In this document: positions 1-64,000 of the stretch, one piece after another
How the letters are laid out: every line of letters starts with the position of its first letter
Numbering within the stretch: position 1 is the stretch's first letter
Origin: Glaciecola nitratireducens FR1064
Lineage (GTDB): Bacteria > Pseudomonadota > Gammaproteobacteria > Enterobacterales > Alteromonadaceae
Direction: 5' to 3'
Assembly: GCF_000226565.1 (NCBI RefSeq)
Contig: NC_016041.1
Location: 3,162,001-3,226,000 of the forward strand
Length of the DNA: 64,000 bases
Made by a program: the position numbers and the translations under genes
Notes under the pieces: model-generated
Seen by the model: the letters and a program-made list of their open reading frames with translations, nothing else
What the model was told of the DNA's origin: nothing
Databases searched by the model: none

Positions 1-5
1 AAACT

Positions 6-36
6 AGACACACCTGTTTCACAATAAGGTGTGTCT
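6..36. repeat. Inverted pair of the GGTGTGTC element before the aldehyde dehydrogenase gene
   Basis: AGACACACCT (6-15) and AGGTGTGTCT (27-36) are perfect 10-base inverted arms around an 11-base loop. The pair ends 19 bases before the ATG at 56, so it probably lies in the 5' leader or promoter of the next gene, or terminates a gene left of the window. The core is the same one dispersed through the rest of the window. Confidence 0.85.
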
Positions 37-55
37 TTATAAAAGGACAATAATC

Positions 56-1492
56 ATGACAAAGCTAGCGAAACAATATCCCTACTATCTTGCAAACAAA
101 GCTGTGTTTGCCAATCAAGACTTAGAAGTAACTAACAAATATACAGGCGAAGTCGCCACAACGGTTGCGCTGGCTGACGCAGAGATAATAGATAAAGCCA
201 TTGATGCGGCTGAAAAAAGTCAGAAAATTCTGAATAAGATGCCTCCTTACAAGCGCCAACAAATATTAGAGCACTGCGTAACAAGATTTAAAGAACGATT
301 TGATGAGCTCGCTTATGCTTTGTGTATCGAAGCAGGAAAACCGATTAAAGATGCGCGCGGCGAAGTAACAAGGCTAATTGACACCTTTAAAATTGCTGCT
401 GAAGAGTCAGTACGAATTGAAGGAGCGGTAATTAACTTAGAAATTACCGAGAGAGCAAAAGGATACCAAGGACAATACAAGAAAGTACCGATTGGCCCTT
501 GTTCATTCATTTCGCCCTTCAATTTTCCTTTAAACTTAGCCGCTCACAAAGTCGCACCTGCGATTGCTGCTGGTTGTGCTTTTGTATTAAAGCCTGCAAG
601 CAGAACGCCAATAGGAGCGCTCATTATTGGTGAAGTACTTGCCGAGACAGACTTACCCGACGGTGCATTTTCAATACTCCCTTGTAGCAGAGATGGCGCA
701 GATCTATTCACAACTGACGACCGCTTCAAGCTATTAAGCTTTACAGGTTCACCAAGCGTAGGTTGGGAACTGAAAGCAAAAGCGGGCAAAAAGCCTGTCA
801 TCTTAGAATTAGGCGGCAACGCTGGCTGCATAGTCGACCATGATACCGATCTTGATGACGCTATCGAACGAATCGTCTTTGGTGCTTATTATCAATCAGG
901 CCAGAGCTGTATTAGTGTGCAGCGGATTTTCATTCATGAATCAATATATGAAAAATTCAAAGCTGCTTATAAAGAAAAAGTGGCGAACTTGGTTCACGGT
1001 GATCCTCTAAACGAAGATACATTCATCGGTCCAATGATTTCTGAATCAGAAGCTAAACGTCTTGAAGGCTGGATAAAAAATGCAGTTAACGCCGGAGCAA
1101 AACTGCTCTGTGGCGGCTCAAGAGAGGGACTTATGCTGCAAGCCGCATTGCTTGAAGACGTGCCTAGAGACTGCGAAATAAATGCCGAGGAAGCATTTGG
1201 CCCGGTATCTACCATTGCGCCGTTTTCCGATTTCGATGAAGCGTTAAAACAAGTCAACGATAGTCAATTCGGTTTGCAAGCGGGTATCTTTACAAAAGAC
1301 ATTTACAAAGCTCATAAAGCTTGGGATGAACTAGATGTAGGTGGCGTAGTTATTGGTGATGTGCCTAGCTGGCGTGTTGATAATATGCCATACGGAGGAG
1401 TAAAAGAATCAGGGCTCGGTCGCGAAGGTATCAAGTATGCGATAGAAGACATGACTGAGATTAGGTTAATGGTTTTGCGCACACCGCAATAG
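56..1492 (+). CDS. NAD(P)-dependent aldehyde dehydrogenase family protein
   Basis: This cytosolic enzyme should oxidise an aldehyde to an acid using NAD(P)+. At 478 residues it has the usual family length. Visible are the FNFPLN segment, the LELGGN motif carrying the general-base glutamate, and the catalytic cysteine in SGQSCISVQR. The C-terminal PYGGVKESGLGREG motif is also typical. ATG 56 is chosen because AAAGGA lies about 8 bases upstream; the longer reading from GTG 29 would start inside the inverted repeat. The overall look is of the lactaldehyde or succinate-semialdehyde dehydrogenase branch, but the substrate cannot be told. It stands alone, followed by a hairpin terminator. Confidence 0.9.
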   Translation: MTKLAKQYPYYLANKAVFANQDLEVTNKYTGEVATTVALADAEIIDKAIDAAEKSQKILNKMPPYKRQQILEHCVTRFKERFDELAYALCIEAGKPIKDARGEVTRLIDTFKIAAEESVRIEGAVINLEITERAKGYQGQYKKVPIGPCSFISPFNFPLNLAAHKVAPAIAAGCAFVLKPASRTPIGALIIGEVLAETDLPDGAFSILPCSRDGADLFTTDDRFKLLSFTGSPSVGWELKAKAGKKPVILELGGNAGCIVDHDTDLDDAIERIVFGAYYQSGQSCISVQRIFIHESIYEKFKAAYKEKVANLVHGDPLNEDTFIGPMISESEAKRLEGWIKNAVNAGAKLLCGGSREGLMLQAALLEDVPRDCEINAEEAFGPVSTIAPFSDFDEALKQVNDSQFGLQAGIFTKDIYKAHKAWDELDVGGVVIGDVPSWRVDNMPYGGVKESGLGREGIKYAIEDMTEIRLMVLRTPQ

Positions 1493-1537
1493 CAAGCAGG
1501 CGGAACTTACATCAATGATGTGAGATTCTGCACAAGG

Positions 1538-1576
1538 AATGCGACTCATATCAAGATGGACTTAGAGTCGCATTTT
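1538..1576 (+). terminator. Probable terminator after aldehyde dehydrogenase
   Basis: AATGCGACTC (1538-1547) pairs with GAGTCGCATT (1565-1574) across a 17-base loop, followed by a short T run. It sits 46 bases past the stop codon. The long loop and weak T tract lower confidence. Confidence 0.5.
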
Positions 1577-1654
1577 CATTTCAGCTAAACTTGTATGCAA
1601 GCACAGATTACGATTGGGCTTGCATTACATTACTCTGTTTTTGTTCCCTTTATT

Positions 1655-2491
1655 TCAACTATCCGGCTCTACATGCACAGTTGTGTCGTGAATATTGAAC
1701 TGTTGCGCTAACATATTCTCAATCTGGTCAGCAATATTGTGAGACTCAAGCAACGATAGTTTAGCCTCCACAGCAACCGTAACATCAGCGAAGTGTTGCT
1801 TTCCCATACTTCGTATTCTGAGTTTTTTCACCGACGTAACATTAACTAATTGCTTAATGCTTTTTTTTACAACACCGTGATCAAAGTGACTTTGATCCAC
1901 TAAAATAGGCACCGCTTTTGAAAATAAACGATACGCTAGTACACCAATCATAACCGCCACAATGAGCGCAAACAAAGTATCAACCCAGTACAAGCCCAAA
2001 GCAGCTAGTTGCCATCCGACAATAGCAGCAACCGACGTTAGGACATCACTAAACGTGTGACTGGCATCAGCATGCAAGAGATCTGATTTAAGTTTCTTGG
2101 CCCAATACCTCTCCCAAAGGGATAGCGTTAAATTAATGACAACAGCAACAACGAGCACAATCAAACCGACCTTGTTTTGCTCAACTACGTCTGACGACCT
2201 AGAAATTGCCCTAATTACCACTTCAATAGCAACAACAAAAAGTAATGTTGCCAAAAAAAATACCGCTAGTTGTTCAAACTTTTGATGACCATAGTGGTGA
2301 TCATCGTCCGCTGGTTTTTCGCTCATTCTAATTGCTAAAAAAGCAACGACGTTGTTAATAAGATCAGTAAACGAATGCAGAGCATCTGCCGTAAGTGCCG
2401 CCGAACCCGTAATTATGCCGACGATAAGTTTAGTCACAATCATCAATAGGTTAACCAGACCTTCTATAATGAGCACGCGTTTTACATTCAT
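1655..2491 (-). CDS. Cation diffusion facilitator family metal efflux protein (FieF-like)
   Basis: A 278-residue inner-membrane antiporter expected to export divalent metal (Zn2+, perhaps Fe2+) against protons. The PADDDHHYGHQKFE segment after TM2 and a C-terminal cytoplasmic domain follow the FieF layout. The transport-site residues read H39-x3-D43 in TM2 and H145-x3-D149 in TM5. E. coli FieF has Asp-Asp in TM2, so the HD-HD set here looks more like zinc CDFs. It is divergent from rsuA, and a perfect FNR-type box lies in the shared upstream region. Confidence 0.88.
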   Translation of the reverse strand: MNVKRVLIIEGLVNLLMIVTKLIVGIITGSAALTADALHSFTDLINNVVAFLAIRMSEKPADDDHHYGHQKFEQLAVFFLATLLFVVAIEVVIRAISRSSDVVEQNKVGLIVLVVAVVINLTLSLWERYWAKKLKSDLLHADASHTFSDVLTSVAAIVGWQLAALGLYWVDTLFALIVAVMIGVLAYRLFSKAVPILVDQSHFDHGVVKKSIKQLVNVTSVKKLRIRSMGKQHFADVTVAVEAKLSLLESHNIADQIENMLAQQFNIHDTTVHVEPDS

Positions 2492-2593
2492 TTATCTCGG
2501 CCTAGTGATAATTCTGATAGAAAATAAGCATCGCTTGTTTGATAGTAAGCATAACAACCCAAGCGATAATACAGCGTTACAAAAGTAGTGTGA

Positions 2594-2607
2594 TTGATGC
2601 TGATCAA
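2594..2607. promoter_or_regulatory. Perfect FNR/Anr-type box between CDF gene and rsuA
   Basis: TTGATGCTGATCAA matches the FNR consensus TTGAT-N4-ATCAA at all ten specified bases. It is centred about 109 bases upstream of the CDF start and 120 bases upstream of the rsuA start, so either divergent gene could be the target. Confidence 0.55.
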
Positions 2608-2720
2608 GCCCTTCCAACTAAGTTTTACTATATTTGTTCATATGACAATAATCAGCCGTTGACAGTTAACATATCGAAAAGCTAAGGTCTTGTCCTTTAT
2701 TATCCTTGCTATTACTTACC

Positions 2721-3410
2721 ATGCGCCTCGATAAATTTGTTTGCAAAAGTACAGAGTTGACAAAAAGCCAAGCAATCGAATGTATCAAGCTTGGAGAGAT
2801 ATACGTGAATGGCAAAGTCATCACGAATGGAGCGACTCAGGTTCATGAAAGTAATAAGGTAGCCTGGAATGAGCAAACGCTAAAAGCACGCGGTTTTCGT
2901 TATATTTTGATGCATAAACCAGCCAATACGATTTGCTCAAATGTTGATGAAGTCTATCCCTCAGTGTTCAATTATCTACCCGTTGAAAAGCTCTCAGAAC
3001 TTCATATTGCCGGACGTTTAGATGCCGATACAACCGGATTAATTTTGATTACTGATGACGGCCGCTGGTCATTTTCTATTACCAGGCCATCGCGAAATTG
3101 CCCTAAAGTGTATCGAGTTCACTTGTCAAAAGAACTAACAGCCGATGCTGCTATCGCATTAAAAAAAGGTGTGCAGTTGCAAGGAGAGCAACAATTAACA
3201 CGGCCTGCAACTTTACAAAAAATCGGTTCGCGTGAAGCATTGCTGACCATTACAGAAGGTAAGTTTCACCAGGTAAAGCGCATGTTTGCTGCTGTCGGTA
3301 ATCGCGTGGTTTCGCTTCACAGAGAAAGAATTGGAGATATTCATCTTGATGTTGAAGTGGGTCAGTGGCGTTATTTAACGGATGATGAAGTGAAGTCTTT
3401 TGTAAACTAA
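2721..3410 (+). CDS. rsuA: 16S rRNA pseudouridine(516) synthase
   Basis: It isomerises uridine 516 of 16S rRNA during 30S assembly. The 229 residues match the family length (231 in E. coli). An S4-like RNA-binding domain (MRLDKF..., residues 1-60) precedes the synthase domain with the catalytic aspartate in AGRLDADTTGL, followed by the conserved KFHQVKRMFAAVGN segment. ATG 2721 begins the typical MRLDKF; the TTG at 2706 would only add five residues. No strong ribosome-binding site is visible. Confidence 0.93.
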   Translation: MRLDKFVCKSTELTKSQAIECIKLGEIYVNGKVITNGATQVHESNKVAWNEQTLKARGFRYILMHKPANTICSNVDEVYPSVFNYLPVEKLSELHIAGRLDADTTGLILITDDGRWSFSITRPSRNCPKVYRVHLSKELTADAAIALKKGVQLQGEQQLTRPATLQKIGSREALLTITEGKFHQVKRMFAAVGNRVVSLHRERIGDIHLDVEVGQWRYLTDDEVKSFVN

Positions 3411-3751
3411 ATTGAAGCCAATATTTGCAAAATAAAATACTAAAAGTCTGTTTTATCCCTCGCATAGAGAGTGACAAAGCAGTTGACGGTGCATTAGCTT
3501 CGGCTAGAAAGAACTGAGATAAAATACAACGATAAAGGTGTATTTTTGAAACATTCGCTCACTCTCCGTATGCCCTCACCACGCCTAATACCTTTTAAGA
3601 CCTTATCTCTTATTGTTTAAAAAACTGCATAAACCCAAACTCATCGTTTTTTACGATTAGAACAACTGGTTTTACTTATTGTCTTTTGGTATATCTTATA
3701 ACTATTATAAGTTTGTCCTTTGGCACAACTTACAATATTTGGAGAATACAA
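3411..3751. other. Gene-free stretch
   Basis: About 340 AT-rich bases between rsuA and the peroxiredoxin gene. I see no convincing ORF, hairpin or copy of the dispersed element; it presumably holds the peroxiredoxin promoter. Confidence 0.5.
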
Positions 3752-4402
3752 ATGAGTGATACAAATGAAAAAACAACGCAGTTTCCGCAACTAAATAAGC
3801 CTGCACCCTACTTCGATGCAAAAACAACACACGGTCAACGTACATTAGAAGATTATAAAGGAAAGTGGCTGGTACTTTTCTCTCATCCTGCAGACTTTAC
3901 ACCTGTTTGCACCACTGAGTTTATTGCGTTTGCTGGTGTCGCGAAAGAATTTGCGGACATGAATACTGAACTATTAGGCTTATCAATTGATAGTGTTCAC
4001 GCTCACATTGCATGGGTGCTTAACATTAAAGAGAAATTCAATGTCGATATCCCTTTCCCAATTATTGCCGATCTATCCATGGATATAGCAAACTCATATG
4101 GCATGGTTCAGTCGGGCGCTAGCGATACTTCAGCAGTGCGTGCTACCTTTATTATTGACCCAGAAGGTATATTGAGAGCAATGGTCTACTACCCAATGAG
4201 TAATGGGCGCAGTGTTGATGAGTTTGTGAGACTGGTTAAAGCAATGCAAACTAGCGATGCTAATTCAGTAGCAACCCCAGAGAACTGGAAAGAAGGTGAA
4301 GAGGTGATTGTCCCGCCGCCACATACTGTCGCCGATGCTAATGGCCGAAAAGAGAAAGGCTATAACTATGTTGATTGGTATTTCAGCAAAAAATCGTTGT
4401 AA
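3752..4402 (+). CDS. 1-Cys peroxiredoxin (Prx6-type)
   Basis: A 216-residue thiol peroxidase that reduces hydrogen peroxide or organic peroxides in the cytosol. The peroxidatic cysteine is C53 in HPADFTPVCTTEF. No other cysteine occurs, so it is a 1-Cys enzyme needing an external thiol; the long C-terminal extension after the thioredoxin fold agrees with the Prx6 group. ATG 3752 is chosen over the upstream ATG 3686 because GGAG lies 8 bases before it and the extra 22 residues look non-native. It is distinct from the AhpC/AhpF pair at the right end of the window. Confidence 0.9.
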   Translation: MSDTNEKTTQFPQLNKPAPYFDAKTTHGQRTLEDYKGKWLVLFSHPADFTPVCTTEFIAFAGVAKEFADMNTELLGLSIDSVHAHIAWVLNIKEKFNVDIPFPIIADLSMDIANSYGMVQSGASDTSAVRATFIIDPEGILRAMVYYPMSNGRSVDEFVRLVKAMQTSDANSVATPENWKEGEEVIVPPPHTVADANGRKEKGYNYVDWYFSKKSL

Positions 4403-4414
4403 CCAAGACCGATT

Positions 4415-4450
4415 GAGTCCGAGACCTATCTCGGACTCCTCACCTTTTTT
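4415..4450 (+). terminator. Terminator after peroxiredoxin
   Basis: GAGTCCGAGA (4415-4424) and TCTCGGACTC (4429-4438) form a perfect 10-bp stem with a 4-base loop. Six T residues begin at 4445, a few bases after the stem. Confidence 0.8.
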
Positions 4451-4594
4451 GCTGCACCCTGCAGCTTTTCTAACGATGCCGTCTCAGATTTATTTAAAGG
4501 AATTCGTGGCACTGAACTATGGCCTCAAACTTGCTAAACAATGTTTACTATATTACCGACATACAAGCATCGTATATAAGGCAAAGGAAAAATC

Positions 4595-5017
4595 ATGAAA
4601 GCAAAACTAGTTATTGGATTGTTGTTGGTCAGCTCAGCTGCTCTAGCAAGTGATGAAAACATTGCGTCAACGGACGCGCGAACACCGATTAATTTGAACG
4701 TTCAGCAAAAAGATTTTGTTCTGGAACGGATGCGTCGGATGTTAGAAACACTAACCGGTATCCAGCAATCTTTAGTGCAAGGATCACCAGAAAAAGTGGA
4801 TAATTTAGTAAGCTTACTATTTGAATATACGAGAGAAAATCATCCTGATGGTTTACATGACTCAATGCCAGTTGGATTTCAACAAATGAGCAAACAAATG
4901 AACAGTCAATGGAAAGCGCTAGCCAAAGAAAATACAGATGCGGTGCTAATACAAAAAGAAATTGTGACAATTATGTCTACATGCAACGCGTGCCACCGCT
5001 CATATAGAATTGAGTAG
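4595..5017 (+). CDS. Putative periplasmic cytochrome c'/c556-like haem protein
   Basis: A 140-residue protein with a Sec signal peptide (MKAKLVIGLLLVSSAALA, cleavage near ALA-S). A helical body ends in a single C-terminal CNACHRSYR, which is the CxxCH haem-binding motif with the following residues seen in cytochrome c'/c556 proteins. It likely binds one covalent haem c in the periplasm for electron transfer or gas binding. A ribosome-binding stretch AAGGAAAA precedes the ATG. No cytochrome partner is adjacent. Fold assignment is from the motif position and length only. Confidence 0.7.
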   Translation: MKAKLVIGLLLVSSAALASDENIASTDARTPINLNVQQKDFVLERMRRMLETLTGIQQSLVQGSPEKVDNLVSLLFEYTRENHPDGLHDSMPVGFQQMSKQMNSQWKALAKENTDAVLIQKEIVTIMSTCNACHRSYRIE

Positions 5018-5281
5018 CTTTTGCGTTAGGCGAACAAGATGAGACAGAACGCAAGAATCGTTTGAATGGTGTCGAATATGTCATTCTTATTGTCGAATTT
5101 GTCATTTTTAAAGTAAATAAAATTAGAAATTTTCGCTAGGTTTTAAAAATATTCTATAAATCAACCGTATTTCACTCTTTTAAATGTGGTACAGCAATTG
5201 CTAAACGCCTATGCAACCTGCAAAAAATTAGCCTTATGAGGCACATTTTTCAAGCCGACAAACCAGACAAGAGAGCATCCC

Positions 5282-5968
5282 ATGAAAAAATTAATTGCGC
5301 TGAGCACGATTTTATTGACTCTATTTATCCTAAACGCGTGCGGCGGAAGCTCAAACTATACACCCCCACTAGTCGAAGTTGACTTAGATGGTTCAACCAC
5401 AATTAACTCCAATACACTTGCCAGCAACCTCAATAATATTCTGCCAAGTGATTTATCAGCTGCTGAAGAGGAAAGCCTAGCCTTTATGCGAGAAGAGGAA
5501 AAGCTAGCCAGAGATGTATATACCGCCCTACATAACATATACGGGCAAAAGATATTTACTAATATTGCTGCAAGTGAGCAAACCCACACAGACGCTGTTC
5601 TTGCGCTTATTGAACGATATGAATTAGTCGATCCAATGCAAACTGATACTTTTGGCATATTTGTCAATAGTGAACTGCAACTCATCTACGATACGCTGGT
5701 AACATCAGGCTCAATTTCACTGTTAGAGGGTTTATTTGTTGGTGCTACCGTTGAGGAGTTAGATATTTATGACCTACAAAACCAAAAAGACAATGTAATT
5801 GATAACGCTGACATTATTTACGTTTACGATAACTTGTTGAAGGGCTCTCGCAATCATCTGCGCTCGTTTGATAAGCAAATCAAAAATAATGGTGGGGTTT
5901 ATACTCCGGTTTATATTAGCCAAGAGCTATACGACAGTATTATTAACTCTTCAATAGAAAGAAACTAG
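5282..5968 (+). CDS. DUF2202 domain lipoprotein
   Basis: A 228-residue protein with a lipoprotein signal peptide ending in the lipobox LNAC (Cys about residue 20). It then has a low-complexity linker and a DUF2202 domain from about residue 58, starting LSAAEEESLAFMREEEKLARD. The Glu-rich helices (EEEKLARDVY, then AASEQTHTDAVLALIERY) resemble ferritin-like metal-binding helices. Its function is unknown; it should be anchored in the envelope. It is monocistronic by spacing. Confidence 0.85.
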   Translation: MKKLIALSTILLTLFILNACGGSSNYTPPLVEVDLDGSTTINSNTLASNLNNILPSDLSAAEEESLAFMREEEKLARDVYTALHNIYGQKIFTNIAASEQTHTDAVLALIERYELVDPMQTDTFGIFVNSELQLIYDTLVTSGSISLLEGLFVGATVEELDIYDLQNQKDNVIDNADIIYVYDNLLKGSRNHLRSFDKQIKNNGGVYTPVYISQELYDSIINSSIERN

Positions 5969-6068
5969 TATGAAAAGGCGTTCATTATTGCTCGAATTAG
6001 ATTGCTGTTTCCTCTTGACAGAGGCTAACTTAGCGCTGCGGTTTTGCCAAAAAGAACAGTCGTAAATA

Positions 6069-6920
6069 TTAACAATACTGAAAGTGTTCCATATATCCAG
6101 ATAAGCCAGTATTGTGATTATTCTCAAATGCAATGAGTTCATCATAACAGTAGCTTGGGCCCTGTTTACACGCGTAACTACTGCCTATGTAACAATGACC
6201 ACAAAGACCGACACCACAGCGCATCCTGCGCTCAATAGACAGCCAAATATCTGAGCTTTCAAAACCTAAACCTAAGCACATTTTTGCAATATCTTTCATC
6301 ATCGCTTCAGGTCCACAAGTGAGCAGCATATTAGGCTGGCGATGACATTGACTTAATACAGTAGAAAGATATTGCGTCGGTAGTCCAGAATGGCCCCTAT
6401 CACCTTGAGTATCGAGTGTTTCAAATACCTTAATTTTTGAATTCCAGCGAGCCCTTTCCTGTTTTAGCACTTGCGACTCTTTGTCTCGAGCAGCATATAA
6501 AAGCGTGACCGAAGCAGCTCTACCGGCCTCTATTAAATAATCAATTGCGGTTGAAACTGGCGCTAAACCACATCCACCAGCCACAATTAGCACTTCTTTT
6601 TGGTGTATTTGTGCCACTGGCCAACCATTACCATGAGGTCCGTTGTATCCCAAAAGGTCCCCTTTCTTTAAGGTGAATAATTTATCAGTTAATTTTCCTA
6701 CCTTTCTAATAAGCGCCGTAAAGCGACCTTGATTATCGGGAAGTGAAGTATACGTAAATGGCGCTAATCCTGCGCCTGGAACAGTCAACATAAAAAATTG
6801 CCCAATCGCAATAGGCTCTTTATGTGCAAAGCCTTTAGGCTCAAAAGTAAAATGTCGACTGTCTGTTCCATCTTCATAAAAATCGACTATGCGAATAGTT
6901 TTCGGAGTTAATTGCAGCAT
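6069..6920 (-). CDS. FAD/NAD(P)-binding electron-transfer subunit (HydG/AsrB-like)
   Basis: A 283-residue ferredoxin-reductase-like subunit expected to pass electrons between NAD(P)H and the Fe-S subunit encoded just upstream. N-terminal FAD-binding barrel with APFTYTSLP, then the nucleotide-binding segment IVAGGCGLAPV. The C-terminal cysteine cluster CGVGLCGHCYIGSSYACKQG binds [2Fe-2S], as in sulfhydrogenase gamma and anaerobic sulfite reductase B. Its start overlaps the previous gene by 13 bases, indicating translational coupling. The physiological direction and NAD versus NADP preference cannot be read. Confidence 0.85.
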   Translation of the reverse strand: MLQLTPKTIRIVDFYEDGTDSRHFTFEPKGFAHKEPIAIGQFFMLTVPGAGLAPFTYTSLPDNQGRFTALIRKVGKLTDKLFTLKKGDLLGYNGPHGNGWPVAQIHQKEVLIVAGGCGLAPVSTAIDYLIEAGRAASVTLLYAARDKESQVLKQERARWNSKIKVFETLDTQGDRGHSGLPTQYLSTVLSQCHRQPNMLLTCGPEAMMKDIAKMCLGLGFESSDIWLSIERRMRCGVGLCGHCYIGSSYACKQGPSYCYDELIAFENNHNTGLSGYMEHFQYC

Positions 6921-7990
6921 ACTTGATCAATCCTTTTCATAACAGAATGGACACCAATTGTGCCTGGGCAAGTTTGCTCACACCGCCCACATCCGACGCA
7001 ACCATATCGATTAAACTGGGGAAGGTATTCGTCCGAAAACTTATGAAACCAAAACCGTTCTACTCTTTGAGCTGCATTACTACTGGGGTTATGCTGGCTA
7101 GCCTCACGCTGAAATGATTCAAATAGGCACGAATCCCAAAGGCGGACTGTTTTTGATTGCGCCGTTCCTGAACGCGCTGTGTTAGCAGCTGGCTCTGGTT
7201 CAATAACTTCAAAAGTACTATAACAAGAGCACGTGGGACAAAGGCTTGTGCAACCCGAGCAACTCAAACATCTAACACTCAATTCCTCCCATAATTCAGC
7301 CGGAATTGAGTTATCGTTTAGGTACTCAATTGCATTGGTAATATAGCCAAAGTCGGCAAACTTAGAACGTACTTTATGACCTAGTTTGGTTCGCAATTTT
7401 AGGTGCTCTTTTTCCGCTTTTTCGAGCTCAATATGCTGCAAGCTATGTGCGCCTTTTTCGCTCGTTGCAACAATAAGCCACTGAGATATATTTGATTGTT
7501 CATAAGTGTTCAAACGGCTTACTATCAAATCTGAAGTTTCACTATTAACATGTGGGCCAGCATTCACCTCTGGACAAAAACCGTTTTCACAAGGAGCCTC
7601 GCAATCAATGCCAACCAACAGCACACTATTGCGCCTTTTCTGATAGTAAGGGTCGTGTCTGAAAAACTGATCTTGGTATGCGATTGCCGTTAAATCGCAA
7701 GCTTGAACTCCCAACAGGACAATGGGTTTAATCTCCGGCTGTATGGTTTCAAAAGTATTTCCATCAAATTTATATAAAGGCTCTTGCTCTGGGAAGAAAA
7801 ATGCCTTCGGAGAGCTCAGCGGCAAATGAGCATGGCCAAACAAAGGCTCAGTAGCCCCTTCATCTGCTTCAGCCCAATACACTTCATTAGTGCTGCCTTT
7901 AGTCAGCTGCACCACTGTGTAATGCTTAGCAAGATGGTTGCTTAATAGGCTTAAATCGTTGAGTAAATAGGCATCGTTAACCATGTTCAT
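6908..7990 (-). CDS. 4Fe-4S dicluster electron-transfer subunit (HydB/AsrA-like)
   Basis: A 360-residue protein resembling the beta subunit of sulfhydrogenases and AsrA of anaerobic sulfite reductase. Two C-terminal cysteine clusters (CLSCSGCTSLCPTCSC and CVGCGRCEQTCPG) should hold two [4Fe-4S] centres linking the flavin subunit to the molybdopterin subunit. The conserved LLGVQACDLTAIAYQD segment lies near residue 95. It follows the formate dehydrogenase gene by 9 bases and overlaps the flavin subunit gene, so all three are one operon. No hydrogenase or sulfite reductase gene is present, so its partner here is the formate-dehydrogenase-like protein. Confidence 0.85.
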   Translation of the reverse strand: MNMVNDAYLLNDLSLLSNHLAKHYTVVQLTKGSTNEVYWAEADEGATEPLFGHAHLPLSSPKAFFFPEQEPLYKFDGNTFETIQPEIKPIVLLGVQACDLTAIAYQDQFFRHDPYYQKRRNSVLLVGIDCEAPCENGFCPEVNAGPHVNSETSDLIVSRLNTYEQSNISQWLIVATSEKGAHSLQHIELEKAEKEHLKLRTKLGHKVRSKFADFGYITNAIEYLNDNSIPAELWEELSVRCLSCSGCTSLCPTCSCYSTFEVIEPEPAANTARSGTAQSKTVRLWDSCLFESFQREASQHNPSSNAAQRVERFWFHKFSDEYLPQFNRYGCVGCGRCEQTCPGTIGVHSVMKRIDQVCCN

Positions 7991-7999
7991 TCCTTTGGC

Positions 8000-10105
8000 T
8001 TATTGAACAACTCTGTTTTCTATATTGTTTGATATAGAAGAAGGGTGAGGCGATTGATTGTCTGGCAATGGGACAAGCCTAACTGCACAAACCTTAAGCT
8101 CTGGCATTTCAGTTGTAGGGTCCATCGCATCATTTGTTAGTAAGTTAGAAGGTGCCTCTTTAAAATGGTAAGGCATACTCAGCAAGCCCGGCACCAGTTG
8201 ATCGCTCAAAACAATACGTGTTTCAAGGTAACCTCGCCGAGAAGAAACAGTTACCGCTTGATGGTTTTTTAAGCCAAGATCCACAGCATCTTGAGGGTGA
8301 ATAAACAGCATCCCGTTTGGTGTCTCTCGCTCAAGTAAAGGCGATTGGCGAGTCATGGAACCACAACCATAATGATAATGCAGTCTTGTCGTCGTAAACC
8401 AAAAAGGATACTCAGCATTAGGTTGCTCATCACTGGACACTTGATCAACCGCAATAAGCTTTCCTTTTCCGATGGGAAATACATTAGTGTGTAGCCAACG
8501 AGTGCCCATTGGGTGCTCAGCGTTGCATGGCCATTGCAAGCCGTTTCGTTCAGCCAAATGAGCGTAATTCATCCCACTGAACGAGTTAGTCAATTGCGCC
8601 ATTTCATCAAAGACCTGCTCGCTACTTTGCCAATTCATCAAATTACCTGCGCCCATGGCTTTGGCAAGCGCACAAAGTATTTGCCAATCAACCTTAGCTT
8701 CTCCTGGTGGTTCAATGGCTTTATGGATTAGTTGAACTCGGCGTTCGCAGTTTGTGAAGGTTCCTTGTTTTTCAGCAAAACTAGCAGCAGGCAAAATAAC
8801 GTCTGCCATTTTGGCTGTTTCAGTCATAAACAGCTCCACAACCACCAGCATGTCCATCGCCCTCATGCCCAGTTCAACCTGATTACGATCAGGGTCGGTT
8901 ACAACAGGATCCTCACCAAAAATAATTAGCCCTCTGAAATTACCATTGCGCGCCTGATTGCTCATTCCAAGTGAGGTTAACCCTGGTGCTTTGGGCACAT
9001 TAGTGCGCCAAGCACAGCTAAACTTGGCTCGAACTTTTTCATCAGCCACACTTTGATAATCCGGATACACGTTGGGCAAACTTCCCATGTCACAGGCACC
9101 CTGCACATTATTTTGCCCGCGCAAGGGATTTATACCCGTGCCTTCCCTACCAATTTGTCCACAAACAAGCGCAAGATTTGATACTGCAATTACATTATTT
9201 GTACCACTGATGAATTGCGTAATTCCCATTCCGTAAGCAAGAAAAGCGGCATTTGCTTGGCTATATAGTTTGGCAGCTTCGACTAACTTTTGACCTTCCA
9301 CCCCAGTCAGTTTTACAACTTTTTCGAGGGAATAATTAGCAACATGTTCTTTCAATGCGTCTACGCCCTCGCAACGGCGCGCAAGAAAGTCACCGTTTTG
9401 CCAATTATGCTGAAAGATAATATTCAGTAAACCATTCAACAGCGCGATGTTGCTTCCGATCTTAAGCTGCAGATGCAAATCGGCAATCTGTGCAAGGCGG
9501 GTTTGGCGAGGATCGATAACAATAAGTTTAGCACCTCGAAGCTTTGCCCGCATAATGTGCCCGCCAATAATTGCATGATTTTCGGTAGAGTCTGCGCCGA
9601 TCACCAAAATGACGTCGGCCTTGCTCACGTCATCGATACTGTTTGTCATTGCACCCGAACCTACCGTTTGTTTCAGGCCCACAACTGAAGGGCTATGACA
9701 AATTCGCGCGCAATGATCAACGTTATTGGTTTTTAATACGGCCCGAGCAAACTTTTGTGCGGCGTAGTTATCCTCGTTTGTTGCTCTCGCACTGCTAATT
9801 ATGCCTACAGTTGAAGAGCCACTTTCACTTATAAAGGTGTTTAAATTTTTTGCGATATAGGATAGAGCCTTTTGCCAAGTCACCGTTTCAAATAGCCCAT
9901 TCTTTTTCATTAACGGTTGAGTTATACGATTATGCTTATTTATCCCAAATGGGGTATTCCACCCCTTGGCGCATAACTTACCTTGGCTAATGGGGTGCGC
10001 GCTAATTGGCTTTACAGCGTTTATAGTGCCGTCTTGCACAACGAGGCACATACCACAGCCGACCCCGCAAAATGGACATATGCTATTAACGTGAGTTTGA
10101 CTCAT
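8000..10105 (-). CDS. Formate dehydrogenase-like molybdopterin oxidoreductase, catalytic subunit
   Basis: A 701-residue cytoplasmic-type enzyme (no Tat signal) that should oxidise formate to CO2 at a Mo or W bis-pterin site. The N-terminal [4Fe-4S] ligands are C10, C13, C17 and C45. HCARICHSPSV near residue 136 aligns with the E. coli FdhF segment in which selenocysteine binds the metal; here it is cysteine, so no Sec machinery is needed. The conserved histidine follows directly. ATG 10105 is preferred over GTG 10135 because AGGG lies about 6 bases before it. The expected electron acceptors are the two following subunits. An FNR box lies about 66 bases upstream. Confidence 0.88.
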   Translation of the reverse strand: MSQTHVNSICPFCGVGCGMCLVVQDGTINAVKPISAHPISQGKLCAKGWNTPFGINKHNRITQPLMKKNGLFETVTWQKALSYIAKNLNTFISESGSSTVGIISSARATNEDNYAAQKFARAVLKTNNVDHCARICHSPSVVGLKQTVGSGAMTNSIDDVSKADVILVIGADSTENHAIIGGHIMRAKLRGAKLIVIDPRQTRLAQIADLHLQLKIGSNIALLNGLLNIIFQHNWQNGDFLARRCEGVDALKEHVANYSLEKVVKLTGVEGQKLVEAAKLYSQANAAFLAYGMGITQFISGTNNVIAVSNLALVCGQIGREGTGINPLRGQNNVQGACDMGSLPNVYPDYQSVADEKVRAKFSCAWRTNVPKAPGLTSLGMSNQARNGNFRGLIIFGEDPVVTDPDRNQVELGMRAMDMLVVVELFMTETAKMADVILPAASFAEKQGTFTNCERRVQLIHKAIEPPGEAKVDWQILCALAKAMGAGNLMNWQSSEQVFDEMAQLTNSFSGMNYAHLAERNGLQWPCNAEHPMGTRWLHTNVFPIGKGKLIAVDQVSSDEQPNAEYPFWFTTTRLHYHYGCGSMTRQSPLLERETPNGMLFIHPQDAVDLGLKNHQAVTVSSRRGYLETRIVLSDQLVPGLLSMPYHFKEAPSNLLTNDAMDPTTEMPELKVCAVRLVPLPDNQSPHPSSISNNIENRVVQ

Positions 10106-10164
10106 AAACAGCCCTACTGGTTTATCAATTGACACCTATTACAGTAGACTGTGATAAAAAAAAA

Positions 10165-10178
10165 TTGATGCTTATCAA
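10165..10178 (-). promoter_or_regulatory. Perfect FNR/Anr-type box upstream of the formate dehydrogenase operon
   Basis: TTGATGCTTATCAA matches TTGAT-N4-ATCAA exactly. It is centred about 66 bases upstream of the chosen formate dehydrogenase start, a plausible activator position for anaerobic induction. The remaining 377-base divergent region to 10482 also holds an imperfect palindrome TGATAAGAAATTATCA at 10273-10288 and no ORF. Confidence 0.65.
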
Positions 10179-10482
10179 TATTCTGATATTTAAGTGGTTT
10201 ATCACTTATTACTTCTACTTGAACAAGATGTAAACAACCGCAAACCGTCAAGCAACAATAAAGTACTATTCTTGATAAGAAATTATCACACGATTGCACA
10301 GTAGAATGTTTTTGAAATAGTAAATTCAACACAGCGATGTATGGGCTGCATCACACTATTCAGCTAGGATGGTGTTATTAAACAGATACTTCCCAACATT
10401 TGGCTGTGTTACACTCCGCACCCCTCGATAATGGCTACTGTTTAGCTCGTTATTTTTGCTATTACATTAGGTAAAATAGGTT

Positions 10483-10827
10483 ATGTCAGATAAATTTTTT
10501 TTCATGGGCCGTCAAGATCCTCGCCAGAGTCACATTAAATATGGAAACGATAAAAAGCCAAATACGAAGGCTGGTAGTAAAAAGTACCCGTTAACTTTAA
10601 TCGTCACTAGTGAAGTCAGAAAGCAAGAAGTTGAGGCGCTAATAGCAGATGCTAACTTGTATGCTGTTATCAACATCGACAATAGCGAAGGCGCGGTTGA
10701 GTCAATAGATGAGCTGAGTGCGATTTTAAGCAAAGCTGAGACTGTAACTGTAAACAAAGTTACGCTGCGCAATGATCCGTGTGTTTGTGGTAGTGGTAAA
10801 AAATATAAAAAGTGTTGTGGTAAATAG
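10483..10827 (+). CDS. PBPRA1643-type SEC-C/SWIM metal-binding motif protein
   Basis: A 114-residue protein ending in CVCGSGKKYKKCCGK, the zinc-binding SEC-C motif also found at the end of SecA. The N-terminal part (MSDKFFFMGRQDPRQSHIKYG) matches a conserved small family in marine gammaproteobacteria. The molecular role is unknown; the motif suggests zinc and perhaps protein or ribosome binding. It is divergent from the formate dehydrogenase operon and stands alone. Confidence 0.85.
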   Translation: MSDKFFFMGRQDPRQSHIKYGNDKKPNTKAGSKKYPLTLIVTSEVRKQEVEALIADANLYAVINIDNSEGAVESIDELSAILSKAETVTVNKVTLRNDPCVCGSGKKYKKCCGK

Positions 10828-11024
10828 GTACCGTTGAAGTGAGCCAAATCGCGCGGTTACTCAGTGTTGATACGCTTTGATTTATTGGAAGCTAGATTGG
10901 GAACGACAGCCATCGCTGCGCCTAGCGTTGGCTTTATACTAATCAATCTTAATAGTGGCAGAATATGCGACGTTATCGCTGTTTTAAATAACTGACGCTG
11001 TAAAGTAAGCAGCCACGGTATTGC

Positions 11025-11849
11025 TCAGTTTACTTCCTTATTTCTTTGATAAATAAGGTGATACACCAGCCCCACAAATACGCCGCCACCCATCAAATTT
11101 CCGCAGATAACCAACAATACGTTTTTCATAAAGTCGTAAATCGAAATCACATTCGAGCCGATTTCAACAACAGCAAAGTATTGGATTAGTAAGGTAACAG
11201 GGTAGAAATACATGTTTGCCACACTATGCTCAAAACCTGCAGCAACAAACCCAGTAATAGGAAAAATAATCGCAATGATTTTGTCGGTTACTGTTTTTCC
11301 AGCCAGCGTCATCCAAACGGCCATACACACCAAAATATTACATAGCACGCCTCTAAAGATGGCCTCCGTAGTAGATAACCCTGTTTTTGCTGCCGCAATA
11401 TTGATGTACTGTTCAGCAATTGCACCGTCGTTCATAAGCAAATGCCCAGACAAAAAAACGAGCACTGCCATGCCAATCGCCCCGATGAAATTGGCAATAC
11501 ATACCACCAGCCAATTTCTTAAGAGGTCATATAAAGAAATCTTTTTGTCTGCCCATGCCATCACAATTAGGTTATTACCAGTAAACAGTTCTGCACCAGC
11601 CACAACCACTAAAATAAGACCGAGACAAAAGGCCAAGCCTCCTAATAGTTGAGCACTGGCAAAGCTTAGGGTGGGGTCTGATTTTACTAAGACATACAGC
11701 ATACCGCCAAGCCCAATAAAAGCACCGGCTAAGACGCCTAACATTACCAGTGGAATGAAAGCGATTTTTGCTTTTCTTACGCCAACTTCGTCAACTTTAA
11801 CTGCGATTTGTGCGGGTGAATAGGCACTAAATCCAAAAATATCGTCCAT
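11025..11849 (-). CDS. Formate/nitrite channel family (FNT) protein
   Basis: A 274-residue inner-membrane pentameric channel protein of the FocA/NirC family, about six TM helices. The AELFTGNNLIV segment and the GFEHSVANMYFYP segment are signature FNT regions, the latter carrying the central pore histidine. ATG 11849 is preferred to 11873 because GAGGGGG lies directly upstream. It follows the acyl carrier gene by 50 bases as the last gene of the acetyl-CoA operon. With a formate dehydrogenase next door, formate is the likely substrate, although nitrite or acetate cannot be excluded. Confidence 0.9.
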   Translation of the reverse strand: MDDIFGFSAYSPAQIAVKVDEVGVRKAKIAFIPLVMLGVLAGAFIGLGGMLYVLVKSDPTLSFASAQLLGGLAFCLGLILVVVAGAELFTGNNLIVMAWADKKISLYDLLRNWLVVCIANFIGAIGMAVLVFLSGHLLMNDGAIAEQYINIAAAKTGLSTTEAIFRGVLCNILVCMAVWMTLAGKTVTDKIIAIIFPITGFVAAGFEHSVANMYFYPVTLLIQYFAVVEIGSNVISIYDFMKNVLLVICGNLMGGGVFVGLVYHLIYQRNKEVN

Positions 11850-11899
11850 TTTTCCCCCTCTAGCGGAAATCACTGTTCTTAAATGTAGATTAATAACTG

Positions 11900-12145
11900 C
11901 TACTTTTTACTTTCTATATACTCAATCATCGATTGCAACGTATTGACTTGGTCATAATCACTCTCTGAAATTGTGACGCCAGTTTCCAAATTAACCGCTT
12001 CAAGTAAGTTCATGAAATCAATAGAATCTAAATCGAGCTCTTCTCTAAAATCTTCATTCGGATCAAGTGACTCAATATCAGCCTCAGGAGCAATTTCCAA
12101 AATAAGGCGAGTGATCACTGTTTTTAATGTTTGCTCATTGTTCAT
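11900..12145 (-). CDS. Acyl carrier protein (dedicated, operon-encoded)
   Basis: An 81-residue acidic four-helix carrier protein. The serine in EELDLDSIDFMNLL is the 4'-phosphopantetheine attachment site (DSI instead of the usual DSL). Its ATG overlaps the E2 stop by 4 bases, so it is made together with the dehydrogenase complex. It is not the fatty-acid-synthesis AcpP by context: no fab genes are near. What acyl group it carries is unknown; handover from or to the dihydrolipoyl acyltransferase is an inference. Confidence 0.88.
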   Translation of the reverse strand: MNNEQTLKTVITRLILEIAPEADIESLDPNEDFREELDLDSIDFMNLLEAVNLETGVTISESDYDQVNTLQSMIEYIESKK

Positions 12146-13413
12146 ATTAGCCTCTCGGGGGTTTGTAAGAGTTTATTGATTTTATTTAATAAACGAGCGC
12201 CTGAATGACCATCGCTAACTCGGTGATCTGCGGCCAAACTGATAGTAACAATAGTGGCAGCAACAATAGCGTCATCTATAACCCATGGCATTTTGCGTGA
12301 TCTACCTAGACCGAAGATAGAAACTTGAGGTGGAAAAATAATATTTTGCATGCTGTCTGCGCCTCTATCCCCAATGCTTGAAATAGTCACGCTGGCCTCT
12401 GTTACTTCAGACATCCTCAGGCCTCCTTCTCTTGCTCGAGTTACTTGATCTCTGAGCTTATCCATTAACTCAATTGTACCTAAGCCTTGTGCATCTCGAA
12501 TTGCAGCAATCATGAGCCCCCCTGTTCGCAAACTAATCGCATGCCCTAAATGCACCGTTTCAGATGGTTGATACTGATCATCGTTATAAAAACCATTAAA
12601 AGCAGGGAAATCCACTAACGCGCGAGCAATAGCACAATAAATCATAGCGTTAACTAATACTCGCTTGCTTGGAGGTAAGTCAGCGTTATGCGCACTTAAA
12701 CAGTCAAGCGCCTTATCTAATGCAACATCAAGTTGTAAATAATAGTGAGGTATCTCGCGTTTTGAACGGCTAACGTTAGCGGCAATGGCTTGGCGCATCA
12801 TTTCAGCGGGTGTAGACTTAGGTTTTGTGGATTTCGATTTTGCAGACGAATCAACTGTCATGCTAAATGTATCATCAATGTCTTGCAGAATAATCGCGCC
12901 GTCAGGGCCCTGTCCATGACTTATTTGACGCCAATTAACACCAAGATCTGCTGCACGTTTTCTCGCCGCTGGAGAAATAGCTAGGGGTTTATCTGTTTCT
13001 ATTATTTCGTTTTGTTGGCTTAATTTGCTGTCAGTTTCAACGCGCTGACTCTTTGTGTTCAGTTCTCGTTCCTTAGGCAATGCCTTATTTTGTGATGCTG
13101 TATCGAGATTCGTTTTAAGATTCTCAGATGTATCACTACTTGGTTTTTCTATAACATTTGTGTTTTCATCATTTTCACTAAGCAACCGTAACTGAGCGAT
13201 AGGAGCGCCAATATTAAGTTCTTCACCTTCTGAGGCCGACAGAGAATCAATGACACCATCGTCAAACACCTCCATATCTATAAGCCCTTTCATGGTTTCG
13301 ATGGTTGCAACGATATCTCCCTTTGACACATTATCACCGACTTTCACATGCCATTGTGCAAGGGTGCCTGTAGCCATATCTGAGCCAAAAGAAGGCATAG
13401 TAAGTGTTTTCAT
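12142..13413 (-). CDS. 2-oxoacid dehydrogenase E2, dihydrolipoyl acyltransferase
   Basis: A 423-residue E2 core. One lipoyl domain (residues 1-75) has the lipoylated lysine in [13 protein letters not shown] polar linker follows, then an E1/E3-binding domain (about 145-180, [14 protein letters not shown]), then the catalytic domain with [12 protein letters not shown] carrying the active-site histidine. It transfers the acyl group from lipoamide to CoA. Four-base overlaps with E1 beta upstream and the carrier protein downstream show tight coupling. No E3 gene is in the cluster, so E3 must be shared. Confidence 0.92.
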
Positions 13414-14405
13414 GATACGGTTTCTTTGTTTAATAAACCCAGTACTGCATTAACAATCTTTTCAACTTGCGGTGTTACTGCGTCCTCTAAATGTTTAGGA
13501 TAGGGAATAGGCACCTCTTCACTGCACACCCGTATTGGCGGTGCATCAAGTGACCAAAAACAGTTTTCAGCAACTAACGCGCATAATTCGCCCGCTAAAC
13601 TGCCCGTACGCCACCCCTCGTCGACCACCAGTAAACGATGGGTTTTGTTGACTGATTCGAATATGGTTTTTGTATCCAGAGGTCTTAAGCTTCTTAAATC
13701 TATGACTTCAACGCTGACATCTTGTTGTGCTAATTGACGGGCAGCTTCTAAGGCTTTTGGTAGTGAACCGCCATAGGTCACTAAGCTAATGTCTTCACCT
13801 GATTGCCGAACTAGTGCGCTATGCATATCAGGGCAATCCTCTGGTGCAGGATTGATGTCTGATTCGTTATAAAGCATAACGTGTTCGAAAAATATCACCG
13901 GATTCGGATCTTTTAACGCCATACTCAGCATATAGCGCGCGTCAGCCACTGTGGCAGGTGCTAATACCTTGATCCCTGGAACATGTGCGTACCAATTTTC
14001 AAGACTATGGGAATGCTGAGCGGCAAGTTGTTTTCCTGCCCCAGTAGCCATTCGAATCACGATGGGAATACTGATTTGATTGCCTGACATGTGACGTATT
14101 GTAGCGGCATTATTCACAATTTGATCCAGCGCGAGTAAACTGAAATTAACGGTCATAATTTCGACAATAGGCCGCATTCCACCTATTGCAGCACCAATGC
14201 CCGCACCAACGAATCCAGATTCGGAGAGAGGCGTATCGACAATACGATCTGGCCCAAAAGTTTCAGATAAGCCCTTGGACACCGCATAACATCCGCCGTA
14301 ATTACCCACATCTTCGCCCAATAAAAACACACGTTCATCTGCGTTCATAGCTTCTTCGATAGCTAATCTAAGCGCTTCTCTATAGCTTAACTGTTGTTCG
14401 TTCAA
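13410..14405 (-). CDS. 2-oxoacid dehydrogenase E1 component, beta subunit
   Basis: A 331-residue transketolase-like subunit that pairs with E1 alpha for thiamine-diphosphate-dependent decarboxylation of pyruvate or a related 2-oxoacid. The conserved opening [19 protein letters not shown] and the C-terminal segment [17 protein letters not shown] are typical. It overlaps both neighbours by 4 bases. It is of the alpha2-beta2 type rather than the single-chain AceE type usual for gammaproteobacterial pyruvate dehydrogenase, so it is probably an additional, specialised complex (acetoin or pyruvate). Confidence 0.92.
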
Positions 14406-15415
14406 GAGTTTTCCTCCGCATAAACACCAAGGTATAAGTCTCTTACATCTTCAAGCTCGGACTGTTCGGCGAAAGCGATAGCTTGGTTTATTTCATCAGC
14501 AACTTCATCTTCAATTTGACTCAATTCATCCGCAGCCAGCTTTCCATTCGCTTCTAGCCAACGTTTTAATTTTATAATCGGCCCTTTGCTTTTCCACTGC
14601 TCCACTTCATCCGCATCGCGATATAATTGTGTATCAAACATAGAGTGGCCGCGGAAGCGATAGGTATTGCACTCTAATAAACATGGCCCTTCACCATTTC
14701 TAATACGGTGACAGTACTGACTTGCTGCTGACTCAACCTCTACCACATTCATGCCGTCAACCGCATGCGCTGCTAAGCCATAGCTTTGTGCTTTACGAAA
14801 AATATGCTGTTGGGATTCTGAAATAGCTAAGGCAGTACCCATCGCATAACCATTGTTTTCACATACAAATAGAATTGGTAATTGCCACAATTTTGCTAAA
14901 TTGAGACTTTCATGAAACTCACCTTCCGCCACGGCTCCTTCACCAAAAAAACAGGCAACAACATTGTTTTTATTTTGCATTTTATTGGCTAAGGCTAAAC
15001 CAACAGCCAGTGGCAAGGCTCCAGCAACAATGGCATTACCTCCATAAAACTGCTTTTCAACATCAAAAATATGCATTGAACCACCACGGCCTCGGCTGCT
15101 GCCGGTTATCTTGCCAAACATTTCTGACATCACCTTATTCATACTTAAGCCTCTCGCGATGGCATGACCATGCTCACGATAAGTCCCAAACACAGCGTCC
15201 TCGGGCTTCAACGCTTGCATGACCCCCACCGCAACAGCCTCCTCCCCAATATACAAATGTAAAAAGCCTCGAATCTTCTCTTGTGTATATAATTCGGCGC
15301 ACTTTTCTTCAAATCGGCGGATCCTCAACATCTGCTTAAAAAGGAACTTAATATGCGCTATGTCCATGTGTATCTTGTTGTTTTCAGTGTGCATAATCTT
15401 TGTACTCTGACTCAT
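14402..15415 (-). CDS. 2-oxoacid dehydrogenase E1 component, alpha subunit
   Basis: A 337-residue thiamine-diphosphate-binding subunit. The [12 protein letters not shown] segment and the diphosphate/Mg motif [12 protein letters not shown]...[10 protein letters not shown] are present. Together with E1 beta it decarboxylates a 2-oxoacid and acylates the lipoyl arm of E2. The start is uncertain: ATG 15415, 15394 or 15367 are all in frame and none has a strong ribosome-binding site. It lies 33 bases after the acetyl-CoA synthetase gene. Pyruvate versus acetoin specificity cannot be decided from sequence alone. Confidence 0.9.
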
Positions 15416-15448
15416 CGTTATTTTGTTAGCGATTTATATTGAGCTACT

Positions 15449-17200
15449 TTAGTCACTTTCTAGTGTAGAAATATCTCCCTCAGGAAGACCGAGCTCTCGG
15501 GCCTTTAACAATCTGCGCATTATTTTTCCGCTGCGCGTTTTTGGCAGGTTTTGTTTCACGCTAATCTCTCTGGGAGCGAGTGCGGAGCCTAATTTTTTGC
15601 GGGCATGAGCCATGATGCTTTTACGTAAAGCGGGATCATCTTCATAGCCGTCTTTGAGAGCAATGAATGCTTTTACTAATTCACCTGCAATGGCATCAGG
15701 AACACCAACTACGCCAGCCTCTGCCACCGCAGGGTGTTCAAGCAAAACACTTTCTATTTCGAACGGGCCGATTAAATGCCCCGAAGATTTAATCAAATCT
15801 GAACGACGACCCACGAACCAAAAATAACCATCTTGGTCTTTGTATGCTAAGTCACCACTTAGATACCAATCGCCGTTAAAACACGCTTGATAGCGTTTAC
15901 TTTCATGCAGGTAATCGCGAAACATAGAGGGCCAACCTTTTTTGAATGCTAACTCCCCAGTTTCGTTAGGTTTGCTGAGTTCAACCAAATGCCCCTGTTC
16001 ATCTACTCTAACAATACCAGCTTGGATGCCAGGCAACGGCCGTCCCATCGACCCTGGCCTCACATCTTCACTCATAAAATTTGCAAGCATGATGCCGCCG
16101 GTTTCAGTTTGCCACCAGTTGTCATGGAATACGTTACCTAGGTGCTTCTGACTCCACACCACAGCTTCAGGATTAAGCGGTTCTCCGACGCTCGCCAAGA
16201 AGCGTAAAGCAGATAGGTCATATTGTTCACACAGCTCGTTGCCCGCTTTCATTAACATGCGAATGGCTGTTGGTGCGGTATACCAAATATTGACATGTTC
16301 TTGCTCTAATATGCTGTACCAACGATTGGCGTCATATTCAGCATTATCAACGATTAATGTTGCCCGGTTGCATAGGGGCGAAATTACCCCATAAGATATT
16401 CCGGTAACCCAGCCGGGGTCGGCGGTGCACCAATAAACATCTTGAGGGTGGATATCTAACGCGTAATACCCTGAATACTTGTGATATATGACAGCGTCAT
16501 GTACATGCACAACGGCTTTTGGTGTCCCAGTGGTACCGCTAGTAAAATGTATTAGTGCCTTATCTTCAGGGTCGGTTGCGTATATATTGAATAGATCGCT
16601 TTGTGTTTCTAAAGTTTGGTCTAAGTCGATGCAGTCACTTGGGCATTCTCCCTCGCATTCATACAGTAATACCGTTTTTAAACTCGGGCATTCGTTGCGC
16701 CACGCAGCTATTTTCTTCTTATAAAGCTTGCCACTCGTGAGCAATGCGACAGCTCCACCTATGGTCATTCTGGCTTTTATCGGTTCTGAACCAAAGGCTG
16801 AAAACAAAGGACTAAATACAACTGCCGATTTTAAACAACCGATAACCGCGGCATATAAAATAGGAGTACGATCGGTCAAGCTACAAAGTAAATCCCCTTT
16901 CTCAACGTTCACACTTTTCAAAAGGTTTGCGAAACGATTGCTCATTTGCTGCAGCTGGGTATATGAAAGTGCTTTACGCGTTTTTTTTTGGTCTAAGAAG
17001 ATTAGCGCTTCTTGACTTCCAAATCCGTCGTCAACATGTCGGTCTGCGGCTTCATAGCCCATATTGATGCCGCCTTTATATCCTCTAATCATTGCTTTGG
17101 CTTTATGCCATTTAAAATTGTCATAGCTGTGCTGATAACTGAGCATATTAGCTGGTCTATGCGTTTTATTTACGTCTTTTTTAATTGGGGCGTAACCCAT
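15449..17200 (-). CDS. Acetyl-CoA synthetase-like AMP-forming acyl-CoA ligase
   Basis: A 583-residue adenylate-forming enzyme that would activate acetate (or a similar short acid) with ATP and CoA. Visible are the P-loop IHFTSGTTGTPKAVVH, the SGDLAYKDQDGYFWFVGRRSD hinge region, and the catalytic lysine in LPKTRSGKIMRRLLKAREL. ATG 17200 is chosen because AGGGAG lies about 6 bases upstream; the reading from 17236 has no such signal. It is slightly shorter than Acs (about 650). First gene of the acetyl-CoA operon, with an FNR-like box about 67 bases upstream. Confidence 0.9.
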   Translation of the reverse strand: MGYAPIKKDVNKTHRPANMLSYQHSYDNFKWHKAKAMIRGYKGGINMGYEAADRHVDDGFGSQEALIFLDQKKTRKALSYTQLQQMSNRFANLLKSVNVEKGDLLCSLTDRTPILYAAVIGCLKSAVVFSPLFSAFGSEPIKARMTIGGAVALLTSGKLYKKKIAAWRNECPSLKTVLLYECEGECPSDCIDLDQTLETQSDLFNIYATDPEDKALIHFTSGTTGTPKAVVHVHDAVIYHKYSGYYALDIHPQDVYWCTADPGWVTGISYGVISPLCNRATLIVDNAEYDANRWYSILEQEHVNIWYTAPTAIRMLMKAGNELCEQYDLSALRFLASVGEPLNPEAVVWSQKHLGNVFHDNWWQTETGGIMLANFMSEDVRPGSMGRPLPGIQAGIVRVDEQGHLVELSKPNETGELAFKKGWPSMFRDYLHESKRYQACFNGDWYLSGDLAYKDQDGYFWFVGRRSDLIKSSGHLIGPFEIESVLLEHPAVAEAGVVGVPDAIAGELVKAFIALKDGYEDDPALRKSIMAHARKKLGSALAPREISVKQNLPKTRSGKIMRRLLKARELGLPEGDISTLESD

Positions 17201-17266
17201 GTCAGCTCCCTTGCATCTAATTGCGAAAACACTCAACGTAGACTAATTAAGTCCGACCTTTCAGAC

Positions 17267-17280
17267 TTGATCTGCGTCAA
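17267..17280 (-). promoter_or_regulatory. FNR/Anr-like box upstream of the acetyl-CoA operon
   Basis: TTGATCTGCGTCAA matches TTGAT-N4-ATCAA at 9 of 10 positions. It is centred about 73 bases upstream of the acyl-CoA ligase start at 17200. Together with the box at the formate dehydrogenase operon it suggests shared oxygen control. Confidence 0.5.
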
Positions 17281-17425
17281 AAATGAAGATGATAGATATT
17301 AATAGCATTGACTTGGACAATGAGTCGCATAGCAGACATCAGCAGAATAACTAATGGCTATTCAGCGCAAGTAACACCATCTTTAAATAGTACTTTTTAT
17401 TTAAAATTTACAAACATCGAAGATT

Positions 17426-17439
17426 TTGACCTATATCAA
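17426..17439. promoter_or_regulatory. Second FNR/Anr-like box in the same divergent region
   Basis: TTGACCTATATCAA also matches the consensus at 9 of 10 positions, centred about 90 bases upstream of the DUF4136 gene at 17522. The 321-base region 17201-17521 holds these two boxes and no gene. Confidence 0.45.
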
Positions 17440-17521
17440 AACAAGCTCATCAGTAAGAGGCAGACTGACTTGCGTATCATTAGTTGACTAGTCTTTTTCA
17501 GCAGGTTTCAGGAGAGCAAGC

Positions 17522-18085
17522 ATGAGCACAAAAATATCGTTGATAGTGAAAAGCATCATTTTACTAATGTGGACGTCAATTTTATTTTCTTGCGCGTCAA
17601 CACCAAAGATTCACAGCTTGGTTGACGACAGAGTCCAATTCAATAAGTATCAAACCTACACTTTCCATCCGAGTGTAAGTGTCGAAGGCGACAACTACGA
17701 TAGTATGTCCTCACGGTATATAAAATTAGCAATACAAAATGAAATGCAAAAGAAAGGCTTTAGGCAAGCAGAAGACGCAGATTTATGGGTTAATTTTAAT
17801 GTATATGTGCACGACAAATTAACGGTCGACACTAGCCCATCGATATCACTGTATTATGGTTTTCGACGAGATTATGGCGTTTGGGGCAATTACCCAATGT
17901 TACAAGAACGCATACAACAATATACTGAAGGCACACTCAACATAGATTTAATTGATAGAAAAACTAATCTATTGCTTTGGGAAGGCGTTGCCATTGGCAA
18001 AGTAACAAGCCGTACCTATGACAATCTTGAATTTAAAATTAACGAAGCGGTGAAATTGATGTTTGAAACCTTGCCTAAGGATTAG
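17522..18085 (+). CDS. DUF4136 lipoprotein
   Basis: A 187-residue envelope lipoprotein: hydrophobic signal ending in lipobox LFSC (Cys about residue 25), then a DUF4136 domain starting VDDRVQFNKYQTYTFHP and including the ADLWVNFNVYV strand and the TLNIDLIDRKTNLLLWEG strand typical of that family. GGAGAG lies upstream of the ATG. Its function is unknown. The near-consensus FNR box upstream hints that it may be oxygen-regulated with the divergent operon. Confidence 0.87.
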   Translation: MSTKISLIVKSIILLMWTSILFSCASTPKIHSLVDDRVQFNKYQTYTFHPSVSVEGDNYDSMSSRYIKLAIQNEMQKKGFRQAEDADLWVNFNVYVHDKLTVDTSPSISLYYGFRRDYGVWGNYPMLQERIQQYTEGTLNIDLIDRKTNLLLWEGVAIGKVTSRTYDNLEFKINEAVKLMFETLPKD

Positions 18086-18215
18086 TCAATGCCAATTTGT
18101 AATTGGCGCATCGAAGACTCATTTTATTATTGAGTCGAGATACCTCTTTAGAAACACATTTTACTGATGGCTGTTGCGCACGTTTCGTTGCTGCCTAATT
18201 AAGTTCGTTAAACAA

Positions 18216-18304
18216 GAAACACCTTTGAAGCAGGCTGAACAAGAGGTTAAACAAGACACACCTAATTCGTGAAAAATTAAGCATGAGCTAAACAAAGACA
18301 CACC
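18216..18304. repeat. Three spaced copies of the GACACACC element
   Basis: Exact cores at 18255-18262 and 18297-18304 and a one-mismatch copy (GAAACACC) at 18216-18223 are spaced 39 and 42 bases. Each is preceded by AAACAA. They fill the 253-base gap between the DUF4136 gene and the convergent acetyltransferase gene. Confidence 0.85.
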
Positions 18305-18338
18305 TTGTCAGTGTATTTTGTAAATATAATTTAAGGGG

Positions 18339-18881
18339 TTAAACATCAGAGTATGAGACATAAAGCATAATATTCTCAGACTCGATATTGTTCTCTACAA
18401 GCCCCCCAAGAAATCTAAAGCCCAATTTTTCTAACAAAGAAATAGATTGCTTGTTTTGCTTCAAAACTGTTGCATAAAGCTTTTCAACATTTAAATGATC
18501 AAAAGCATATGTTTTGAAGAAGGTAGCTGCTTCGATGCCGTAGCCTAAACCTCGATACTTACGAATGAATGCGTAACCAATATCTATGGAATCTAGGTAT
18601 TCTCTTTTAAGTAAACCGCAGAGGCCTATAGGTGTGTCTTTGTTTGTGTTCTCCCCTAATAAATCATTTGATGCCAAACAACAAACTCTCAATCCAAGGC
18701 TGTCCAACGGCTGCTTCGCATTCAAACTCTCATTTATGAACTGAACGGCGTCTTGTTGATTACTTACCTTTCTATCACCGATATATTTAAGCCAATCCGG
18801 CTCATTAACCAAATCAAAAATGAAAGCAGCATCAGACTCATTAGGCTTTCGATAGTATAACCTTTGGGAGCTCATCATCAT
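18339..18881 (-). CDS. GNAT family N-acetyltransferase (RimJ/RimL type)
   Basis: A 180-residue acetyl-CoA-dependent N-acetyltransferase. The fold is recognisable from the N-terminal RLYYRKPNESDAAFIFDLVNEPDWLKYIGDR segment (split here as RLYYRKPNESDAAF and LVNEPDWLKYIGDR). The acetyl-CoA-binding stretch is RKYRGLGYGIEAATFF, followed by VLKQNKQSISLLEKLGFRF. The substrate is unknown; a protein N-terminus or small amine is possible. A copy of the dispersed element at 18631-18638 reads NKDTPIG in this protein, immediately before the strand containing GLCGLLKRE. The start overlaps the previous gene by 4 bases. Confidence 0.88.
   Translation of the reverse strand: MMMSSQRLYYRKPNESDAAFIFDLVNEPDWLKYIGDRKVSNQQDAVQFINESLNAKQPLDSLGLRVCCLASNDLLGENTNKDTPIGLCGLLKREYLDSIDIGYAFIRKYRGLGYGIEAATFFKTYAFDHLNVEKLYATVLKQNKQSISLLEKLGFRFLGGLVENNIESENIMLYVSYSDV
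18631..18638 (+). repeat. Element copy inside the GNAT gene
   Basis: GGTGTGTC on the plus strand; on the coding strand it reads NKDTPI within the acetyltransferase. The flanks (TATA before, TTTGTTT after) match those of intergenic copies. Confidence 0.8.
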
Positions 18882-19522
18882 TTGCTGTTCAATTGTAATT
18901 GGTCAAAAATTTCACTTTCGAACTTGTCTACAGAGGCCGCTCGTGGATATTTTGGCTTCGAGCGATCATTTTGCTTGTACTCACTCGGCCAATGCTTTGT
19001 GGTCGCAACAAACCGCTTTACCTCTTCAATTCCACCAACCTCGAAACAACCGGTTAAGCACGTATCAATATAACTAGAATTCACTGGAAATTCGTCGGAC
19101 GGTAATTTAAGTTCAAGCGTTTCACACACATACACATTGCAATTGGATAGCATATCTAACATCGAATCACTCAGTACAGGCAAGAACGCTAGTTGTTCAA
19201 GTCTTATTTTAGAAAAACGATAGTCTTGTTCTCGCTTGAGCAGTTGCTCATCGATATCAGTGCAGAATACTTGACCATTGAAATGACTTCGGCTGTTTTG
19301 GTAGGCTCCAACGTATGTTTGCTCTTCTTCAGTCGACCTAGTAACCCACCCTCGCTCCCATCCGCTGACAGTGACCGGAAGAGGAAGTGACTTAATATTG
19401 CTATAAAGTTCACGACTTTTTTGACTGAGAAGACTGCCATACCCCACGACTATATGAGGTGTGTCTTTGTTTGAGTTTTTCAGCTGCTCAAACCAAGCTT
19501 CAATATTTATATTATTTTGCAT
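18878..19522 (-). CDS. Gamma-glutamylcyclotransferase-like family protein
   Basis: A 214-residue protein with the glycine-rich VVGYGSLLSQKSRE motif near residue 25, as in gamma-glutamylcyclotransferase/AIG2-like folds, followed by VSGWERGWVTRS. Later GQVFCTDIDEQLLKREQDY fits the position of the acidic general-base segment. It might act on gamma-glutamyl amines or glutathione-derived peptides, but the substrate is not evident. A copy of the dispersed element (19458-19465) encodes NKDTPH directly before the conserved VVGYGSL strand. It is coupled by a 4-base overlap to the GNAT gene. Confidence 0.75.
   Translation of the reverse strand: MQNNINIEAWFEQLKNSNKDTPHIVVGYGSLLSQKSRELYSNIKSLPLPVTVSGWERGWVTRSTEEEQTYVGAYQNSRSHFNGQVFCTDIDEQLLKREQDYRFSKIRLEQLAFLPVLSDSMLDMLSNCNVYVCETLELKLPSDEFPVNSSYIDTCLTGCFEVGGIEEVKRFVATTKHWPSEYKQNDRSKPKYPRAASVDKFESEIFDQLQLNSK
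19458..19465 (+). repeat. Element copy inside the cyclotransferase-like gene
   Basis: GGTGTGTC followed by TTTGTTTGAG. On the coding strand it reads SNKDTPH, three residues before the conserved GYGSL motif. Confidence 0.8.
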
Positions 19523-19550
19523 TAACGCTCGTTTTACTAACTAAGATTCA

Positions 19551-20549
19551 TTAAAGAGATGCAAAGTCGAAGGTTAACACTTCGCTTATGTGCTTTTTGC
19601 CTAGAGCCAACATTATTAAACGATCGATTCCTAACGCGACACCTGAGCATGCTGGTAATCCAAATTCTAGGGCATCCAAAAATTTCGTGTCCTCAGGCTT
19701 TATTTCTAAACCACATTCTTTCCTTTGCTCATTGTCCGCAGTGAATCTAGCCTTTTGCTCTTTGACATCGGTGAGCTCTTCGAAGCCGTTTGCTAACTCA
19801 ATTCCTTTGTAATAAATTTCAAACCGAAGTGATAACCAAGGGTCAACGGGATCAATTTTAGCTAAGGATGCTTGGCTAGCTGGAAAATGCGTCACCGCGA
19901 CGGGTCTGTCTAAGCCAATTTTACTTTCAATTTCTTCACAAAATAAAAGCTGTAAAAGCATGTTTCTTTGAGTTTGAGAAAGCGTTTCTTTAAATTCTGT
20001 AGGAACAATATTCTCAAAACCGCATTGTTTGCATATAGAAACCAATTTCAAGTCAGAATCATTTTTTATATCTAAATCTAAGTGCACTGCAAATAGCTCG
20101 CGATAGCTTATTTTTTCGCAAACAGGTGTGTCCAAGACGAGCTTTAAAATAGAATCTACATCTTCAATTAGCTCATGCATAGAATAGTCTAATCGATACC
20201 ATTCAAGCATAGTAAACTCAGGATTGTGGAACCGACCCACTTCATCGTCCCTGAAGCATTTTGTAATTTGATAAATACTGGGGAAACCAGCCGATAGCAT
20301 ACGTTTCATGTAGTATTCGGGCGAGGTTTGTAAAAACAGGTGTGTCTTTTCAACCGACTGTGGATTCGTATGGATGGTTTTCATTGCCTCCAAATGGACG
20401 TCGGTCACGGTTGATGGTGAAATAGTTGGCGTTTCAACTTCTAAAACATTCTGATTTACAAAATAATTCCTAATTTTGCTTAAAATTTGAGCTCGTTTGA
20501 CAATGCTGTCGATGGAACCTGATGGTTGCCATTGATGTAAAATAGTCAT
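19551..20549 (-). CDS. epmA: EF-P--(R)-beta-lysine ligase
   Basis: A 332-residue class II lysyl-tRNA-synthetase paralogue without the anticodon domain. It attaches (R)-beta-lysine to K34 of EF-P. Motif 2 region FRDDEVGRFHNPEFTMLEWYR and the motif 3 region GVALGIDRLIMLALG are clear (given here in part). YYKGIELANGFEELTD is also conserved. Length equals the E. coli enzyme closely. It lies 48 bases after efp, separated by a terminator. Two copies of the dispersed element are absorbed into native positions: LDTPV (20125-20132) and KTHLF (20339-20346). Confidence 0.95.
   Translation of the reverse strand: MTILHQWQPSGSIDSIVKRAQILSKIRNYFVNQNVLEVETPTISPSTVTDVHLEAMKTIHTNPQSVEKTHLFLQTSPEYYMKRMLSAGFPSIYQITKCFRDDEVGRFHNPEFTMLEWYRLDYSMHELIEDVDSILKLVLDTPVCEKISYRELFAVHLDLDIKNDSDLKLVSICKQCGFENIVPTEFKETLSQTQRNMLLQLLFCEEIESKIGLDRPVAVTHFPASQASLAKIDPVDPWLSLRFEIYYKGIELANGFEELTDVKEQKARFTADNEQRKECGLEIKPEDTKFLDALEFGLPACSGVALGIDRLIMLALGKKHISEVLTFDFASL
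20125..20132 (+). repeat. Element copy inside epmA (LDTP frame)
   Basis: GGTGTGTC with AAACA before it. On the coding strand it reads LDTPVC, at a position where E. coli EpmA has LDCPAA as I recall it, so it replaces rather than lengthens the protein. Confidence 0.6.
20339..20346 (+). repeat. Element copy inside epmA (KTHL frame)
   Basis: GGTGTGTC with AACA before and TTTTC after. In the coding strand it is read one base out of the usual frame as EKTHLFLQTSPEYY, just before a conserved TSPEY motif. Confidence 0.65.
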
Positions 20550-20550
20550 A

Positions 20551-20586
20551 AAAAAACAAACAGGGTTGTCGCTTGCGCTACAACCC
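20551..20586 (-). terminator. Probable terminator of efp
   Basis: On the minus strand GGGTTGT (20586-20580) pairs with ACAACCC (20569-20563), followed within a few bases by a run of T (A residues at 20551-20556 on the plus strand). It separates efp from epmA. Confidence 0.6.
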
Positions 20587-20597
20587 CTTTAATTAGC

Positions 20598-21167
20598 TTA
20601 TTTTTGTGCACGTGAGGCATATTCGCCACTTCGAGTATCAACTCTGATGGTTTCACCTGTTTGTACAAATAACGGAACTCGAACTACGGCTCCGGTTGCC
20701 AGTGTTGCTGGTTTACCACCCGTACCAGCAGTGTCGCCTTTTAAACCAGGGTCTGTTTCTGTAATTTCTAACTCAACAAAGTTAGGAGGAGTAACAACGA
20801 TAGGAGTGCCGTTCCACAGTGTTATAGTGCACGTATCGTTTTCGACTAACCATTTTATGCTGTCACCTAATGCTTTTTCATCAGCGGCAATTTGCTCAAA
20901 TGTCTCATTGTTCATAAAATGCCAAAATTCACCATCCGTGTAGAGATAGGAAAGCTCAGTATCCATAACATCAGCGCCTTCAACTGAGTCTCCAGACCGA
21001 AAGGTTTTTTCTAGCACTTTGTTTGAAATTAGTTTACGAATTTTAACTCGGCTGAAAGCTTGTCCTTTCCCTGGTTTTACATATTCATTCTCAAGAATGT
21101 TGCAAGGTTCGCCGTCGAGCATTATCTTTAAGCCCGCTTTGAACTCGTTTGTACTGAAATGAGCCAT
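20598..21167 (-). CDS. efp: Translation elongation factor P
   Basis: A 189-residue three-domain tRNA-mimic that relieves ribosome stalling at proline runs. The modifiable lysine is K34 in [11 protein letters not shown], matching E. coli K34, and the modification genes epmA and epmB flank it, so beta-lysylation is expected. The C-terminal OB domain ends [17 protein letters not shown]. It is divergent from epmB with very little space between the starts. Confidence 0.97.
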
Positions 21168-21200
21168 AGTTCCTCTAAAATTTACGTTGTGAGCATATTT

Positions 21201-22268
21201 GTGAAACGAATAATACCTAAAAATAGCATTGCTGTAGAGTCAAACTGGCAAAAAGAATTAGCAAACTGCTTTACGACCCTAGAGTCGTTACTAGAATTTT
21301 TGAATTTAGACCCCCAAATAGCCAATAAACATAGCTCTGCGAGAAAATTATTTCCAATGAAGGTTCCTGGACATTTTGCTAATTTAATGAAGAAAAACGA
21401 CATAAATGATCCCCTGTTGCTTCAAGTACTTCCGCAAAATGTTGAATACAAAGACACACCTGGTTTCGTAAAAGACCCATTGCAGGAGCATGAAAACACG
21501 ACAAAAGGCCTATTACATAAATACGAAAATAGAGTATTGCTCATAGTAAAAAGTGGTTGCGCTGTAAACTGTCGCTATTGCTTTAGACGCGAATTCCCTT
21601 ATGAAGAAAACGCTGTTAACAAACGTGAATTAGAAAACGCGATTGCTTACATTAGGCAAAACAATAAAATCATTGAAGTGATTTTGTCTGGCGGCGATCC
21701 ATTGATGGCAAAAGATGATCATCTAAAGTGGTTAGTTACTAAATTGGAAGAAATTCCTCATGTTGTGAGACTCCGTGTCCACACGAGACTTCCAGTTGTT
21801 ATCCCTTCTAGGATAAACGAGGATTTTATCGATTGGTTCGCAAACTGCCGATTTCAGAAAGTGCTTGTATTACATACAAATCACGCGAATGAGATAAGCC
21901 CTGAGTTAGCTATTGCATGCACAAAAATGCGTTCAGCGGGAATTACGTTACTAAATCAGGCAGTACTTTTAAAAGGAATAAACGATAATTCGAAAGAACA
22001 GATTGCCTTGAGTGAATCTCTTTTTAATCTTGGCGTGTTGCCATACTATTTGCATTTACTAGACAAAGTAAGAGGGGCTGCTCACTTTGATGTTGAGGTC
22101 AAGTCAGCGCAGATTCTAATGCGAGAACTAATAAAGCGCTTGCCGGGATATCTTGTCCCTAAACTAGTCACTGAGATTGGAGGACAACCCAGCAAGACGC
22201 CGATAGACTTGAATTTACAACCTTCATCAAGCACTACATTAGGCATAAGTGTTGATATTAGAACCTAA
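21201..22268 (+). CDS. epmB: EF-P beta-lysylation protein (lysine 2,3-aminomutase)
   Basis: A radical-SAM, PLP-dependent enzyme that isomerises (S)-alpha-lysine to (R)-beta-lysine for EF-P modification. The radical-SAM cysteines are in [12 protein letters not shown], and [10 protein letters not shown] is conserved. GTG 21201 (355 residues, beginning [20 protein letters not shown]) fits the E. coli N-terminus best. ATG 21159 and GTG 21189 are alternatives; the former would overlap the divergent efp start. A GACACACC copy (21453-21460) reads YKDTPGF where E. coli has a similar PGF segment. The 3' end overlaps the convergent motility gene by 30 bases. Confidence 0.93.
21453..21460 (-). repeat. 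Element copy inside epmB
   Basis: GACACACC preceded by ACAAA and followed by TGGTTT. It reads KDTPGF in the sense frame, at a native PGF position. Confidence 0.65.
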
Positions 22269-22421
22269 ACCGGGGGTAGATGAAGATTTGGGTACGTCAG
22301 CTGCCTCAAGCAGTTGAAGCGCGGCCTGACCATCTTGCTGTTGCATGCTTTTAGCTAGCTGAGCAGACTTGATCTCCAACGCACCGGATACAGCTGAGGC
22401 ACTAGAGCCTGAAATATCCAT
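22239..22421 (-). CDS. YjfB-type putative motility protein
   Basis: A 60-residue protein starting MDISGSSASAVSGALEIKSA, followed by a helical stretch rich in Gln and Ala. The MDI start, the small-residue N-terminus and a helix with LLE match the small YjfB 'putative motility protein' family. Function is not established. TAAAAGGAAATGG gives a good ribosome-binding site before the ATG. It is convergent with epmB and overlaps its last 30 bases. Confidence 0.65.
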   Translation of the reverse strand: MDISGSSASAVSGALEIKSAQLAKSMQQQDGQAALQLLEAADVPKSSSTPGLGSNINTYA

Positions 22422-22532
22422 ACCATTTCCTTTTATTACTTGTAGCTATGTCAAAAAGTGGGCAGAATTGCGCACTTCATTTCATTATCGGCACTTCAGC
22501 CACTTTCTTGAGCATAATTTTAGGAGATTCTC

Positions 22533-22835
22533 GTGCAACAGGTATTAACAAAAATAACTGAGAACATGCAAATAATATATAGGAAGGCGATAGATGCAGA
22601 TTCGGCACTAGATAACTTACAACGCTCAGGTAAAGCTAAATTTTCTGTTATTTTCGTTGAAGACAGCGGGTTTACTACCAGAAGTAAACGCTTTGGCCCA
22701 TATGTCGATGAACTAGCAAAGGACATAACATCCCTTCAAATCGATGATGCCGATATCAAAGAAGACATTGCCACTGTAGTGAAAAAGATGGAACTTTTGC
22801 TCTTAACTATTGGTAAATTAAAAGTCACTCTTTAG
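22533..22835 (+). CDS. Small conserved-looking protein of unknown function
   Basis: A 100-residue, mostly helical, soluble protein with a central stretch FSVIFVEDSGFTTRSKRFGPYVDEL and a charged helical C-terminus (quoted in part). The GTG start has a strong AGGAG 6 bases upstream, which makes it a real gene. I do not recognise the family. It sits between the motility-like gene and the element array upstream of the transposase. Confidence 0.65.
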   Translation: MQQVLTKITENMQIIYRKAIDADSALDNLQRSGKAKFSVIFVEDSGFTTRSKRFGPYVDELAKDITSLQIDDADIKEDIATVVKKMELLLLTIGKLKVTL

Positions 22836-22852
22836 TTTATTTTGTTTAATAG

Positions 22853-23029
22853 GACACACCTATTTTGTTTTCCTTCTTAAGTTTTAATCTCTTTAATCTT
22901 TAACCTGATTAACAGGTGTGTCTTAGTTCTATTCAGTGTCTAGCTGATGAACTGAATACTGATAGGTGTGTCTTTATTCTACTGATAGGTGTGTCTTTAT
23001 TCTACTGATAGGTGTGTCTATATTCTATT
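22853..23029. repeat. Array of five GGTGTGTC elements, with a 23-base tandem repeat
   Basis: Exact cores at 22853-22860 (reverse orientation), 22915-22922, 22965-22972, 22988-22995 and 23011-23018. The last three form 2.8 tandem units of 23 bases beginning GATAGGTGTGTCTTTATTCT (22961-22983, 22984-23006, 23007-23029). The first and second cores are inverted. The array is the densest in the window and ends 133 bases before the transposase start. The surrounding 326-base gap is very AT-rich. Confidence 0.92.
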
Positions 23030-23161
23030 TCTATTTATTTATTCTACTGTTTATTCTAAATTCTTTATCTTTTTCTAAGCGCAAAACTGTACGTTAAGTC
23101 AGCTATTAATTTCCAAATAATCGAATACCCTATATTTATAATACATATGGGGAAAATCCTA

Positions 23162-24148
23162 ATGCCAATTGCGCGAAGCAAGCAAATAATATTATCACAA
23201 ACCTCTTATTATCATTGTATGAGTCGGTGTGTTCGTAGAGCATTTCTATGCGGTTATGACAAATTAACAGGCAGTAATTTCGAACATCGACGGGAGTGGT
23301 TCGAAAAGCGTTTGAAAAAGCTCTCCTCCGCCTTTTCAATCGACGTGTGCGCTTATGCAATTATGCACAATCATAATCACTTGGTTTTACATGTTGACAC
23401 CGAAAGAGCAAAAACCTGGAGTGACATTGAGGTTATTCAACGTTGGCATTCAATCCACCCGAACAAAACAATCACAGCAATGTATCTCGATACAAAACAA
23501 AGAGGAACACTAAGTCCAATTCAATTATCTACGGTTCGAAAAATCGCTAAAATTTATAGGGAAAGGCTAACAAGCATTAGTTACTTTATGAAAGCATTGA
23601 ATCAATATATTGCACTCAAGGCGAATCGCGAGGACCATTGCTCAGGGCGTTTCTGGGAGTCACGATTCAAATCTCAAGCTCTACTAGATGATCGCGCGAT
23701 CCTCTCGTGCATGATTTATGTCGATTTGAACCCAATAAGAGCTGGCATTGCTACGACACTTGAAAACTCGCATTATACTAGTATAAAAAAACGACTCAAA
23801 AGCATAAAGCTTGGCAAACAACCTAGCGAACTTCGTTGTCTAAAAACACAGTTTGAAAGAAGCGCAAACTCCATAAATATCGAGCTATCCTGCTATATCG
23901 AGCTGCTCCGTCAGACTGCAACTAGATTGAAGAATAATCGACAAGTGAATTCACCAGACATGAAAATTGAATCCAATTTATTAAGACAACTTGGCATTGA
24001 AGAGAAAAACTGGCTTATACTCTCATCGCATATCGAGGAGGAATTTAGCTATGTAGTTGGCTCCGTCGTCTGTATGGAAAAATATAAGAAGAAAGTGAAT
24101 CAAAAAAAACTCAAAGGAATATCGACCGCGTTACGACTGTTTCAGTGA
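23162..24148 (+). CDS. RAYT-like HUH (Y1, IS200-like) transposase
   Basis: A 328-residue single-strand DNA transposase of the REP-associated tyrosine transposase type. The N-terminus has YYHCMSRCVRRAFLCG. The HUH metal motif is H71-N72-H73 in MHNHNHLVLHVD, and the likely catalytic tyrosine is in KALNQYIALKANRED, followed by GRFWESRFKSQALLDD and YVDLNPIRAG. ATG 23162 (MPIARSK) follows GGGGAAA; ATG 23147 is less likely. No IS ends or target duplication are apparent, so it looks like a domesticated single copy. The array of dispersed elements lies directly upstream. Confidence 0.9.
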   Translation: MPIARSKQIILSQTSYYHCMSRCVRRAFLCGYDKLTGSNFEHRREWFEKRLKKLSSAFSIDVCAYAIMHNHNHLVLHVDTERAKTWSDIEVIQRWHSIHPNKTITAMYLDTKQRGTLSPIQLSTVRKIAKIYRERLTSISYFMKALNQYIALKANREDHCSGRFWESRFKSQALLDDRAILSCMIYVDLNPIRAGIATTLENSHYTSIKKRLKSIKLGKQPSELRCLKTQFERSANSINIELSCYIELLRQTATRLKNNRQVNSPDMKIESNLLRQLGIEEKNWLILSSHIEEEFSYVVGSVVCMEKYKKKVNQKKLKGISTALRLFQ

Positions 24149-24153
24149 ATTGT

Positions 24154-25485
24154 TTATAGATTAGACATCACACCAATGGGTAACTCTCCCATTCGCTTTT
24201 CAATTTCTTCGACTACTTTTAAGTACTCTTTACTTTCGATGTTCGTGTATTTTTGTCGAAATTTTGATTTATCCATTCCTTCATCTAAACCCTCGATACT
24301 TGGGAAGAATAGAAATTCATTTGCTCCAGACGACATAATATCTTGGATTTTCTCAGCTGTTCTCGGATCAACAGCCAAAGCCGCGAAATTGGCGCCAGCC
24401 ATATCAGCAGCCAAATCAATAAAGCTATACCCAGAGCCTCCTTTTCCTCTATCCATCAGCTCTTTGAACTCACCAACGGCAACACTTATACCTTGCTCTG
24501 ATAGTAGTTTAATTGCGGCAGAAAATATAAAGTGCAGGCTTAAATCCTGTCTATTTGCTAAAACAGGCTTTTGTCGCACAGTTGGGATCGGATCCACAGC
24601 GAAAGAAAGATCACCAAACAACGTTGAAAATCTTCTGTGTCCTGCATAGATAGCCAACGCCATAATAGCTGCCTCATTTTCTAAGGTCGCCGAGTTTGAA
24701 TTTCCTTGAGGATCCTTGGCACTCATTGCTTTTGCTTCTAGCATGACTTTATGCAAATAATAACTAAGAGATGTGTCTTTGTTTTGTTGCACATCTTTGT
24801 TTTGCACATTAAGAGCATCAGGTGAAGGTAGGCTATCAAGTACCCTGAGGTAGTGTGCTGTTTTTATCTTCAATAATTGCATCTCATTGCCATCGCCTGA
24901 GGTCTTTATATTTTTTAATTCTCTGAGTAATGAGTCCAATGGATTTAGACTAACGATGACTTGATTAGGTGATATTTCGGTTTTAGCCACAAGTTGAATC
25001 GCTTTACTCGCAACTTCACTATTCGTATAAGAGTTTGCCAGTGCTTCAGCCCATTTCAATGCCCAACCGCCGGGGATCGTGACACTACCTATAGAAACGC
25101 TTTCAACATTCAAGCGACTGTCTTGAACGACTTTAATCGAAAAATTGACGTACGATGAAAAAAAGTAGCTCGGCAGTTGATACGACACCATGATTTTGGC
25201 ATTTAGCGCTGCCAACTTGAGTTCACTACTTACATTAGGTAAAGCACGTTGGGTGAAACCCAGCAGACTCTCAGCCTGAGAATACGAGATATCAATTTGC
25301 TGAGATTGATATCTATTTCTGAAACTTTTCCGAAGCTGCCCAATTAATGTTGATACGTTCTCTGCGTTTTCGACTTGCACGTGCGCATTTTTAGAAACCG
25401 TTGGAGATAAGTCGATTAATAGAACAATAAACAGAAAAAATAAACCAACAAAAGCAAAAGCGGTAACTTTGATAAATCGATTCAT
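24154..25485 (-). CDS. Membrane-anchored protein of unknown function
   Basis: A 443-residue protein with one N-terminal membrane anchor (about residues 7-26, VTAFAFVGLFFLFIVLLIDL) and a large extracytoplasmic domain. The latter half has SNSATLENEAAIMALAIYAG, and the C-terminus has SGYSFIDLAADMAGANFAAL, a conserved-looking segment. I do not recognise a family. A one-mismatch copy of the dispersed element (GATGTGTC at 24770-24777) encodes NKDTSLSYY. It sits 31 bases after parE and is convergent with the transposase gene, ending 5 bases away. Confidence 0.75.
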   Translation of the reverse strand: MNRFIKVTAFAFVGLFFLFIVLLIDLSPTVSKNAHVQVENAENVSTLIGQLRKSFRNRYQSQQIDISYSQAESLLGFTQRALPNVSSELKLAALNAKIMVSYQLPSYFFSSYVNFSIKVVQDSRLNVESVSIGSVTIPGGWALKWAEALANSYTNSEVASKAIQLVAKTEISPNQVIVSLNPLDSLLRELKNIKTSGDGNEMQLLKIKTAHYLRVLDSLPSPDALNVQNKDVQQNKDTSLSYYLHKVMLEAKAMSAKDPQGNSNSATLENEAAIMALAIYAGHRRFSTLFGDLSFAVDPIPTVRQKPVLANRQDLSLHFIFSAAIKLLSEQGISVAVGEFKELMDRGKGGSGYSFIDLAADMAGANFAALAVDPRTAEKIQDIMSSGANEFLFFPSIEGLDEGMDKSKFRQKYTNIESKEYLKVVEEIEKRMGELPIGVMSNL

Positions 25486-25516
25486 TATTAATCCACATTT
25501 TGCTCGTATATAGGCA

Positions 25517-27451
<1,935 letters not shown>

Positions 27452-27522
27452 TTAGCAAGGCTGAAGCTGTTGAGCAATGAAGGTTTTAGCTAATTTCGTT
27501 AGTACAAAAAACTGCCTACAAA

Positions 27523-27530
27523 GACACACC
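27523..27530 (-). repeat. Single GACACACC element between yqiA and parE
   Basis: Core within CAAAGACACACCTGTTTTGA, the same flanks as other intergenic copies. It lies in the 153-base gap before parE. Confidence 0.8.
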
Positions 27531-27562
27531 TGTTTTGATGTTAAAGAGGAAATCTCAATTAG

Positions 27563-28177
27563 CTAAGGGGTTAAGAATCTAATAATGTCTGCTAAATGAT
27601 TTTCCAGCCCAACGAATGAGTGGTCTCCACCGTCTTCGACTATACAACAATCACTTCCGTATTTGTCTTCCGCCAACTGATAGTCGAGTGTCTCATCACC
27701 CTTCTGCAAATAAACCAGATAGCTAGCGTCATTTTTCTTGGTCTGTCTATACAAATTGAGTAGCTGCTTAACGTTACTTTCATCAATCGTAAAAACTTCT
27801 CCAGTATATGGATTGCTATGCTCTCCAAAATAATCTTTTAGCAGCTTAAAGGGCTCCACCGCTGGATTGATCAGCACCGCTTTGCCACCGTGTTTTTCTA
27901 TAAAATACGTGGCTAAGAACCCACCCATCGAGCTACCGATGAATCGAAGATTGCTTATAGGTGTGTCTTTATTGTGCGTTCCGTGGTTAACACCAGAATC
28001 AAAAATCGAGGAAATCAGTTGCTCAATAACCTCTGTGGCTTCCAAAGGACTTCCAGGTAAGGTAGGAGTATGTAGCTTTATATTTGAATGATTCTTTAAA
28101 ACGTAATCTTTAACTAACTGAGCTTTAGCAGACTTTGGTGAGCTCAAAAATCCATGTAAGTAGATAATGTGTTCCAT
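27563..28177 (-). CDS. yqiA: YqiA-type alpha/beta-hydrolase esterase
   Basis: A 204-residue serine esterase. IYLHGFLSSPKSAKAQL, the nucleophile elbow GSSMGGFLA, and the C-terminal GGDHSFVGLE catalytic histidine segment match YqiA. Compared with the E. coli protein as I recall it, there is an extra loop of roughly ten residues, NHGTHNKDTPISN, just before the nucleophile strand. The dispersed element (27960-27967) encodes the NKDTPI of that loop. It lies 15 bases downstream of yqiB in the same operon. Confidence 0.92.
   Translation of the reverse strand: MEHIIYLHGFLSSPKSAKAQLVKDYVLKNHSNIKLHTPTLPGSPLEATEVIEQLISSIFDSGVNHGTHNKDTPISNLRFIGSSMGGFLATYFIEKHGGKAVLINPAVEPFKLLKDYFGEHSNPYTGEVFTIDESNVKQLLNLYRQTKKNDASYLVYLQKGDETLDYQLAEDKYGSDCCIVEDGGDHSFVGLENHLADIIRFLTP
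27960..27967 (+). repeat. Element copy inside yqiA
   Basis: GGTGTGTC with CTTATA before and TTTATTGTG after. It encodes HNKDTPIS in an apparent inserted loop before the catalytic serine of YqiA, the clearest case of in-frame gain in this window. Confidence 0.8.
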
Positions 28178-28192
28178 TCAGTTTCCTAGATT

Positions 28193-28648
28193 TTAAGAGC
28201 TGGTTGAAATTTGCATTTCACGCTGCTCTAAACAAAAGTGCAGCCACTCAGCCAAAAACACATTTACCATTTGCTTTTCATTTCGCATATGCATGTTCAA
28301 ATTAGGATACTCATAACTTGGCTGCAATTTTGAGACCCTTTGACAGCTCAACACTTCAGCAACTTTTGCATCATGATATAACCTTATCTCCATTGATGGT
28401 CTCAAAAAGCTCGGCGTGTTGTTCGCCACCTGCGACATCATTATTGTGCTTGTATATCGGGCGGAGTCTAAGATTTTTATATTGTATTTCAACTGCTCAC
28501 TAATTTTAAATTCGTAACTTAGATCCTCTGAATCGCAATCAGGAAGAAGCTTTAGAGCGCATGCATAGTTATTCTCACAGGTTGCAAGAATACTGGGTAA
28601 ATGCGGTACGTACTTCTTTTTCAACGTTGTTTCCTCACTCTTATTCAT
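28193..28648 (-). CDS. yqiB: DUF1249 family protein YqiB
   Basis: A 151-residue protein of unknown molecular function, conserved between nudF and yqiA. KKYVPHLPSILATCENNY, RPSMEIRLYHDAKVAEVLSC and YPNLNMHMRNEKQMVNVFLA match E. coli YqiB region by region. ATG 28648 (MNKSEET) is chosen because the family starts close to KKKYVPHLP; the longer open frame to 28807 is intergenic sequence containing two element copies. A weak GAAAGAA ribosome-binding site precedes it. Confidence 0.9.
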   Translation of the reverse strand: MNKSEETTLKKKYVPHLPSILATCENNYACALKLLPDCDSEDLSYEFKISEQLKYNIKILDSARYTSTIMMSQVANNTPSFLRPSMEIRLYHDAKVAEVLSCQRVSKLQPSYEYPNLNMHMRNEKQMVNVFLAEWLHFCLEQREMQISTSS

Positions 28649-28728
28649 AATATTCTTTCGGCTGATTTTGCGATTCAATGAAATATTATCGCTTATCGCT
28701 TCAGAACTTGAAGATATTGTAACAAATA

Positions 28729-28827
28729 GATGTGTCCTGGTTAGAGATAATTTTTTCTCACCAACACTAAACCGGTGTGTCCTAGATGCAGGCAATCGTT
28801 GCATCAATTTCGCTAAACAGGTGTGTC
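28729..28827. repeat. Three evenly spaced element copies between nudF and yqiB
   Basis: Cores at 28729-28736 (GATGTGTC, one mismatch), 28774-28781 and 28820-28827 (exact) are spaced 45 and 46 bases. The last ends at the base adjoining the nudF stop codon. All are in the same orientation and fill the whole 179-base gap between the two genes. Confidence 0.85.
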
Positions 28828-29445
28828 TTAGTTCCAGCTAGCCAACAGCTTTTGTTTATTCAAGAAAAACCACTGGAGCGCTATAATTGCGGCTGCGTTG
28901 TCAATTTTTCCGTTGTCCAACCATTCTCTTGCTTCCGATTCTTTCACTCTATGCACCATGATATCTTCTGATTCAGATGCCAAGCCATGTACCCCTCTCG
29001 CAAGCGTTGCATCGGTCTTCGCCGTGTATATATGGAGCCGTTCAGTGGTCCCGCCAGGGCTCGACAAGTACGTTAGTGCTTTTTGCAAACCAGTTAGCGT
29101 TATGCCAGCTTCTTCAAAAGATTCACGATGACACACCTCATCGGGATCTTCATTCGGTTCAATCATTCCCGCTATAACTTCAAACAACCACGGTGAATCA
29201 CTTGTCGCCATCGCACCTAATCTGAACTGTTCGATTAATACAAACTCCTGAGTATTAGGATCATAAGGCAAAACGGCCACTGCATGACCTCTTTCAAACA
29301 TTTCTCGCGATAGAACCCTGCTCCACGTTCCGTCAAATAATTTGTGCTGAACTTGGATGCGCTTCATTTCAAAGAAACCTTTGAAAACTGTCTCCTCATT
29401 CAGTACTTTTGCATCTTCATTGCTATATTGTAATGACTTCATCAT
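28828..29445 (-). CDS. nudF: ADP-ribose diphosphatase
   Basis: A 205-residue Nudix hydrolase that splits ADP-ribose into AMP and ribose 5-phosphate. The Nudix box is G-x5-E-x7-REsFEEAGI in GMIEPNEDPDEVCHRESFEE and the residues after it. The N-terminal VFKGFFEMKRIQVQHKLFDG and the upstream VLIEQFRLGA are typical of NudF. A GACACACC match at 29130 falls in the Nudix box itself (EVCH) and looks coincidental. It is divergent from tolC, as in E. coli. Confidence 0.94.
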   Translation of the reverse strand: MMKSLQYSNEDAKVLNEETVFKGFFEMKRIQVQHKLFDGTWSRVLSREMFERGHAVAVLPYDPNTQEFVLIEQFRLGAMATSDSPWLFEVIAGMIEPNEDPDEVCHRESFEEAGITLTGLQKALTYLSSPGGTTERLHIYTAKTDATLARGVHGLASESEDIMVHRVKESEAREWLDNGKIDNAAAIIALQWFFLNKQKLLASWN

Positions 29446-29514
29446 GATCCTCTTTGGGAGTTTGAAACTAAATTATACGATACGCATCTGAAATACAGCA
29501 TAAAAATCACATTC

Positions 29515-29541
29515 TGTTACACTTAGTGGGTATATGTAACA
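29515..29541. promoter_or_regulatory. Small inverted repeat between nudF and tolC
   Basis: TGTTACA (29515-29521) and TGTAACA (29535-29541) form a perfect 7-base inverted repeat with centres 20 bases apart. It lies about 100 bases upstream of the tolC start. A regulator site is possible but not identified. Confidence 0.3.
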
Positions 29542-29630
29542 ACCATTCGTTATGTTTGCAGAAGTGAATGGCGTACAATTAACCTAACTGAAAAGCTAAA
29601 TATAAAAAATACTATTTTTAAGGTCATTTT

Positions 29631-30983
29631 ATGAAGAAAACGCTACTTTCACTATTTATCGGTTTTAGTCTCACCGCACCGGTACTAGCAGACGATTTAT
29701 CTCAAGTTTATCAACTTGCATTACAAAATGATCCTATAATTAATAGAGCGAAAGCTGATAAAGAATTAGCTTACAGCGGAATAGCCTTGAGCAGAGCCAA
29801 TTTACTTCCACAGATATCAGGCTCAGTTTCTTATTCCTTGAATTCTGGTGACCAAGTTTTCACAACTGAAAATGGTTTTGGGACCATTAATTCTGAATCC
29901 GATACGCTCAGCATGGGGCTAGATCTTCGCATGTCTATCTACGACCATGCAAACTGGGTAGGAATGGACAGAGCAGAAAAGGTTGCACAGCAAGGCGATG
30001 CAAATTTAGCGTCCGCACTGCAATCATTAATAGTTCGAGTAACTAATGCTTATCTTGCAGTGTTAAGAGAGCAGGACAGCGTTGAGTTTGTGAAAGCTGA
30101 ATTACGTGCAATTGAGCGTCAGTTAGAACAAACCAAGCAACGTTTTGAAGTTGGTTTGACCGCCATTACGGATGTTCACGAAGCGCAAGCTAACTTTGAC
30201 AATACCGTAGCTCGTCAAATCAGAGCTGAAAATCAATTAGAATTGCGTTTGGAAGAGCTAAGAGAGATTACCGGTAAATATCACAGTGGAATTTCTATTT
30301 TAGACACAAACCTATTTACTGCCACACAGCCTACTCCAGCGAACGTTGAGGACTGGTTGAAGCTAGCCGAAGATGCTAATTTTGATTTGCTAATACAGCG
30401 TTTCGCAAAAGATATAGCTATGGAAGATATAGCATCAGCTAAAGCAGGCCACTACCCTACTTTAGACTTTTCAGCCTCGTTAAGCAGAGTTGATAGAACC
30501 ACAGAAGTTCAGGGCAGTGACCCGCGTGACTTTCCAACTTTGAATAGTCAGTCGCTAGGCTTAAGTTTAAGTGTTCCAATTTACCAAGGTGGCCGTGTAA
30601 GCACCAGCACAGATCAAGCACGCAGTCGCTACGTGATAGCTAGTGAAAACATGGAACTAGTGTATAGACAAACAGTTCGTTCAGTAAGAAGCTCTTACAA
30701 CGACGTAAAAGCCGCAGTATCGACGATTCGCGCATTGGAGCAATCTGTCGTTTCTGCTGACAGCGCATTAAAAGCGACGGAAGCGGGTTTCGATGTTGGT
30801 ACCAGAACAATAGTTGATGTATTGAACAGTACTCGGAATCTATTCGATGCAAGAAGAAACTTAGCGGACGCTCGCTATAACTTCATTTCTGCAATCATCA
30901 ATTTAAAACGTGCTGCAGGTTCGCTCACAGAAGATGACTTATTGGCTGTAAACCGAGTGATGAAGCCGAATACATCTAACTAA
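29631..30983 (+). CDS. tolC: TolC family outer-membrane channel protein
   Basis: A 450-residue outer-membrane efflux/secretion duct. The signal peptide is MKKTLLSLFIGFSLTAPVLA. The internal duplication typical of TolC is visible, with NPGLLVA-like start YQLALQNDPIINRAKADK and paired GLTAITDVHEAQANFDN and GTRTIVDVLNSTRNLFDARR segments. It provides the exit channel for tripartite pumps and type I exporters, so it is a candidate partner for the HlyD/C39 exporter at 43.6-47.1 kb. A strong terminator follows. Confidence 0.95.
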   Translation: MKKTLLSLFIGFSLTAPVLADDLSQVYQLALQNDPIINRAKADKELAYSGIALSRANLLPQISGSVSYSLNSGDQVFTTENGFGTINSESDTLSMGLDLRMSIYDHANWVGMDRAEKVAQQGDANLASALQSLIVRVTNAYLAVLREQDSVEFVKAELRAIERQLEQTKQRFEVGLTAITDVHEAQANFDNTVARQIRAENQLELRLEELREITGKYHSGISILDTNLFTATQPTPANVEDWLKLAEDANFDLLIQRFAKDIAMEDIASAKAGHYPTLDFSASLSRVDRTTEVQGSDPRDFPTLNSQSLGLSLSVPIYQGGRVSTSTDQARSRYVIASENMELVYRQTVRSVRSSYNDVKAAVSTIRALEQSVVSADSALKATEAGFDVGTRTIVDVLNSTRNLFDARRNLADARYNFISAIINLKRAAGSLTEDDLLAVNRVMKPNTSN

Positions 30984-31003
30984 AAAAGAATCAATTACTA
31001 TTA

Positions 31004-31038
31004 AAAAAAGCGGTGGTCAGCAAGACCACCGCTTTTTT
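31004..31038 (+). terminator. Rho-independent terminator of tolC
   Basis: AAAAAAGCGGTGGTC (31004-31018) pairs with GACCACCGCTTTTTT (31024-31038) across a 5-base loop, ending in a T run. Confidence 0.92.
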
Positions 31039-31139
31039 ATTATGTTTTCTATGCATTAAGCTTTTAGCTTTAACTAAACCAAATAAATATACGACCTGAC
31101 AACAGGCATATATCACCCGAGCTTAACTAGCTGTCAAGA

Positions 31140-31940
31140 CTACTCTTTTTTATCCCTATCAATTAATACTTGTATTTGGCCTCTAATATCTTGGATCTGA
31201 TCTTGTAACTCATTCATCGAAGGCTCTGACTTCAAGCGCTCTTTATGCATTTCCTCATCCATCACTCCGACTACTATGCCAATAACCATATTCAAGAAAG
31301 CAAACGCGGTGAAGAAGATAAAGGTCATGTAGAATATCCAACTCATTGGATAGACTTCCATAGTTTCATATTGGATATCAGTCCAATCCTCAAAAGTCAT
31401 TACTCTGAACAAAGTCAGCATTGAAATAGCAATATTTCCCCATAAAACCGGATTGATATCTTGGAACAAGAAGCTACCAACTGCGGCGTATATGTAGAAT
31501 ATAATGAACATCAACAATACGACGTAACCTAAACGTGGCAGCGCTTCTAGCAATGAATTAATGAGTATTCTTAGCTCGGGAATAATTGAGATCATGCGCA
31601 ACACGCGAAAAATCCGAATAAGTCGAGCTAATAACGCCATTTCAGATTCGTTAATAGGAATAAGGCTTATCACAACAACCGCAGTGTCAAATATGTTCCA
31701 GCCAGATTTGAAGAAGTCTTTCTTATTTTCTTCACTCACGAACCTGACGGTTATTTCAAATAAGAAAAATAACGTAATAAAAACATCAAGATACTTTGTC
31801 ACAAGCAATGAGGTTGGCGATAAATCGTAGGTTTTCGCACCTATCTCTAATGCCGAAATGATAATAACGGTGATTACAAAAAATTCGAACAACCTGTTTT
31901 GTTTTAAGTTAAACAGGGACTTACGGAACGTTTCGAACAT
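31140..31940 (-). CDS. Voltage-gated-type cation channel with calcium-like filter
   Basis: A 266-residue six-TM channel subunit of the bacterial NaChBac-type family, likely a tetramer in the inner membrane. S4 carries R106, R109, R112 and R115 at every third residue (ARLIRIFRVLRM). The pore segment is TLFRVMTFEDWTD, with filter T182-F-E-D-W-T-D188. Sodium-selective relatives read TLESWxx; extra Asp residues at the S and last positions are what gives engineered variants calcium selectivity. S6 is followed by a charged coiled-coil tail (residues 230-266), as in the family. Confidence 0.88.
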   Translation of the reverse strand: MFETFRKSLFNLKQNRLFEFFVITVIIISALEIGAKTYDLSPTSLLVTKYLDVFITLFFLFEITVRFVSEENKKDFFKSGWNIFDTAVVVISLIPINESEMALLARLIRIFRVLRMISIIPELRILINSLLEALPRLGYVVLLMFIIFYIYAAVGSFLFQDINPVLWGNIAISMLTLFRVMTFEDWTDIQYETMEVYPMSWIFYMTFIFFTAFAFLNMVIGIVVGVMDEEMHKERLKSEPSMNELQDQIQDIRGQIQVLIDRDKKE

Positions 31941-32006
31941 AACAGAGTAACTCGATTAGTAGATAGTTGAACAAGGCACTACGGATGTAGTGCCTGATCT
32001 AATATT

Positions 32007-34844
32007 TTAAAGGCCGTATTGCGCCTTTAATTTTGCCAGTCTGACTTCTGACTCAGGAAGCGTCAACGTAGTAGATTCAATTCTACGTTTTGCAATTATC
32101 TTACTGTCATTCAACAACAGTGTCTCAATGTAATTTAAGAAAATTTCTTCATTTTTCACATCTTCGTTCATGACCCGGTTATAGGCCTCTAGTGCTTCTT
32201 CTGGTTTATTTTGACGAACTAAAATTTGTGCATAAGTATCAACGGTTGCCGCATTATTCGGCTTTAAGTCATAAGCACGTTTTGCAAACCCTATGGCCTC
32301 ACTTATTTTATTTTCTTCCATTAATAAAAAGGCCAAATTATTCAGCACAACAAAATTATTTTCGTTTAGCTTCAAGGCATCTTTATATTTGCTAATAGCA
32401 GACGTTTTATCTTTGCCAATTTCTTTTTCTGCTAGCATCATGAGTGCACTTAAATCTGCAGGCTTATTCGTTGAGTAAGTTGTTAACAATTCGTAAGATT
32501 TATCGGTTTGGTCGGTTAAATCGTATGACATTACTAAGACTTGCAAATTCTTCGAGTTTTGGTTTGCGTTAAAAGCCACTTCAGCATCTTCAACAGCGCC
32601 AGCAGGATTTTGCTCTCTTAACTTTATTCGAGCCATGACACCACGTACAAAGGGAAGTTCCTGGACCTCTTTGGCAAATCCGTTTACCAATGTTCTGGCG
32701 CGTTCGCTGTCGCCTGACATAACAGTAAAATAACTCTGGAGCACTTCAATTTGGATGTCATCTCTGGCGTTTAAATATCGTTTTGTTAGCGCTAATCCAT
32801 CGCTGTATTTATTTTGACTGTCCAATAACAACAATTGTCCAAGCGCGGCCTCTCGGTTATTTGGTGACAATTCAATCCAAGTTTGATAGTGCGCTTCCGC
32901 CGCATCTATTTTACCTGATTGCAGTAAAGATAAACCTTTGGTCGGCCAGAAGGCATTAGGTGCATTATCATCTGCTGCAATAGCATCCAACAACTCCAAT
33001 GCTTTGTCGTATTTAGACTCGCTAGCCTGCATTCTTGCAGCTAAAACGACGAGTTCGGCATTTTTAGGAGTTTTCTGTAGCTGCGCTAAAATTGGTGCCA
33101 TTCCCTCATCTGAGTTTCCTTGCTGCTGTTTTATCGCAAAATAGGCCGTCAATGCGGGTAAATAATCGGACGAAGAAGCGATAATTTTTTCCAACTTAAG
33201 CACCGCAGCATCGAGTTTCTCGTTACGGATATCAAGACCAACTAGCGACATTGTTACTTTGTTGTTTTTAGGTGCAATGGCTGCCGCACTTAAAAATTCG
33301 GCTTCAGCTTTTACTAGGTCATTTTTTCTTAATGCAACTTCACCGGCTAAAAGGAAGCCTTGCGGATCGTTGCTCGCTTCTTTTTTCCATTCATCCGATA
33401 GTTTTTGCGCTTTTTCCAGTTGATTCGTTGCTAAATATGCAGTTGCTAATGTTGTTTTCGCTGTCACCGATTCGGGTGATTTAGCTACTGCATTCTCCAA
33501 ATCTAGCACGCCATCGATGTTGTTGAGGCTGAGCTTTAAAACACCCAAACGAGTTAAGTCGTCCGATGTTTCACTGATATTTTCAACTCTTGAAATTAGT
33601 GCTTCGGCTTTTTTTGCTTCACCTGCTTGCAGCAATTCATAACCCGTTGACGAAAACAGAGTCGCATCAGCGGCTGTTAAACTATCTAATCGTTTTAATA
33701 CTTCAGATGCTTCTGTCGTCATGCCGGTTTGCAATTGGCTCGCTGCTAATATTCTCAATCCAGGATGATTGTCAGGCAATGATCCGGCTATGATCGAAAG
33801 ATGGCCCACAGCAGCGGCAAAATCCCCCTGCTGAAACGCGCTATAACCAGCTACCAGTCTAACCACGGGATCGCTGCTTCCGTTATTAATCGCCACTTCA
33901 GAAAATTTCTGGGCATTCGCAAAATCCTTATCCGCTGCTCGAATAACGCCTTTTAATTGATTTAATAATGCATTTTGGTCGTTTATTTGAAGTAGCGTAT
34001 CGACATGTTCTTCTGCTTCTTGGGTTCTACCTTGTTCAACTAACATGTTTGCCAACGCAAACCTCGTTTCAATATCCTCTGGCGCCGCTTCTACATATTG
34101 AGCATAAACGTCAGCAGCTTCCGTTGGTTGATTGTTCAATAAGTAAAGTCGAGCAGTGACGCTCAGAACATCTTTATTAAGCGGCGCTTGGCTTTGCAAT
34201 TCAATAGCGTCTTCCAAGGCTTGTTTGTTATTTTCAGCTAAAACGGAGTTCAACACACCTGCCAAGCCCTTATATACCGAACCGGTATCGAGCTGCATAA
34301 GCTCTTCAATTAATAACGATGCTTCGTCTGTTTTATTTAGCTGAATGAGTGACTGCGCTTTAAAGTAACCGATCTCAGCTTTTTCTACTGTGGTTAACTC
34401 CGACATATTGTGGTCAATGTTCTCGAGAGCCGCATTTGCGCCGGTGCGCTGATAAGCCCGAGCTAACAGTGGTATAGTCTTTGACGCCGAGTATCCTAGC
34501 TCCATTGCCCGATTGAGTTCTTTTTCTGCTGCCTGATATTTATTTTGCTCTAAATACAAGCTGCCTAGCTCAAATCTGGCTTCCGCTTGCTTTGGTTCTA
34601 ACTGAATAGCATTTTTGAGTTCAACAATGGCAGCTTGTTGGTCTCCATCAATGACGAATGCTTTAGCCGCTGCAATATGTTCTTCGCTGGTTTTTTGTTG
34701 GCAGCCACTTAGGCCAATTAGTGATGATAATAAAAGTGCTGCAATCGATATTTTTCTGAATACCTTTTTATTGGAAAAATAAACATCACTTGAACTGTTC
34801 TGCGGATGACTATTAAATTTGTTTTTATTCATTTTATTATCCAC
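32007..34844 (-). CDS. prsT: PrsT-type TPR lipoprotein of XrtA/PEP-CTERM systems
   Basis: A 945-residue protein with a lipoprotein signal (LLSSLIGLSGCQQKTSEEH, lipid-attached Cys about residue 49) after an unusually polar 30-residue lead. Tandem tetratricopeptide repeats fill the rest, opening with AAIVELKNAIQLEPKQAEAR. This repeat start and length match PrsT, a TPR protein found with exosortase/PEP-CTERM and exopolysaccharide loci. No exosortase or polysaccharide genes are nearby, so here it is an orphan. It is likely periplasmic and anchored to a membrane. Confidence 0.82.
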   Translation of the reverse strand: MDNKMNKNKFNSHPQNSSSDVYFSNKKVFRKISIAALLLSSLIGLSGCQQKTSEEHIAAAKAFVIDGDQQAAIVELKNAIQLEPKQAEARFELGSLYLEQNKYQAAEKELNRAMELGYSASKTIPLLARAYQRTGANAALENIDHNMSELTTVEKAEIGYFKAQSLIQLNKTDEASLLIEELMQLDTGSVYKGLAGVLNSVLAENNKQALEDAIELQSQAPLNKDVLSVTARLYLLNNQPTEAADVYAQYVEAAPEDIETRFALANMLVEQGRTQEAEEHVDTLLQINDQNALLNQLKGVIRAADKDFANAQKFSEVAINNGSSDPVVRLVAGYSAFQQGDFAAAVGHLSIIAGSLPDNHPGLRILAASQLQTGMTTEASEVLKRLDSLTAADATLFSSTGYELLQAGEAKKAEALISRVENISETSDDLTRLGVLKLSLNNIDGVLDLENAVAKSPESVTAKTTLATAYLATNQLEKAQKLSDEWKKEASNDPQGFLLAGEVALRKNDLVKAEAEFLSAAAIAPKNNKVTMSLVGLDIRNEKLDAAVLKLEKIIASSSDYLPALTAYFAIKQQQGNSDEGMAPILAQLQKTPKNAELVVLAARMQASESKYDKALELLDAIAADDNAPNAFWPTKGLSLLQSGKIDAAEAHYQTWIELSPNNREAALGQLLLLDSQNKYSDGLALTKRYLNARDDIQIEVLQSYFTVMSGDSERARTLVNGFAKEVQELPFVRGVMARIKLREQNPAGAVEDAEVAFNANQNSKNLQVLVMSYDLTDQTDKSYELLTTYSTNKPADLSALMMLAEKEIGKDKTSAISKYKDALKLNENNFVVLNNLAFLLMEENKISEAIGFAKRAYDLKPNNAATVDTYAQILVRQNKPEEALEAYNRVMNEDVKNEEIFLNYIETLLLNDSKIIAKRRIESTTLTLPESEVRLAKLKAQYGL

Positions 34845-35049
34845 TTTATTTCATACTCCCTTGTATTTTATGCTATTTTTGGAATACATTTTTTGCTCGT
34901 ATTCCAATTAATTTCTAACTATCTCAGGTGGTTACAAACTAACCAACAGTAATGATGGTAAGTTATCACTAATTCTTATATAATTCGATTTTTACGAAGG
35001 CTCTCGCATCCTCTCTGCAATGCCCCCTTTCAGTCTATCAGGATACCCG

Positions 35050-36804
35050 ATGACCGACACTGTCGATGTTACATTTAAAGATTTAAATCTTCCAACGCAA
35101 TTATTACAAGCGTTAGAAAAAGTAGGCTATGAAAAGCCGTCTCCAATTCAAGCCAAGAGTATTCCACTTTTACTCGCTGGTCACGACCTTTTGGGCCAAG
35201 CTCAAACAGGTACGGGCAAAACAGCTGCGTTTGCACTACCAATGCTAGCTAATATTGATCCCGACGAAAACTTTACGCAACTATTGGTACTAGCGCCAAC
35301 GCGCGAACTTGCAATTCAAGTTGCAGAAGCGTTTCAGGTTTATGCCAGCTTTTCGAAGAAAATTCGCGTACTGCCGGTATACGGTGGTCAGTCTTACGAT
35401 AACCAGATCCGTCAGCTAAAGCGTGGCGTGCAGGTTGTTGTTGGAACGCCGGGTCGAATTATCGATCACATTAAGCGTAAAACACTAAAACTAGATAAAC
35501 TTAAATTTCTAGTGCTAGATGAAGCCGATGAAATGCTAAGAATGGGCTTTATCGATGACGTTGAACTTATTCTAAGTCATGCACCTGCAGAGCGCCAAAC
35601 GGCTTTATTCTCTGCAACAATGCCTGATGCGATTAAAAAGATAACAAAGCGTTATTTGAAGAATCCAGAACATGTGAAAATCGAGTCGACTGTTTCGTCT
35701 GCAAGCATGATAAGACAGCGTTATTGCCAAGTTGCTGGTCACCATAAACTAGAAGCATTAACTCGAATCATGGAAGTTGAAGAATTCGACGGCATGATTA
35801 TTTTCGTACGCACGAAAACTGCTACGGTCGAATTAGCTGACAAATTAACGGCTCGTGGACACGTTGTAGAACCTCTTAACGGTGATATTCCGCAGAACTC
35901 ACGTGAACGCACAGTTGAAAAATTGAAGCGTGGTGATATCGACATACTGGTTGCAACGGATGTTGTTGCCCGTGGTCTTGATGTTGAGCGTGTTAGTCAT
36001 GTAATTAACTACGACATTCCATACGATACAGAATCTTACGTTCACCGCATAGGCAGAACAGGCCGTGCAGGAAGAACTGGTGATGCAATTTTGTTCATCT
36101 CTCATCGTGAAAAACGTTTGTTATTCGCAATAGAGAAAGCAACAAAGCAACGTATTGAGAACATGGAAATTCCGTCTATTTCACAATTGAATGAATCGCG
36201 TTTAGTGCGTTTCAAGCAAAGCATTATTGAAGCGATGAGTGACGAATCAATTGAATCGTATATTCCAATCGTTGAATCAATTATGGAAGAAACTGAAGCT
36301 TCTCCAGATGTGATCATGGCTGCCTTAGCAAAAGTTGCGCAAGGTGATGAACCATTATTGTTGAAAGAGTCTGACAGACCTGATTTGCATAGCAAACCTA
36401 CGTTCAATGAGCGAAATGACAGTGCTGGACGCGGCGATCGCGACAATGGCAGAAGACAAGGTCGCAATGAGCGCACTGAGCGCGGCAAATCTGATCGAAA
36501 TGACAGAAAGCCTCGCGTACCTAGAGGCAACAGTACGCCAGATGAAGGTATGCAGCGTTTCAGAATTGAAGTCGGCCATACACATGGTGCGAAGCCAGGA
36601 AATATCGTTGGCGCAATTGCTAATGAAGCGAACATCAGTAGTAAAAACATAGGTGCCATTGAAATCTATGACAACTTTACAACCGTTGATTTGCCAAAGG
36701 GCATGCCCAATGAAATGAAAGAGACGCTGTCTAAAACACGCGTAGCTGGTCAACGCTTAAATATACGTGAATGGTCTGACACACCGCCAAAGCGTAAAAA
36801 ATAG
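35050..36804 (+). CDS. deaD: DEAD-box RNA helicase DeaD/CsdA
   Basis: A 584-residue ATP-dependent RNA helicase for ribosome assembly and cold adaptation. Motifs in order: AQTGTGKT, PTRELAIQV, DEAD in LVLDEADEML, SAT in FSATMP, then HRIGRTGRAGR. A disordered Arg/Gly/Asp-rich linker (about 465-500) precedes a C-terminal DbpA-like RNA-binding domain (FRIEVGHTHGAKPGNIVGAI). ATG 35050 has AGGATA upstream; the ATG at 35020 lacks one. A terminator and then an element array follow. Confidence 0.95.
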   Translation: MTDTVDVTFKDLNLPTQLLQALEKVGYEKPSPIQAKSIPLLLAGHDLLGQAQTGTGKTAAFALPMLANIDPDENFTQLLVLAPTRELAIQVAEAFQVYASFSKKIRVLPVYGGQSYDNQIRQLKRGVQVVVGTPGRIIDHIKRKTLKLDKLKFLVLDEADEMLRMGFIDDVELILSHAPAERQTALFSATMPDAIKKITKRYLKNPEHVKIESTVSSASMIRQRYCQVAGHHKLEALTRIMEVEEFDGMIIFVRTKTATVELADKLTARGHVVEPLNGDIPQNSRERTVEKLKRGDIDILVATDVVARGLDVERVSHVINYDIPYDTESYVHRIGRTGRAGRTGDAILFISHREKRLLFAIEKATKQRIENMEIPSISQLNESRLVRFKQSIIEAMSDESIESYIPIVESIMEETEASPDVIMAALAKVAQGDEPLLLKESDRPDLHSKPTFNERNDSAGRGDRDNGRRQGRNERTERGKSDRNDRKPRVPRGNSTPDEGMQRFRIEVGHTHGAKPGNIVGAIANEANISSKNIGAIEIYDNFTTVDLPKGMPNEMKETLSKTRVAGQRLNIREWSDTPPKRKK

Positions 36805-36825
36805 CACTGATATAATTCAAATATT

Positions 36826-36850
36826 AAAGCCACTCTGAGTGGCTTTTTTT
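36826..36850 (+). terminator. Rho-independent terminator of deaD
   Basis: AAAGCCACT (36826-36834) pairs with AGTGGCTTT (36838-36846) across a 3-base loop, with seven T residues from 36844. Confidence 0.9.
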
Positions 36851-36865
36851 ATGTCTAACGATTAT

Positions 36866-36987
36866 ATAAGGATGAATAAGGATGAATAAGGACACACCTG
36901 TTTGCGACGAATAAGCTGATGAATAAGGACACACCTGTTTGCGACGAATAAGCTGATGAATAAAGAGATGAATAAAGACACACCTAC
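36866..36987. repeat. Tandem GACACACC array downstream of deaD
   Basis: Cores at 36891-36898, 36928-36935 and 36977-36984. The first two sit in two tandem 37-base units (36881-36917, 36918-36954) beginning GATGAATAAGGACACACCTG. A partial third unit carries the third core. Additional GATGAATAA steps at 36871-36880 and 36968-36976 suggest slippage-type growth. The rest of the gap to cysG holds no gene. Confidence 0.92.
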
Positions 36988-37143
36988 TTAACAGCCTGTA
37001 CATTAAAAAATGAAAGTATTGATTGCTCAATACGCGTTGTTTTTAATTCCAAAACGGCATATTACCTTCAAAAATATTGCTGTATTAGAATAAGCTTAGC
37101 CCTCATAATCGTGACACTTGTAAATTACGATGCACAAACCTTA

Positions 37144-38547
37144 ATGAAGTACTTCCCAATATTCGTCGATGCGGAACACATCCACTGCTTACTAGTTGGC
37201 GCAGGTGAAGTTGCTGCCAGAAAATGTGAACTGCTATTAAAAACCCCAGCTAAAATTACCATCGTATCACCTTGGGTGAGTGAAACCGTAAAGAGACTTG
37301 CGGCAGAATCAGCTCAAATTACCTTGATAGAAAGAAAATTCGAAGACCCTGACATTGATGACAAACAAATGATCTTTGTTGCGACAGATGACGAAGTAGT
37401 CAATAAACATATCCATGACATATCTCATGCTAAACATATGTTAGTTAACGTGGTCGACAACACGCCGCTTTGTAAATTCATTACACCATCAATCGTTGAT
37501 CGCTCACCCATTATTATCGCGATGAGCAGTGGCGGCGTAGCTCCCGTGCTCTTGCGCTATATCCGCCAAAAGCTAGAAAGCGTGATACCTACTAATATAC
37601 GGTTACTCGGCAACTTTTCAGAAAAATTTCGCAGCAAGGTAAAAGGCGCACTTTCTTCAGTAACTGATAGGCGCTACTTTTGGGAAGAAGTATTGGACGG
37701 TGATATTGGCGAATCGATTCTGCAAGGAAACGAAAAGCTAGCAGAACAAAAATTCGACAAAGCGCTTATTGCATATAAAAATGGTGATAAACCCGTAGGC
37801 CAAGTTTATCTAGTAGGAGCAGGCCCTGGCGACCCAGACTTATTGACGTTTCGAGCATTACGCTTAATGCAAAAAGCGGACGTTGTGGTATACGACCGTT
37901 TGGTCAGTCCAGAAATTCTTGAACTTGTGCGCAGAGACGCCGAAAAAATATATGTTGGAAAAGCAAAAAGTAACCACACAATTCCACAAGAAGATATTAA
38001 CGAACTCCTAGCAAAAGAAGCTTTGGCAGGAAATAGAGTTGTCAGATTAAAAGGCGGTGATCCGTTTGTGTTCGGGCGCGGTGGAGAAGAAATTGAAACA
38101 CTTATTAAACATGGCGTCGACTTTCAAGTAGTTCCTGGTATTACCGCTGCAACCGGAGCTGCGAGTTATGCTGGTATTCCGTTAACACATCGAGACCATG
38201 CACAGTCGGTGACATTCACAACGGGTCATTTGAGAGATAACACTATAAACTTGAACTGGCCTGCACTTGTTCAGCAAAATCATACACTTGTGTTTTATAT
38301 GGGCTTGACTGGCCTACCTATAATTTGCCAAAAACTTATTGAGCATGGTATGTCAAAGCAAATGCCAATTGCATTGGTGCAAGCAGCGACAAGAGAAAAT
38401 CAGGAAGTTGTGACTGGCACTCTCGAAAATATTGTCGATAACCCTAATACTGTGTTGTTAAAACCGCCTACATTGATTATTGTCGGCACTGTTGTTAGCT
38501 TACACGCTTCACTTAACTGGTTTTCACGAGGGAACGTAAACCAATAA
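37144..38547 (+). CDS. cysG: Siroheme synthase (trifunctional)
   Basis: A 467-residue enzyme making sirohaem from uroporphyrinogen III. The N-terminal precorrin-2 dehydrogenase/ferrochelatase part has GAGEVAARK and SSGGVAPVLLRYIRQKLE. The C-terminal SUMT methyltransferase part starts at about residue 218 with VYLVGAGPGDPDLLTFRAL and has VRLKGGDPFVFGRGGEE. ATG 37144 (MKYFPIF) aligns with the E. coli start; GTG 37111 would add 11 residues. Sirohaem serves sulfite or nitrite reductase, neither of which is in the window. Confidence 0.95.
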   Translation: MKYFPIFVDAEHIHCLLVGAGEVAARKCELLLKTPAKITIVSPWVSETVKRLAAESAQITLIERKFEDPDIDDKQMIFVATDDEVVNKHIHDISHAKHMLVNVVDNTPLCKFITPSIVDRSPIIIAMSSGGVAPVLLRYIRQKLESVIPTNIRLLGNFSEKFRSKVKGALSSVTDRRYFWEEVLDGDIGESILQGNEKLAEQKFDKALIAYKNGDKPVGQVYLVGAGPGDPDLLTFRALRLMQKADVVVYDRLVSPEILELVRRDAEKIYVGKAKSNHTIPQEDINELLAKEALAGNRVVRLKGGDPFVFGRGGEEIETLIKHGVDFQVVPGITAATGAASYAGIPLTHRDHAQSVTFTTGHLRDNTINLNWPALVQQNHTLVFYMGLTGLPIICQKLIEHGMSKQMPIALVQAATRENQEVVTGTLENIVDNPNTVLLKPPTLIIVGTVVSLHASLNWFSRGNVNQ

Positions 38548-38565
38548 TCTAGTAGGGTTATAAAA

Positions 38566-39522
38566 ATGCGAGATGTTTTACGATATCTGATAACCGGAGT
38601 CTCACTACTGTTATTTTTTATGTCCTTTGAAGCCGCCTCCCAGCAAGAACGTTTTTTTAAAAATCGGTCTGAGTCTGGTGTCGAATTCAATTATCAATGG
38701 CAAAGCTCGGAGGGCCCGAAAAAACTAACGTTTCTATTGCCGCATGCTGATATCGATAAGTTGCCAAACTCAGCTCCAGCTTACAATTCAGCCCTTGCTC
38801 AAAACTACATCCATAGAAGCTTACTTGGGTATGCAAAAGCAATAGATCCTAGAGAAGCGAAAATTTTAATAAAGCGCTCTGGTAGCTCATTAAATATGGA
38901 GGTATCTGGGAAACACTCTGAAAAGGTGAACGAAATTACTGAAGCTTTGGGCAGAAAGCATGATGAAGCGGAAGCTGAATATTTACGTAAAAACTACTAT
39001 ACCCCGTTTAAAAACGAAATGGGCCAAGCAGCTATTAAACATGATCATCTGCGATATGCAAATGAGAGCAGCCATAATATATCAAATATTGTACACGCCA
39101 TTAAAGAGCAACTCGGCAACCCTAGTAACCCGAGAGAATTTATTGACTTCACGTTAAATTGGCTACAAGCCATTCCTTACGACACCCTTGAAAATCGCAT
39201 TTCGTCGAATGGTTCCGGTTTCGCTGCTCCTCGACAACTATTGTTAAATAACAAAGGCGATTGCGATAGCAAATCAACTTTTTTTCTGGCCATTTTAAAG
39301 TCCTACAATCCAAAATTATCTGCAGAAATGATTTTCCTACCGAATCACGCGTTGGTGGGCATCAGTTTAAAAGCGAACAAAACAGACGAGAAAATAATGC
39401 AAAATAACATTTCATACATCCTCGCTGAACCGACAGGCCCCGCTCAATATAAATTAGGAGAAATAGCTCCTTCGAGCAAAATGGCAATTAGAAACAGGCA
39501 GTTCACTACAGAAAGTTTTTAG
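38566..39522 (+). CDS. Transglutaminase-like cysteine-peptidase-fold protein, exported
   Basis: A 318-residue protein with an N-terminal hydrophobic signal (about residues 8-26). The C-terminal half has a transglutaminase-like triad arrangement: Cys in NNKGDCDSKSTFFLAIL, His in LPNHALVGI, and an acidic residue in ILAEPTGPAQYKLGE. It may be a periplasmic protease or amidase-like protein; no substrate is evident. It starts 18 bases after cysG and may be co-transcribed with it. A cluster of dispersed elements follows its stop. Confidence 0.7.
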   Translation: MRDVLRYLITGVSLLLFFMSFEAASQQERFFKNRSESGVEFNYQWQSSEGPKKLTFLLPHADIDKLPNSAPAYNSALAQNYIHRSLLGYAKAIDPREAKILIKRSGSSLNMEVSGKHSEKVNEITEALGRKHDEAEAEYLRKNYYTPFKNEMGQAAIKHDHLRYANESSHNISNIVHAIKEQLGNPSNPREFIDFTLNWLQAIPYDTLENRISSNGSGFAAPRQLLLNNKGDCDSKSTFFLAILKSYNPKLSAEMIFLPNHALVGISLKANKTDEKIMQNNISYILAEPTGPAQYKLGEIAPSSKMAIRNRQFTTESF

Positions 39523-39530
39523 ACATCAGA

Positions 39531-39691
39531 AATAAGGACACACCTGTTTAATCATTTATCACCGAAATGTCTAAACAGGTGTGTCCTTATTCAGAGTAAT
39601 AACTCATCGCAAACGCCCAAACAGGTGTGTCCTTATTCAGCACTCCTCATTCAGCAATAACTCAACGCAAACGCCCAAACAGGTGTGTCCT
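39531..39691. repeat. Inverted and direct copies of the element with 20-base perfect arms
   Basis: AATAAGGACACACCTGTTTA (39531-39550) and its exact reverse complement (39572-39591) form a 20-bp stem with a 21-base loop. Two further forward cores follow at 39624-39631 and 39682-39689. These lie in 58-base direct repeats with flanks CGCAAACGCCCAAACAGG. The first hairpin starts 8 bases past the upstream stop codon and could terminate transcription. The rest of the 330-base gap before 39853 has no gene. Confidence 0.93.
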
Positions 39692-39852
39692 TATTCAAGG
39701 GTTTACACATCATTCATGTTATAAATTAATCTAAAGTTGCAGATCTTTTTATTAACATCTATTGTTCGTCGTAGAATGTGGTGCTGATGTACACATCAGT
39801 TGAAAATAACACATCACCTCAGTATTTATTAATTCACAGCAGAAGAAAAATA

Positions 39853-42800
39853 ATGATATCAACAAGACACAAGCTGATCCCCTTCCTACTCTCCGGTTTA
39901 CTGAGCTTTAGTGCCGTCAGTGTTGCCGATGATCACGAAGAAACAGACAAAGCAGACGACAAACCTTTTGCCACATGGGACGTTTTGAATCCGCCCATGG
40001 AGCTATCTAGCGTGGAAATAACAACCAACGAAACGACTTGGTCTAGCTTAGATGTGAGTCCAGATGGTAAACAATTTGTATTCGATATGCTCGGCGACAT
40101 TTTTATTGCCAGCACCAACGGTGGCGACGCAAAGCCATTAACTCAAGACTTCGCATGGAACATACATCCAGCAGTCAGCCCTGATGGCAAACAAGTTGCT
40201 TTCATTTCTGATCGTGACGGTCTTTCTAATGTTTGGGTAATGGATATCAACGGCGAGAACTTGCGCCAAGTGACCAAAGAAAAGAAAAACTTAATACACT
40301 CTCCAAAATGGAGTCCTGATGGCGAATATATCGTGGTCAACAAAGGTATTATGTCAAGCCGAAGCATCCCAGCTGGTGAAATTTGGCTCTATCACCAAAG
40401 TGGTGGCGATGGTCTTGCAATTAAAGAACGTGTTAACGGCAAAATTGACCAAAAGAACATTGCTGACCCTGCGTTTTCGCCCGATGGCAAATATATCTAC
40501 TTCACCCGTGATGCCTCTGGTGGGTCTCAATTTAGCTACAACCGCGACGCCCTGCAAGGCATATTCGCCATTATTCGCTATGACCGCGAAACCGGTGAAG
40601 AAGAGCGCTATATTTCAGGCACAGGCGGAGCAGTAGTCCCGACCCCGTCGCCAGATGGAAAATACGTCGCTTTTGTTCGTCGTGTAAAAAGTAAAACAGC
40701 ATTGTTTTTAAAGGACATCAAATCAGGCGATGAAAGAGCCGTATTTATGGACCTTGAGCGCGACATGCAGGAAGGGTTTGGTAGCGAAGGTTATTTTGCC
40801 TATTTCGATTGGACACCTGACTCCAAACAAATCATGTATTGGACAGGAGGAAAATTCCATAAACTCAACATCGACGATCAGTCACTCGCAACCTTAGATG
40901 TCAATATCAAGACGACATTGAAGTATGCTGACGCATTGCGCTTTGAGGTAGATGTCGCACCCGATGAATTTGATGTTAAAGCTATCCGCTGGGCACAAAA
41001 ATCACCAGACGGGAAAACGGTCTTGTTTCAAGCGCTTGGAAAGCTCTATACGAAAGATATAAAGAGCGGTGAAATTGAGCGCCTAAGCAAACAAAATGAG
41101 CATGACGAATACTATCCTCGTTTTTCTAACGACGGCAAACAAATTGTCTACACCACTTGGAGCGACGAAGGTCTTGGCGATGTGAGAATTATTTCTGCTA
41201 AAGGCGGCAAGGGCAAAGTGGTCAGCTTATCAAAAGGTCATTACATTGAACCAAGCTTCTCAACAGACGGAAAAATGCTTGCCTACCGTAAGTTTACCGG
41301 CGGCTATTTACTCGACCCAACGAATTCAATTGACCCTGGTATCTACGTTCTAAATTTAAAAGACAAAACCACAGAGCGTGTTTCAAAGAGCGGTGTAGAG
41401 CCACATTTCACTGCAGGCAACGACCGTGTCTATTTCACTGAATCTGTCAGCGGAACGCCTTACAGTGAGACACAGTTCTCCAGCGTGAACTTACGCGGCG
41501 AAGACAAGCGTGTACATTTATACGGCGGCGACAAAGTAAGCGAATACCGTTTATCCCATGATAAAAAATGGATTGCCTTTGTTCACCAATACAACACCTT
41601 CGTCGCTCCGTTTGCAGACAACGGTCAGAAAGTGTCGATCGGTCCTAAAATGTCCTCATTACCTGTAAAGCAACTTTCAGCGCGCTCAGGCAATTATATG
41701 ACGTGGAGCCCAAACAACGAATCAGTAGGTTGGTCTCACGGCCCTCGTTATTTTGAACGCAAGTTAGACAACGCTTTTAGCTTCTTAGCTGACGCCGATG
41801 CTGAAATGCCTGAACCACTAAATGAAGGCATGGATTTGTCTTTCAAGAAGAAAGCGGACAAACCAAATCGTTATACCGCAATTGTAGGTGGTAAAGTCGT
41901 GACGATGCGTGATGCAGACAATCAACAAGAAGTGTTTGAGAATGGCGTTGTATTAATTAAAGACAACAAAATCCAAGCTGTCGGCAACAAGTCTGATATT
42001 AGCATTCCTGAAGACACTCTCGTTATAGATGCTGAAGGTAAAACGGTTATTCCTGGCCTTATAGATACTCACGCCCACGGCGCACAAGGACGCAGCGAAA
42101 TTATTCCAGACCAAAACTGGAGTCAATATTCTAACCTCGCGTTTGGTGTTACCACCATTCACGATCCGTCGAATGATACTACTGAGATTATGGCTGCCGG
42201 TGAATTACAAAGGGCAGGCCAGCGCATAGCCCCAAGAATTTATTCAACAGGGACTATCTTGTATGGTGCTGAGGCGCTTGGATATAAATCAATTATTAAT
42301 GACTACGATGATGCTTATTATCACGTTCAAAGATTAAAAGACCTTGGTGCCATTTCAGTGAAAAGTTATAACCAGCCAAGACGCGATCAACGCCAGCAAG
42401 TATTAGTTGCGGCTAAAAACCAAGACATGATGGTAGTGCCTGAGGGCGGCGGTAAGTTCCAACAAAATATCTCTATGTTGGTCGATGGACATACGGGGCT
42501 AGAGCACAGCATTCCGATTGCGAATGGCTATAGCGATCTAACTCAGCTATGGAAAGCCACTAAGTTTGGCTACACGCCAACCTTCGTCGTCTCCTATGGT
42601 GGATTAAGCGGTGAAACGTACTTTTATGATCGCACCAACGTTTGGGAAAATGAGAGGCTAATGCGTTATACACCTTACTTCTTGGTTGACCGTAATATTC
42701 GTCGTCAGAAAGCTCCGGATGACCACTATAACCATTTTGCAGTTGCTAAATATGCAAAGGAGTTGCGTGACAACGGTGTTGGCGTTCACATAGGTGCACA

Positions 42801-43185
42801 TGGCCAGCGCGAAGGCTTGGGCGCACATTGGGAGCTATGGTTGATGCAGCACGGCGGCTTCACCCCATTTGAAGCGCTTCGTGGCGGTACGATTGATGGT
42901 GCGAGACATCTTGGCATGGATAAAGCCATCGGTAGTATCGAACCAGGTAAGTTAGCAGACTTAGTGATTATAGACGGTGACGTTCTAAACGACTTGAGTC
43001 GCAGTGAGTACGTGGACTATACAGTGATCAATGGTCGCGTATTTGAAGCTGCAACTATGAACGAAGTTGGCTCGAAGAAAAAGCGTTCTCCTTTCTTCTT
43101 CGAAAATGACAATAACGCATTTATGCCCGAACAAACACAACAGCAAATGGAAGCGAAGGCGCATATGTATCATTGGGTACATTAA
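39853..43185 (+). CDS. Exported beta-propeller (PD40/TolB-like) plus amidohydrolase fusion
   Basis: A 1110-residue exported protein. It has a signal peptide (about residues 1-24, ending SAVSVA) and an N-terminal region of about 650 residues with repeated SPDGKQ-type PD40 blades (DVSPDGKQFVFDMLGDIF, AVSPDGKQVAFISDRDG). The C-terminal metal-dependent amidohydrolase domain from about residue 680 has the metal-binding HxH in GLIDTHAHGAQGRSE and closes with GSIEPGKLADLVIIDGDVL. It is likely periplasmic and acts on peptides or cyclic amides. ATG 39853 is preferred; AGAAGA lies upstream. Its terminator follows. Confidence 0.9.
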   Translation: MISTRHKLIPFLLSGLLSFSAVSVADDHEETDKADDKPFATWDVLNPPMELSSVEITTNETTWSSLDVSPDGKQFVFDMLGDIFIASTNGGDAKPLTQDFAWNIHPAVSPDGKQVAFISDRDGLSNVWVMDINGENLRQVTKEKKNLIHSPKWSPDGEYIVVNKGIMSSRSIPAGEIWLYHQSGGDGLAIKERVNGKIDQKNIADPAFSPDGKYIYFTRDASGGSQFSYNRDALQGIFAIIRYDRETGEEERYISGTGGAVVPTPSPDGKYVAFVRRVKSKTALFLKDIKSGDERAVFMDLERDMQEGFGSEGYFAYFDWTPDSKQIMYWTGGKFHKLNIDDQSLATLDVNIKTTLKYADALRFEVDVAPDEFDVKAIRWAQKSPDGKTVLFQALGKLYTKDIKSGEIERLSKQNEHDEYYPRFSNDGKQIVYTTWSDEGLGDVRIISAKGGKGKVVSLSKGHYIEPSFSTDGKMLAYRKFTGGYLLDPTNSIDPGIYVLNLKDKTTERVSKSGVEPHFTAGNDRVYFTESVSGTPYSETQFSSVNLRGEDKRVHLYGGDKVSEYRLSHDKKWIAFVHQYNTFVAPFADNGQKVSIGPKMSSLPVKQLSARSGNYMTWSPNNESVGWSHGPRYFERKLDNAFSFLADADAEMPEPLNEGMDLSFKKKADKPNRYTAIVGGKVVTMRDADNQQEVFENGVVLIKDNKIQAVGNKSDISIPEDTLVIDAEGKTVIPGLIDTHAHGAQGRSEIIPDQNWSQYSNLAFGVTTIHDPSNDTTEIMAAGELQRAGQRIAPRIYSTGTILYGAEALGYKSIINDYDDAYYHVQRLKDLGAISVKSYNQPRRDQRQQVLVAAKNQDMMVVPEGGGKFQQNISMLVDGHTGLEHSIPIANGYSDLTQLWKATKFGYTPTFVVSYGGLSGETYFYDRTNVWENERLMRYTPYFLVDRNIRRQKAPDDHYNHFAVAKYAKELRDNGVGVHIGAHGQREGLGAHWELWLMQHGGFTPFEALRGGTIDGARHLGMDKAIGSIEPGKLADLVIIDGDVLNDLSRSEYVDYTVINGRVFEAATMNEVGSKKKRSPFFFENDNNAFMPEQTQQQMEAKAHMYHWVH

Positions 43186-43215
43186 TTTACGCTAGTTTTC
43201 AGACTTAACAATCCA

Positions 43216-43243
43216 AAAGCGTGTCACTTTGACGCGCTTTTTT
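43216..43243 (+). terminator. Terminator after the propeller-amidohydrolase gene
   Basis: AAAGCGTGTCA (43216-43226) pairs with TGACGCGCTTT (43230-43240), one G-T pair, 3-base loop, then T residues to 43243. Confidence 0.88.
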
Positions 43244-43498
43244 ATGCCCCAAATTAGTGCACAGAACAAATTCTGTACAAATTTCATACAAAAAATCTAT
43301 CCACCTCACTCCTAATGTCATATATCAGCTAAAAAACCAGATTTCATTTTCTAACGTTTTAAACTCAAAACCAGCCTAAAAAAACTACCTTTAAGCCTTA
43401 TTTGTGTCGCAGCAATCCATCTAAGCCCCTATTTTTAGTGTAAAAACCTTACCTGAACCAAAGATCCCCGTACTCATAAGCTCGATCATTAGTACATC

Positions 43499-43560
43499 TT
43501 TAAAAATGGGACAATTTTGCAGAATGTCCCAAAATTAAAAGTATTTGTCCCATTTTTAAA
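43499..43560 (+). promoter_or_regulatory. Operator-like inverted repeat with three GGGACA/TGTCCC half-sites
   Basis: TTTAAAAATGGGACAA (43499-43514) and its exact complement TTGTCCCATTTTTAAA (43545-43560) are perfect 16-base arms. A third half-site TGTCCC lies between them at 43525-43530. The block ends 90 bases before the HlyD gene. The 465-base gap 43186-43650 otherwise holds only the upstream terminator. A regulator of the exporter operon, perhaps the LuxR-type protein at its end, is the candidate ligand. Confidence 0.6.
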
Positions 43561-43650
43561 CGTCGTTTTTCAAGAACCTAAGTAAGCTAGTTGTGTTCAT
43601 CAAATACGGATGACATGAAAATTATAGTCTACTTCAAGGATTGAAAATCG

Positions 43651-44907
43651 ATGCAACACTCTAATGAGCTTTTCCGCAAAGAAGCGATAGACGGACAAAG
43701 TAAAAATACACTTGGTGAGGCCATGCTCCTGCCTAAAATCAATCATCAAATCCTCGCAACAGTTTTAGTCTGTTGGTTTTTGCTGCTATGTGGATTGCTC
43801 GTTAACGCCAGTTTTAGCAGTAAAGCAACGGTGAATGGATGGTTGGTTAACTCCAAAGCGAGTATAGATATCATGGCAAAAGAATCCAATGGTATCGTCA
43901 AGTCCATAAAAATAAGCAATGGACAGCAAGTTAGAAAAGACCAAGTGCTCATACAAATATCTCGCAATGCTGGCGCGCTAATCAGTGAAAACTACCAAGA
44001 ACAATTTGATTCACTAATACAGCAAAGAGGCCTTCTGAAAGAACGACAGTTGATTTTGCGTAATAAATACCATCAACAAAAGAAACAGAATGAAACATTA
44101 ATTCAAACGTTTCATCGACATTTGAATATTAACGCTCAAATTGAGGATAAGCTCGAAGCGCAGTTGCAAGAAACGAAGGTGGAGGAGTCTGCATTATTCT
44201 CTTTGCTGGAAAACAACAGCATTTCCAGAACAAGCTACGTGGCACAAAAAGAGAAACGTCTGGCAATTGAGCTTCAGCTAGCAGCTAATCATTCGAGCAA
44301 GTTGGAGTTTGAGCAGCAACGTCTATCCGCTGAGCAATCTCAGATCGCGAGTAAGATAGCCTTAGAAGAGGAACAAAATACACTTGAATCGAACTTACAA
44401 AGCTTAAACCAAGAAATAAATAAATTTGAAGCGGCAAGTGACTATGTTATCCGCAGTCCTATCGATGGCATTGTTCACAATCTGCAAGCTTTTGCGGGTG
44501 AAACTATTGGCACCAACATACCATTAGTGCAAATCACGCCACTGAATACTTCCTTAAAAGCCTTGCTATTTGTGCCATCGAGTCATGCTGGCTTTATTAA
44601 AAACAATCAGTTAGTTAAGCTGAAGCTTAATGCATTTCCCTATCAGAAGTTTGGAATGTCAACGGCTCGGGTCTCACAAATGTCTCAACAAATATTGCTG
44701 CCACAACAGATCAAACGTATACCTGTGGCGCTGAACACGCCCGTATTCATTGTCGAAGCGGTCTTAAATAATCAGCAAATTAAGGCCAATGGAAAAGCCT
44801 TGGATCTCAAGGCAGGTATGCTTTTTCAGGCCGATGTCATCCTATCTAAAAGAAGCCTACTGGAATGGCTATTGAGCCCTATCTATAGTCTAAGAGGGGA
44901 GATTTGA
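43651..44907 (+). CDS. HlyD-type membrane-fusion protein of a peptide exporter
   Basis: A 418-residue periplasmic adaptor of a type I / microcin exporter. It has a short cytoplasmic N-terminus, one TM helix (about residues 31-54), and then a lipoyl-like half-motif GIVKSIKISNGQQVRKDQVL. A long coiled coil (about 120-265) follows, and then the second half-motif YVIRSPIDGIVHNLQAFAGE. It should link the inner-membrane C39 ABC protein to a TolC-type duct. Ribosome-binding site AAGGA lies 10 bases before the ATG. Its stop overlaps the next gene by 4 bases. Confidence 0.92.
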   Translation: MQHSNELFRKEAIDGQSKNTLGEAMLLPKINHQILATVLVCWFLLLCGLLVNASFSSKATVNGWLVNSKASIDIMAKESNGIVKSIKISNGQQVRKDQVLIQISRNAGALISENYQEQFDSLIQQRGLLKERQLILRNKYHQQKKQNETLIQTFHRHLNINAQIEDKLEAQLQETKVEESALFSLLENNSISRTSYVAQKEKRLAIELQLAANHSSKLEFEQQRLSAEQSQIASKIALEEEQNTLESNLQSLNQEINKFEAASDYVIRSPIDGIVHNLQAFAGETIGTNIPLVQITPLNTSLKALLFVPSSHAGFIKNNQLVKLKLNAFPYQKFGMSTARVSQMSQQILLPQQIKRIPVALNTPVFIVEAVLNNQQIKANGKALDLKAGMLFQADVILSKRSLLEWLLSPIYSLRGEI

Positions 44908-47144
44908 TGAGCCCTATCCAAACCTCAAATATCGGCGACAAGATGCGTGAACATAATAGCGCTAATAAAAAATCATCAACTAATGCAAGTCAATTGCTTA
45001 GCTTTTCATCAAAGCCACAACTGAATATTATAATGCAGGCTGAAGCGAGTGAATGCGGCTTAGCGTGTGTCACTATGCTTGCCAATTTTCACGGCAATCA
45101 AATAAGTTTAGACAAGTTGCGGCAAGTCAGTCCAGTATCAAACCAAGGGAGTAATCTAACGCAACTTATGCAGCTTGGGGATCTACTAGGATTCTCTTGT
45201 AGAGCTTTAAAAGCTGAGCTTTCAGAACTTAATGAGCTGCAAACACCCTGTATTCTGCATTGGAATTTTCAACATTTTGTAGTTTTGAACAAAGTGACCA
45301 AACGTTATTGTGAGATTGCAGATCCTGCACTGGGTTTGAGAAAATTAACGATACAACAAGTTAGCGAAGCCTTTACCGGCATAGCTGTTGAAATGCAACC
45401 AAACACAAAATTTTACAAGGCGAGTGCTGCGCAGAAACTAGAGTTAGGGCACTTCTTGAGCAATGCTATCGGTGTTAAGCGCCAGCTAGGAATACTGTTC
45501 GGCTTGAGTTTGCTACTGCAGCTTTTCGCTATTGCTGCGCCATTTTATATGCAAACAGTTATCGATGAAGTCATTGTGAAGTCGGATACGTCGTTGCTCA
45601 ACGTGCTCGCAATCGCTTTCCTGCTGTTGTTATGCATTGATACAATAACGGTAATGCTGCGCGAGCGTGTCATGCTGTACTTTTCAAATCAATTTAGTAT
45701 CCACATGGCCACCCGTGTTTTTACTCACCTGCTCTCACTGCCGGTAGATTATTTTCAAAAGAGGCATTTAGGTGACGTTGTCAGCCGCTTCGGTTCACTT
45801 CAAAATATTCGTCAAATAGTGACTTCCGGTATTATCTCAGGCCTTATTGATGGCTTGATGGCAATACTCATGCTTATCGTTTTGTTTTTCTATTCGCCAA
45901 AGCTTGCCAGCATTGTCTGTTTAACTGTCGTTTTTTATGCACTTTTACGCTGGTTATTCTTTCAAGCAATGAAGCGTCAAAATATGGAAGTCATTCAAAG
46001 CCAAGCCCTAGAAAGCTCACACTTTATGCAAAGCATACGCGCAATAAAAACAATCAAGCTCAATAACAAAGGCATGCAACGCAGCTCTCAATGGCTCAAT
46101 CTCCTTACTAATGCGATGAACAAACAAATTAAGCTTTCGCGCTGGCAAATAAACTTTTCGGTGTTGAATAAAATACTATTTGGTTTAGAGAATATCGTTA
46201 TCATTTACCTAGCCGCAAACTTAGTCACCATCAACCTATTTTCGATAGGCATGCTTTATGCGTTTATCAGCTATAAAGCTAAATTTATTGATGCGACAGA
46301 CAGTTTGATCAACAACTGGCTGGAATTCAAATTGTTAAGAGTCCATTTGGATAGATTAGCCGACATTGTTTTTACCAAGAGTGAAATAACGAAAAGCGTA
46401 GAGAATGAAGTTAACAATAATGTCGAACACTTAACTAACAATGTTCAGAGCGCATTTCACTTATCAGCGCATGACATGTCTTTTCAGCACCATGAAACAC
46501 AAACACCTATTTTTGAAAAGCTCAATTTGAACATTACGCACGGTAAGAGCGTTGTCATTTCAGGTTCAAGCGGTTGTGGTAAATCGACCCTATTGCTGTG
46601 TTTAATGGGCTTAAACAATAGCCACACAGGTCAAATCTATATCAATGGCTATTTACTTAATGCTAGCAATCGACATCAGCAGGGCATTGCGGCAGTGCTT
46701 CAAGACGATCAGTTACTTAGTGGTTCGTTGCTTGAAAATATTACCGATTTTGCTGCCACAACAGATCTTCCTCTGGCTATCGATGTTGCAAAAATGGCGT
46801 GCCTACACAACGATATTATGCAAATGACGATGCAATACAACACGCTAGTAGGCGATATGGGAAGTACCTTAAGTGGTGGTCAAAAACAGCGACTACTGCT
46901 TGCAAGAGCACTCTACAAAAAACCAAGCCTATTGTTTCTTGATGAGGCAACAAGTCATCTTGACGCAGCAACAGAAAGTGCCATCAACAAAAATTTACGC
47001 AAATTGAGCATGACAAAAATTATGATTGCTCACCGACAAGAAACCATAGCAAGTGCGGATATTGTGTTTGCTTTGATTAACGGCGAGTTACACGATGTTA
47101 CGCATCAACATCTCACCAATACCAACCAGCAACAAACGTCATAA
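44904..47144 (+). CDS. C39 peptidase-containing ABC peptide exporter (CvaB/RaxB-like)
   Basis: A 746-residue bacteriocin/microcin-type transporter that cleaves double-glycine leaders and exports the peptide. The C39 domain has its catalytic Cys51 in MQAEASECGLACVTMLANF, His in LHWNFQHFVVLN and Asp in EIADPALG. A six-TM domain covers roughly 195-480. The ABC domain has Walker A SGSSGCGKST, signature LSGGQKQRLLLARAL and Walker B LLFLDEATSH. The only double-glycine-leader gene I see in the window is at 53616. The N-terminal 43 residues before the C39 domain are longer than usual. Confidence 0.94.
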   Translation: MMSPIQTSNIGDKMREHNSANKKSSTNASQLLSFSSKPQLNIIMQAEASECGLACVTMLANFHGNQISLDKLRQVSPVSNQGSNLTQLMQLGDLLGFSCRALKAELSELNELQTPCILHWNFQHFVVLNKVTKRYCEIADPALGLRKLTIQQVSEAFTGIAVEMQPNTKFYKASAAQKLELGHFLSNAIGVKRQLGILFGLSLLLQLFAIAAPFYMQTVIDEVIVKSDTSLLNVLAIAFLLLLCIDTITVMLRERVMLYFSNQFSIHMATRVFTHLLSLPVDYFQKRHLGDVVSRFGSLQNIRQIVTSGIISGLIDGLMAILMLIVLFFYSPKLASIVCLTVVFYALLRWLFFQAMKRQNMEVIQSQALESSHFMQSIRAIKTIKLNNKGMQRSSQWLNLLTNAMNKQIKLSRWQINFSVLNKILFGLENIVIIYLAANLVTINLFSIGMLYAFISYKAKFIDATDSLINNWLEFKLLRVHLDRLADIVFTKSEITKSVENEVNNNVEHLTNNVQSAFHLSAHDMSFQHHETQTPIFEKLNLNITHGKSVVISGSSGCGKSTLLLCLMGLNNSHTGQIYINGYLLNASNRHQQGIAAVLQDDQLLSGSLLENITDFAATTDLPLAIDVAKMACLHNDIMQMTMQYNTLVGDMGSTLSGGQKQRLLLARALYKKPSLLFLDEATSHLDAATESAINKNLRKLSMTKIMIAHRQETIASADIVFALINGELHDVTHQHLTNTNQQQTS

Positions 47145-47156
47145 AAAGGAAAATAA

Positions 47157-47378
47157 ATGAATATGATTACTCAACTACAAACATTGTCGAAACGAGAAAA
47201 ACAGATAGCGATGAAAATTATGGAAGGCTTGCCCAATAAGATTATTGCAGCTGACTTATTCATTAGTGAGCGTACGGTTAAATTTCATTGCGCGAACATA
47301 TATAGAAAGCTCAACATAAGCAATAGAACCACGTTGATAGCGGCTTACTATAAGGATTTGTATAACTTAGCCTCATAG
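47157..47378 (+). CDS. Small LuxR-type (GerE) helix-turn-helix regulator
   Basis: A 73-residue stand-alone DNA-binding domain: LSKREKQIAMKIMEGLPNK, then ERTVKFHCANIYRKL and NRTTLIA, the classical LuxR C-terminal helices. No receiver or autoinducer domain is attached, as in GerE. AAAAGGAAAAT precedes the ATG and it starts 12 bases after the exporter gene, so it is the third gene of that operon. It may regulate the exporter or its peptide. Confidence 0.88.
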   Translation: MNMITQLQTLSKREKQIAMKIMEGLPNKIIAADLFISERTVKFHCANIYRKLNISNRTTLIAAYYKDLYNLAS

Positions 47379-47436
47379 CATGGCTGAGTTATACAAGAAG
47401 GGCTCATACAAGAGCTTAAGGCCCTAAGTAATAAAC

Positions 47437-47469
47437 AGCATGAAAGCCCTGCTAAAGGGCTTTCATGCT
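47437..47469. terminator. Hairpin between the regulator gene and tamB
   Basis: AGCATGAAAGCCCT (47437-47450) pairs perfectly with AGGGCTTTCATGCT (47456-47469) across a 5-base loop. It lies between convergent genes and touches the tamB stop, so it may serve both. It lacks a long T run. Confidence 0.7.
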
Positions 47470-50400
47470 TAGTCCTTACTGGTGATTTGATAATACAAAT
47501 CGAGCGTGTTGTTCACTCCACTCACCGCTTCAAGGTATACTTGAGGGAGCAATTGATAGTGAACACTCACCTCACTTATAGAATCAAATACACCAACACC
47601 GTATGTGATTTTCACGCCTTCAGCAAGTTGTCCTGAAAGTTCGACTTTAGTGCCTTGACCTTGTCCAGCAGTTTGCAAGTTCAAATCTTTCACACCTAAT
47701 TTTTGGCCTAAGCTACCGATACCATTCTCGCTTTGCCCTACACCAAAACTGACGAGCGCGTTAACCATCGTAGTTTCTTCCGAATTACCCGAGCCGCCCC
47801 CAAAAGTACCAGCACCAGTTATCAGATAAGACAGTTGTTTAGCTTGCTCCATTGATGGCTCAGAAAAAAGATCCACAGAAGGCTTGATCGCGTTGCCGGT
47901 GACTCTAATACCTGCAATTACTCCATCATTTGTATTTAATGGATTACGAATAGCTTCGATATCGAATGCAGGAACGTCAGGTTGCCCACTAAAAGTGATT
48001 TCTCCTTTCCTGATCTGAAGAACTTGAGAATAGGCTTCATAGCTACCTTTAAGGACTTGAACAAGACCATTTACCCTGGTATTTTGCGCATCTACTTGAA
48101 CCCGTAGGTCACCACTTAACTCTGCTTTTAAATCCAAAGCGTCAAGTTTCACCTCTCCCTTCTTATCTTTATCAATTAATATATTAAGGTCTACGTCGAT
48201 AGGCAATTGCCCTTGCTTTGCCACCTTCTTCTCATCAACCACAATAATGTCTTGAGAGGGCGATTTTGCGCTAGGCGGTAGTGACTTAATTTTTACTCTG
48301 GCATAAGGTACGTCGACCTTCCCTGAAATAGACAACAGTTCAGGCGATAGTTTGATCTTCAAATCAGGAGATACTTTAAATTTGTAAGTCTCATACGCAA
48401 TATCGAGCTTATCGCCGGCAACCATAATATTAACAATAAGATCGTCAGTAAAGTCGACATCACCCTCTACGCTGCCTCTTCCTTCGCCCAGCACAAACTG
48501 CCCAGAAAAATCAGCTTTCGAACCATCAAATACAACTTTTTGGTTATAATCGGCCAACTTTAAAGGATATTCTTTTAGCACAACGGCACCGTCTGCGATA
48601 ACCAGCTGCCCTTGTAGTGATGGTTTTTCTATTGGCCCGTCGAACGTTATGTTAGCGTTAATATCACCATTTAAATCTTTAACTGCAGTTACAAAAGAAG
48701 CAAAATAAGACACCGCAAATTGGTTAATATTAATGCTCCCTTTATGTTGATAGGGCTGGCTTGCCAAATCTAATTGGCTATTAATCACAACGCGACCAGC
48801 TTCGGTACTGCTAAAGCTGAAATTACTATTGATATTCTTGGGCGTTCCTTGAACCTTAGCTACAATATCCTCGATGCGAACTTTACTTCCTTCCGAAACC
48901 AAGACAGCATTCTCAGATAAAACGTCGGCAGAAAAATTAAGTCCTTGTTGCTTCTGCCAGTCAACATTAAGGTCGATATTCACATTTAAAGCAGAAGCAT
49001 CTATATCAAAGTTAGGTAAAAGCTTCGCTACCCCCTCGTTCATCACGTTATAATCTAGCACAATCTTTGTTTTGGCTTTTTGTTCTGATGCGTCGATATC
49101 TTCTGTACATAGTCTATCTCCGCGCCCTTCCCAACAGTGCCCTGCAAGATACAAACTAAATGGCTGCAGGTTTACCGTCAAATCAGGCTGATCTTGCAAT
49201 ATAAGTTCTGCAAAACTAGATAGGACCTTTCCCTCTAACCACTTGCCAGACCAACTTGTATTGTCAGCGTTTAACTGACCTCTAAAAAATTGCTCTGTAA
49301 TATATTCACCTTCAGGAATACTCAGCCGCAGGGATTGCTCACTCTCATTACCACTCAGCAGGACATCAAGTTGTGGAATATTCTGTCCGCCAGCAAACAG
49401 GTTTGAAATGGATATTTGCGCGCTAGACGCTAACTTTTCCGCCATATTAACGCTGAGGTCAATGATAGCTTCTTCTAAGCGCGCGTCGGCTGCGCTCAGC
49501 TCCTTCACATTCGCTTGTACAACGATTTGAGGAGTCTCTATAGCTCCAGACACATTACCTTTTGCAAAAACCTGACCGTCCAAACTCGGATAGATGTCAC
49601 TTAAAGCATTTAAATCGATGGTGAAGTCGAGACTGGAATCGCTTGTTTTGTTTTTATCTGGAAACTTTACGCCTAACTGCGCAATAGATTCGAGTGCTGT
49701 TGTAGAATAAAGATTACCTTGCACGTTTAACTGATTGTTGCCCTGAGTTAAACGGACGCCTTCGACTTTCACGTTGCCACTTTTTTCTAATTCTGCATCC
49801 GCAACTAACAATAACGGCAAATTTTGCCATGCACCGCTTAATCTCGCTCCGTTGACGGCCACTGACTGACTTGCCTCTGTAATGGTAAAACTATGTGGTA
49901 ATTGACCAGAAATCAAAGAATCTAACGCAGGATCTAACTTTGACAATTGGATAGATTCGAGGTTTAGAGTGCCATTGAAGGATAGTTCATGCAGCTCATT
50001 GTCTTTAGACGCTATTGTAGCTTTCCCTGCATAATCAAGCTCACCAACGCTGCCACTTAGATTGAGTTTTTGAATATCGATAAGAGAACGCGCCCCTTGC
50101 TTTGCACCCATCGGTTTAACTAGCGCATTGAGTTCAAAATTTTCAACACCCATAATTTCTTGCATTTTAACCATGCTGGTCAATCGATAACCCTGCATGT
50201 CCCCGCCTATTTTTGTTTGCAACAAAGACACACCTTTCACCTGCGAAATCACTTCATCGCTGAGCGAAGGAAACAAAGTTTGCAGATCATCAGCAATAAC
50301 AGCCGATAACTCTTCAAATTTAATATCAAGTTCAAGAGGAAGTGTTGGTTTTGACAACTCAAGAGTGGACGCTAAACCAAGCATTTTTTGCTGACTTGGC

Positions 50401-51122
50401 AAATGCGTTAGCGCTGCGTTGAGCTTGTTGATGTTTCCTTGGCTTTTGAATTGGAAACCGCTTGTGTTGTCGAAAATAGGTGTGTCTTGTTTAGCCGCCT
50501 CTTGTTTAGCCGCCTCTTGTTTAGCCGAGCTCTCTTTCGAAGCAACTACGGCAATAGGTGTGTCTTTATTGTGCGCGGTTAGCGTTAAATTGTGTTCAAA
50601 CTTTTTCGCGAAATTTACTGCTGCTGTCATTTTTAGATTTAGCGGCGTAAACATTGGCGTTTCTGTGCCTTGATGTAAATTACCCATGACAATGCTGGTA
50701 TCTACTTTTTGATTAATTATCGCCAAACTGAGCGCTAAACTGTCATTGCATAAAATCGTTTCGATTGAATCGTCTTGTACCTGCTGACGAATGCAAATAT
50801 TTCGCAGCATTGAATTTTTAAGCGTTAACTCAATTGGGATATAAATCTCTGGCAAAACAATGGGCTCATATCGATAGTTTGCAATTGCGCTCAACCACTC
50901 TCTAGGTTTTTGCCCTGCCCTTGGGCTAACCTTATTTTCATTAAGCTCGGCGTCCGCCGGCTTGGGTAGCCGCACATCAAGAGAATCAAGGTTTAACTTA
51001 GATATATTCAGTTGGTCTTGAAAAGATAAAGCCAACAAGAAGCCCTTAAGCTTTAGCAACTCAGCGCTGTTTTGGGAAACTAAAACTTCACCCACACTGA
51101 GTTCATTTAGCGTAATTAACAC
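47469..51122 (-). CDS. tamB: TamB, main part (continues the N-terminal frame by a -1 shift)
   Basis: The inner-membrane-anchored, periplasm-spanning partner of TamA. This 1217-residue frame holds the beta-helical body and the C-terminal DUF490/TamB region (ITYGVGVFDSISEVSVHYQL near the end). Its formal GTG start at 51122 is not a real start: the preceding frame 51116-51520 supplies the signal anchor. A -1 shift at the A7 tract (51138-51144) joins the two as TEKKLLTLPVLITLNELS. Three copies of the dispersed element and a 15-base tandem repeat lie in the N-terminal third. Confidence 0.9.
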   Translation of the reverse strand: MLITLNELSVGEVLVSQNSAELLKLKGFLLALSFQDQLNISKLNLDSLDVRLPKPADAELNENKVSPRAGQKPREWLSAIANYRYEPIVLPEIYIPIELTLKNSMLRNICIRQQVQDDSIETILCNDSLALSLAIINQKVDTSIVMGNLHQGTETPMFTPLNLKMTAAVNFAKKFEHNLTLTAHNKDTPIAVVASKESSAKQEAAKQEAAKQDTPIFDNTSGFQFKSQGNINKLNAALTHLPSQQKMLGLASTLELSKPTLPLELDIKFEELSAVIADDLQTLFPSLSDEVISQVKGVSLLQTKIGGDMQGYRLTSMVKMQEIMGVENFELNALVKPMGAKQGARSLIDIQKLNLSGSVGELDYAGKATIASKDNELHELSFNGTLNLESIQLSKLDPALDSLISGQLPHSFTITEASQSVAVNGARLSGAWQNLPLLLVADAELEKSGNVKVEGVRLTQGNNQLNVQGNLYSTTALESIAQLGVKFPDKNKTSDSSLDFTIDLNALSDIYPSLDGQVFAKGNVSGAIETPQIVVQANVKELSAADARLEEAIIDLSVNMAEKLASSAQISISNLFAGGQNIPQLDVLLSGNESEQSLRLSIPEGEYITEQFFRGQLNADNTSWSGKWLEGKVLSSFAELILQDQPDLTVNLQPFSLYLAGHCWEGRGDRLCTEDIDASEQKAKTKIVLDYNVMNEGVAKLLPNFDIDASALNVNIDLNVDWQKQQGLNFSADVLSENAVLVSEGSKVRIEDIVAKVQGTPKNINSNFSFSSTEAGRVVINSQLDLASQPYQHKGSININQFAVSYFASFVTAVKDLNGDINANITFDGPIEKPSLQGQLVIADGAVVLKEYPLKLADYNQKVVFDGSKADFSGQFVLGEGRGSVEGDVDFTDDLIVNIMVAGDKLDIAYETYKFKVSPDLKIKLSPELLSISGKVDVPYARVKIKSLPPSAKSPSQDIIVVDEKKVAKQGQLPIDVDLNILIDKDKKGEVKLDALDLKAELSGDLRVQVDAQNTRVNGLVQVLKGSYEAYSQVLQIRKGEITFSGQPDVPAFDIEAIRNPLNTNDGVIAGIRVTGNAIKPSVDLFSEPSMEQAKQLSYLITGAGTFGGGSGNSEETTMVNALVSFGVGQSENGIGSLGQKLGVKDLNLQTAGQGQGTKVELSGQLAEGVKITYGVGVFDSISEVSVHYQLLPQVYLEAVSGVNNTLDLYYQITSKD
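50227..50234 (-). repeat. Element copy in tamB, opposite orientation
   Basis: GACACACC, read on the coding strand as KGVSLLQ rather than KDTP. It shows that the element also occurs in the other orientation within a gene. Confidence 0.65.
50479..50564 (+). repeat. Two element copies flanking a 15-base tandem repeat inside tamB
   Basis: Cores at 50479-50486 and 50557-50564 encode KQDTPIF and NKDTPIA. Between them, about 2.8 copies of a 15-base unit TTGTTTAGCCGCCTC (from about 50486 to 50529) encode repeated EAAKQ. The whole segment looks like a recently expanded, tolerant linker. Confidence 0.85.
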
Positions 51123-51520
51123 CGGTAGTGTAAGTAGTTTTTTTCTGTAGGTGATGCAGATTCCTCTTGCGCAGGCATGTCTCCAAGTTCAACAGTCACT
51201 CGATTCAATCGAACTTGGTTAATACAGACTTCGCCAGCAAAAAGACAACTCAAGCCAATATCAAGCGATAAATCACTTACCTCAACGTCTAAGCCTGGTT
51301 GATTAATTCGGACTTGATTCAAGTTCAGTTCGGAGTAAAAACTCCCACTTTCATAATCAACCGCAACACCGAAATCGCCATCATTGACATAATTAATTGC
51401 CCATTGAGTGCCAATGCTCGAGAGCGCTATACCTAGGGCGAGAATGATTAGCGAAACTATTGCTAACAATGACCACGAGCCTATTTTTAGGACTCGATTT
51501 AATAGAATAGACTTCGACAT
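51116..51520 (-). CDS. tamB: TamB, N-terminal part (frameshifted)
   Basis: A 134-residue frame with a signal anchor (about residues 11-34, GSWSLLAIVSLIILALGIAL). It continues as SGSFYSELNLNQVRINQPGL and related strands, as in TamB N-termini. The last residues, NYLHYRC, read out of frame after a 7-A tract. With one base re-read at A-AAA-AAC (51137-51143 on the minus strand) it would continue into the main TamB frame. It starts 1 base after the tamA stop. Confidence 0.85.
   Translation of the reverse strand: MSKSILLNRVLKIGSWSLLAIVSLIILALGIALSSIGTQWAINYVNDGDFGVAVDYESGSFYSELNLNQVRINQPGLDVEVSDLSLDIGLSCLFAGEVCINQVRLNRVTVELGDMPAQEESASPTEKNYLHYRC
51137..51143 (-). other. tamB: Slippery heptamer A AAA AAC in tamB
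   Basis: On the coding strand the zero frame reads GAA AAA AAC TAC. A -1 step on A AAA AAC restores the TamB frame exactly (next codons CTA CTT ACA). Programmed frameshifting, transcript slippage on A7, a real mutation or a sequencing error would all look like this. Confidence 0.6.
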
Positions 51521-51521
51521 A

Positions 51522-53327
51522 TTAAATCCCTGGCCCTATAGAAAAGTGAATTCGCCAATTTTTTTCCGTATCACTAATTCCTCTAGCAATATACAGTCGA
51601 ATTGTTCCAATAGGTGACAACCAATGTGCGCCGAGTCCCGTCCCGTAAATAGGTGATTTTCCAAAGTCATTGCTCGCGCTCCCCGCATCAAGAAAAACAG
51701 CGACACGCCAATCATTACTCACTTGATAAGCATATTCAGTGCTAGCAACAGCTAAAAACTGCGCACCAATGAGCTCTATGTTGCCGGTACTTTCATCAAT
51801 GCGACTTTCGCTAATGCTGTTTAGTCCGAAACCACGTACAGTTTGATCTCCACCTACAAAGAATCTAAGACTTGACGGTACTTGCTCAAAATCATTGGTA
51901 ACAATAGCACCTGCATCACCGCGCAAAATGTAGCGATGTTTACCAAATGTTCTTATCCATTTAGTTCGAGCAGTTACGCGAACAATATTGACGTCTGAGA
52001 CGACACTCTCTGAAGCCGCCTCAACTGTAATTTGCTGCCTATCGCCCCAATTTACAAACAACTCGCCGTCTTTTCGAACGCGATTCAACGTGACACCCGG
52101 CAAAAGTAACTGTGTTGATTGCTCTTCATCTATGCCTTGGATGAAGTTTTCATATTCATATCGTAGAAAGAGTATTTTGTCCCAATCGTCTTTATTTTTT
52201 GCACCTAACTGGCGTTGGGCAGCTAGCGTATAGGTTTGACTGTCTCTTTGCTCTTCATTGATCTCTTGATAACCCGTTTGGATTTTAAAAAAATCGTTTA
52301 GGGGATTTGCCATAGGGATCGTATACCCCATAGAAACATTCTTTTTTGGACCAGAGATGTAGAGTTCAGACGACAAACTATGGCCACGCAAATTCACCCA
52401 AGGTCGCACCCAATTTGCGGTCACTCTGGGGCCCGAATCAGTTGAAGCACCAATTCCAAACTGATAGGTGTCCCTTGGCTTCGCGGTAAGAAGCACTTCA
52501 ATTGGCACAATATTTAATGCTCGCTCAGCGCTACTCATAGCGTTCACATTTGCTCGCACGATGACACTGTTGTAATAAGCAGTTTGGCGAATGAGTTGAG
52601 TAAACTCGCTAATTTTTTGTTGATCGAAGTACGTGTTCTCTTCGAATGGTTTGACCGACTCGACAAGCTCAGAACCTCTATTTTCAGCAACATATTCAAG
52701 CGGACCAAAGCGATATCGAGCGCCAAAATTGAATTTCAAATACATGTCGGCCTGATTCTCAGCCAAAGTTACTCGAACTTCACTTTTATCGAGTACGAAA
52801 TCGAAATAGCCAAATATCAAAGCGAAAGTCTGCATTCTCGTTTTTAAACCATCGTACTTGGATTGTTCTAAAAACTTCCCTTCGAGCTCGCGCAGAGATT
52901 TAATTACGTCTTTTAATTCATTTGGAAAATAAGTTTCTTGTACTGCCGATTCATCAAACTCTAGTGTTACAGCACCCACCTTTAACTTTGGTCCTAACTT
53001 CACTTTTATTTGAACAGCGTTGTCATCAAATGATTTTTTATTGAAGTTTGAAAACTCAACGCTTGCTTGATAATAAGAATATGCACGAATTGCGTTTAAC
53101 ACTTTGACCCGAGTCTGCTTTTCAAATTGCTCCAACTCATAGTCATTTTCAGGGAAAATATGACCCGCTAAATGAAGCTGAATATTGTCAACAACCTGAC
53201 TGTCTAATGTATTGTTTTCATCTGCGGGTATAACTTCCCATTTTGCTAAGGCGATGGCAGGAAAAAAAATAATGGTTAAGATAATTACGCTACCGAGGAA
53301 TTGTCGGCAACTTGAAAAGAGGTAAAT
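51522..53327 (-). CDS. tamA: TamA, outer-membrane translocation and assembly protein (AUU start)
   Basis: A BamA-family outer-membrane protein that works with TamB in envelope protein or lipid transport. The C-terminal 16-strand barrel includes FVGGDQTVRGFGLNSISESR and ends RIHFSIGPGI; POTRA repeats precede it. The ATG-less upstream frame stays open to a stop at 53343. It encodes a clear signal peptide (GSVIILTIIFFPAIALA, cleavage before KWEV). An AAGGAG 6 bases before ATT 53327 makes AUU the best start, giving 601 residues against 577 in E. coli. TTG 53135 would drop the signal peptide. Confidence 0.88.
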   Translation of the reverse strand: MYLFSSCRQFLGSVIILTIIFFPAIALAKWEVIPADENNTLDSQVVDNIQLHLAGHIFPENDYELEQFEKQTRVKVLNAIRAYSYYQASVEFSNFNKKSFDDNAVQIKVKLGPKLKVGAVTLEFDESAVQETYFPNELKDVIKSLRELEGKFLEQSKYDGLKTRMQTFALIFGYFDFVLDKSEVRVTLAENQADMYLKFNFGARYRFGPLEYVAENRGSELVESVKPFEENTYFDQQKISEFTQLIRQTAYYNSVIVRANVNAMSSAERALNIVPIEVLLTAKPRDTYQFGIGASTDSGPRVTANWVRPWVNLRGHSLSSELYISGPKKNVSMGYTIPMANPLNDFFKIQTGYQEINEEQRDSQTYTLAAQRQLGAKNKDDWDKILFLRYEYENFIQGIDEEQSTQLLLPGVTLNRVRKDGELFVNWGDRQQITVEAASESVVSDVNIVRVTARTKWIRTFGKHRYILRGDAGAIVTNDFEQVPSSLRFFVGGDQTVRGFGLNSISESRIDESTGNIELIGAQFLAVASTEYAYQVSNDWRVAVFLDAGSASNDFGKSPIYGTGLGAHWLSPIGTIRLYIARGISDTEKNWRIHFSIGPGI

Positions 53328-53340
53328 AACCTGCTCCTTA
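53325..53340 (-). promoter_or_regulatory. tamA: Ribosome-binding site and AUU start of tamA
   Basis: The coding strand reads AAGGAG CAGGTT ATT: a full Shine-Dalgarno core, a 6-base spacer, then ATT (53327-53325). No ATG, GTG or TTG occurs between the upstream stop at 53343 and the signal peptide. AUU is a known rare start, as in E. coli infC. Confidence 0.6.
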
Positions 53341-53442
53341 AGTTATATGAAAAATGTAACGCCAAAAAGGTGTGGCTATATTGTCCTTTGATTTTGGGCT
53401 AACAGCAAGGCTATAGACCAGTTATTCTTAATAAGGTTCACG

Positions 53443-53454
53443 TTCCGATCGGAA
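53443..53454. promoter_or_regulatory. Perfect 12-base palindrome
   Basis: TTCCGATCGGAA lies between the divergent tamA and peptide genes. It could be a regulator site; no family is assigned. Confidence 0.3.
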
Positions 53455-53536
53455 GGTCAGTAGCGACAATGTCATTACTCATCTATTCTAAATGCGTCTG
53501 AAGGAAACAGGCAAACAAACTACCAAGGATGGTGAC

Positions 53537-53568
53537 AACATAGGCTATCTTTAAGACTGGCCTATGTT
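53537..53568 (+). promoter_or_regulatory. Inverted repeat upstream of the peptide gene
   Basis: AACATAGGC (53537-53545) and GCCTATGTT (53560-53568) are perfect 9-base arms with a 14-base spacer, ending 47 bases before the ATG at 53616. It is a candidate operator for the double-glycine peptide gene. Confidence 0.45.
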
Positions 53569-53615
53569 ACTCACTTATTTTATGGTCACTTTACCTACTT
53601 TGACTGGAAATAAAA

Positions 53616-53810
53616 ATGAACAATAATCTAAATAAAACGAAAGTATTAAGCGTTGCTCAGCAACTAGAAGTATTCGGCGGTGTTTCTATTACTAGCGATC
53701 ATGAGGCGCTTAGCGGCCCCGCTAGTGATTGTAATATGAACTCACGAAAAAGCGCGATATTTAGCACACCAAACGATCTTTATGTGCCACCACCTTGCAT
53801 TAAATATTGA
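53616..53810 (+). CDS. Double-glycine leader peptide, putative exported bacteriocin or signal peptide
   Basis: A 64-residue precursor not resembling any family I know. The leader VLSVAQQLEVFGG fits the C39 consensus: L at -12, S at -11, V at -4, G-G at -2/-1. Cleavage after G22 would release a 42-residue core beginning VSITSDHEALSGP. It contains two cysteines (C39 and C61) that could form a disulfide, and ends VPPPCIKY. GGAAAT lies before the ATG. It has its own terminator at 53865. The exporter at 43651-47144 has exactly the needed peptidase, although it is 6.5 kb away. Confidence 0.72.
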   Translation: MNNNLNKTKVLSVAQQLEVFGGVSITSDHEALSGPASDCNMNSRKSAIFSTPNDLYVPPPCIKY

Positions 53811-53864
53811 TCATAATTTATCAATCAACTTTACCATCAAGAAAACAAAGGTAATGTTGATGAG

Positions 53865-53905
53865 CACGAGTGAATCAACGCAAGCTGAGTCATTCGTGTT
53901 TTTTT
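53865..53905 (+). terminator. Terminator of the peptide gene
   Basis: CACGAGTGAATCA (53865-53877) pairs with TGAGTCATTCGTG (53886-53898) at 11 of 13 positions, 8-base loop, followed by seven T residues. The gap to 54123 also has an 11-of-12 hairpin at 53975-54003 without a T run. Confidence 0.8.
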
Positions 53906-54123
53906 AGTTTGAATCAATAATATGTCTGCACTAAAAAATTGAGTTTCTAAAAAATGAAGGAGCTAAAAGAACAAAACCCCAATAACGAGATGTTAATGGG
54001 GTTCGAATCAAATATTAAAACGCTTCTACGCAGTGGTTGACTAGACCAATAGCGCTGCTTAGATATTTATTTAAAATGCTTAAATAAAGTACAAAAGCGA
54101 AGACTCACGTCTGATTTTGAATA

Positions 54124-55455
54124 CTACAGTATAAATCTACTTAAGTCTTCATTATCTGCTAAATTTTCTAAGTGATGGTTGACGTAATCAATATCGATAA
54201 TAAAGGAATCGCCGGCTCTGTCCGACGCCTCAAAGGAAATCTCTTCCATCAAACGCTCTAAGACAGTATACAGGCGTCTGGCACCAATATTTTCGGTTTT
54301 TTCGTTTACCTGCCAAGCAACTTCCGCAATGCGTTGAATGCCTGATTCAGAGAAGGTGACGTCAACACCCTCTGTCTTTAACAGTGCTTTGTATTGCAGT
54401 GTAAGCGATGCATCGGGCTCAGTTAGGATCCTAACAAAGTCCTCGACTCGCAATGCTGACAGTTCCACACGAATGGGCAGGCGCCCTTGTAACTCAGGGA
54501 TCAAATCTGACGGCTTAGCCATTTGAAAGGCACCCGACGCAATAAACAAGATATGATCGGTTTTGACCATACCGTGTTTGGTTGACACTGTTGAACCTTC
54601 AACTAAGGGCAACAGATCGCGCTGAACGCCTTCTCTTGAAACGTCTCCAGACTGATTTCCCTCTCGTTTACATATTTTGTCAATCTCATCGATAAATACA
54701 ATGCCGTTTTGCTCAAGCGATTCAATCGCCGCTTCTTTTAGGTCTTGTTGATTCACCAACTTGCTCGACTCTTCTTCAACGAGTAATTTGTAGGCATCTT
54801 TAATTTTTAACTTTTTCTTCTTCTTGCTCTTCTCGCCGGACAAGTTTTGAAACATTCCTTGCAATTGATTGGTCATTTCTTCCATGCCCGGTGGCGCCAT
54901 AATTTCAACACCAACCTGAGGTAAAGCAATGTCTAACTCAATTTCTTTATCGTCCAGCTGACCTTCGCGTAGTTTTTTACGAAAAACCTGACGAGTACCT
55001 TTATCTTGATTATCTTCGCGCTCGCCTGTTACGCTTTTAGCCGGCGGTAGAAGAATATCAAGAATACGTTCTTCTGCTGACTCTTCAGCACGATACTTCA
55101 CTTTTTTTGCGGCATCTTCTTTGGTCATCTTGACCGCTATATCGGCTAGATCGCGAATGATCGTTTCGACTTCCTTGCCCACGTAGCCCACTTCGGTAAA
55201 TTTAGTGGCTTCTACTTTTATAAAAGGCGCATTCGCAAGCTTTGCTAAGCGACGAGCAATTTCGGTTTTTCCCACACCGGTTGGACCAATCATCAAAATA
55301 TTTTTCGGCGTCACCTCTTGGCGCAGCTCTGGCTCAAGCTGCATTCTGCGCCAGCGATTTCTCAACGCTATCGAGACCGCTTTTTTTGCATTAGATTGCC
55401 CAATAATGTGCTTATCTAACGCATGTACAATTTCTCTGGGAGTCATCTCTGACAT
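54124..55455 (-). CDS. hslU: HslU ATPase subunit of the HslUV protease
   Basis: A 443-residue AAA+ unfoldase, the same length as in E. coli. [20 protein letters not shown] opens the protein, Walker A is in [17 protein letters not shown], and Walker B is in [11 protein letters not shown]. The start is set at ATG 55455 by the E. coli N-terminus; the frame extends to 55485 without support. It feeds unfolded substrates to HslV, encoded 77 bases upstream in the same heat-shock operon. Confidence 0.97.
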
Positions 55456-55532
55456 AATCTGTATACCTTTGACTAGCTCATCCAAATTGCTTTTTGGTGT
55501 GGCAATTGGGCAAGATAATTAAAAAAATGAAG

Positions 55533-56057
55533 TTAATATTCGAGTATTTCAATCGTCTGATTTTGATTGGTAAATACGCAAATATCGCCCGCTATGGTCA
55601 AACTTTTTTCAGCGATTTCTTTGGCGCTTAAATCAGTGTTGGCAAATAGTGCCGTAGCCGCAGCTTGGGCAAATGGTCCACCTGAACCAATTGCGATAAG
55701 GTCTTGTTCTGGTTGAATGACATCACCGTTTCCCGTAATGATCAGAGATGCACTATGATCAGCGACAGCAAGTAATGCTTCTAACTTTCGGAGCATCCTA
55801 TCGGTTCGCCAGTCTTTCGCTAACTCAACAGCTGCTTTAGTAAGATGTCCTTGATGCATTTCCAATTTGGATTCAAAGCGCTCAAATAAAGTGAAAGCGT
55901 CGGCGGTACCGCCAGCAAAACCAGCGAGTACTTTGTTGTTGTAAAGGCGTCTAACCTTCTTTGCATTACCTTTCATAACGGTATTTCCAAGTGAAACTTG
56001 GCCATCACCTGCAATCACAACCTGATTGCCTCTACGAACTGATACGATCGTTGTCAT
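55533..56057 (-). CDS. hslV: HslV peptidase subunit
   Basis: A 174-residue proteasome-like threonine protease. Removal of Met1 would expose the catalytic Thr2 in [28 protein letters not shown]-type segment [20 protein letters not shown] is conserved. It forms the dodecameric core capped by HslU. A textbook sigma-32 promoter lies upstream. Confidence 0.97.
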
Positions 56058-56174
56058 GTAAACTCCTACGTAAGGTGATCTAATTCAATGTTGTGCGAAT
56101 TCATATTGTGCAAACTAATTAAGCGAGCTAATTAGGCGTAAATTAATGCCGTCTAAATTGCTTCAGTCAGGAAT

Positions 56175-56202
56175 AAATGGGGGGCGTTGAAACTATTTCA
56201 AG
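56175..56202 (-). promoter_or_regulatory. Sigma-32 heat-shock promoter of hslVU
   Basis: On the minus strand CTTGAAA (56202-56196), a 13-base spacer, then CCCCATTT (56182-56175) match the sigma-32 consensus. The expected start of transcription is about 110 bases upstream of the hslV ATG. Confidence 0.8.
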
Positions 56203-56254
56203 TCCACATTTGTGACACATTGCGGACATTGCTAGTTTTATGCCGTTGTGACGC

Positions 56255-56833
56255 TTAATCCCAATTCCAAATTTGGCATCGATTAATACGGGCAGAACGT
56301 AAAGCGTGTCGATCTCGTTCGGCGTCACGCTTTGTTTCGTAGGGTCCTAAAACAACGCGAAACCAGATACCTTTTGAACCCTCGCTTTCAAGCACTTGCG
56401 ACTCTAAGCCTTGAAATGCAATTGTTGCCTTTAACTCTTCTGCTTGTGACTGTTTTCTAAATGAACCACACTGCATTAGATAGCGGCGATCTGAATTTGG
56501 TAATTCATCTACCTCAACCTCCACTGAATAAGATGGAAGTCCCTCAATAAACTCCCAATCTTCTTCTTTAAGCACAGGTAATGGATCTTTTTCATCGTTA
56601 ATTGATTTTGCAGGCGCATTTGCACTATCAACAGGTGCTTGGGCACTTTCTGAAGACTTACTCGCATCATCTCCAGTCGCATCTTTCAAGTACCACAAGC
56701 CTGCTACAAAGACGCTCACGACTAGGATAGCGAGCACAACTTTAACCCAAGCAACGGCTTGCGGGGCTTGTTTTTTCTTCCTAGGAGGCTGTTTCTTCTT
56801 TTGGCTACGCGCCACGTAATCTTTTTGCGCCAT
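56255..56833 (-). CDS. ftsN: SPOR-domain cell division protein (FtsN-like)
   Basis: A 192-residue bitopic membrane protein: a short basic cytoplasmic N-terminus (SQKKKQPPRKKKQAP), one TM helix (about 28-48, VVLAILVVSVFVAGLWYL), a flexible periplasmic linker, and a C-terminal SPOR domain (from about 115, RRYLMQCGSFRKQSQAEELK) that binds denuded peptidoglycan at the septum. It is shorter than E. coli FtsN (319). The position between priA and hslV supports FtsN. Confidence 0.88.
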   Translation of the reverse strand: MAQKDYVARSQKKKQPPRKKKQAPQAVAWVKVVLAILVVSVFVAGLWYLKDATGDDASKSSESAQAPVDSANAPAKSINDEKDPLPVLKEEDWEFIEGLPSYSVEVEVDELPNSDRRYLMQCGSFRKQSQAEELKATIAFQGLESQVLESEGSKGIWFRVVLGPYETKRDAERDRHALRSARINRCQIWNWD

Positions 56834-56920
56834 ATTTTTCTTTATTGTCTTTTTTGAGCCAGTTTCGTGCGCAGACTATACAAAATTTTGCCTAAGAAAA
56901 CGCAGGAATATTCACTTTAT

Positions 56921-59194
56921 TTAACTAAAATCGATCGGAGAAACATCTATACTCCAGCGCACCTGCCTACTCACAGGCATTTCAGATAATGCTTTGTTAG
57001 CCTGCTCAGTTGCTTGCTGTAAATACTTGCGTGAGGCTGACTGAATTATAAGCAAATTTCGATACCGCCCCTGCTTTTTCTCAATAAACGCAGGGAAAGG
57101 CCCTAACACCTTTGCATGTTTAAATTGCGTAAATAGTTCGGCACATAAGTTGAGAAAGTGTATCGATAAATATTTATGCTGCGATTCGCTGCGGATACAA
57201 ATTTGGTGTTCGTGCGGAGGCAAGGCAGCATGCTTACGTTCTAACAACGCATATCGAGCGAAATCAGAAAAACCGTTATTGATGAGATCTTGCAATAATG
57301 GGTGCTCTGGACAATGAGTTTGCAACCACATTTCACCCACTTTATCGCTTCGGCCCGCTCGTCCTGACAGCTGTGTAATCAACTGTGCAAGCTTTTCTGG
57401 CGCTCTGAAGTCTGCGCTAAAAAGAGCGCTATCAACATTTAAAATTACTACAAGTGTCACATCTGGAAAGTGATGACCTTTCGAAAGAATTTGTGTCCCA
57501 ACAAGAATTTGATATTTTTTCTGATTAATCTCTTTTAATAACTTGCTCAACTTTCCCTTACCACGCACCGTATCGCTATCAACCCGCACGGTCGAATAAT
57601 CTGGAAATAATGTTTCTAAACCTTGCTGGAGTTGCTCAGTGCCAATACCAAACGTATCTAATTCATTGTGGCCGCACTCAGCACAGGCTTTGGGTAACGC
57701 TCGAATATCGGCACAGCGGTGACACTGTAAATTATTCGCACTTTTATGCACCGTCATTGGATTGTCGCAGCGCGTGCATTGCTCGACGTGACCGCACTGA
57801 TGACAGAGTAATGCAGGCGCATAACCTCGCCGATTAACAAACACCATCACTTGATTACCTGCAGCCAACTGTATCTGCATCTTTTCGAGCATGCCTTGTG
57901 CAATCCCAAACTGCATAGGCTGACCTTTTATATTCATTAAGCGCTGCGCTGGCATTGCAGCGCTGCCCGCTCGATTGGGCAATAGGATATGTCGATACTT
58001 TTTTTCTAAAGCATTGTGCAAGCTTTCCAGCGAAGGCGTTGCACTTCCCAACACTAGTGGAATATTAAGCTGCTTAGCACGATAAACAGCAATGTCCCGC
58101 GCGTGATACTTCAGATTGTCTTGTTGTTTAAATGATTCATCATGCTCTTCGTCTACGATAATCATCCCTGGATTTTTCATTTCGGTAAAAATGGAAGACC
58201 GTGTACCGATTATGATGCCAAGGCTGCCATCTTTCGCCTGTTGCCAAACTTGCAGACGCTCCGTGTCATTCAGATTAGAGTGCAAGGTACCCACTCTAAT
58301 CCCGAAGCGTTTTTCAAAACGCCCAACGGTTTGTGGCGTTAGACCAATTTCAGGCACTAAAATAAGCACCTGTTTACCCGCTGCCAGTAAGGGCTCTATA
58401 ATTTGCAGATAGACTTCCGTTTTACCGCTGCCTGTCACACCTTCGATCAGCATGGTGTCAAACCCACTAGCAAGATTAATGGTGGAAATTGCCATTGCTT
58501 GCTCAACATTAGGGAGTGGCTTCTCAGATATCGTGAGTTGCGTTGTCCACTCTTCGGGCTTTTCCACAACGTCGACCTTTTCAATCAGTTGCTTTTCAGT
58601 GAGCGCTTTAACTATCGCTGGCGTAAACTCTTGTTTTATAGCCGATAGTGGTTGCCGCCCTTTCTCAAGCAAGCGGTACAAATCAAATTGCTTCACTGAA
58701 CGCGCAAGTAAATCATCGACGTCAGACTGCGCTGCACTGTCTGCATCGAGTTGTAAATAAGGCTGGGTAGCAACAGCTGCTCTCGTTTTGCCACTTTGCT
58801 GTTTTCGCAGTGCTGCTGGCAGCAGGGTCTGTAATACTTCACCAATGGGGTGATGATAATAGTCACTCATCCATTTGCCTAGGGTTAGCATCTGTTGAGA
58901 ACAAACGGGCGCAATATCCAGTATCTCAATCACCGACTTAAGTTTCGAGGTTTCGTAATCAGATTCGACATTCACACGCACAACGATACCCACGCATTTA
59001 CGTGGACCGAATGGCACAAGCACACGACAACCAATTAAATCGACATTAACTGTATCGCCCAAGTCTGCCTTCACAAGCAGCGGGTCACTCTGCAATACTT
59101 CACTCATCGCAGATCCGGCTGCTGCAGGAGTATGAATTTTATAATCGAATAATTGTGGCATAGGAACCGCAATGGCCACTTGAATAACTTGCAA
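56921..59194 (-). CDS. priA: Primosomal replication restart helicase PriA
   Basis: A 757-residue superfamily 2 helicase that reloads the replisome at stalled forks. Helicase motifs are in order: Walker A in LIEGVTGSGKTEVYL, DEEH in IIVDEEHDESFKQQ, SATPSLES, and SGRAGRSDKVG. The cysteine pairs CHQCGHVEQCTRC and CHRCADIRALPKACAECGH bind two zincs. Length is close to E. coli PriA (732). It is divergent from rpmE, as in E. coli. Confidence 0.96.
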   Translation of the reverse strand: MQVIQVAIAVPMPQLFDYKIHTPAAAGSAMSEVLQSDPLLVKADLGDTVNVDLIGCRVLVPFGPRKCVGIVVRVNVESDYETSKLKSVIEILDIAPVCSQQMLTLGKWMSDYYHHPIGEVLQTLLPAALRKQQSGKTRAAVATQPYLQLDADSAAQSDVDDLLARSVKQFDLYRLLEKGRQPLSAIKQEFTPAIVKALTEKQLIEKVDVVEKPEEWTTQLTISEKPLPNVEQAMAISTINLASGFDTMLIEGVTGSGKTEVYLQIIEPLLAAGKQVLILVPEIGLTPQTVGRFEKRFGIRVGTLHSNLNDTERLQVWQQAKDGSLGIIIGTRSSIFTEMKNPGMIIVDEEHDESFKQQDNLKYHARDIAVYRAKQLNIPLVLGSATPSLESLHNALEKKYRHILLPNRAGSAAMPAQRLMNIKGQPMQFGIAQGMLEKMQIQLAAGNQVMVFVNRRGYAPALLCHQCGHVEQCTRCDNPMTVHKSANNLQCHRCADIRALPKACAECGHNELDTFGIGTEQLQQGLETLFPDYSTVRVDSDTVRGKGKLSKLLKEINQKKYQILVGTQILSKGHHFPDVTLVVILNVDSALFSADFRAPEKLAQLITQLSGRAGRSDKVGEMWLQTHCPEHPLLQDLINNGFSDFARYALLERKHAALPPHEHQICIRSESQHKYLSIHFLNLCAELFTQFKHAKVLGPFPAFIEKKQGRYRNLLIIQSASRKYLQQATEQANKALSEMPVSRQVRWSIDVSPIDFS

Positions 59195-59621
59195 TGAAAC
59201 CTCTTTTCTTTAATGTTGTTAAGCTCACTCGCCCTTTATTTAGGCGATTTTACCGAAGCGTTTTTTACTAATCTTTTGTTTAGCGAAAGAAGATGCTTTA
59301 TATGCCTCATGATATCAATCTTTTGCAAAGCATCTACGAGATATTTCACAAATGCGTCGCTTGCACCCAAACTTCGCCTACTCATTTACGCACGTTATAC
59401 TGCTAATTACACTGGCACCAGTGCCCCGATATTCAAAACATCCTATTTCTACGTGTTTTTATGCCTTGTCTTAATAGTTATTTCTTGATTAAGGGCCTCA
59501 ACTCCATTATTATGCGCGTCCAAATTTCTGTAGTTGAAAACTCAGCTGCTTTTTAATTAATTTCGTTTGGTGTGCAACTTCGGGTTGTATAGCGAGACGG
59601 CCTAAAAAATAAGGTATCCCA
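59195..59621. other. Gene-free divergent region between priA and rpmE
   Basis: About 430 bases. One 91-codon frame (59213-59488) is hydrophobic and cysteine-rich without a ribosome-binding site, so I leave it out. The rpmE promoter and leader must be here; a small GC hairpin near 59572-59590 (GCAAC/GTTGT) is weak. Confidence 0.4.
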
Positions 59622-59834
59622 ATGAAAGACGGTATTCATCCTAAGTATAACGAAATCAAAGCAACATGTTCATGCGGTAACGTAATGGACATTCGCTCTA
59701 CACTTGATAAAGACATCAACTTGGATGTATGTTCATCATGCCATCCATTCTACACAGGTAAGCAACGTAACGTTGACACCGGTGGTCGTGTTGATAAATT
59801 CAAGAAGCGTTTTGGTGGAATTAAAGCGAAGTAA
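59622..59834 (+). CDS. rpmE: 50S ribosomal protein L31
   Basis: A 70-residue ribosomal protein, same length as E. coli L31. It is the zinc-binding (C+) form: cysteines at 16, 18, 37 and 40 in TCSCGN and [11 protein letters not shown]. The C-terminal [12 protein letters not shown] segment is typical. AAGGTA precedes the ATG. A strong terminator follows. Confidence 0.97.
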
Positions 59835-59871
59835 GTTCTTACCGAACGAGCTTTGTTTGTCAGAACAATTT

Positions 59872-59898
59872 AAAAAGAGCGCAATGCGCTCTTTTTTT
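59872..59898 (+). terminator. Rho-independent terminator of rpmE
   Basis: AAAAAGAGCGC (59872-59882) and GCGCTCTTTTT (59886-59896) form a perfect 11-bp stem with a 3-base loop and a T run to 59898. Confidence 0.95.
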
Positions 59899-60197
59899 AT
59901 GCCCATTTATTAGCGAGTAACAACTATACAAAAATCCATATAACAAGAGCTTACCTCATAAATACTCATTATAAGCCTCGGATTATAATGCTGAGTAAAG
60001 ACAATATTACTTACATAAAATCATGGTCTTACCAGTGCTTATTTAATCACACATAGTGCTTTTTGAATTCTTCATTATTAATAGATATGTGCTACATTTG
60101 TATGGCATTCGATATTTCGTCACACTTTGCTTGTAAGTCACTTTGAAAACTTACCAAAAACAGTATCACATACATATTCGTAAGGACCCTGATCAAT
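59899..60197. other. Gene-free stretch before the malic enzyme gene
   Basis: About 300 AT-rich bases with no ORF, no dispersed element and no clear operator; presumably the malic enzyme promoter and leader. GTAAGGACC is the only ribosome-binding candidate. Confidence 0.4.
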
Positions 60198-61448
60198 ATG
60201 CCAGATTTTCGCCAACAAGCGCTCGATTATCATGAATTCCCCAAGCCCGGTAAGATTAGCGTTGAGCTAAGCACTCCTGCCGATACGGTTACTGACCTCG
60301 CACTCGCCTATAGCCCTGGTGTAGCGGAGCCAGTGCGTGAAATTGCTGCCGATCCGAATGCGGCTTACCGATATACCGCAAAGGGAAACTTAGTTGCAGT
60401 TATTACAAATGGTACTGCAATTCTCGGTTTGGGTAACTTAGGACCTCTCGCGTCAAAACCAGTCATGGAAGGTAAGGCGTTGTTATTTAAACACTTTGCT
60501 GGATTAGATTCGATTGATATTGAAGTAAAACATCGTACAACTGAAGAGTTCATCAACACCGTTGCTAATATCGCTGACACCTTTGGTGGAATTAATTTGG
60601 AAGACATTAAAGCTCCAGAGTGTTTTGAAATAGAACAAGAGTTGATCAAACGTTGTAAAATTCCAGTTTTTCATGATGATCAGCACGGAACCGCAATTGT
60701 GACAGCGGCTGGCATGCTGAACGCACTTGAAATCCAAGGTAAAAAAATAGATGAAGCTATCTTTGTTTGCTTGGGCGCTGGAGCTGCTGCTGTTGCATGT
60801 ATGGAGTTACTGATAAAGTGTGGTGCCATGCGTGAAAAAATCTATATGCTCGATCGCAAAGGCGTTATCCATACAAGACGAGAAGAGTTAACCCCACACA
60901 AGGCACTATTTGCGAACAATACTGACAAACGCACTTTAGATGACGTGCTTGAAGGGGCTGATGTTTTCTTAGGGTTAAGCGGCCCTGACCTTCTACCCCC
61001 TGAAGCTTTAAAACTAATGGCGCCAAGACCTGTTGTATTTGCGTGTTCAAATCCTGACCCTGAAATAAAACCCGATTTAGCGCATGCTGTTCGTGACGAC
61101 CTAATTATGGCAACCGGTCGTTCTGACTACCCAAATCAGGTTAATAACGTCCTCTGCTTCCCCTTCATTTTTAGAGGCGCTTTAGATGTAAGAGCATCGG
61201 TCATTAATGATGAAATGAAAGTGGCGGCTGTAGAGGCTTTAAGAAGTATTTCTAAAGAGCCAGTGCCTGAGAAGGTGCTGATTGCCAGCCAGACTAAATC
61301 TCTAAGTTTCGGCAAAGACTATATTATCCCTAAGCCAATGGATCCTAGATTGTGTAAACGCATCGCCACTGCCGTTGCTAAAGCAGCTATTGCCTCTGGT
61401 GTTGCTAAAATCGAGACTATTCCGGATGATTATTTAGATAGTTTCTAA
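60198..61448 (+). CDS. Malic enzyme (oxaloacetate-decarboxylating malate dehydrogenase)
   Basis: A 416-residue enzyme converting malate to pyruvate and CO2 with NAD(P)+ reduction. The N-terminal region has SPGVAEPVREIAADP and the catalytic VITNGTAILGLGNLGP. The metal-binding LEDIKAPECFEIE and FHDDQHGTAIV follow, and the nucleotide-binding CLGAGAAAVA closes the core. It lacks the C-terminal phosphotransacetylase-like domain of MaeB (759 residues), so it is the short form. A bidirectional terminator separates it from ahpF. Confidence 0.94.
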   Translation: MPDFRQQALDYHEFPKPGKISVELSTPADTVTDLALAYSPGVAEPVREIAADPNAAYRYTAKGNLVAVITNGTAILGLGNLGPLASKPVMEGKALLFKHFAGLDSIDIEVKHRTTEEFINTVANIADTFGGINLEDIKAPECFEIEQELIKRCKIPVFHDDQHGTAIVTAAGMLNALEIQGKKIDEAIFVCLGAGAAAVACMELLIKCGAMREKIYMLDRKGVIHTRREELTPHKALFANNTDKRTLDDVLEGADVFLGLSGPDLLPPEALKLMAPRPVVFACSNPDPEIKPDLAHAVRDDLIMATGRSDYPNQVNNVLCFPFIFRGALDVRASVINDEMKVAAVEALRSISKEPVPEKVLIASQTKSLSFGKDYIIPKPMDPRLCKRIATAVAKAAIASGVAKIETIPDDYLDSF

Positions 61449-61477
61449 ATAGACCGTCATTGCATCATTGCAAAATT

Positions 61478-61512
61478 AAAAAGGGCGCTTCATTGTTTGA
61501 AGCGCCCTTTTT
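61478..61512. terminator. Bidirectional terminator between malic enzyme and ahpF
   Basis: AAAAAGGGCGCTTCA (61478-61492) pairs perfectly with TGAAGCGCCCTTTTT (61498-61512), 5-base loop. The A and T runs on each side allow it to serve both convergent genes. Confidence 0.95.
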
Positions 61513-61556
61513 CTATCTCAGCGAGTTTAATAGCTTAGTATTAACTTCACTTTTTA

Positions 61557-63146
61557 TTATGCAGCTACAGATTCTTCTTTCTTAACTGGTTTACTCATTA
61601 AGATATAATCATAAGCAGCCAGTGACGCTTTTGCGCCTTCGCCCATCGCAATTACGATTTGCTTATAAGGAACGGTTGTTACGTCACCGCAAGCGTATAT
61701 ACCTGCTTCGCTTGTTTGACCTTTCTCATTAATAATAACTTCACCATGTTTAGTGAGGTCGACCACGCCCTTCAACACCGTGCTGTTTGGCACTAGACCA
61801 ATTTGCACGAATACACCTTGAAGCGTTAATTTATGAGCTTCATTAGTGGCTCGGTCTGTATATTCAATGGCATTAACTTTACCATCTTGAGCATGAATTT
61901 CTTTGGTCGCCGCGTTTTTGATAACTTTGATATTATCTCGCGCGTTGATTTGGTCAATTAGCACTTGGTCTGCTTTCAGTTCAGGTAAAAACTCAAATAC
62001 AGTGACAGACTTAACGATGCCAGCCAAATCTAGCGCAGCTTCAACGCCCGAGTTCCCACCGCCTATCACAGCAACGTCCTTACCCTTGTAAAAAGGCCCA
62101 TCGCAGTGCGGGCAGTATGCCACACCGTTACCGATATTTTCTTTCTCACCCGGAACGCCTAGCTCTCTCCAATTCGCACCAGTCGCGATGATAATCGTTT
62201 TAGTTTCAATCACTTCACCTGACGTCAGGGTCAAGGTTTTGATGTCACCTTTCTCAATTTTGTCCACACGTAAATGCTCACGGACGGTGACTTCATGAGC
62301 TTTCAAATGCTCCACTAATGAAGTGGTTAACTGTGGACCCGTTGTTTTTGTGACTGAAATTAAGTTTTCAATACCCATAGTATCTTTAACCTGTCCACCA
62401 AAACGATCTGCAACGATTGTCACTTTTAAACCTTTTCGCGCCGAATATATTGCAGCTGCAACGCCAGCAGGACCACCGCCAATAATCGTAACGTCTTGCA
62501 TCGGAAGTTGCTCAGCAGCGTCGTTAGCCTCCAACATTTCGGGTTGTGCTTCTGTCAACTTATCAATTAATTTTGCTGTATCTATTTGACCCGTCGCAAA
62601 TACTTTGCCGTTCATAAATACCGTCGGCACGCCTTGAATACCATTTTCTTCAACTAGATCTGGGTAAACGCTTCCATCGATCATTTCAGCTTCAATATTA
62701 TCGTTCAATAAAGCAAACTGATTCATTGCTTGGACGACGTCAGGACATGCGTGACAGCTTAAGCTAACGTATACCTGAAATTTAAGTGGTTTCGTTACCT
62801 TCTTGATCATATTCTGAATGCTTTCATTCAACTTGAGCTTCACGCCACCGGCTTGAAGTACCGCTAACACAAATGAGTTGAACTCATGTCCGCCTGGTAC
62901 GCCAGAAAATGTAATACCGCTTGGCTTTCCGTTCACTTCTAAACCGAAGCTAACTGGGCTACGCAGACGAGCAGAGTCGTCACGCTCTTCAAGCGTAATT
63001 TTGTCTGAAATTGAAGAAAACTGAGTCAGCATTTCTTTCAGTTCAGCACGCTTTTCATGCTCTCCGGTTTGTAATACCAGGGTAACTGCATGTTTCATGT
63101 CTGCTGTATATTGCGCTAAAGCTTTTAAAATATCTGTTGTTAACAT
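61557..63146 (-). CDS. ahpF: Alkyl hydroperoxide reductase subunit F
   Basis: A 529-residue flavoprotein that transfers electrons from NADH to AhpC. The N-terminal tandem thioredoxin folds carry CxxC in [15 protein letters not shown]. The FAD motif [17 protein letters not shown] follows at about 215. The second redox CxxC is in [12 protein letters not shown] and the NAD motif is [15 protein letters not shown]. The length suits AhpF (521 in E. coli). It lies downstream of ahpC with a 305-base gap containing an ahpC terminator. Confidence 0.96.
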
Positions 63147-63451
63147 TGTTAGTTCCTTTCACTTTAATTGGGTTTCAGCAAAGGGTTTCACCATTTACTT
63201 ATAAGTTGTTTCATCAAAAAAAGACCGAAATAAAGCCGACTCAATGAATTTGAGCCTTGTATCAGCTATTTGGTATTTATCTAAATAAAGGGTGAAAGCC
63301 TTTGCTCTCAAGTTCTTTCTATCAATCTTTCGCTTTTTAGCATGTTGTCATCTCTAAAAGCAGTCTGTGCCGCGCTTTATGTTTATTTGTCGCGCCGCGC
63401 TTTGAAAATATTGGGGAGCGAGTGCTCCCCAATCATACTTGCTAACTGAGT
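63147..63451. other. Gap between ahpC and ahpF
   Basis: About 305 bases. It holds the ahpC terminator at 63411-63432; the rest is AT-rich and probably contains the ahpF promoter. I could not identify a clear regulator site. Confidence 0.45.
63411..63432 (-). terminator. Terminator of ahpC
   Basis: TTGGGGAGC (63411-63419) and GCTCCCCAA (63424-63432) form a perfect 9-bp stem with a 4-base loop. It sits 20 bases past the ahpC stop, with ATATTTT following on the minus strand. Confidence 0.85.
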
Positions 63452-64000
63452 TTAGATCTTACCAACAAGATCAAGACTTGGTGTTAACGTTGCTTGGCCT
63501 TGTTCCCATGCTGCTGGGCAAACTTCACCGTCATTGTTCGCAACATATTGTGCTGCTTTGACTTTACGTACCATGTCAGCTGCTGAACGACCGATACCTA
63601 GGTCATGAACTTCTTCAACTTTGATGATACCTTCAGGGTTCGCTAAGAATGTACCGCGCAATGCACGACCGTCTTCTTCAATCATAATGTCGAACGCGCG
63701 AGTCAGAGCGCCTGTCGAGTCAGCTAGCATTGGATACTTGATTTTGCCAATCGCTTCGCTTGTGTCGTGCCATGCTTTATGTACAAAGTGTGAGTCAGTT
63801 GATACAGAGTAAACTTCAACACCAAGACCTAATAGCTCTTCATGCTTTTTAGCCATATCTTCTAATTCAGTTGGACATACGAAAGTGAAATCGGCCGGAT
63901 AGAATACAAAGATAGACCACTTGCCTTTTACATCTTCGCTAGTAATAGTTTTGAACTCACCATCGTGGAAAGCTTCTACTTTAAAATCAGGGATTGATTT
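63452..64000 (-). CDS. ahpC: Alkyl hydroperoxide reductase subunit C, cut by the window end
   Basis: A typical 2-Cys peroxiredoxin. The frame is open to the right edge, so the true start lies outside; the ATG at 63856 is internal. The peroxidatic cysteine is in FYPADFTFVCPTELEDMA and the resolving cysteine in NDGEVCPAAWEQGQ. About 182 of roughly 187 residues are present. It reduces peroxides and is recycled by AhpF, encoded downstream. Confidence 0.96.
   Translation of the reverse strand, partial: KSIPDFKVEAFHDGEFKTITSEDVKGKWSIFVFYPADFTFVCPTELEDMAKKHEELLGLGVEVYSVSTDSHFVHKAWHDTSEAIGKIKYPMLADSTGALTRAFDIMIEEDGRALRGTFLANPEGIIKVEEVHDLGIGRSAADMVRKVKAAQYVANNDGEVCPAAWEQGQATLTPSLDLVGKI

Follow-up and report, generated by a model that had tools for sequence, protein, structure and literature searches.

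The window, by which we mean the whole 64,000-nucleotide stretch that was analysed (positions 3,162,001 to 3,226,000 of Glaciecola nitratireducens FR1064 contig NC_016041.1), contains a gene for a transposase-like protein and 30 copies of the 8-mer GACACACC, located both within and between genes. The features are as follows, in order of position:

7–35, both strands: inverted pair of motifs, plus then minus, exact matches
1655–18085: 16-kb island without the motif, 14 ORFs tested, used as an internal control
18255–18304, plus strand: two intergenic motifs, exact matches
18631–18638, minus strand: motif within a GNAT acetyltransferase gene, read NKDTPI
19458–19465, minus strand: motif within ORF 18878–19522, read NKDTPH
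20125–20132, minus strand: motif within epmA (VLDTPVCEK), aligned without gaps to two genomes that lack the gene at the locus
20339–20346, minus strand: motif within epmA in another frame (KTHLFLQTSP), aligned without gaps to three genomes
21453–21460, plus strand: motif within epmB (EYKDTPGF; G005 has EEFEEVSGF), gap-free against four genomes
22853–23018, both strands: array 5' of the transposase-like gene, one plus and four minus copies, three at 23 bp spacing
23147–24148, plus strand: gene resembling TnpAY1 subclass 2.3 (REP-associated tyrosine transposase-like), centre of the motif cluster
27523–27530, plus strand: intergenic motif, exact match
27960–27967, minus strand: motif within a YqiA-like esterase gene, in an indel-bearing variable loop (HNKDTPI)
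28774–28781, minus strand: core with T9 replaced by G, close to the start of ORF 28193–28807
28820–28827, minus strand: intergenic motif, exact match
29130–29137, plus strand: antisense motif in ORF 28828–29445 (EVCHRE), perhaps chance
36778–36785, plus strand: core lacking T9, in the terminal part of ORF 35020–36804 (SDTPPKRKK), perhaps chance
36871–36984, plus strand: three tandem motifs, with a 10-bp tandem duplication abutting the 5' edge of the first
39537–39689, both strands: array of one plus then three minus copies, exact matches
50227–50234, plus strand: antisense motif in ORF 47469–51122 (KGVS)
50479–50516, minus strand: motif in ORF 47469–51122 with a 15-bp tandem duplication at its 5' edge (AAKQE repeats)
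50557–50564, minus strand: motif in ORF 47469–51122 (HNKDTPI)

Other genes and proteins named for the window are presumably purD, purH, panB, TamB, a DEAD-box helicase and a methyltransferase.

All 30 starts listed in the first-pass annotation proved to be exact matches, and its account of a real, short element of no family name known to it, present as single copies, in tandem and as inverted pairs, agrees with ours. The enrichment it reported also stands, but its size does not: dinucleotide shuffles gave a mean of 0.69 copies and a maximum of 4, indicating an excess of about 43-fold rather than about 15-fold, and an expectation of 0.69 rather than about 2. The gaps that it placed at about 100–18,200 and 51,000–64,000 were confirmed, with no copy in 36–18254 or beyond 50564; the empty stretch from 1.6 to 18.1 kb corresponds to the 16-kb island, which was not found at the corresponding place in five relatives. 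As for the two copies that it suspected of being fortuitous, the one at 36778, which lacks T at position 9, may be so, and the one at 29130 perhaps is. The wider consensus that it assigned to intergenic and coding copies alike held only for the former. Between 3.055 and 3.235 Mb, 34 of 58 copies are intergenic and carry the long consensus tAAyAArGACACACCTrTTT, whereas 24 of the 58 lie inside ORFs, and the 23 aligned coding copies have only the exact 9-bp core GACACACCT in common, with no long palindrome. The long consensus has no GT[AG]G tetranucleotide as its foot.

A genome-wide count, which the first-pass annotation had proposed, found 64 copies of GACACACCT compared with 4 of the reversed control word, but this excess is local rather than genome-wide. 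Of the 64, 52 are no more than 125 kb from the gene at 23147–24148 (3.9 expected), the remaining 12 are spread over about 3.9 Mb, and density decays with distance from the gene with a fitted length of about 36 kb. The first-pass interpretation is therefore partly supported; it overlooked the transposase-like gene at the centre, the locality, and the base-substituted copies kept at the DNA level. We also considered other kinds of element. The local clustering spoke against a small dispersed repeat of the genome-wide type; neighbours resembling ordinary operons and housekeeping genes spoke against an integron attC array; and an RNA family was set aside after an Rfam search with gathering thresholds matched only the L31 leader at 59564.

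The transposase-like protein is 333 amino acids long and matches NCBIfam NF047646 (REP-associated tyrosine transposase) with an E-value of 1.7e-10 at 40.9 bits, below the curated cut-off of 80. In an alignment of 40 sequences, the HUH motif N75-H76-x-H78 was invariant, as were W170, Y191, L194, N195 and P196, with E171, V192 and D193 conserved in at least 90% (the WE and YVDLNP motifs). The idea of a dead nuclease was set aside in view of the invariance of Y191 in YVDLNP. A structure model (pLDDT 87.4) had as its best PDB match 4er8 (E 1.3e-4, probability 1.00, TM only 0.59 by target length), and the modelled protein appears to share the TnpAREP HUH fold; a sequence-profile search of solved structures found no relative, the sole match being a dynein (E 0.043). 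By its sequence, the product is a tyrosine transposase-like protein of the HUH kind, similar to TnpAY1 subclass 2.3, described as about 325 amino acids long and present in Chromatiales or Alteromonadales (Quentin et al. 2018, PMC6006769). The two are alike in length, HUH/W/Y signatures and Alteromonadales host (PMC6006769), and both have the NHxH form of HUH, although its middle residue is N here and Y in the published consensus. That 2018 survey reports that neither automatic nor manual searches found a REP-like sequence beside subclass 2.3 (PMC6006769), whereas the gene in the window has a short motif both at its sides and in the wider neighbourhood. Consistent with that statement, we found no published description of a subclass 2.3 motif among the openly licensed papers searched.

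The motif is linked to the transposase-like gene, a conclusion that we hold with very high confidence. Close homologs (65–81% identity) occur in four of 12 other Glaciecola genomes, exactly those with 51–67 copies of GACACACCT; the other eight have 17–22 each. Across 60 relatives, counts ranged from 0 to 67, the highest outside the four homolog-bearing genomes being 37 (G020, from another genus). In 10 of 10 Glaciecola neighbourhoods of the gene, distributed over three loci, the most enriched local 8-mer belonged to or overlapped a related motif. There are three motif types, each tracking its own gene, and one genome has two genes, two loci and two motifs; the motifs named alongside GACACACCT are GGACAGTC and GGACACGC. 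Density dropped several-fold with distance in eight of the ten neighbourhoods, and G006 contig 10 (60 kb examined) and G004 (19 kb examined) had no clear drop past 5 kb. Orientation bias in the Glaciecola clusters was mild (upstream 131 plus and 93 minus, downstream 36 plus and 55 minus; p 0.003). Because copies in related genomes are partly orthologous, these counts are not independent. Apparent GGACTGTC variants in G004 and G006 contig 10 were mostly the same sites on the opposite strand, so we counted only GGACACTCA and GGACAGAC as variants.

The copies inside genes are conserved beyond their surroundings. Gap-free alignments to five gene-bearing genomes showed 14/22, 10/22, 15/22, 9/14 and 6/12 coding copies fully conserved, compared with 7–13% of same-composition control words. 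For two genomes without the gene at the locus, the corresponding values were 0/10 and 0/8, both small samples, with controls at 3%. Identity at third codon positions in G007–G010 was 0.78–0.83 within the motif and 0.45–0.53 in its flanks (Fisher, 8e-5 for G007 and 2e-4 for G009). A survey of gaps covered seven of the ten neighbourhoods (G004, G007 and G008 left out), in which 78 of 250 copies could be aligned with orthologs across the motif, the others being intergenic or without a match. Sixty-four of these 78 were gap-free, although some of the alignments are of poor quality and one passes through a stop codon. Outgroups differed from the motif at 4–6 positions in 93 of 149 gap-free alignments. 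The copies are also exact: we counted 151 exact copies against 2.1 expected (about 70-fold) and 70 one-mismatch copies against 55.6, with expectations taken from 887 kb of other Glaciecola regions. The transition neighbours of the motif, taken together, numbered 23 against 23.4 expected; three neighbours, GATACACCT, GACATACCT and GACGCACCT, were found 0 times against 8.5 expected, too small a sample to rest on. The in-gene copies are mostly base substitutions maintained at the DNA level. The sites alter residues of proteins such as EpmA and EpmB, so a trivial driving force is improbable.

In 22 of 199 copies, a small tandem duplication stops at the motif's 5' edge, compared with only one of 199 at the 3' edge; one of the 22 is a 23-bp unit that includes the motif itself. 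These 5'-edge duplications are seen in the GACACACC lineage, and only one of 131 copies of the other motifs has one.

Relatives of the gene were represented by the best 80 of at least 587 stretches encoding them; the counts of GACACCC in flanks, orientations and boundaries cover the 77 from other genera, without the Glaciecola loci L133–L135. Pooled over these 77 of the best 80, GACACCC was the top flank word, present at 45 loci, and was inverted about the gene, with 60 plus and one minus copies upstream and one plus and 45 minus downstream. When homologous elements were compared, 18 of 51 pairs had their left boundary at a motif-class word, compared with 13 of 1020 random offsets; right boundaries fell on the motif in only one of 14 pairs. 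Plain word ranking returned motif-like words in only part of these best 80 loci, and at many individual loci among them the best flank word was unrelated to the motif. Sixteen of 62 long loci in the same set had a word above the 99% null level across 20 kb, flanks included: the Glaciecola loci L133–L135, three with unrelated words (L167, L179 and L194) and ten with motif-like words (L140, L143, L150, L153, L170, L177, L190, L192, L199 and L208), so that only 10 of the 59 non-Glaciecola long loci from the best 80 of at least 587 were enriched in a motif-like word.

Observation establishes that motif and gene are linked, that motifs are gene-specific, that the sites are local, exact and conserved at the DNA level, that their orientation is end-like, and that duplications occur at the 5' edge. 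We hypothesize that the protein from 23147–24148 recognises GACACACCT and probably nicks at its 5' edge. In other genera, the inverted GACACCC on either side of the gene recalls the termini of a mobile unit. The Glaciecola gene may have settled, with exact copies of GACACACCT building up over about 40 kb on each side. Some of these sites would have arisen in host genes through base substitution and others between genes through small duplications, and they would be maintained by selection or by a drive that acts in cis with the nuclease gene. We consider it reasonably probable that GACACACCT is the cognate recognition site and probable 5'-edge nicking site of the nuclease, gathered around the gene encoding it and maintained through selection or drive; for the mechanism, of which binding, nicking and the force keeping the sites are the putative parts, our confidence is only a little better than even. 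More tentatively, with somewhat less than even confidence, we suggest a gene-centred site drive, in which a resident HUH nuclease gathers exact recognition words in surrounding host genes by base substitution and these are held more tightly than nearby synonymous positions, because gene-linked sites would favour nicking, transfer or conversion of that chromosome stretch, nuclease gene included.

Could the protein instead have inserted the copies as small units, with a preference for the vicinity of its gene, a process put forward for canonical REPs in Thauera and Marinomonas? The intergenic arrays, tandem units and NKDTP loop insertions do look insertion-like, and formation near rayt genes has precedent (PMC2817692, PMC8266576). 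However, with 64 of 78 ortholog-aligned coding copies gap-free, some of them where the protein is strongly conserved, with degenerate copies scarce and the nearby 16-kb island empty, we regard ordinary REP-like transposition as unlikely. A purely mutational process, in which short templated replacements triggered by the nuclease close to its gene create the motif with neither benefit nor drive, is suggested by outgroups lying 4–6 positions off the motif in those 93 alignments and by duplications indicative of local breakage; conservation amid heavy synonymous divergence demands continued maintenance, though, and exact in-frame replacements in conserved stretches require tracts of equal length, making this process distinctly improbable.

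Intergenic inverted pairs could, by their arrangement alone, form hairpins, as might be expected of a regulatory signal or the site of an unrelated host protein that lies near the transposase-like gene by coincidence, but with all ten neighbourhoods, three loci and three motif types tracking their genes, we give this very little credence. Sharp regional confinement would fit an island imported together with word preferences of its own, which we find even harder to credit: most window ORFs tested outside 1655–18085 are syntenic in relatives, at up to 96% protein identity, and the single island found carries no motif. An island as the carrier of the motif is contradicted by both the synteny of the motif-bearing region and the motif-free island.

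The recognition-site explanation can be compared with known systems. The REPs, REPINs and BIMEs of canonical RAYTs are alike in having a repeat specific to an HUH-family gene, inverted pairs and arrays, and local concentration of REPs has been reported in Thauera (PMC2817692) and Marinomonas (PMC8266576). Flanking of the cognate gene, as in REPs, is seen here in the array at 22853–23018 and in the pooled flanks of the 77 loci from the best 80 of at least 587. REPs are distinguished by their GT[AG]G foot, of which there is none here, and are 20–40 bp palindromes that are mostly extragenic, whereas 24 of 58 copies here lie in ORFs and the coding copies have no long palindrome; an exact 9-bp core and DNA-level conservation across species also set our motif apart. 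TIRtrons, in which inverted repeats surround a tyrosine transposase (TIRYT) gene (Di Nocera et al. 2013, PMC3733652), resemble the arrangement in other genera. Their two-sided repeats are seen in the 77 pooled loci, whereas the window gene has no close downstream copy (no exact motif within 3 kb 3' of it), and their consensus is GGGGWSAS (PMC3733652) compared with GACACCC/GGGTGTC here. Twenty of 26 TIRYTs were placed in subclass 2.1 (PMC6006769). Neisseria DNA uptake sequences are likewise short exact words, far more conserved than their surroundings and, as here, reported missing from recently acquired genes (PMC2397512). They are genome-wide and read by the uptake machinery, whereas here 52 of 64 copies lie within 125 kb of one nuclease-like gene. 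How such sites spread is a question for REPs too and has been discussed for uptake sequences (PMC2397512); site drive, if true, would represent their local equivalent. The motif–gene association points to a probable DNA target for an enzyme family of which little is understood, and offers a predicted target for each relative of this protein (at least 587 stretches). It also provides a readable history of site gain, and a natural experiment on whether selection, drive or mutation spreads a short site close to such a gene.

The first-pass annotation had described an 8-mer core, GACACACC, dispersed through the window far above chance, and all 30 exact copies were recovered at its positions, with a mean of 0.69 in shuffled sequence. 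Across the genome of FR1064 (4.13 Mb, one contig), the 9-mer core GACACACCT occurs 64 times and a reversed control word four times. Most of these copies are local: of the 64, 52 are no more than 125 kb from position 3,185,600 (3.9 expected) and 40 no more than 50 kb, and when copies less than 150 bp apart are merged, 31 of 43 sites still fall within 125 kb. A fit gave a decay length of ~36 kb for this cluster, which surrounds the following gene:

23147-24148, + strand: TnpAY1 subclass 2.3-like gene, product of 333 residues

Motif density was 1.4 per kb within 5 kb of this gene, 0.3–0.4 per kb at 5–40 kb and 0.02 per kb beyond 130 kb. A several-fold drop with distance from the gene was seen in 8 of 10 Glaciecola neighbourhoods, and the other two, of which 60 and 19 kb were covered, showed no clear drop beyond 5 kb.

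No Pfam model matched the 333-residue protein at E 0.001, and the NCBIfam model for REP-associated tyrosine transposases matched with E 1.7e-10 and 40.9 bits, below its cut-off of 80. Across a 40-sequence alignment, neither the HUH residues nor the YVDLNP tyrosine varied. A structure model (mean pLDDT 87.4) had as its best PDB match 4er8 (E 1.3e-4, TM 0.59 by target length), a REP-associated tyrosine transposase in complex with a REP hairpin. The gene had a dN/dS of 0.07 (G007/G009) and 0.13 (G008/G009) between Glaciecola relatives, three further pairs being saturated; the synonymous difference pS between FR1064 and G007 was 0.80. In length, motifs and host, the protein agrees with TnpAY1 subclass 2.3 as described by Quentin et al. 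(PMC6006769), who report no REP-like sequences for subclasses 2.1 and 2.3 by automatic or manual search.

Nine of the 13 Glaciecola genomes, FR1064 included, carry the gene. Close homologs (65–81%) are found in four other genomes, the same four that hold 51–67 copies of GACACACCT, clustered around the gene; the remaining eight have 17–22 each. In all ten neighbourhoods (our own and nine homologous), the top enriched 8-mer belonged to or overlapped a related motif. It was GACACACC in five of them, GGACACACC in G012, GGACACGC in G006 contig 7, and GGACAGTC in G006 contig 10, G002 and G004. Per 10 kb, GACACACCT reached 2.8–3.6 in its five regions, 0.75 in G012 and 0–0.11 elsewhere; GGACACGC reached 2.1 in its own region and 0–0.25 elsewhere, and GGACAGTC 2.5–6.9 in its three regions and 0–0.33 elsewhere. 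GACACACCT and GGACACACC are overlapping, non-independent words, with GGACACACC at 0.25–1.3 per 10 kb in GACACACCT regions. The genes occupy three loci in Glaciecola, one by epmB and two that we take to be by purD-purH and near panB. Four epmB regions from genomes lacking the gene there showed no 9-mer enrichment (0–0.11 per 10 kb). We regard the link between motif and gene as firm.

Many copies lie inside genes. The 58 copies in 3.055–3.235 Mb of FR1064 comprised 34 intergenic, 23 aligned coding and one in an unaligned ORF, and the coding copies were often conserved at the DNA level in relatives.

Conservation of coding copies. Columns: genome; copies fully conserved in gap-free alignments; third-codon-position identity inside the motif; the same in flanks. 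Same-composition control words were conserved at 7–13% in G007–G010 and G012, and at 3% in G005 and G002, where the gene is absent at the locus.
G007; 14/22; 0.80; 0.50
G008; 10/22; 0.78; 0.52
G009; 15/22; 0.80; 0.53
G010; 9/14; 0.83; 0.45
G012; 6/12; 0.58; 0.36
G005; 0/10; 0.45; 0.39
G002; 0/8; 0.28; 0.37

The third-position contrast gave Fisher p values of 8e-5 (G007) and 2e-4 (G009). Across seven neighbourhoods, 78 coding copies could be aligned to orthologs in genomes without the gene at the locus in question, and 64 of these were gap-free over 17 residues; the count includes some orthologous copies repeatedly, as well as a few poorly aligned ones. Clear examples are EpmB (EYKDTPGF vs EEFEEVSGF), EpmA of G012 (CFRDDEVGTHHNPEFTM vs CFRDDEIGRYHNPEFTM) and a presumably methyltransferase-like protein (GCGNGVIGVS vs GCGNGVLGIS). 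Further coding copies fall in variable, indel-containing loops (NKDTP in a YqiA-like gene; AAKQE repeats in ORF 47469-51122). At L092 (13668-15509 of G004 contig 111), a gene that we take to be purH-like matches in two pieces within one 619-aa open frame, which suggests a putative in-frame insert of ~280 bases; motif copies occur in the surrounding region.

Among old transposed repeats, one would expect many degenerate copies. Within 40 kb of the five GACACACCT genes, the exact word occurred 151 times vs 2.1 expected, one-mismatch words 70 vs 55.6 and two-mismatch words 563 vs 615; in G012, the exact word occurred 35 times vs 0.27 and one-mismatch words 13 vs 7.6. One variant each was also enriched in G006 contig 7 (GGACACTCA) and G002 (GGACAGAC). 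Over 25001-145000 of G006 contig 7, GGACACTCA has 10 copies vs 0.2 expected, alongside GGACACGCA.

Of 199 motif copies from the five GACACACC genomes, 22 had a tandem duplication of 10–23 bp that ended exactly at their 5' edge, and one had such a duplication at its 3' edge. Random positions across all ten regions gave 48 of 20,000, and the other motifs 1 of 131. Among G009 copies with alignable flanks, 29 of 42 were conserved in its close relative G008, and the two differ, among other things, by single-nucleotide changes, by 5'-edge duplications of 15 bp and by units of 23 and 35 bp that contain a motif. The 72 close motif pairs in the five genomes were tandem (43) or convergent + - (29), with zero - +; other motif regions held four - + pairs (one in G006 contig 10, three in G004).

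A 16-kb island that adjoins the motif cluster (window 1655-18085) serves as an internal control: at this position, G007, G008, G009, G010 and G012 showed no counterpart, and the genes that flank it are only a few kb apart there. Twelve of the 14 island ORFs tested had no match in the compared regions and two had weak matches elsewhere only. At 5–21 kb from the gene, the island holds zero motif copies vs 5–6 from the density at that distance: this recently arrived DNA has acquired no motif copies. The same is reported for uptake sequences of Neisseria (PMC2397512). The window also contains an L31 ribosomal protein leader (59564-59615; Rfam RF03157).

Among the best 80 of at least 587 loci from a profile scan of genome contigs, relatives of the gene occurred in Alteromonas, Colwellia, Marinomonas, Shewanella, Pseudoalteromonas and others. 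Pooling 77 loci outside Glaciecola, GACACCC occurred 107 times vs 4.8 expected in the 400 bp on each side of the gene and was present in 45 loci. Its orientation (60 forward and 1 reverse upstream, 1 forward and 45 reverse downstream) is that of terminal inverted repeats. Among 51 informative pairs of elements, the alignment started on the left at a motif-class word in 18, vs 13 of 1020 random offsets, and in these 18 the alignable part likewise starts at the motif 5' edge; only 1 of 14 right ends fell on such a word. Of 59 long loci from other genera, 10 showed enrichment of a motif-like word over ~20 kb, counting the flanks. At L142, L147, L159, L170, L174, L181 and L208, the flank word or the start of the element is GCCACCC or GCCAGCC instead of GACACCC, and words unlike the GACA motif are strongly enriched by subclass 2.3-like genes at L147 (ACGGCCG, 15 vs 1.1), L159 (TCGAAGA, 17 vs 2.2), L185 (GGAACAA, 18 vs 2.0) and L194 (GAAGATA, 16 vs 2.6).

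From the end-like orientation, the boundaries, the duplications and general knowledge of HUH enzymes, we infer that the predicted nuclease would recognise the motif and nick at its 5' edge. The conservation, exactness and locality of the sites suggest that selection or drive acting in cis, either one, would keep them. Locality alone is not new, because canonical REPs had already been proposed to form preferentially close to rayt genes (Nunvar et al. 2010, PMC2817692; in Marinomonas, PMC8266576). As far as our searches show, the literature has not previously reported a subclass 2.3 motif, the rise of its genic copies through base changes or the conservation of the motif at the DNA level. In other genera, then, the motif resembles the termini of a mobile unit, and within Glaciecola it has become a local field of sites.
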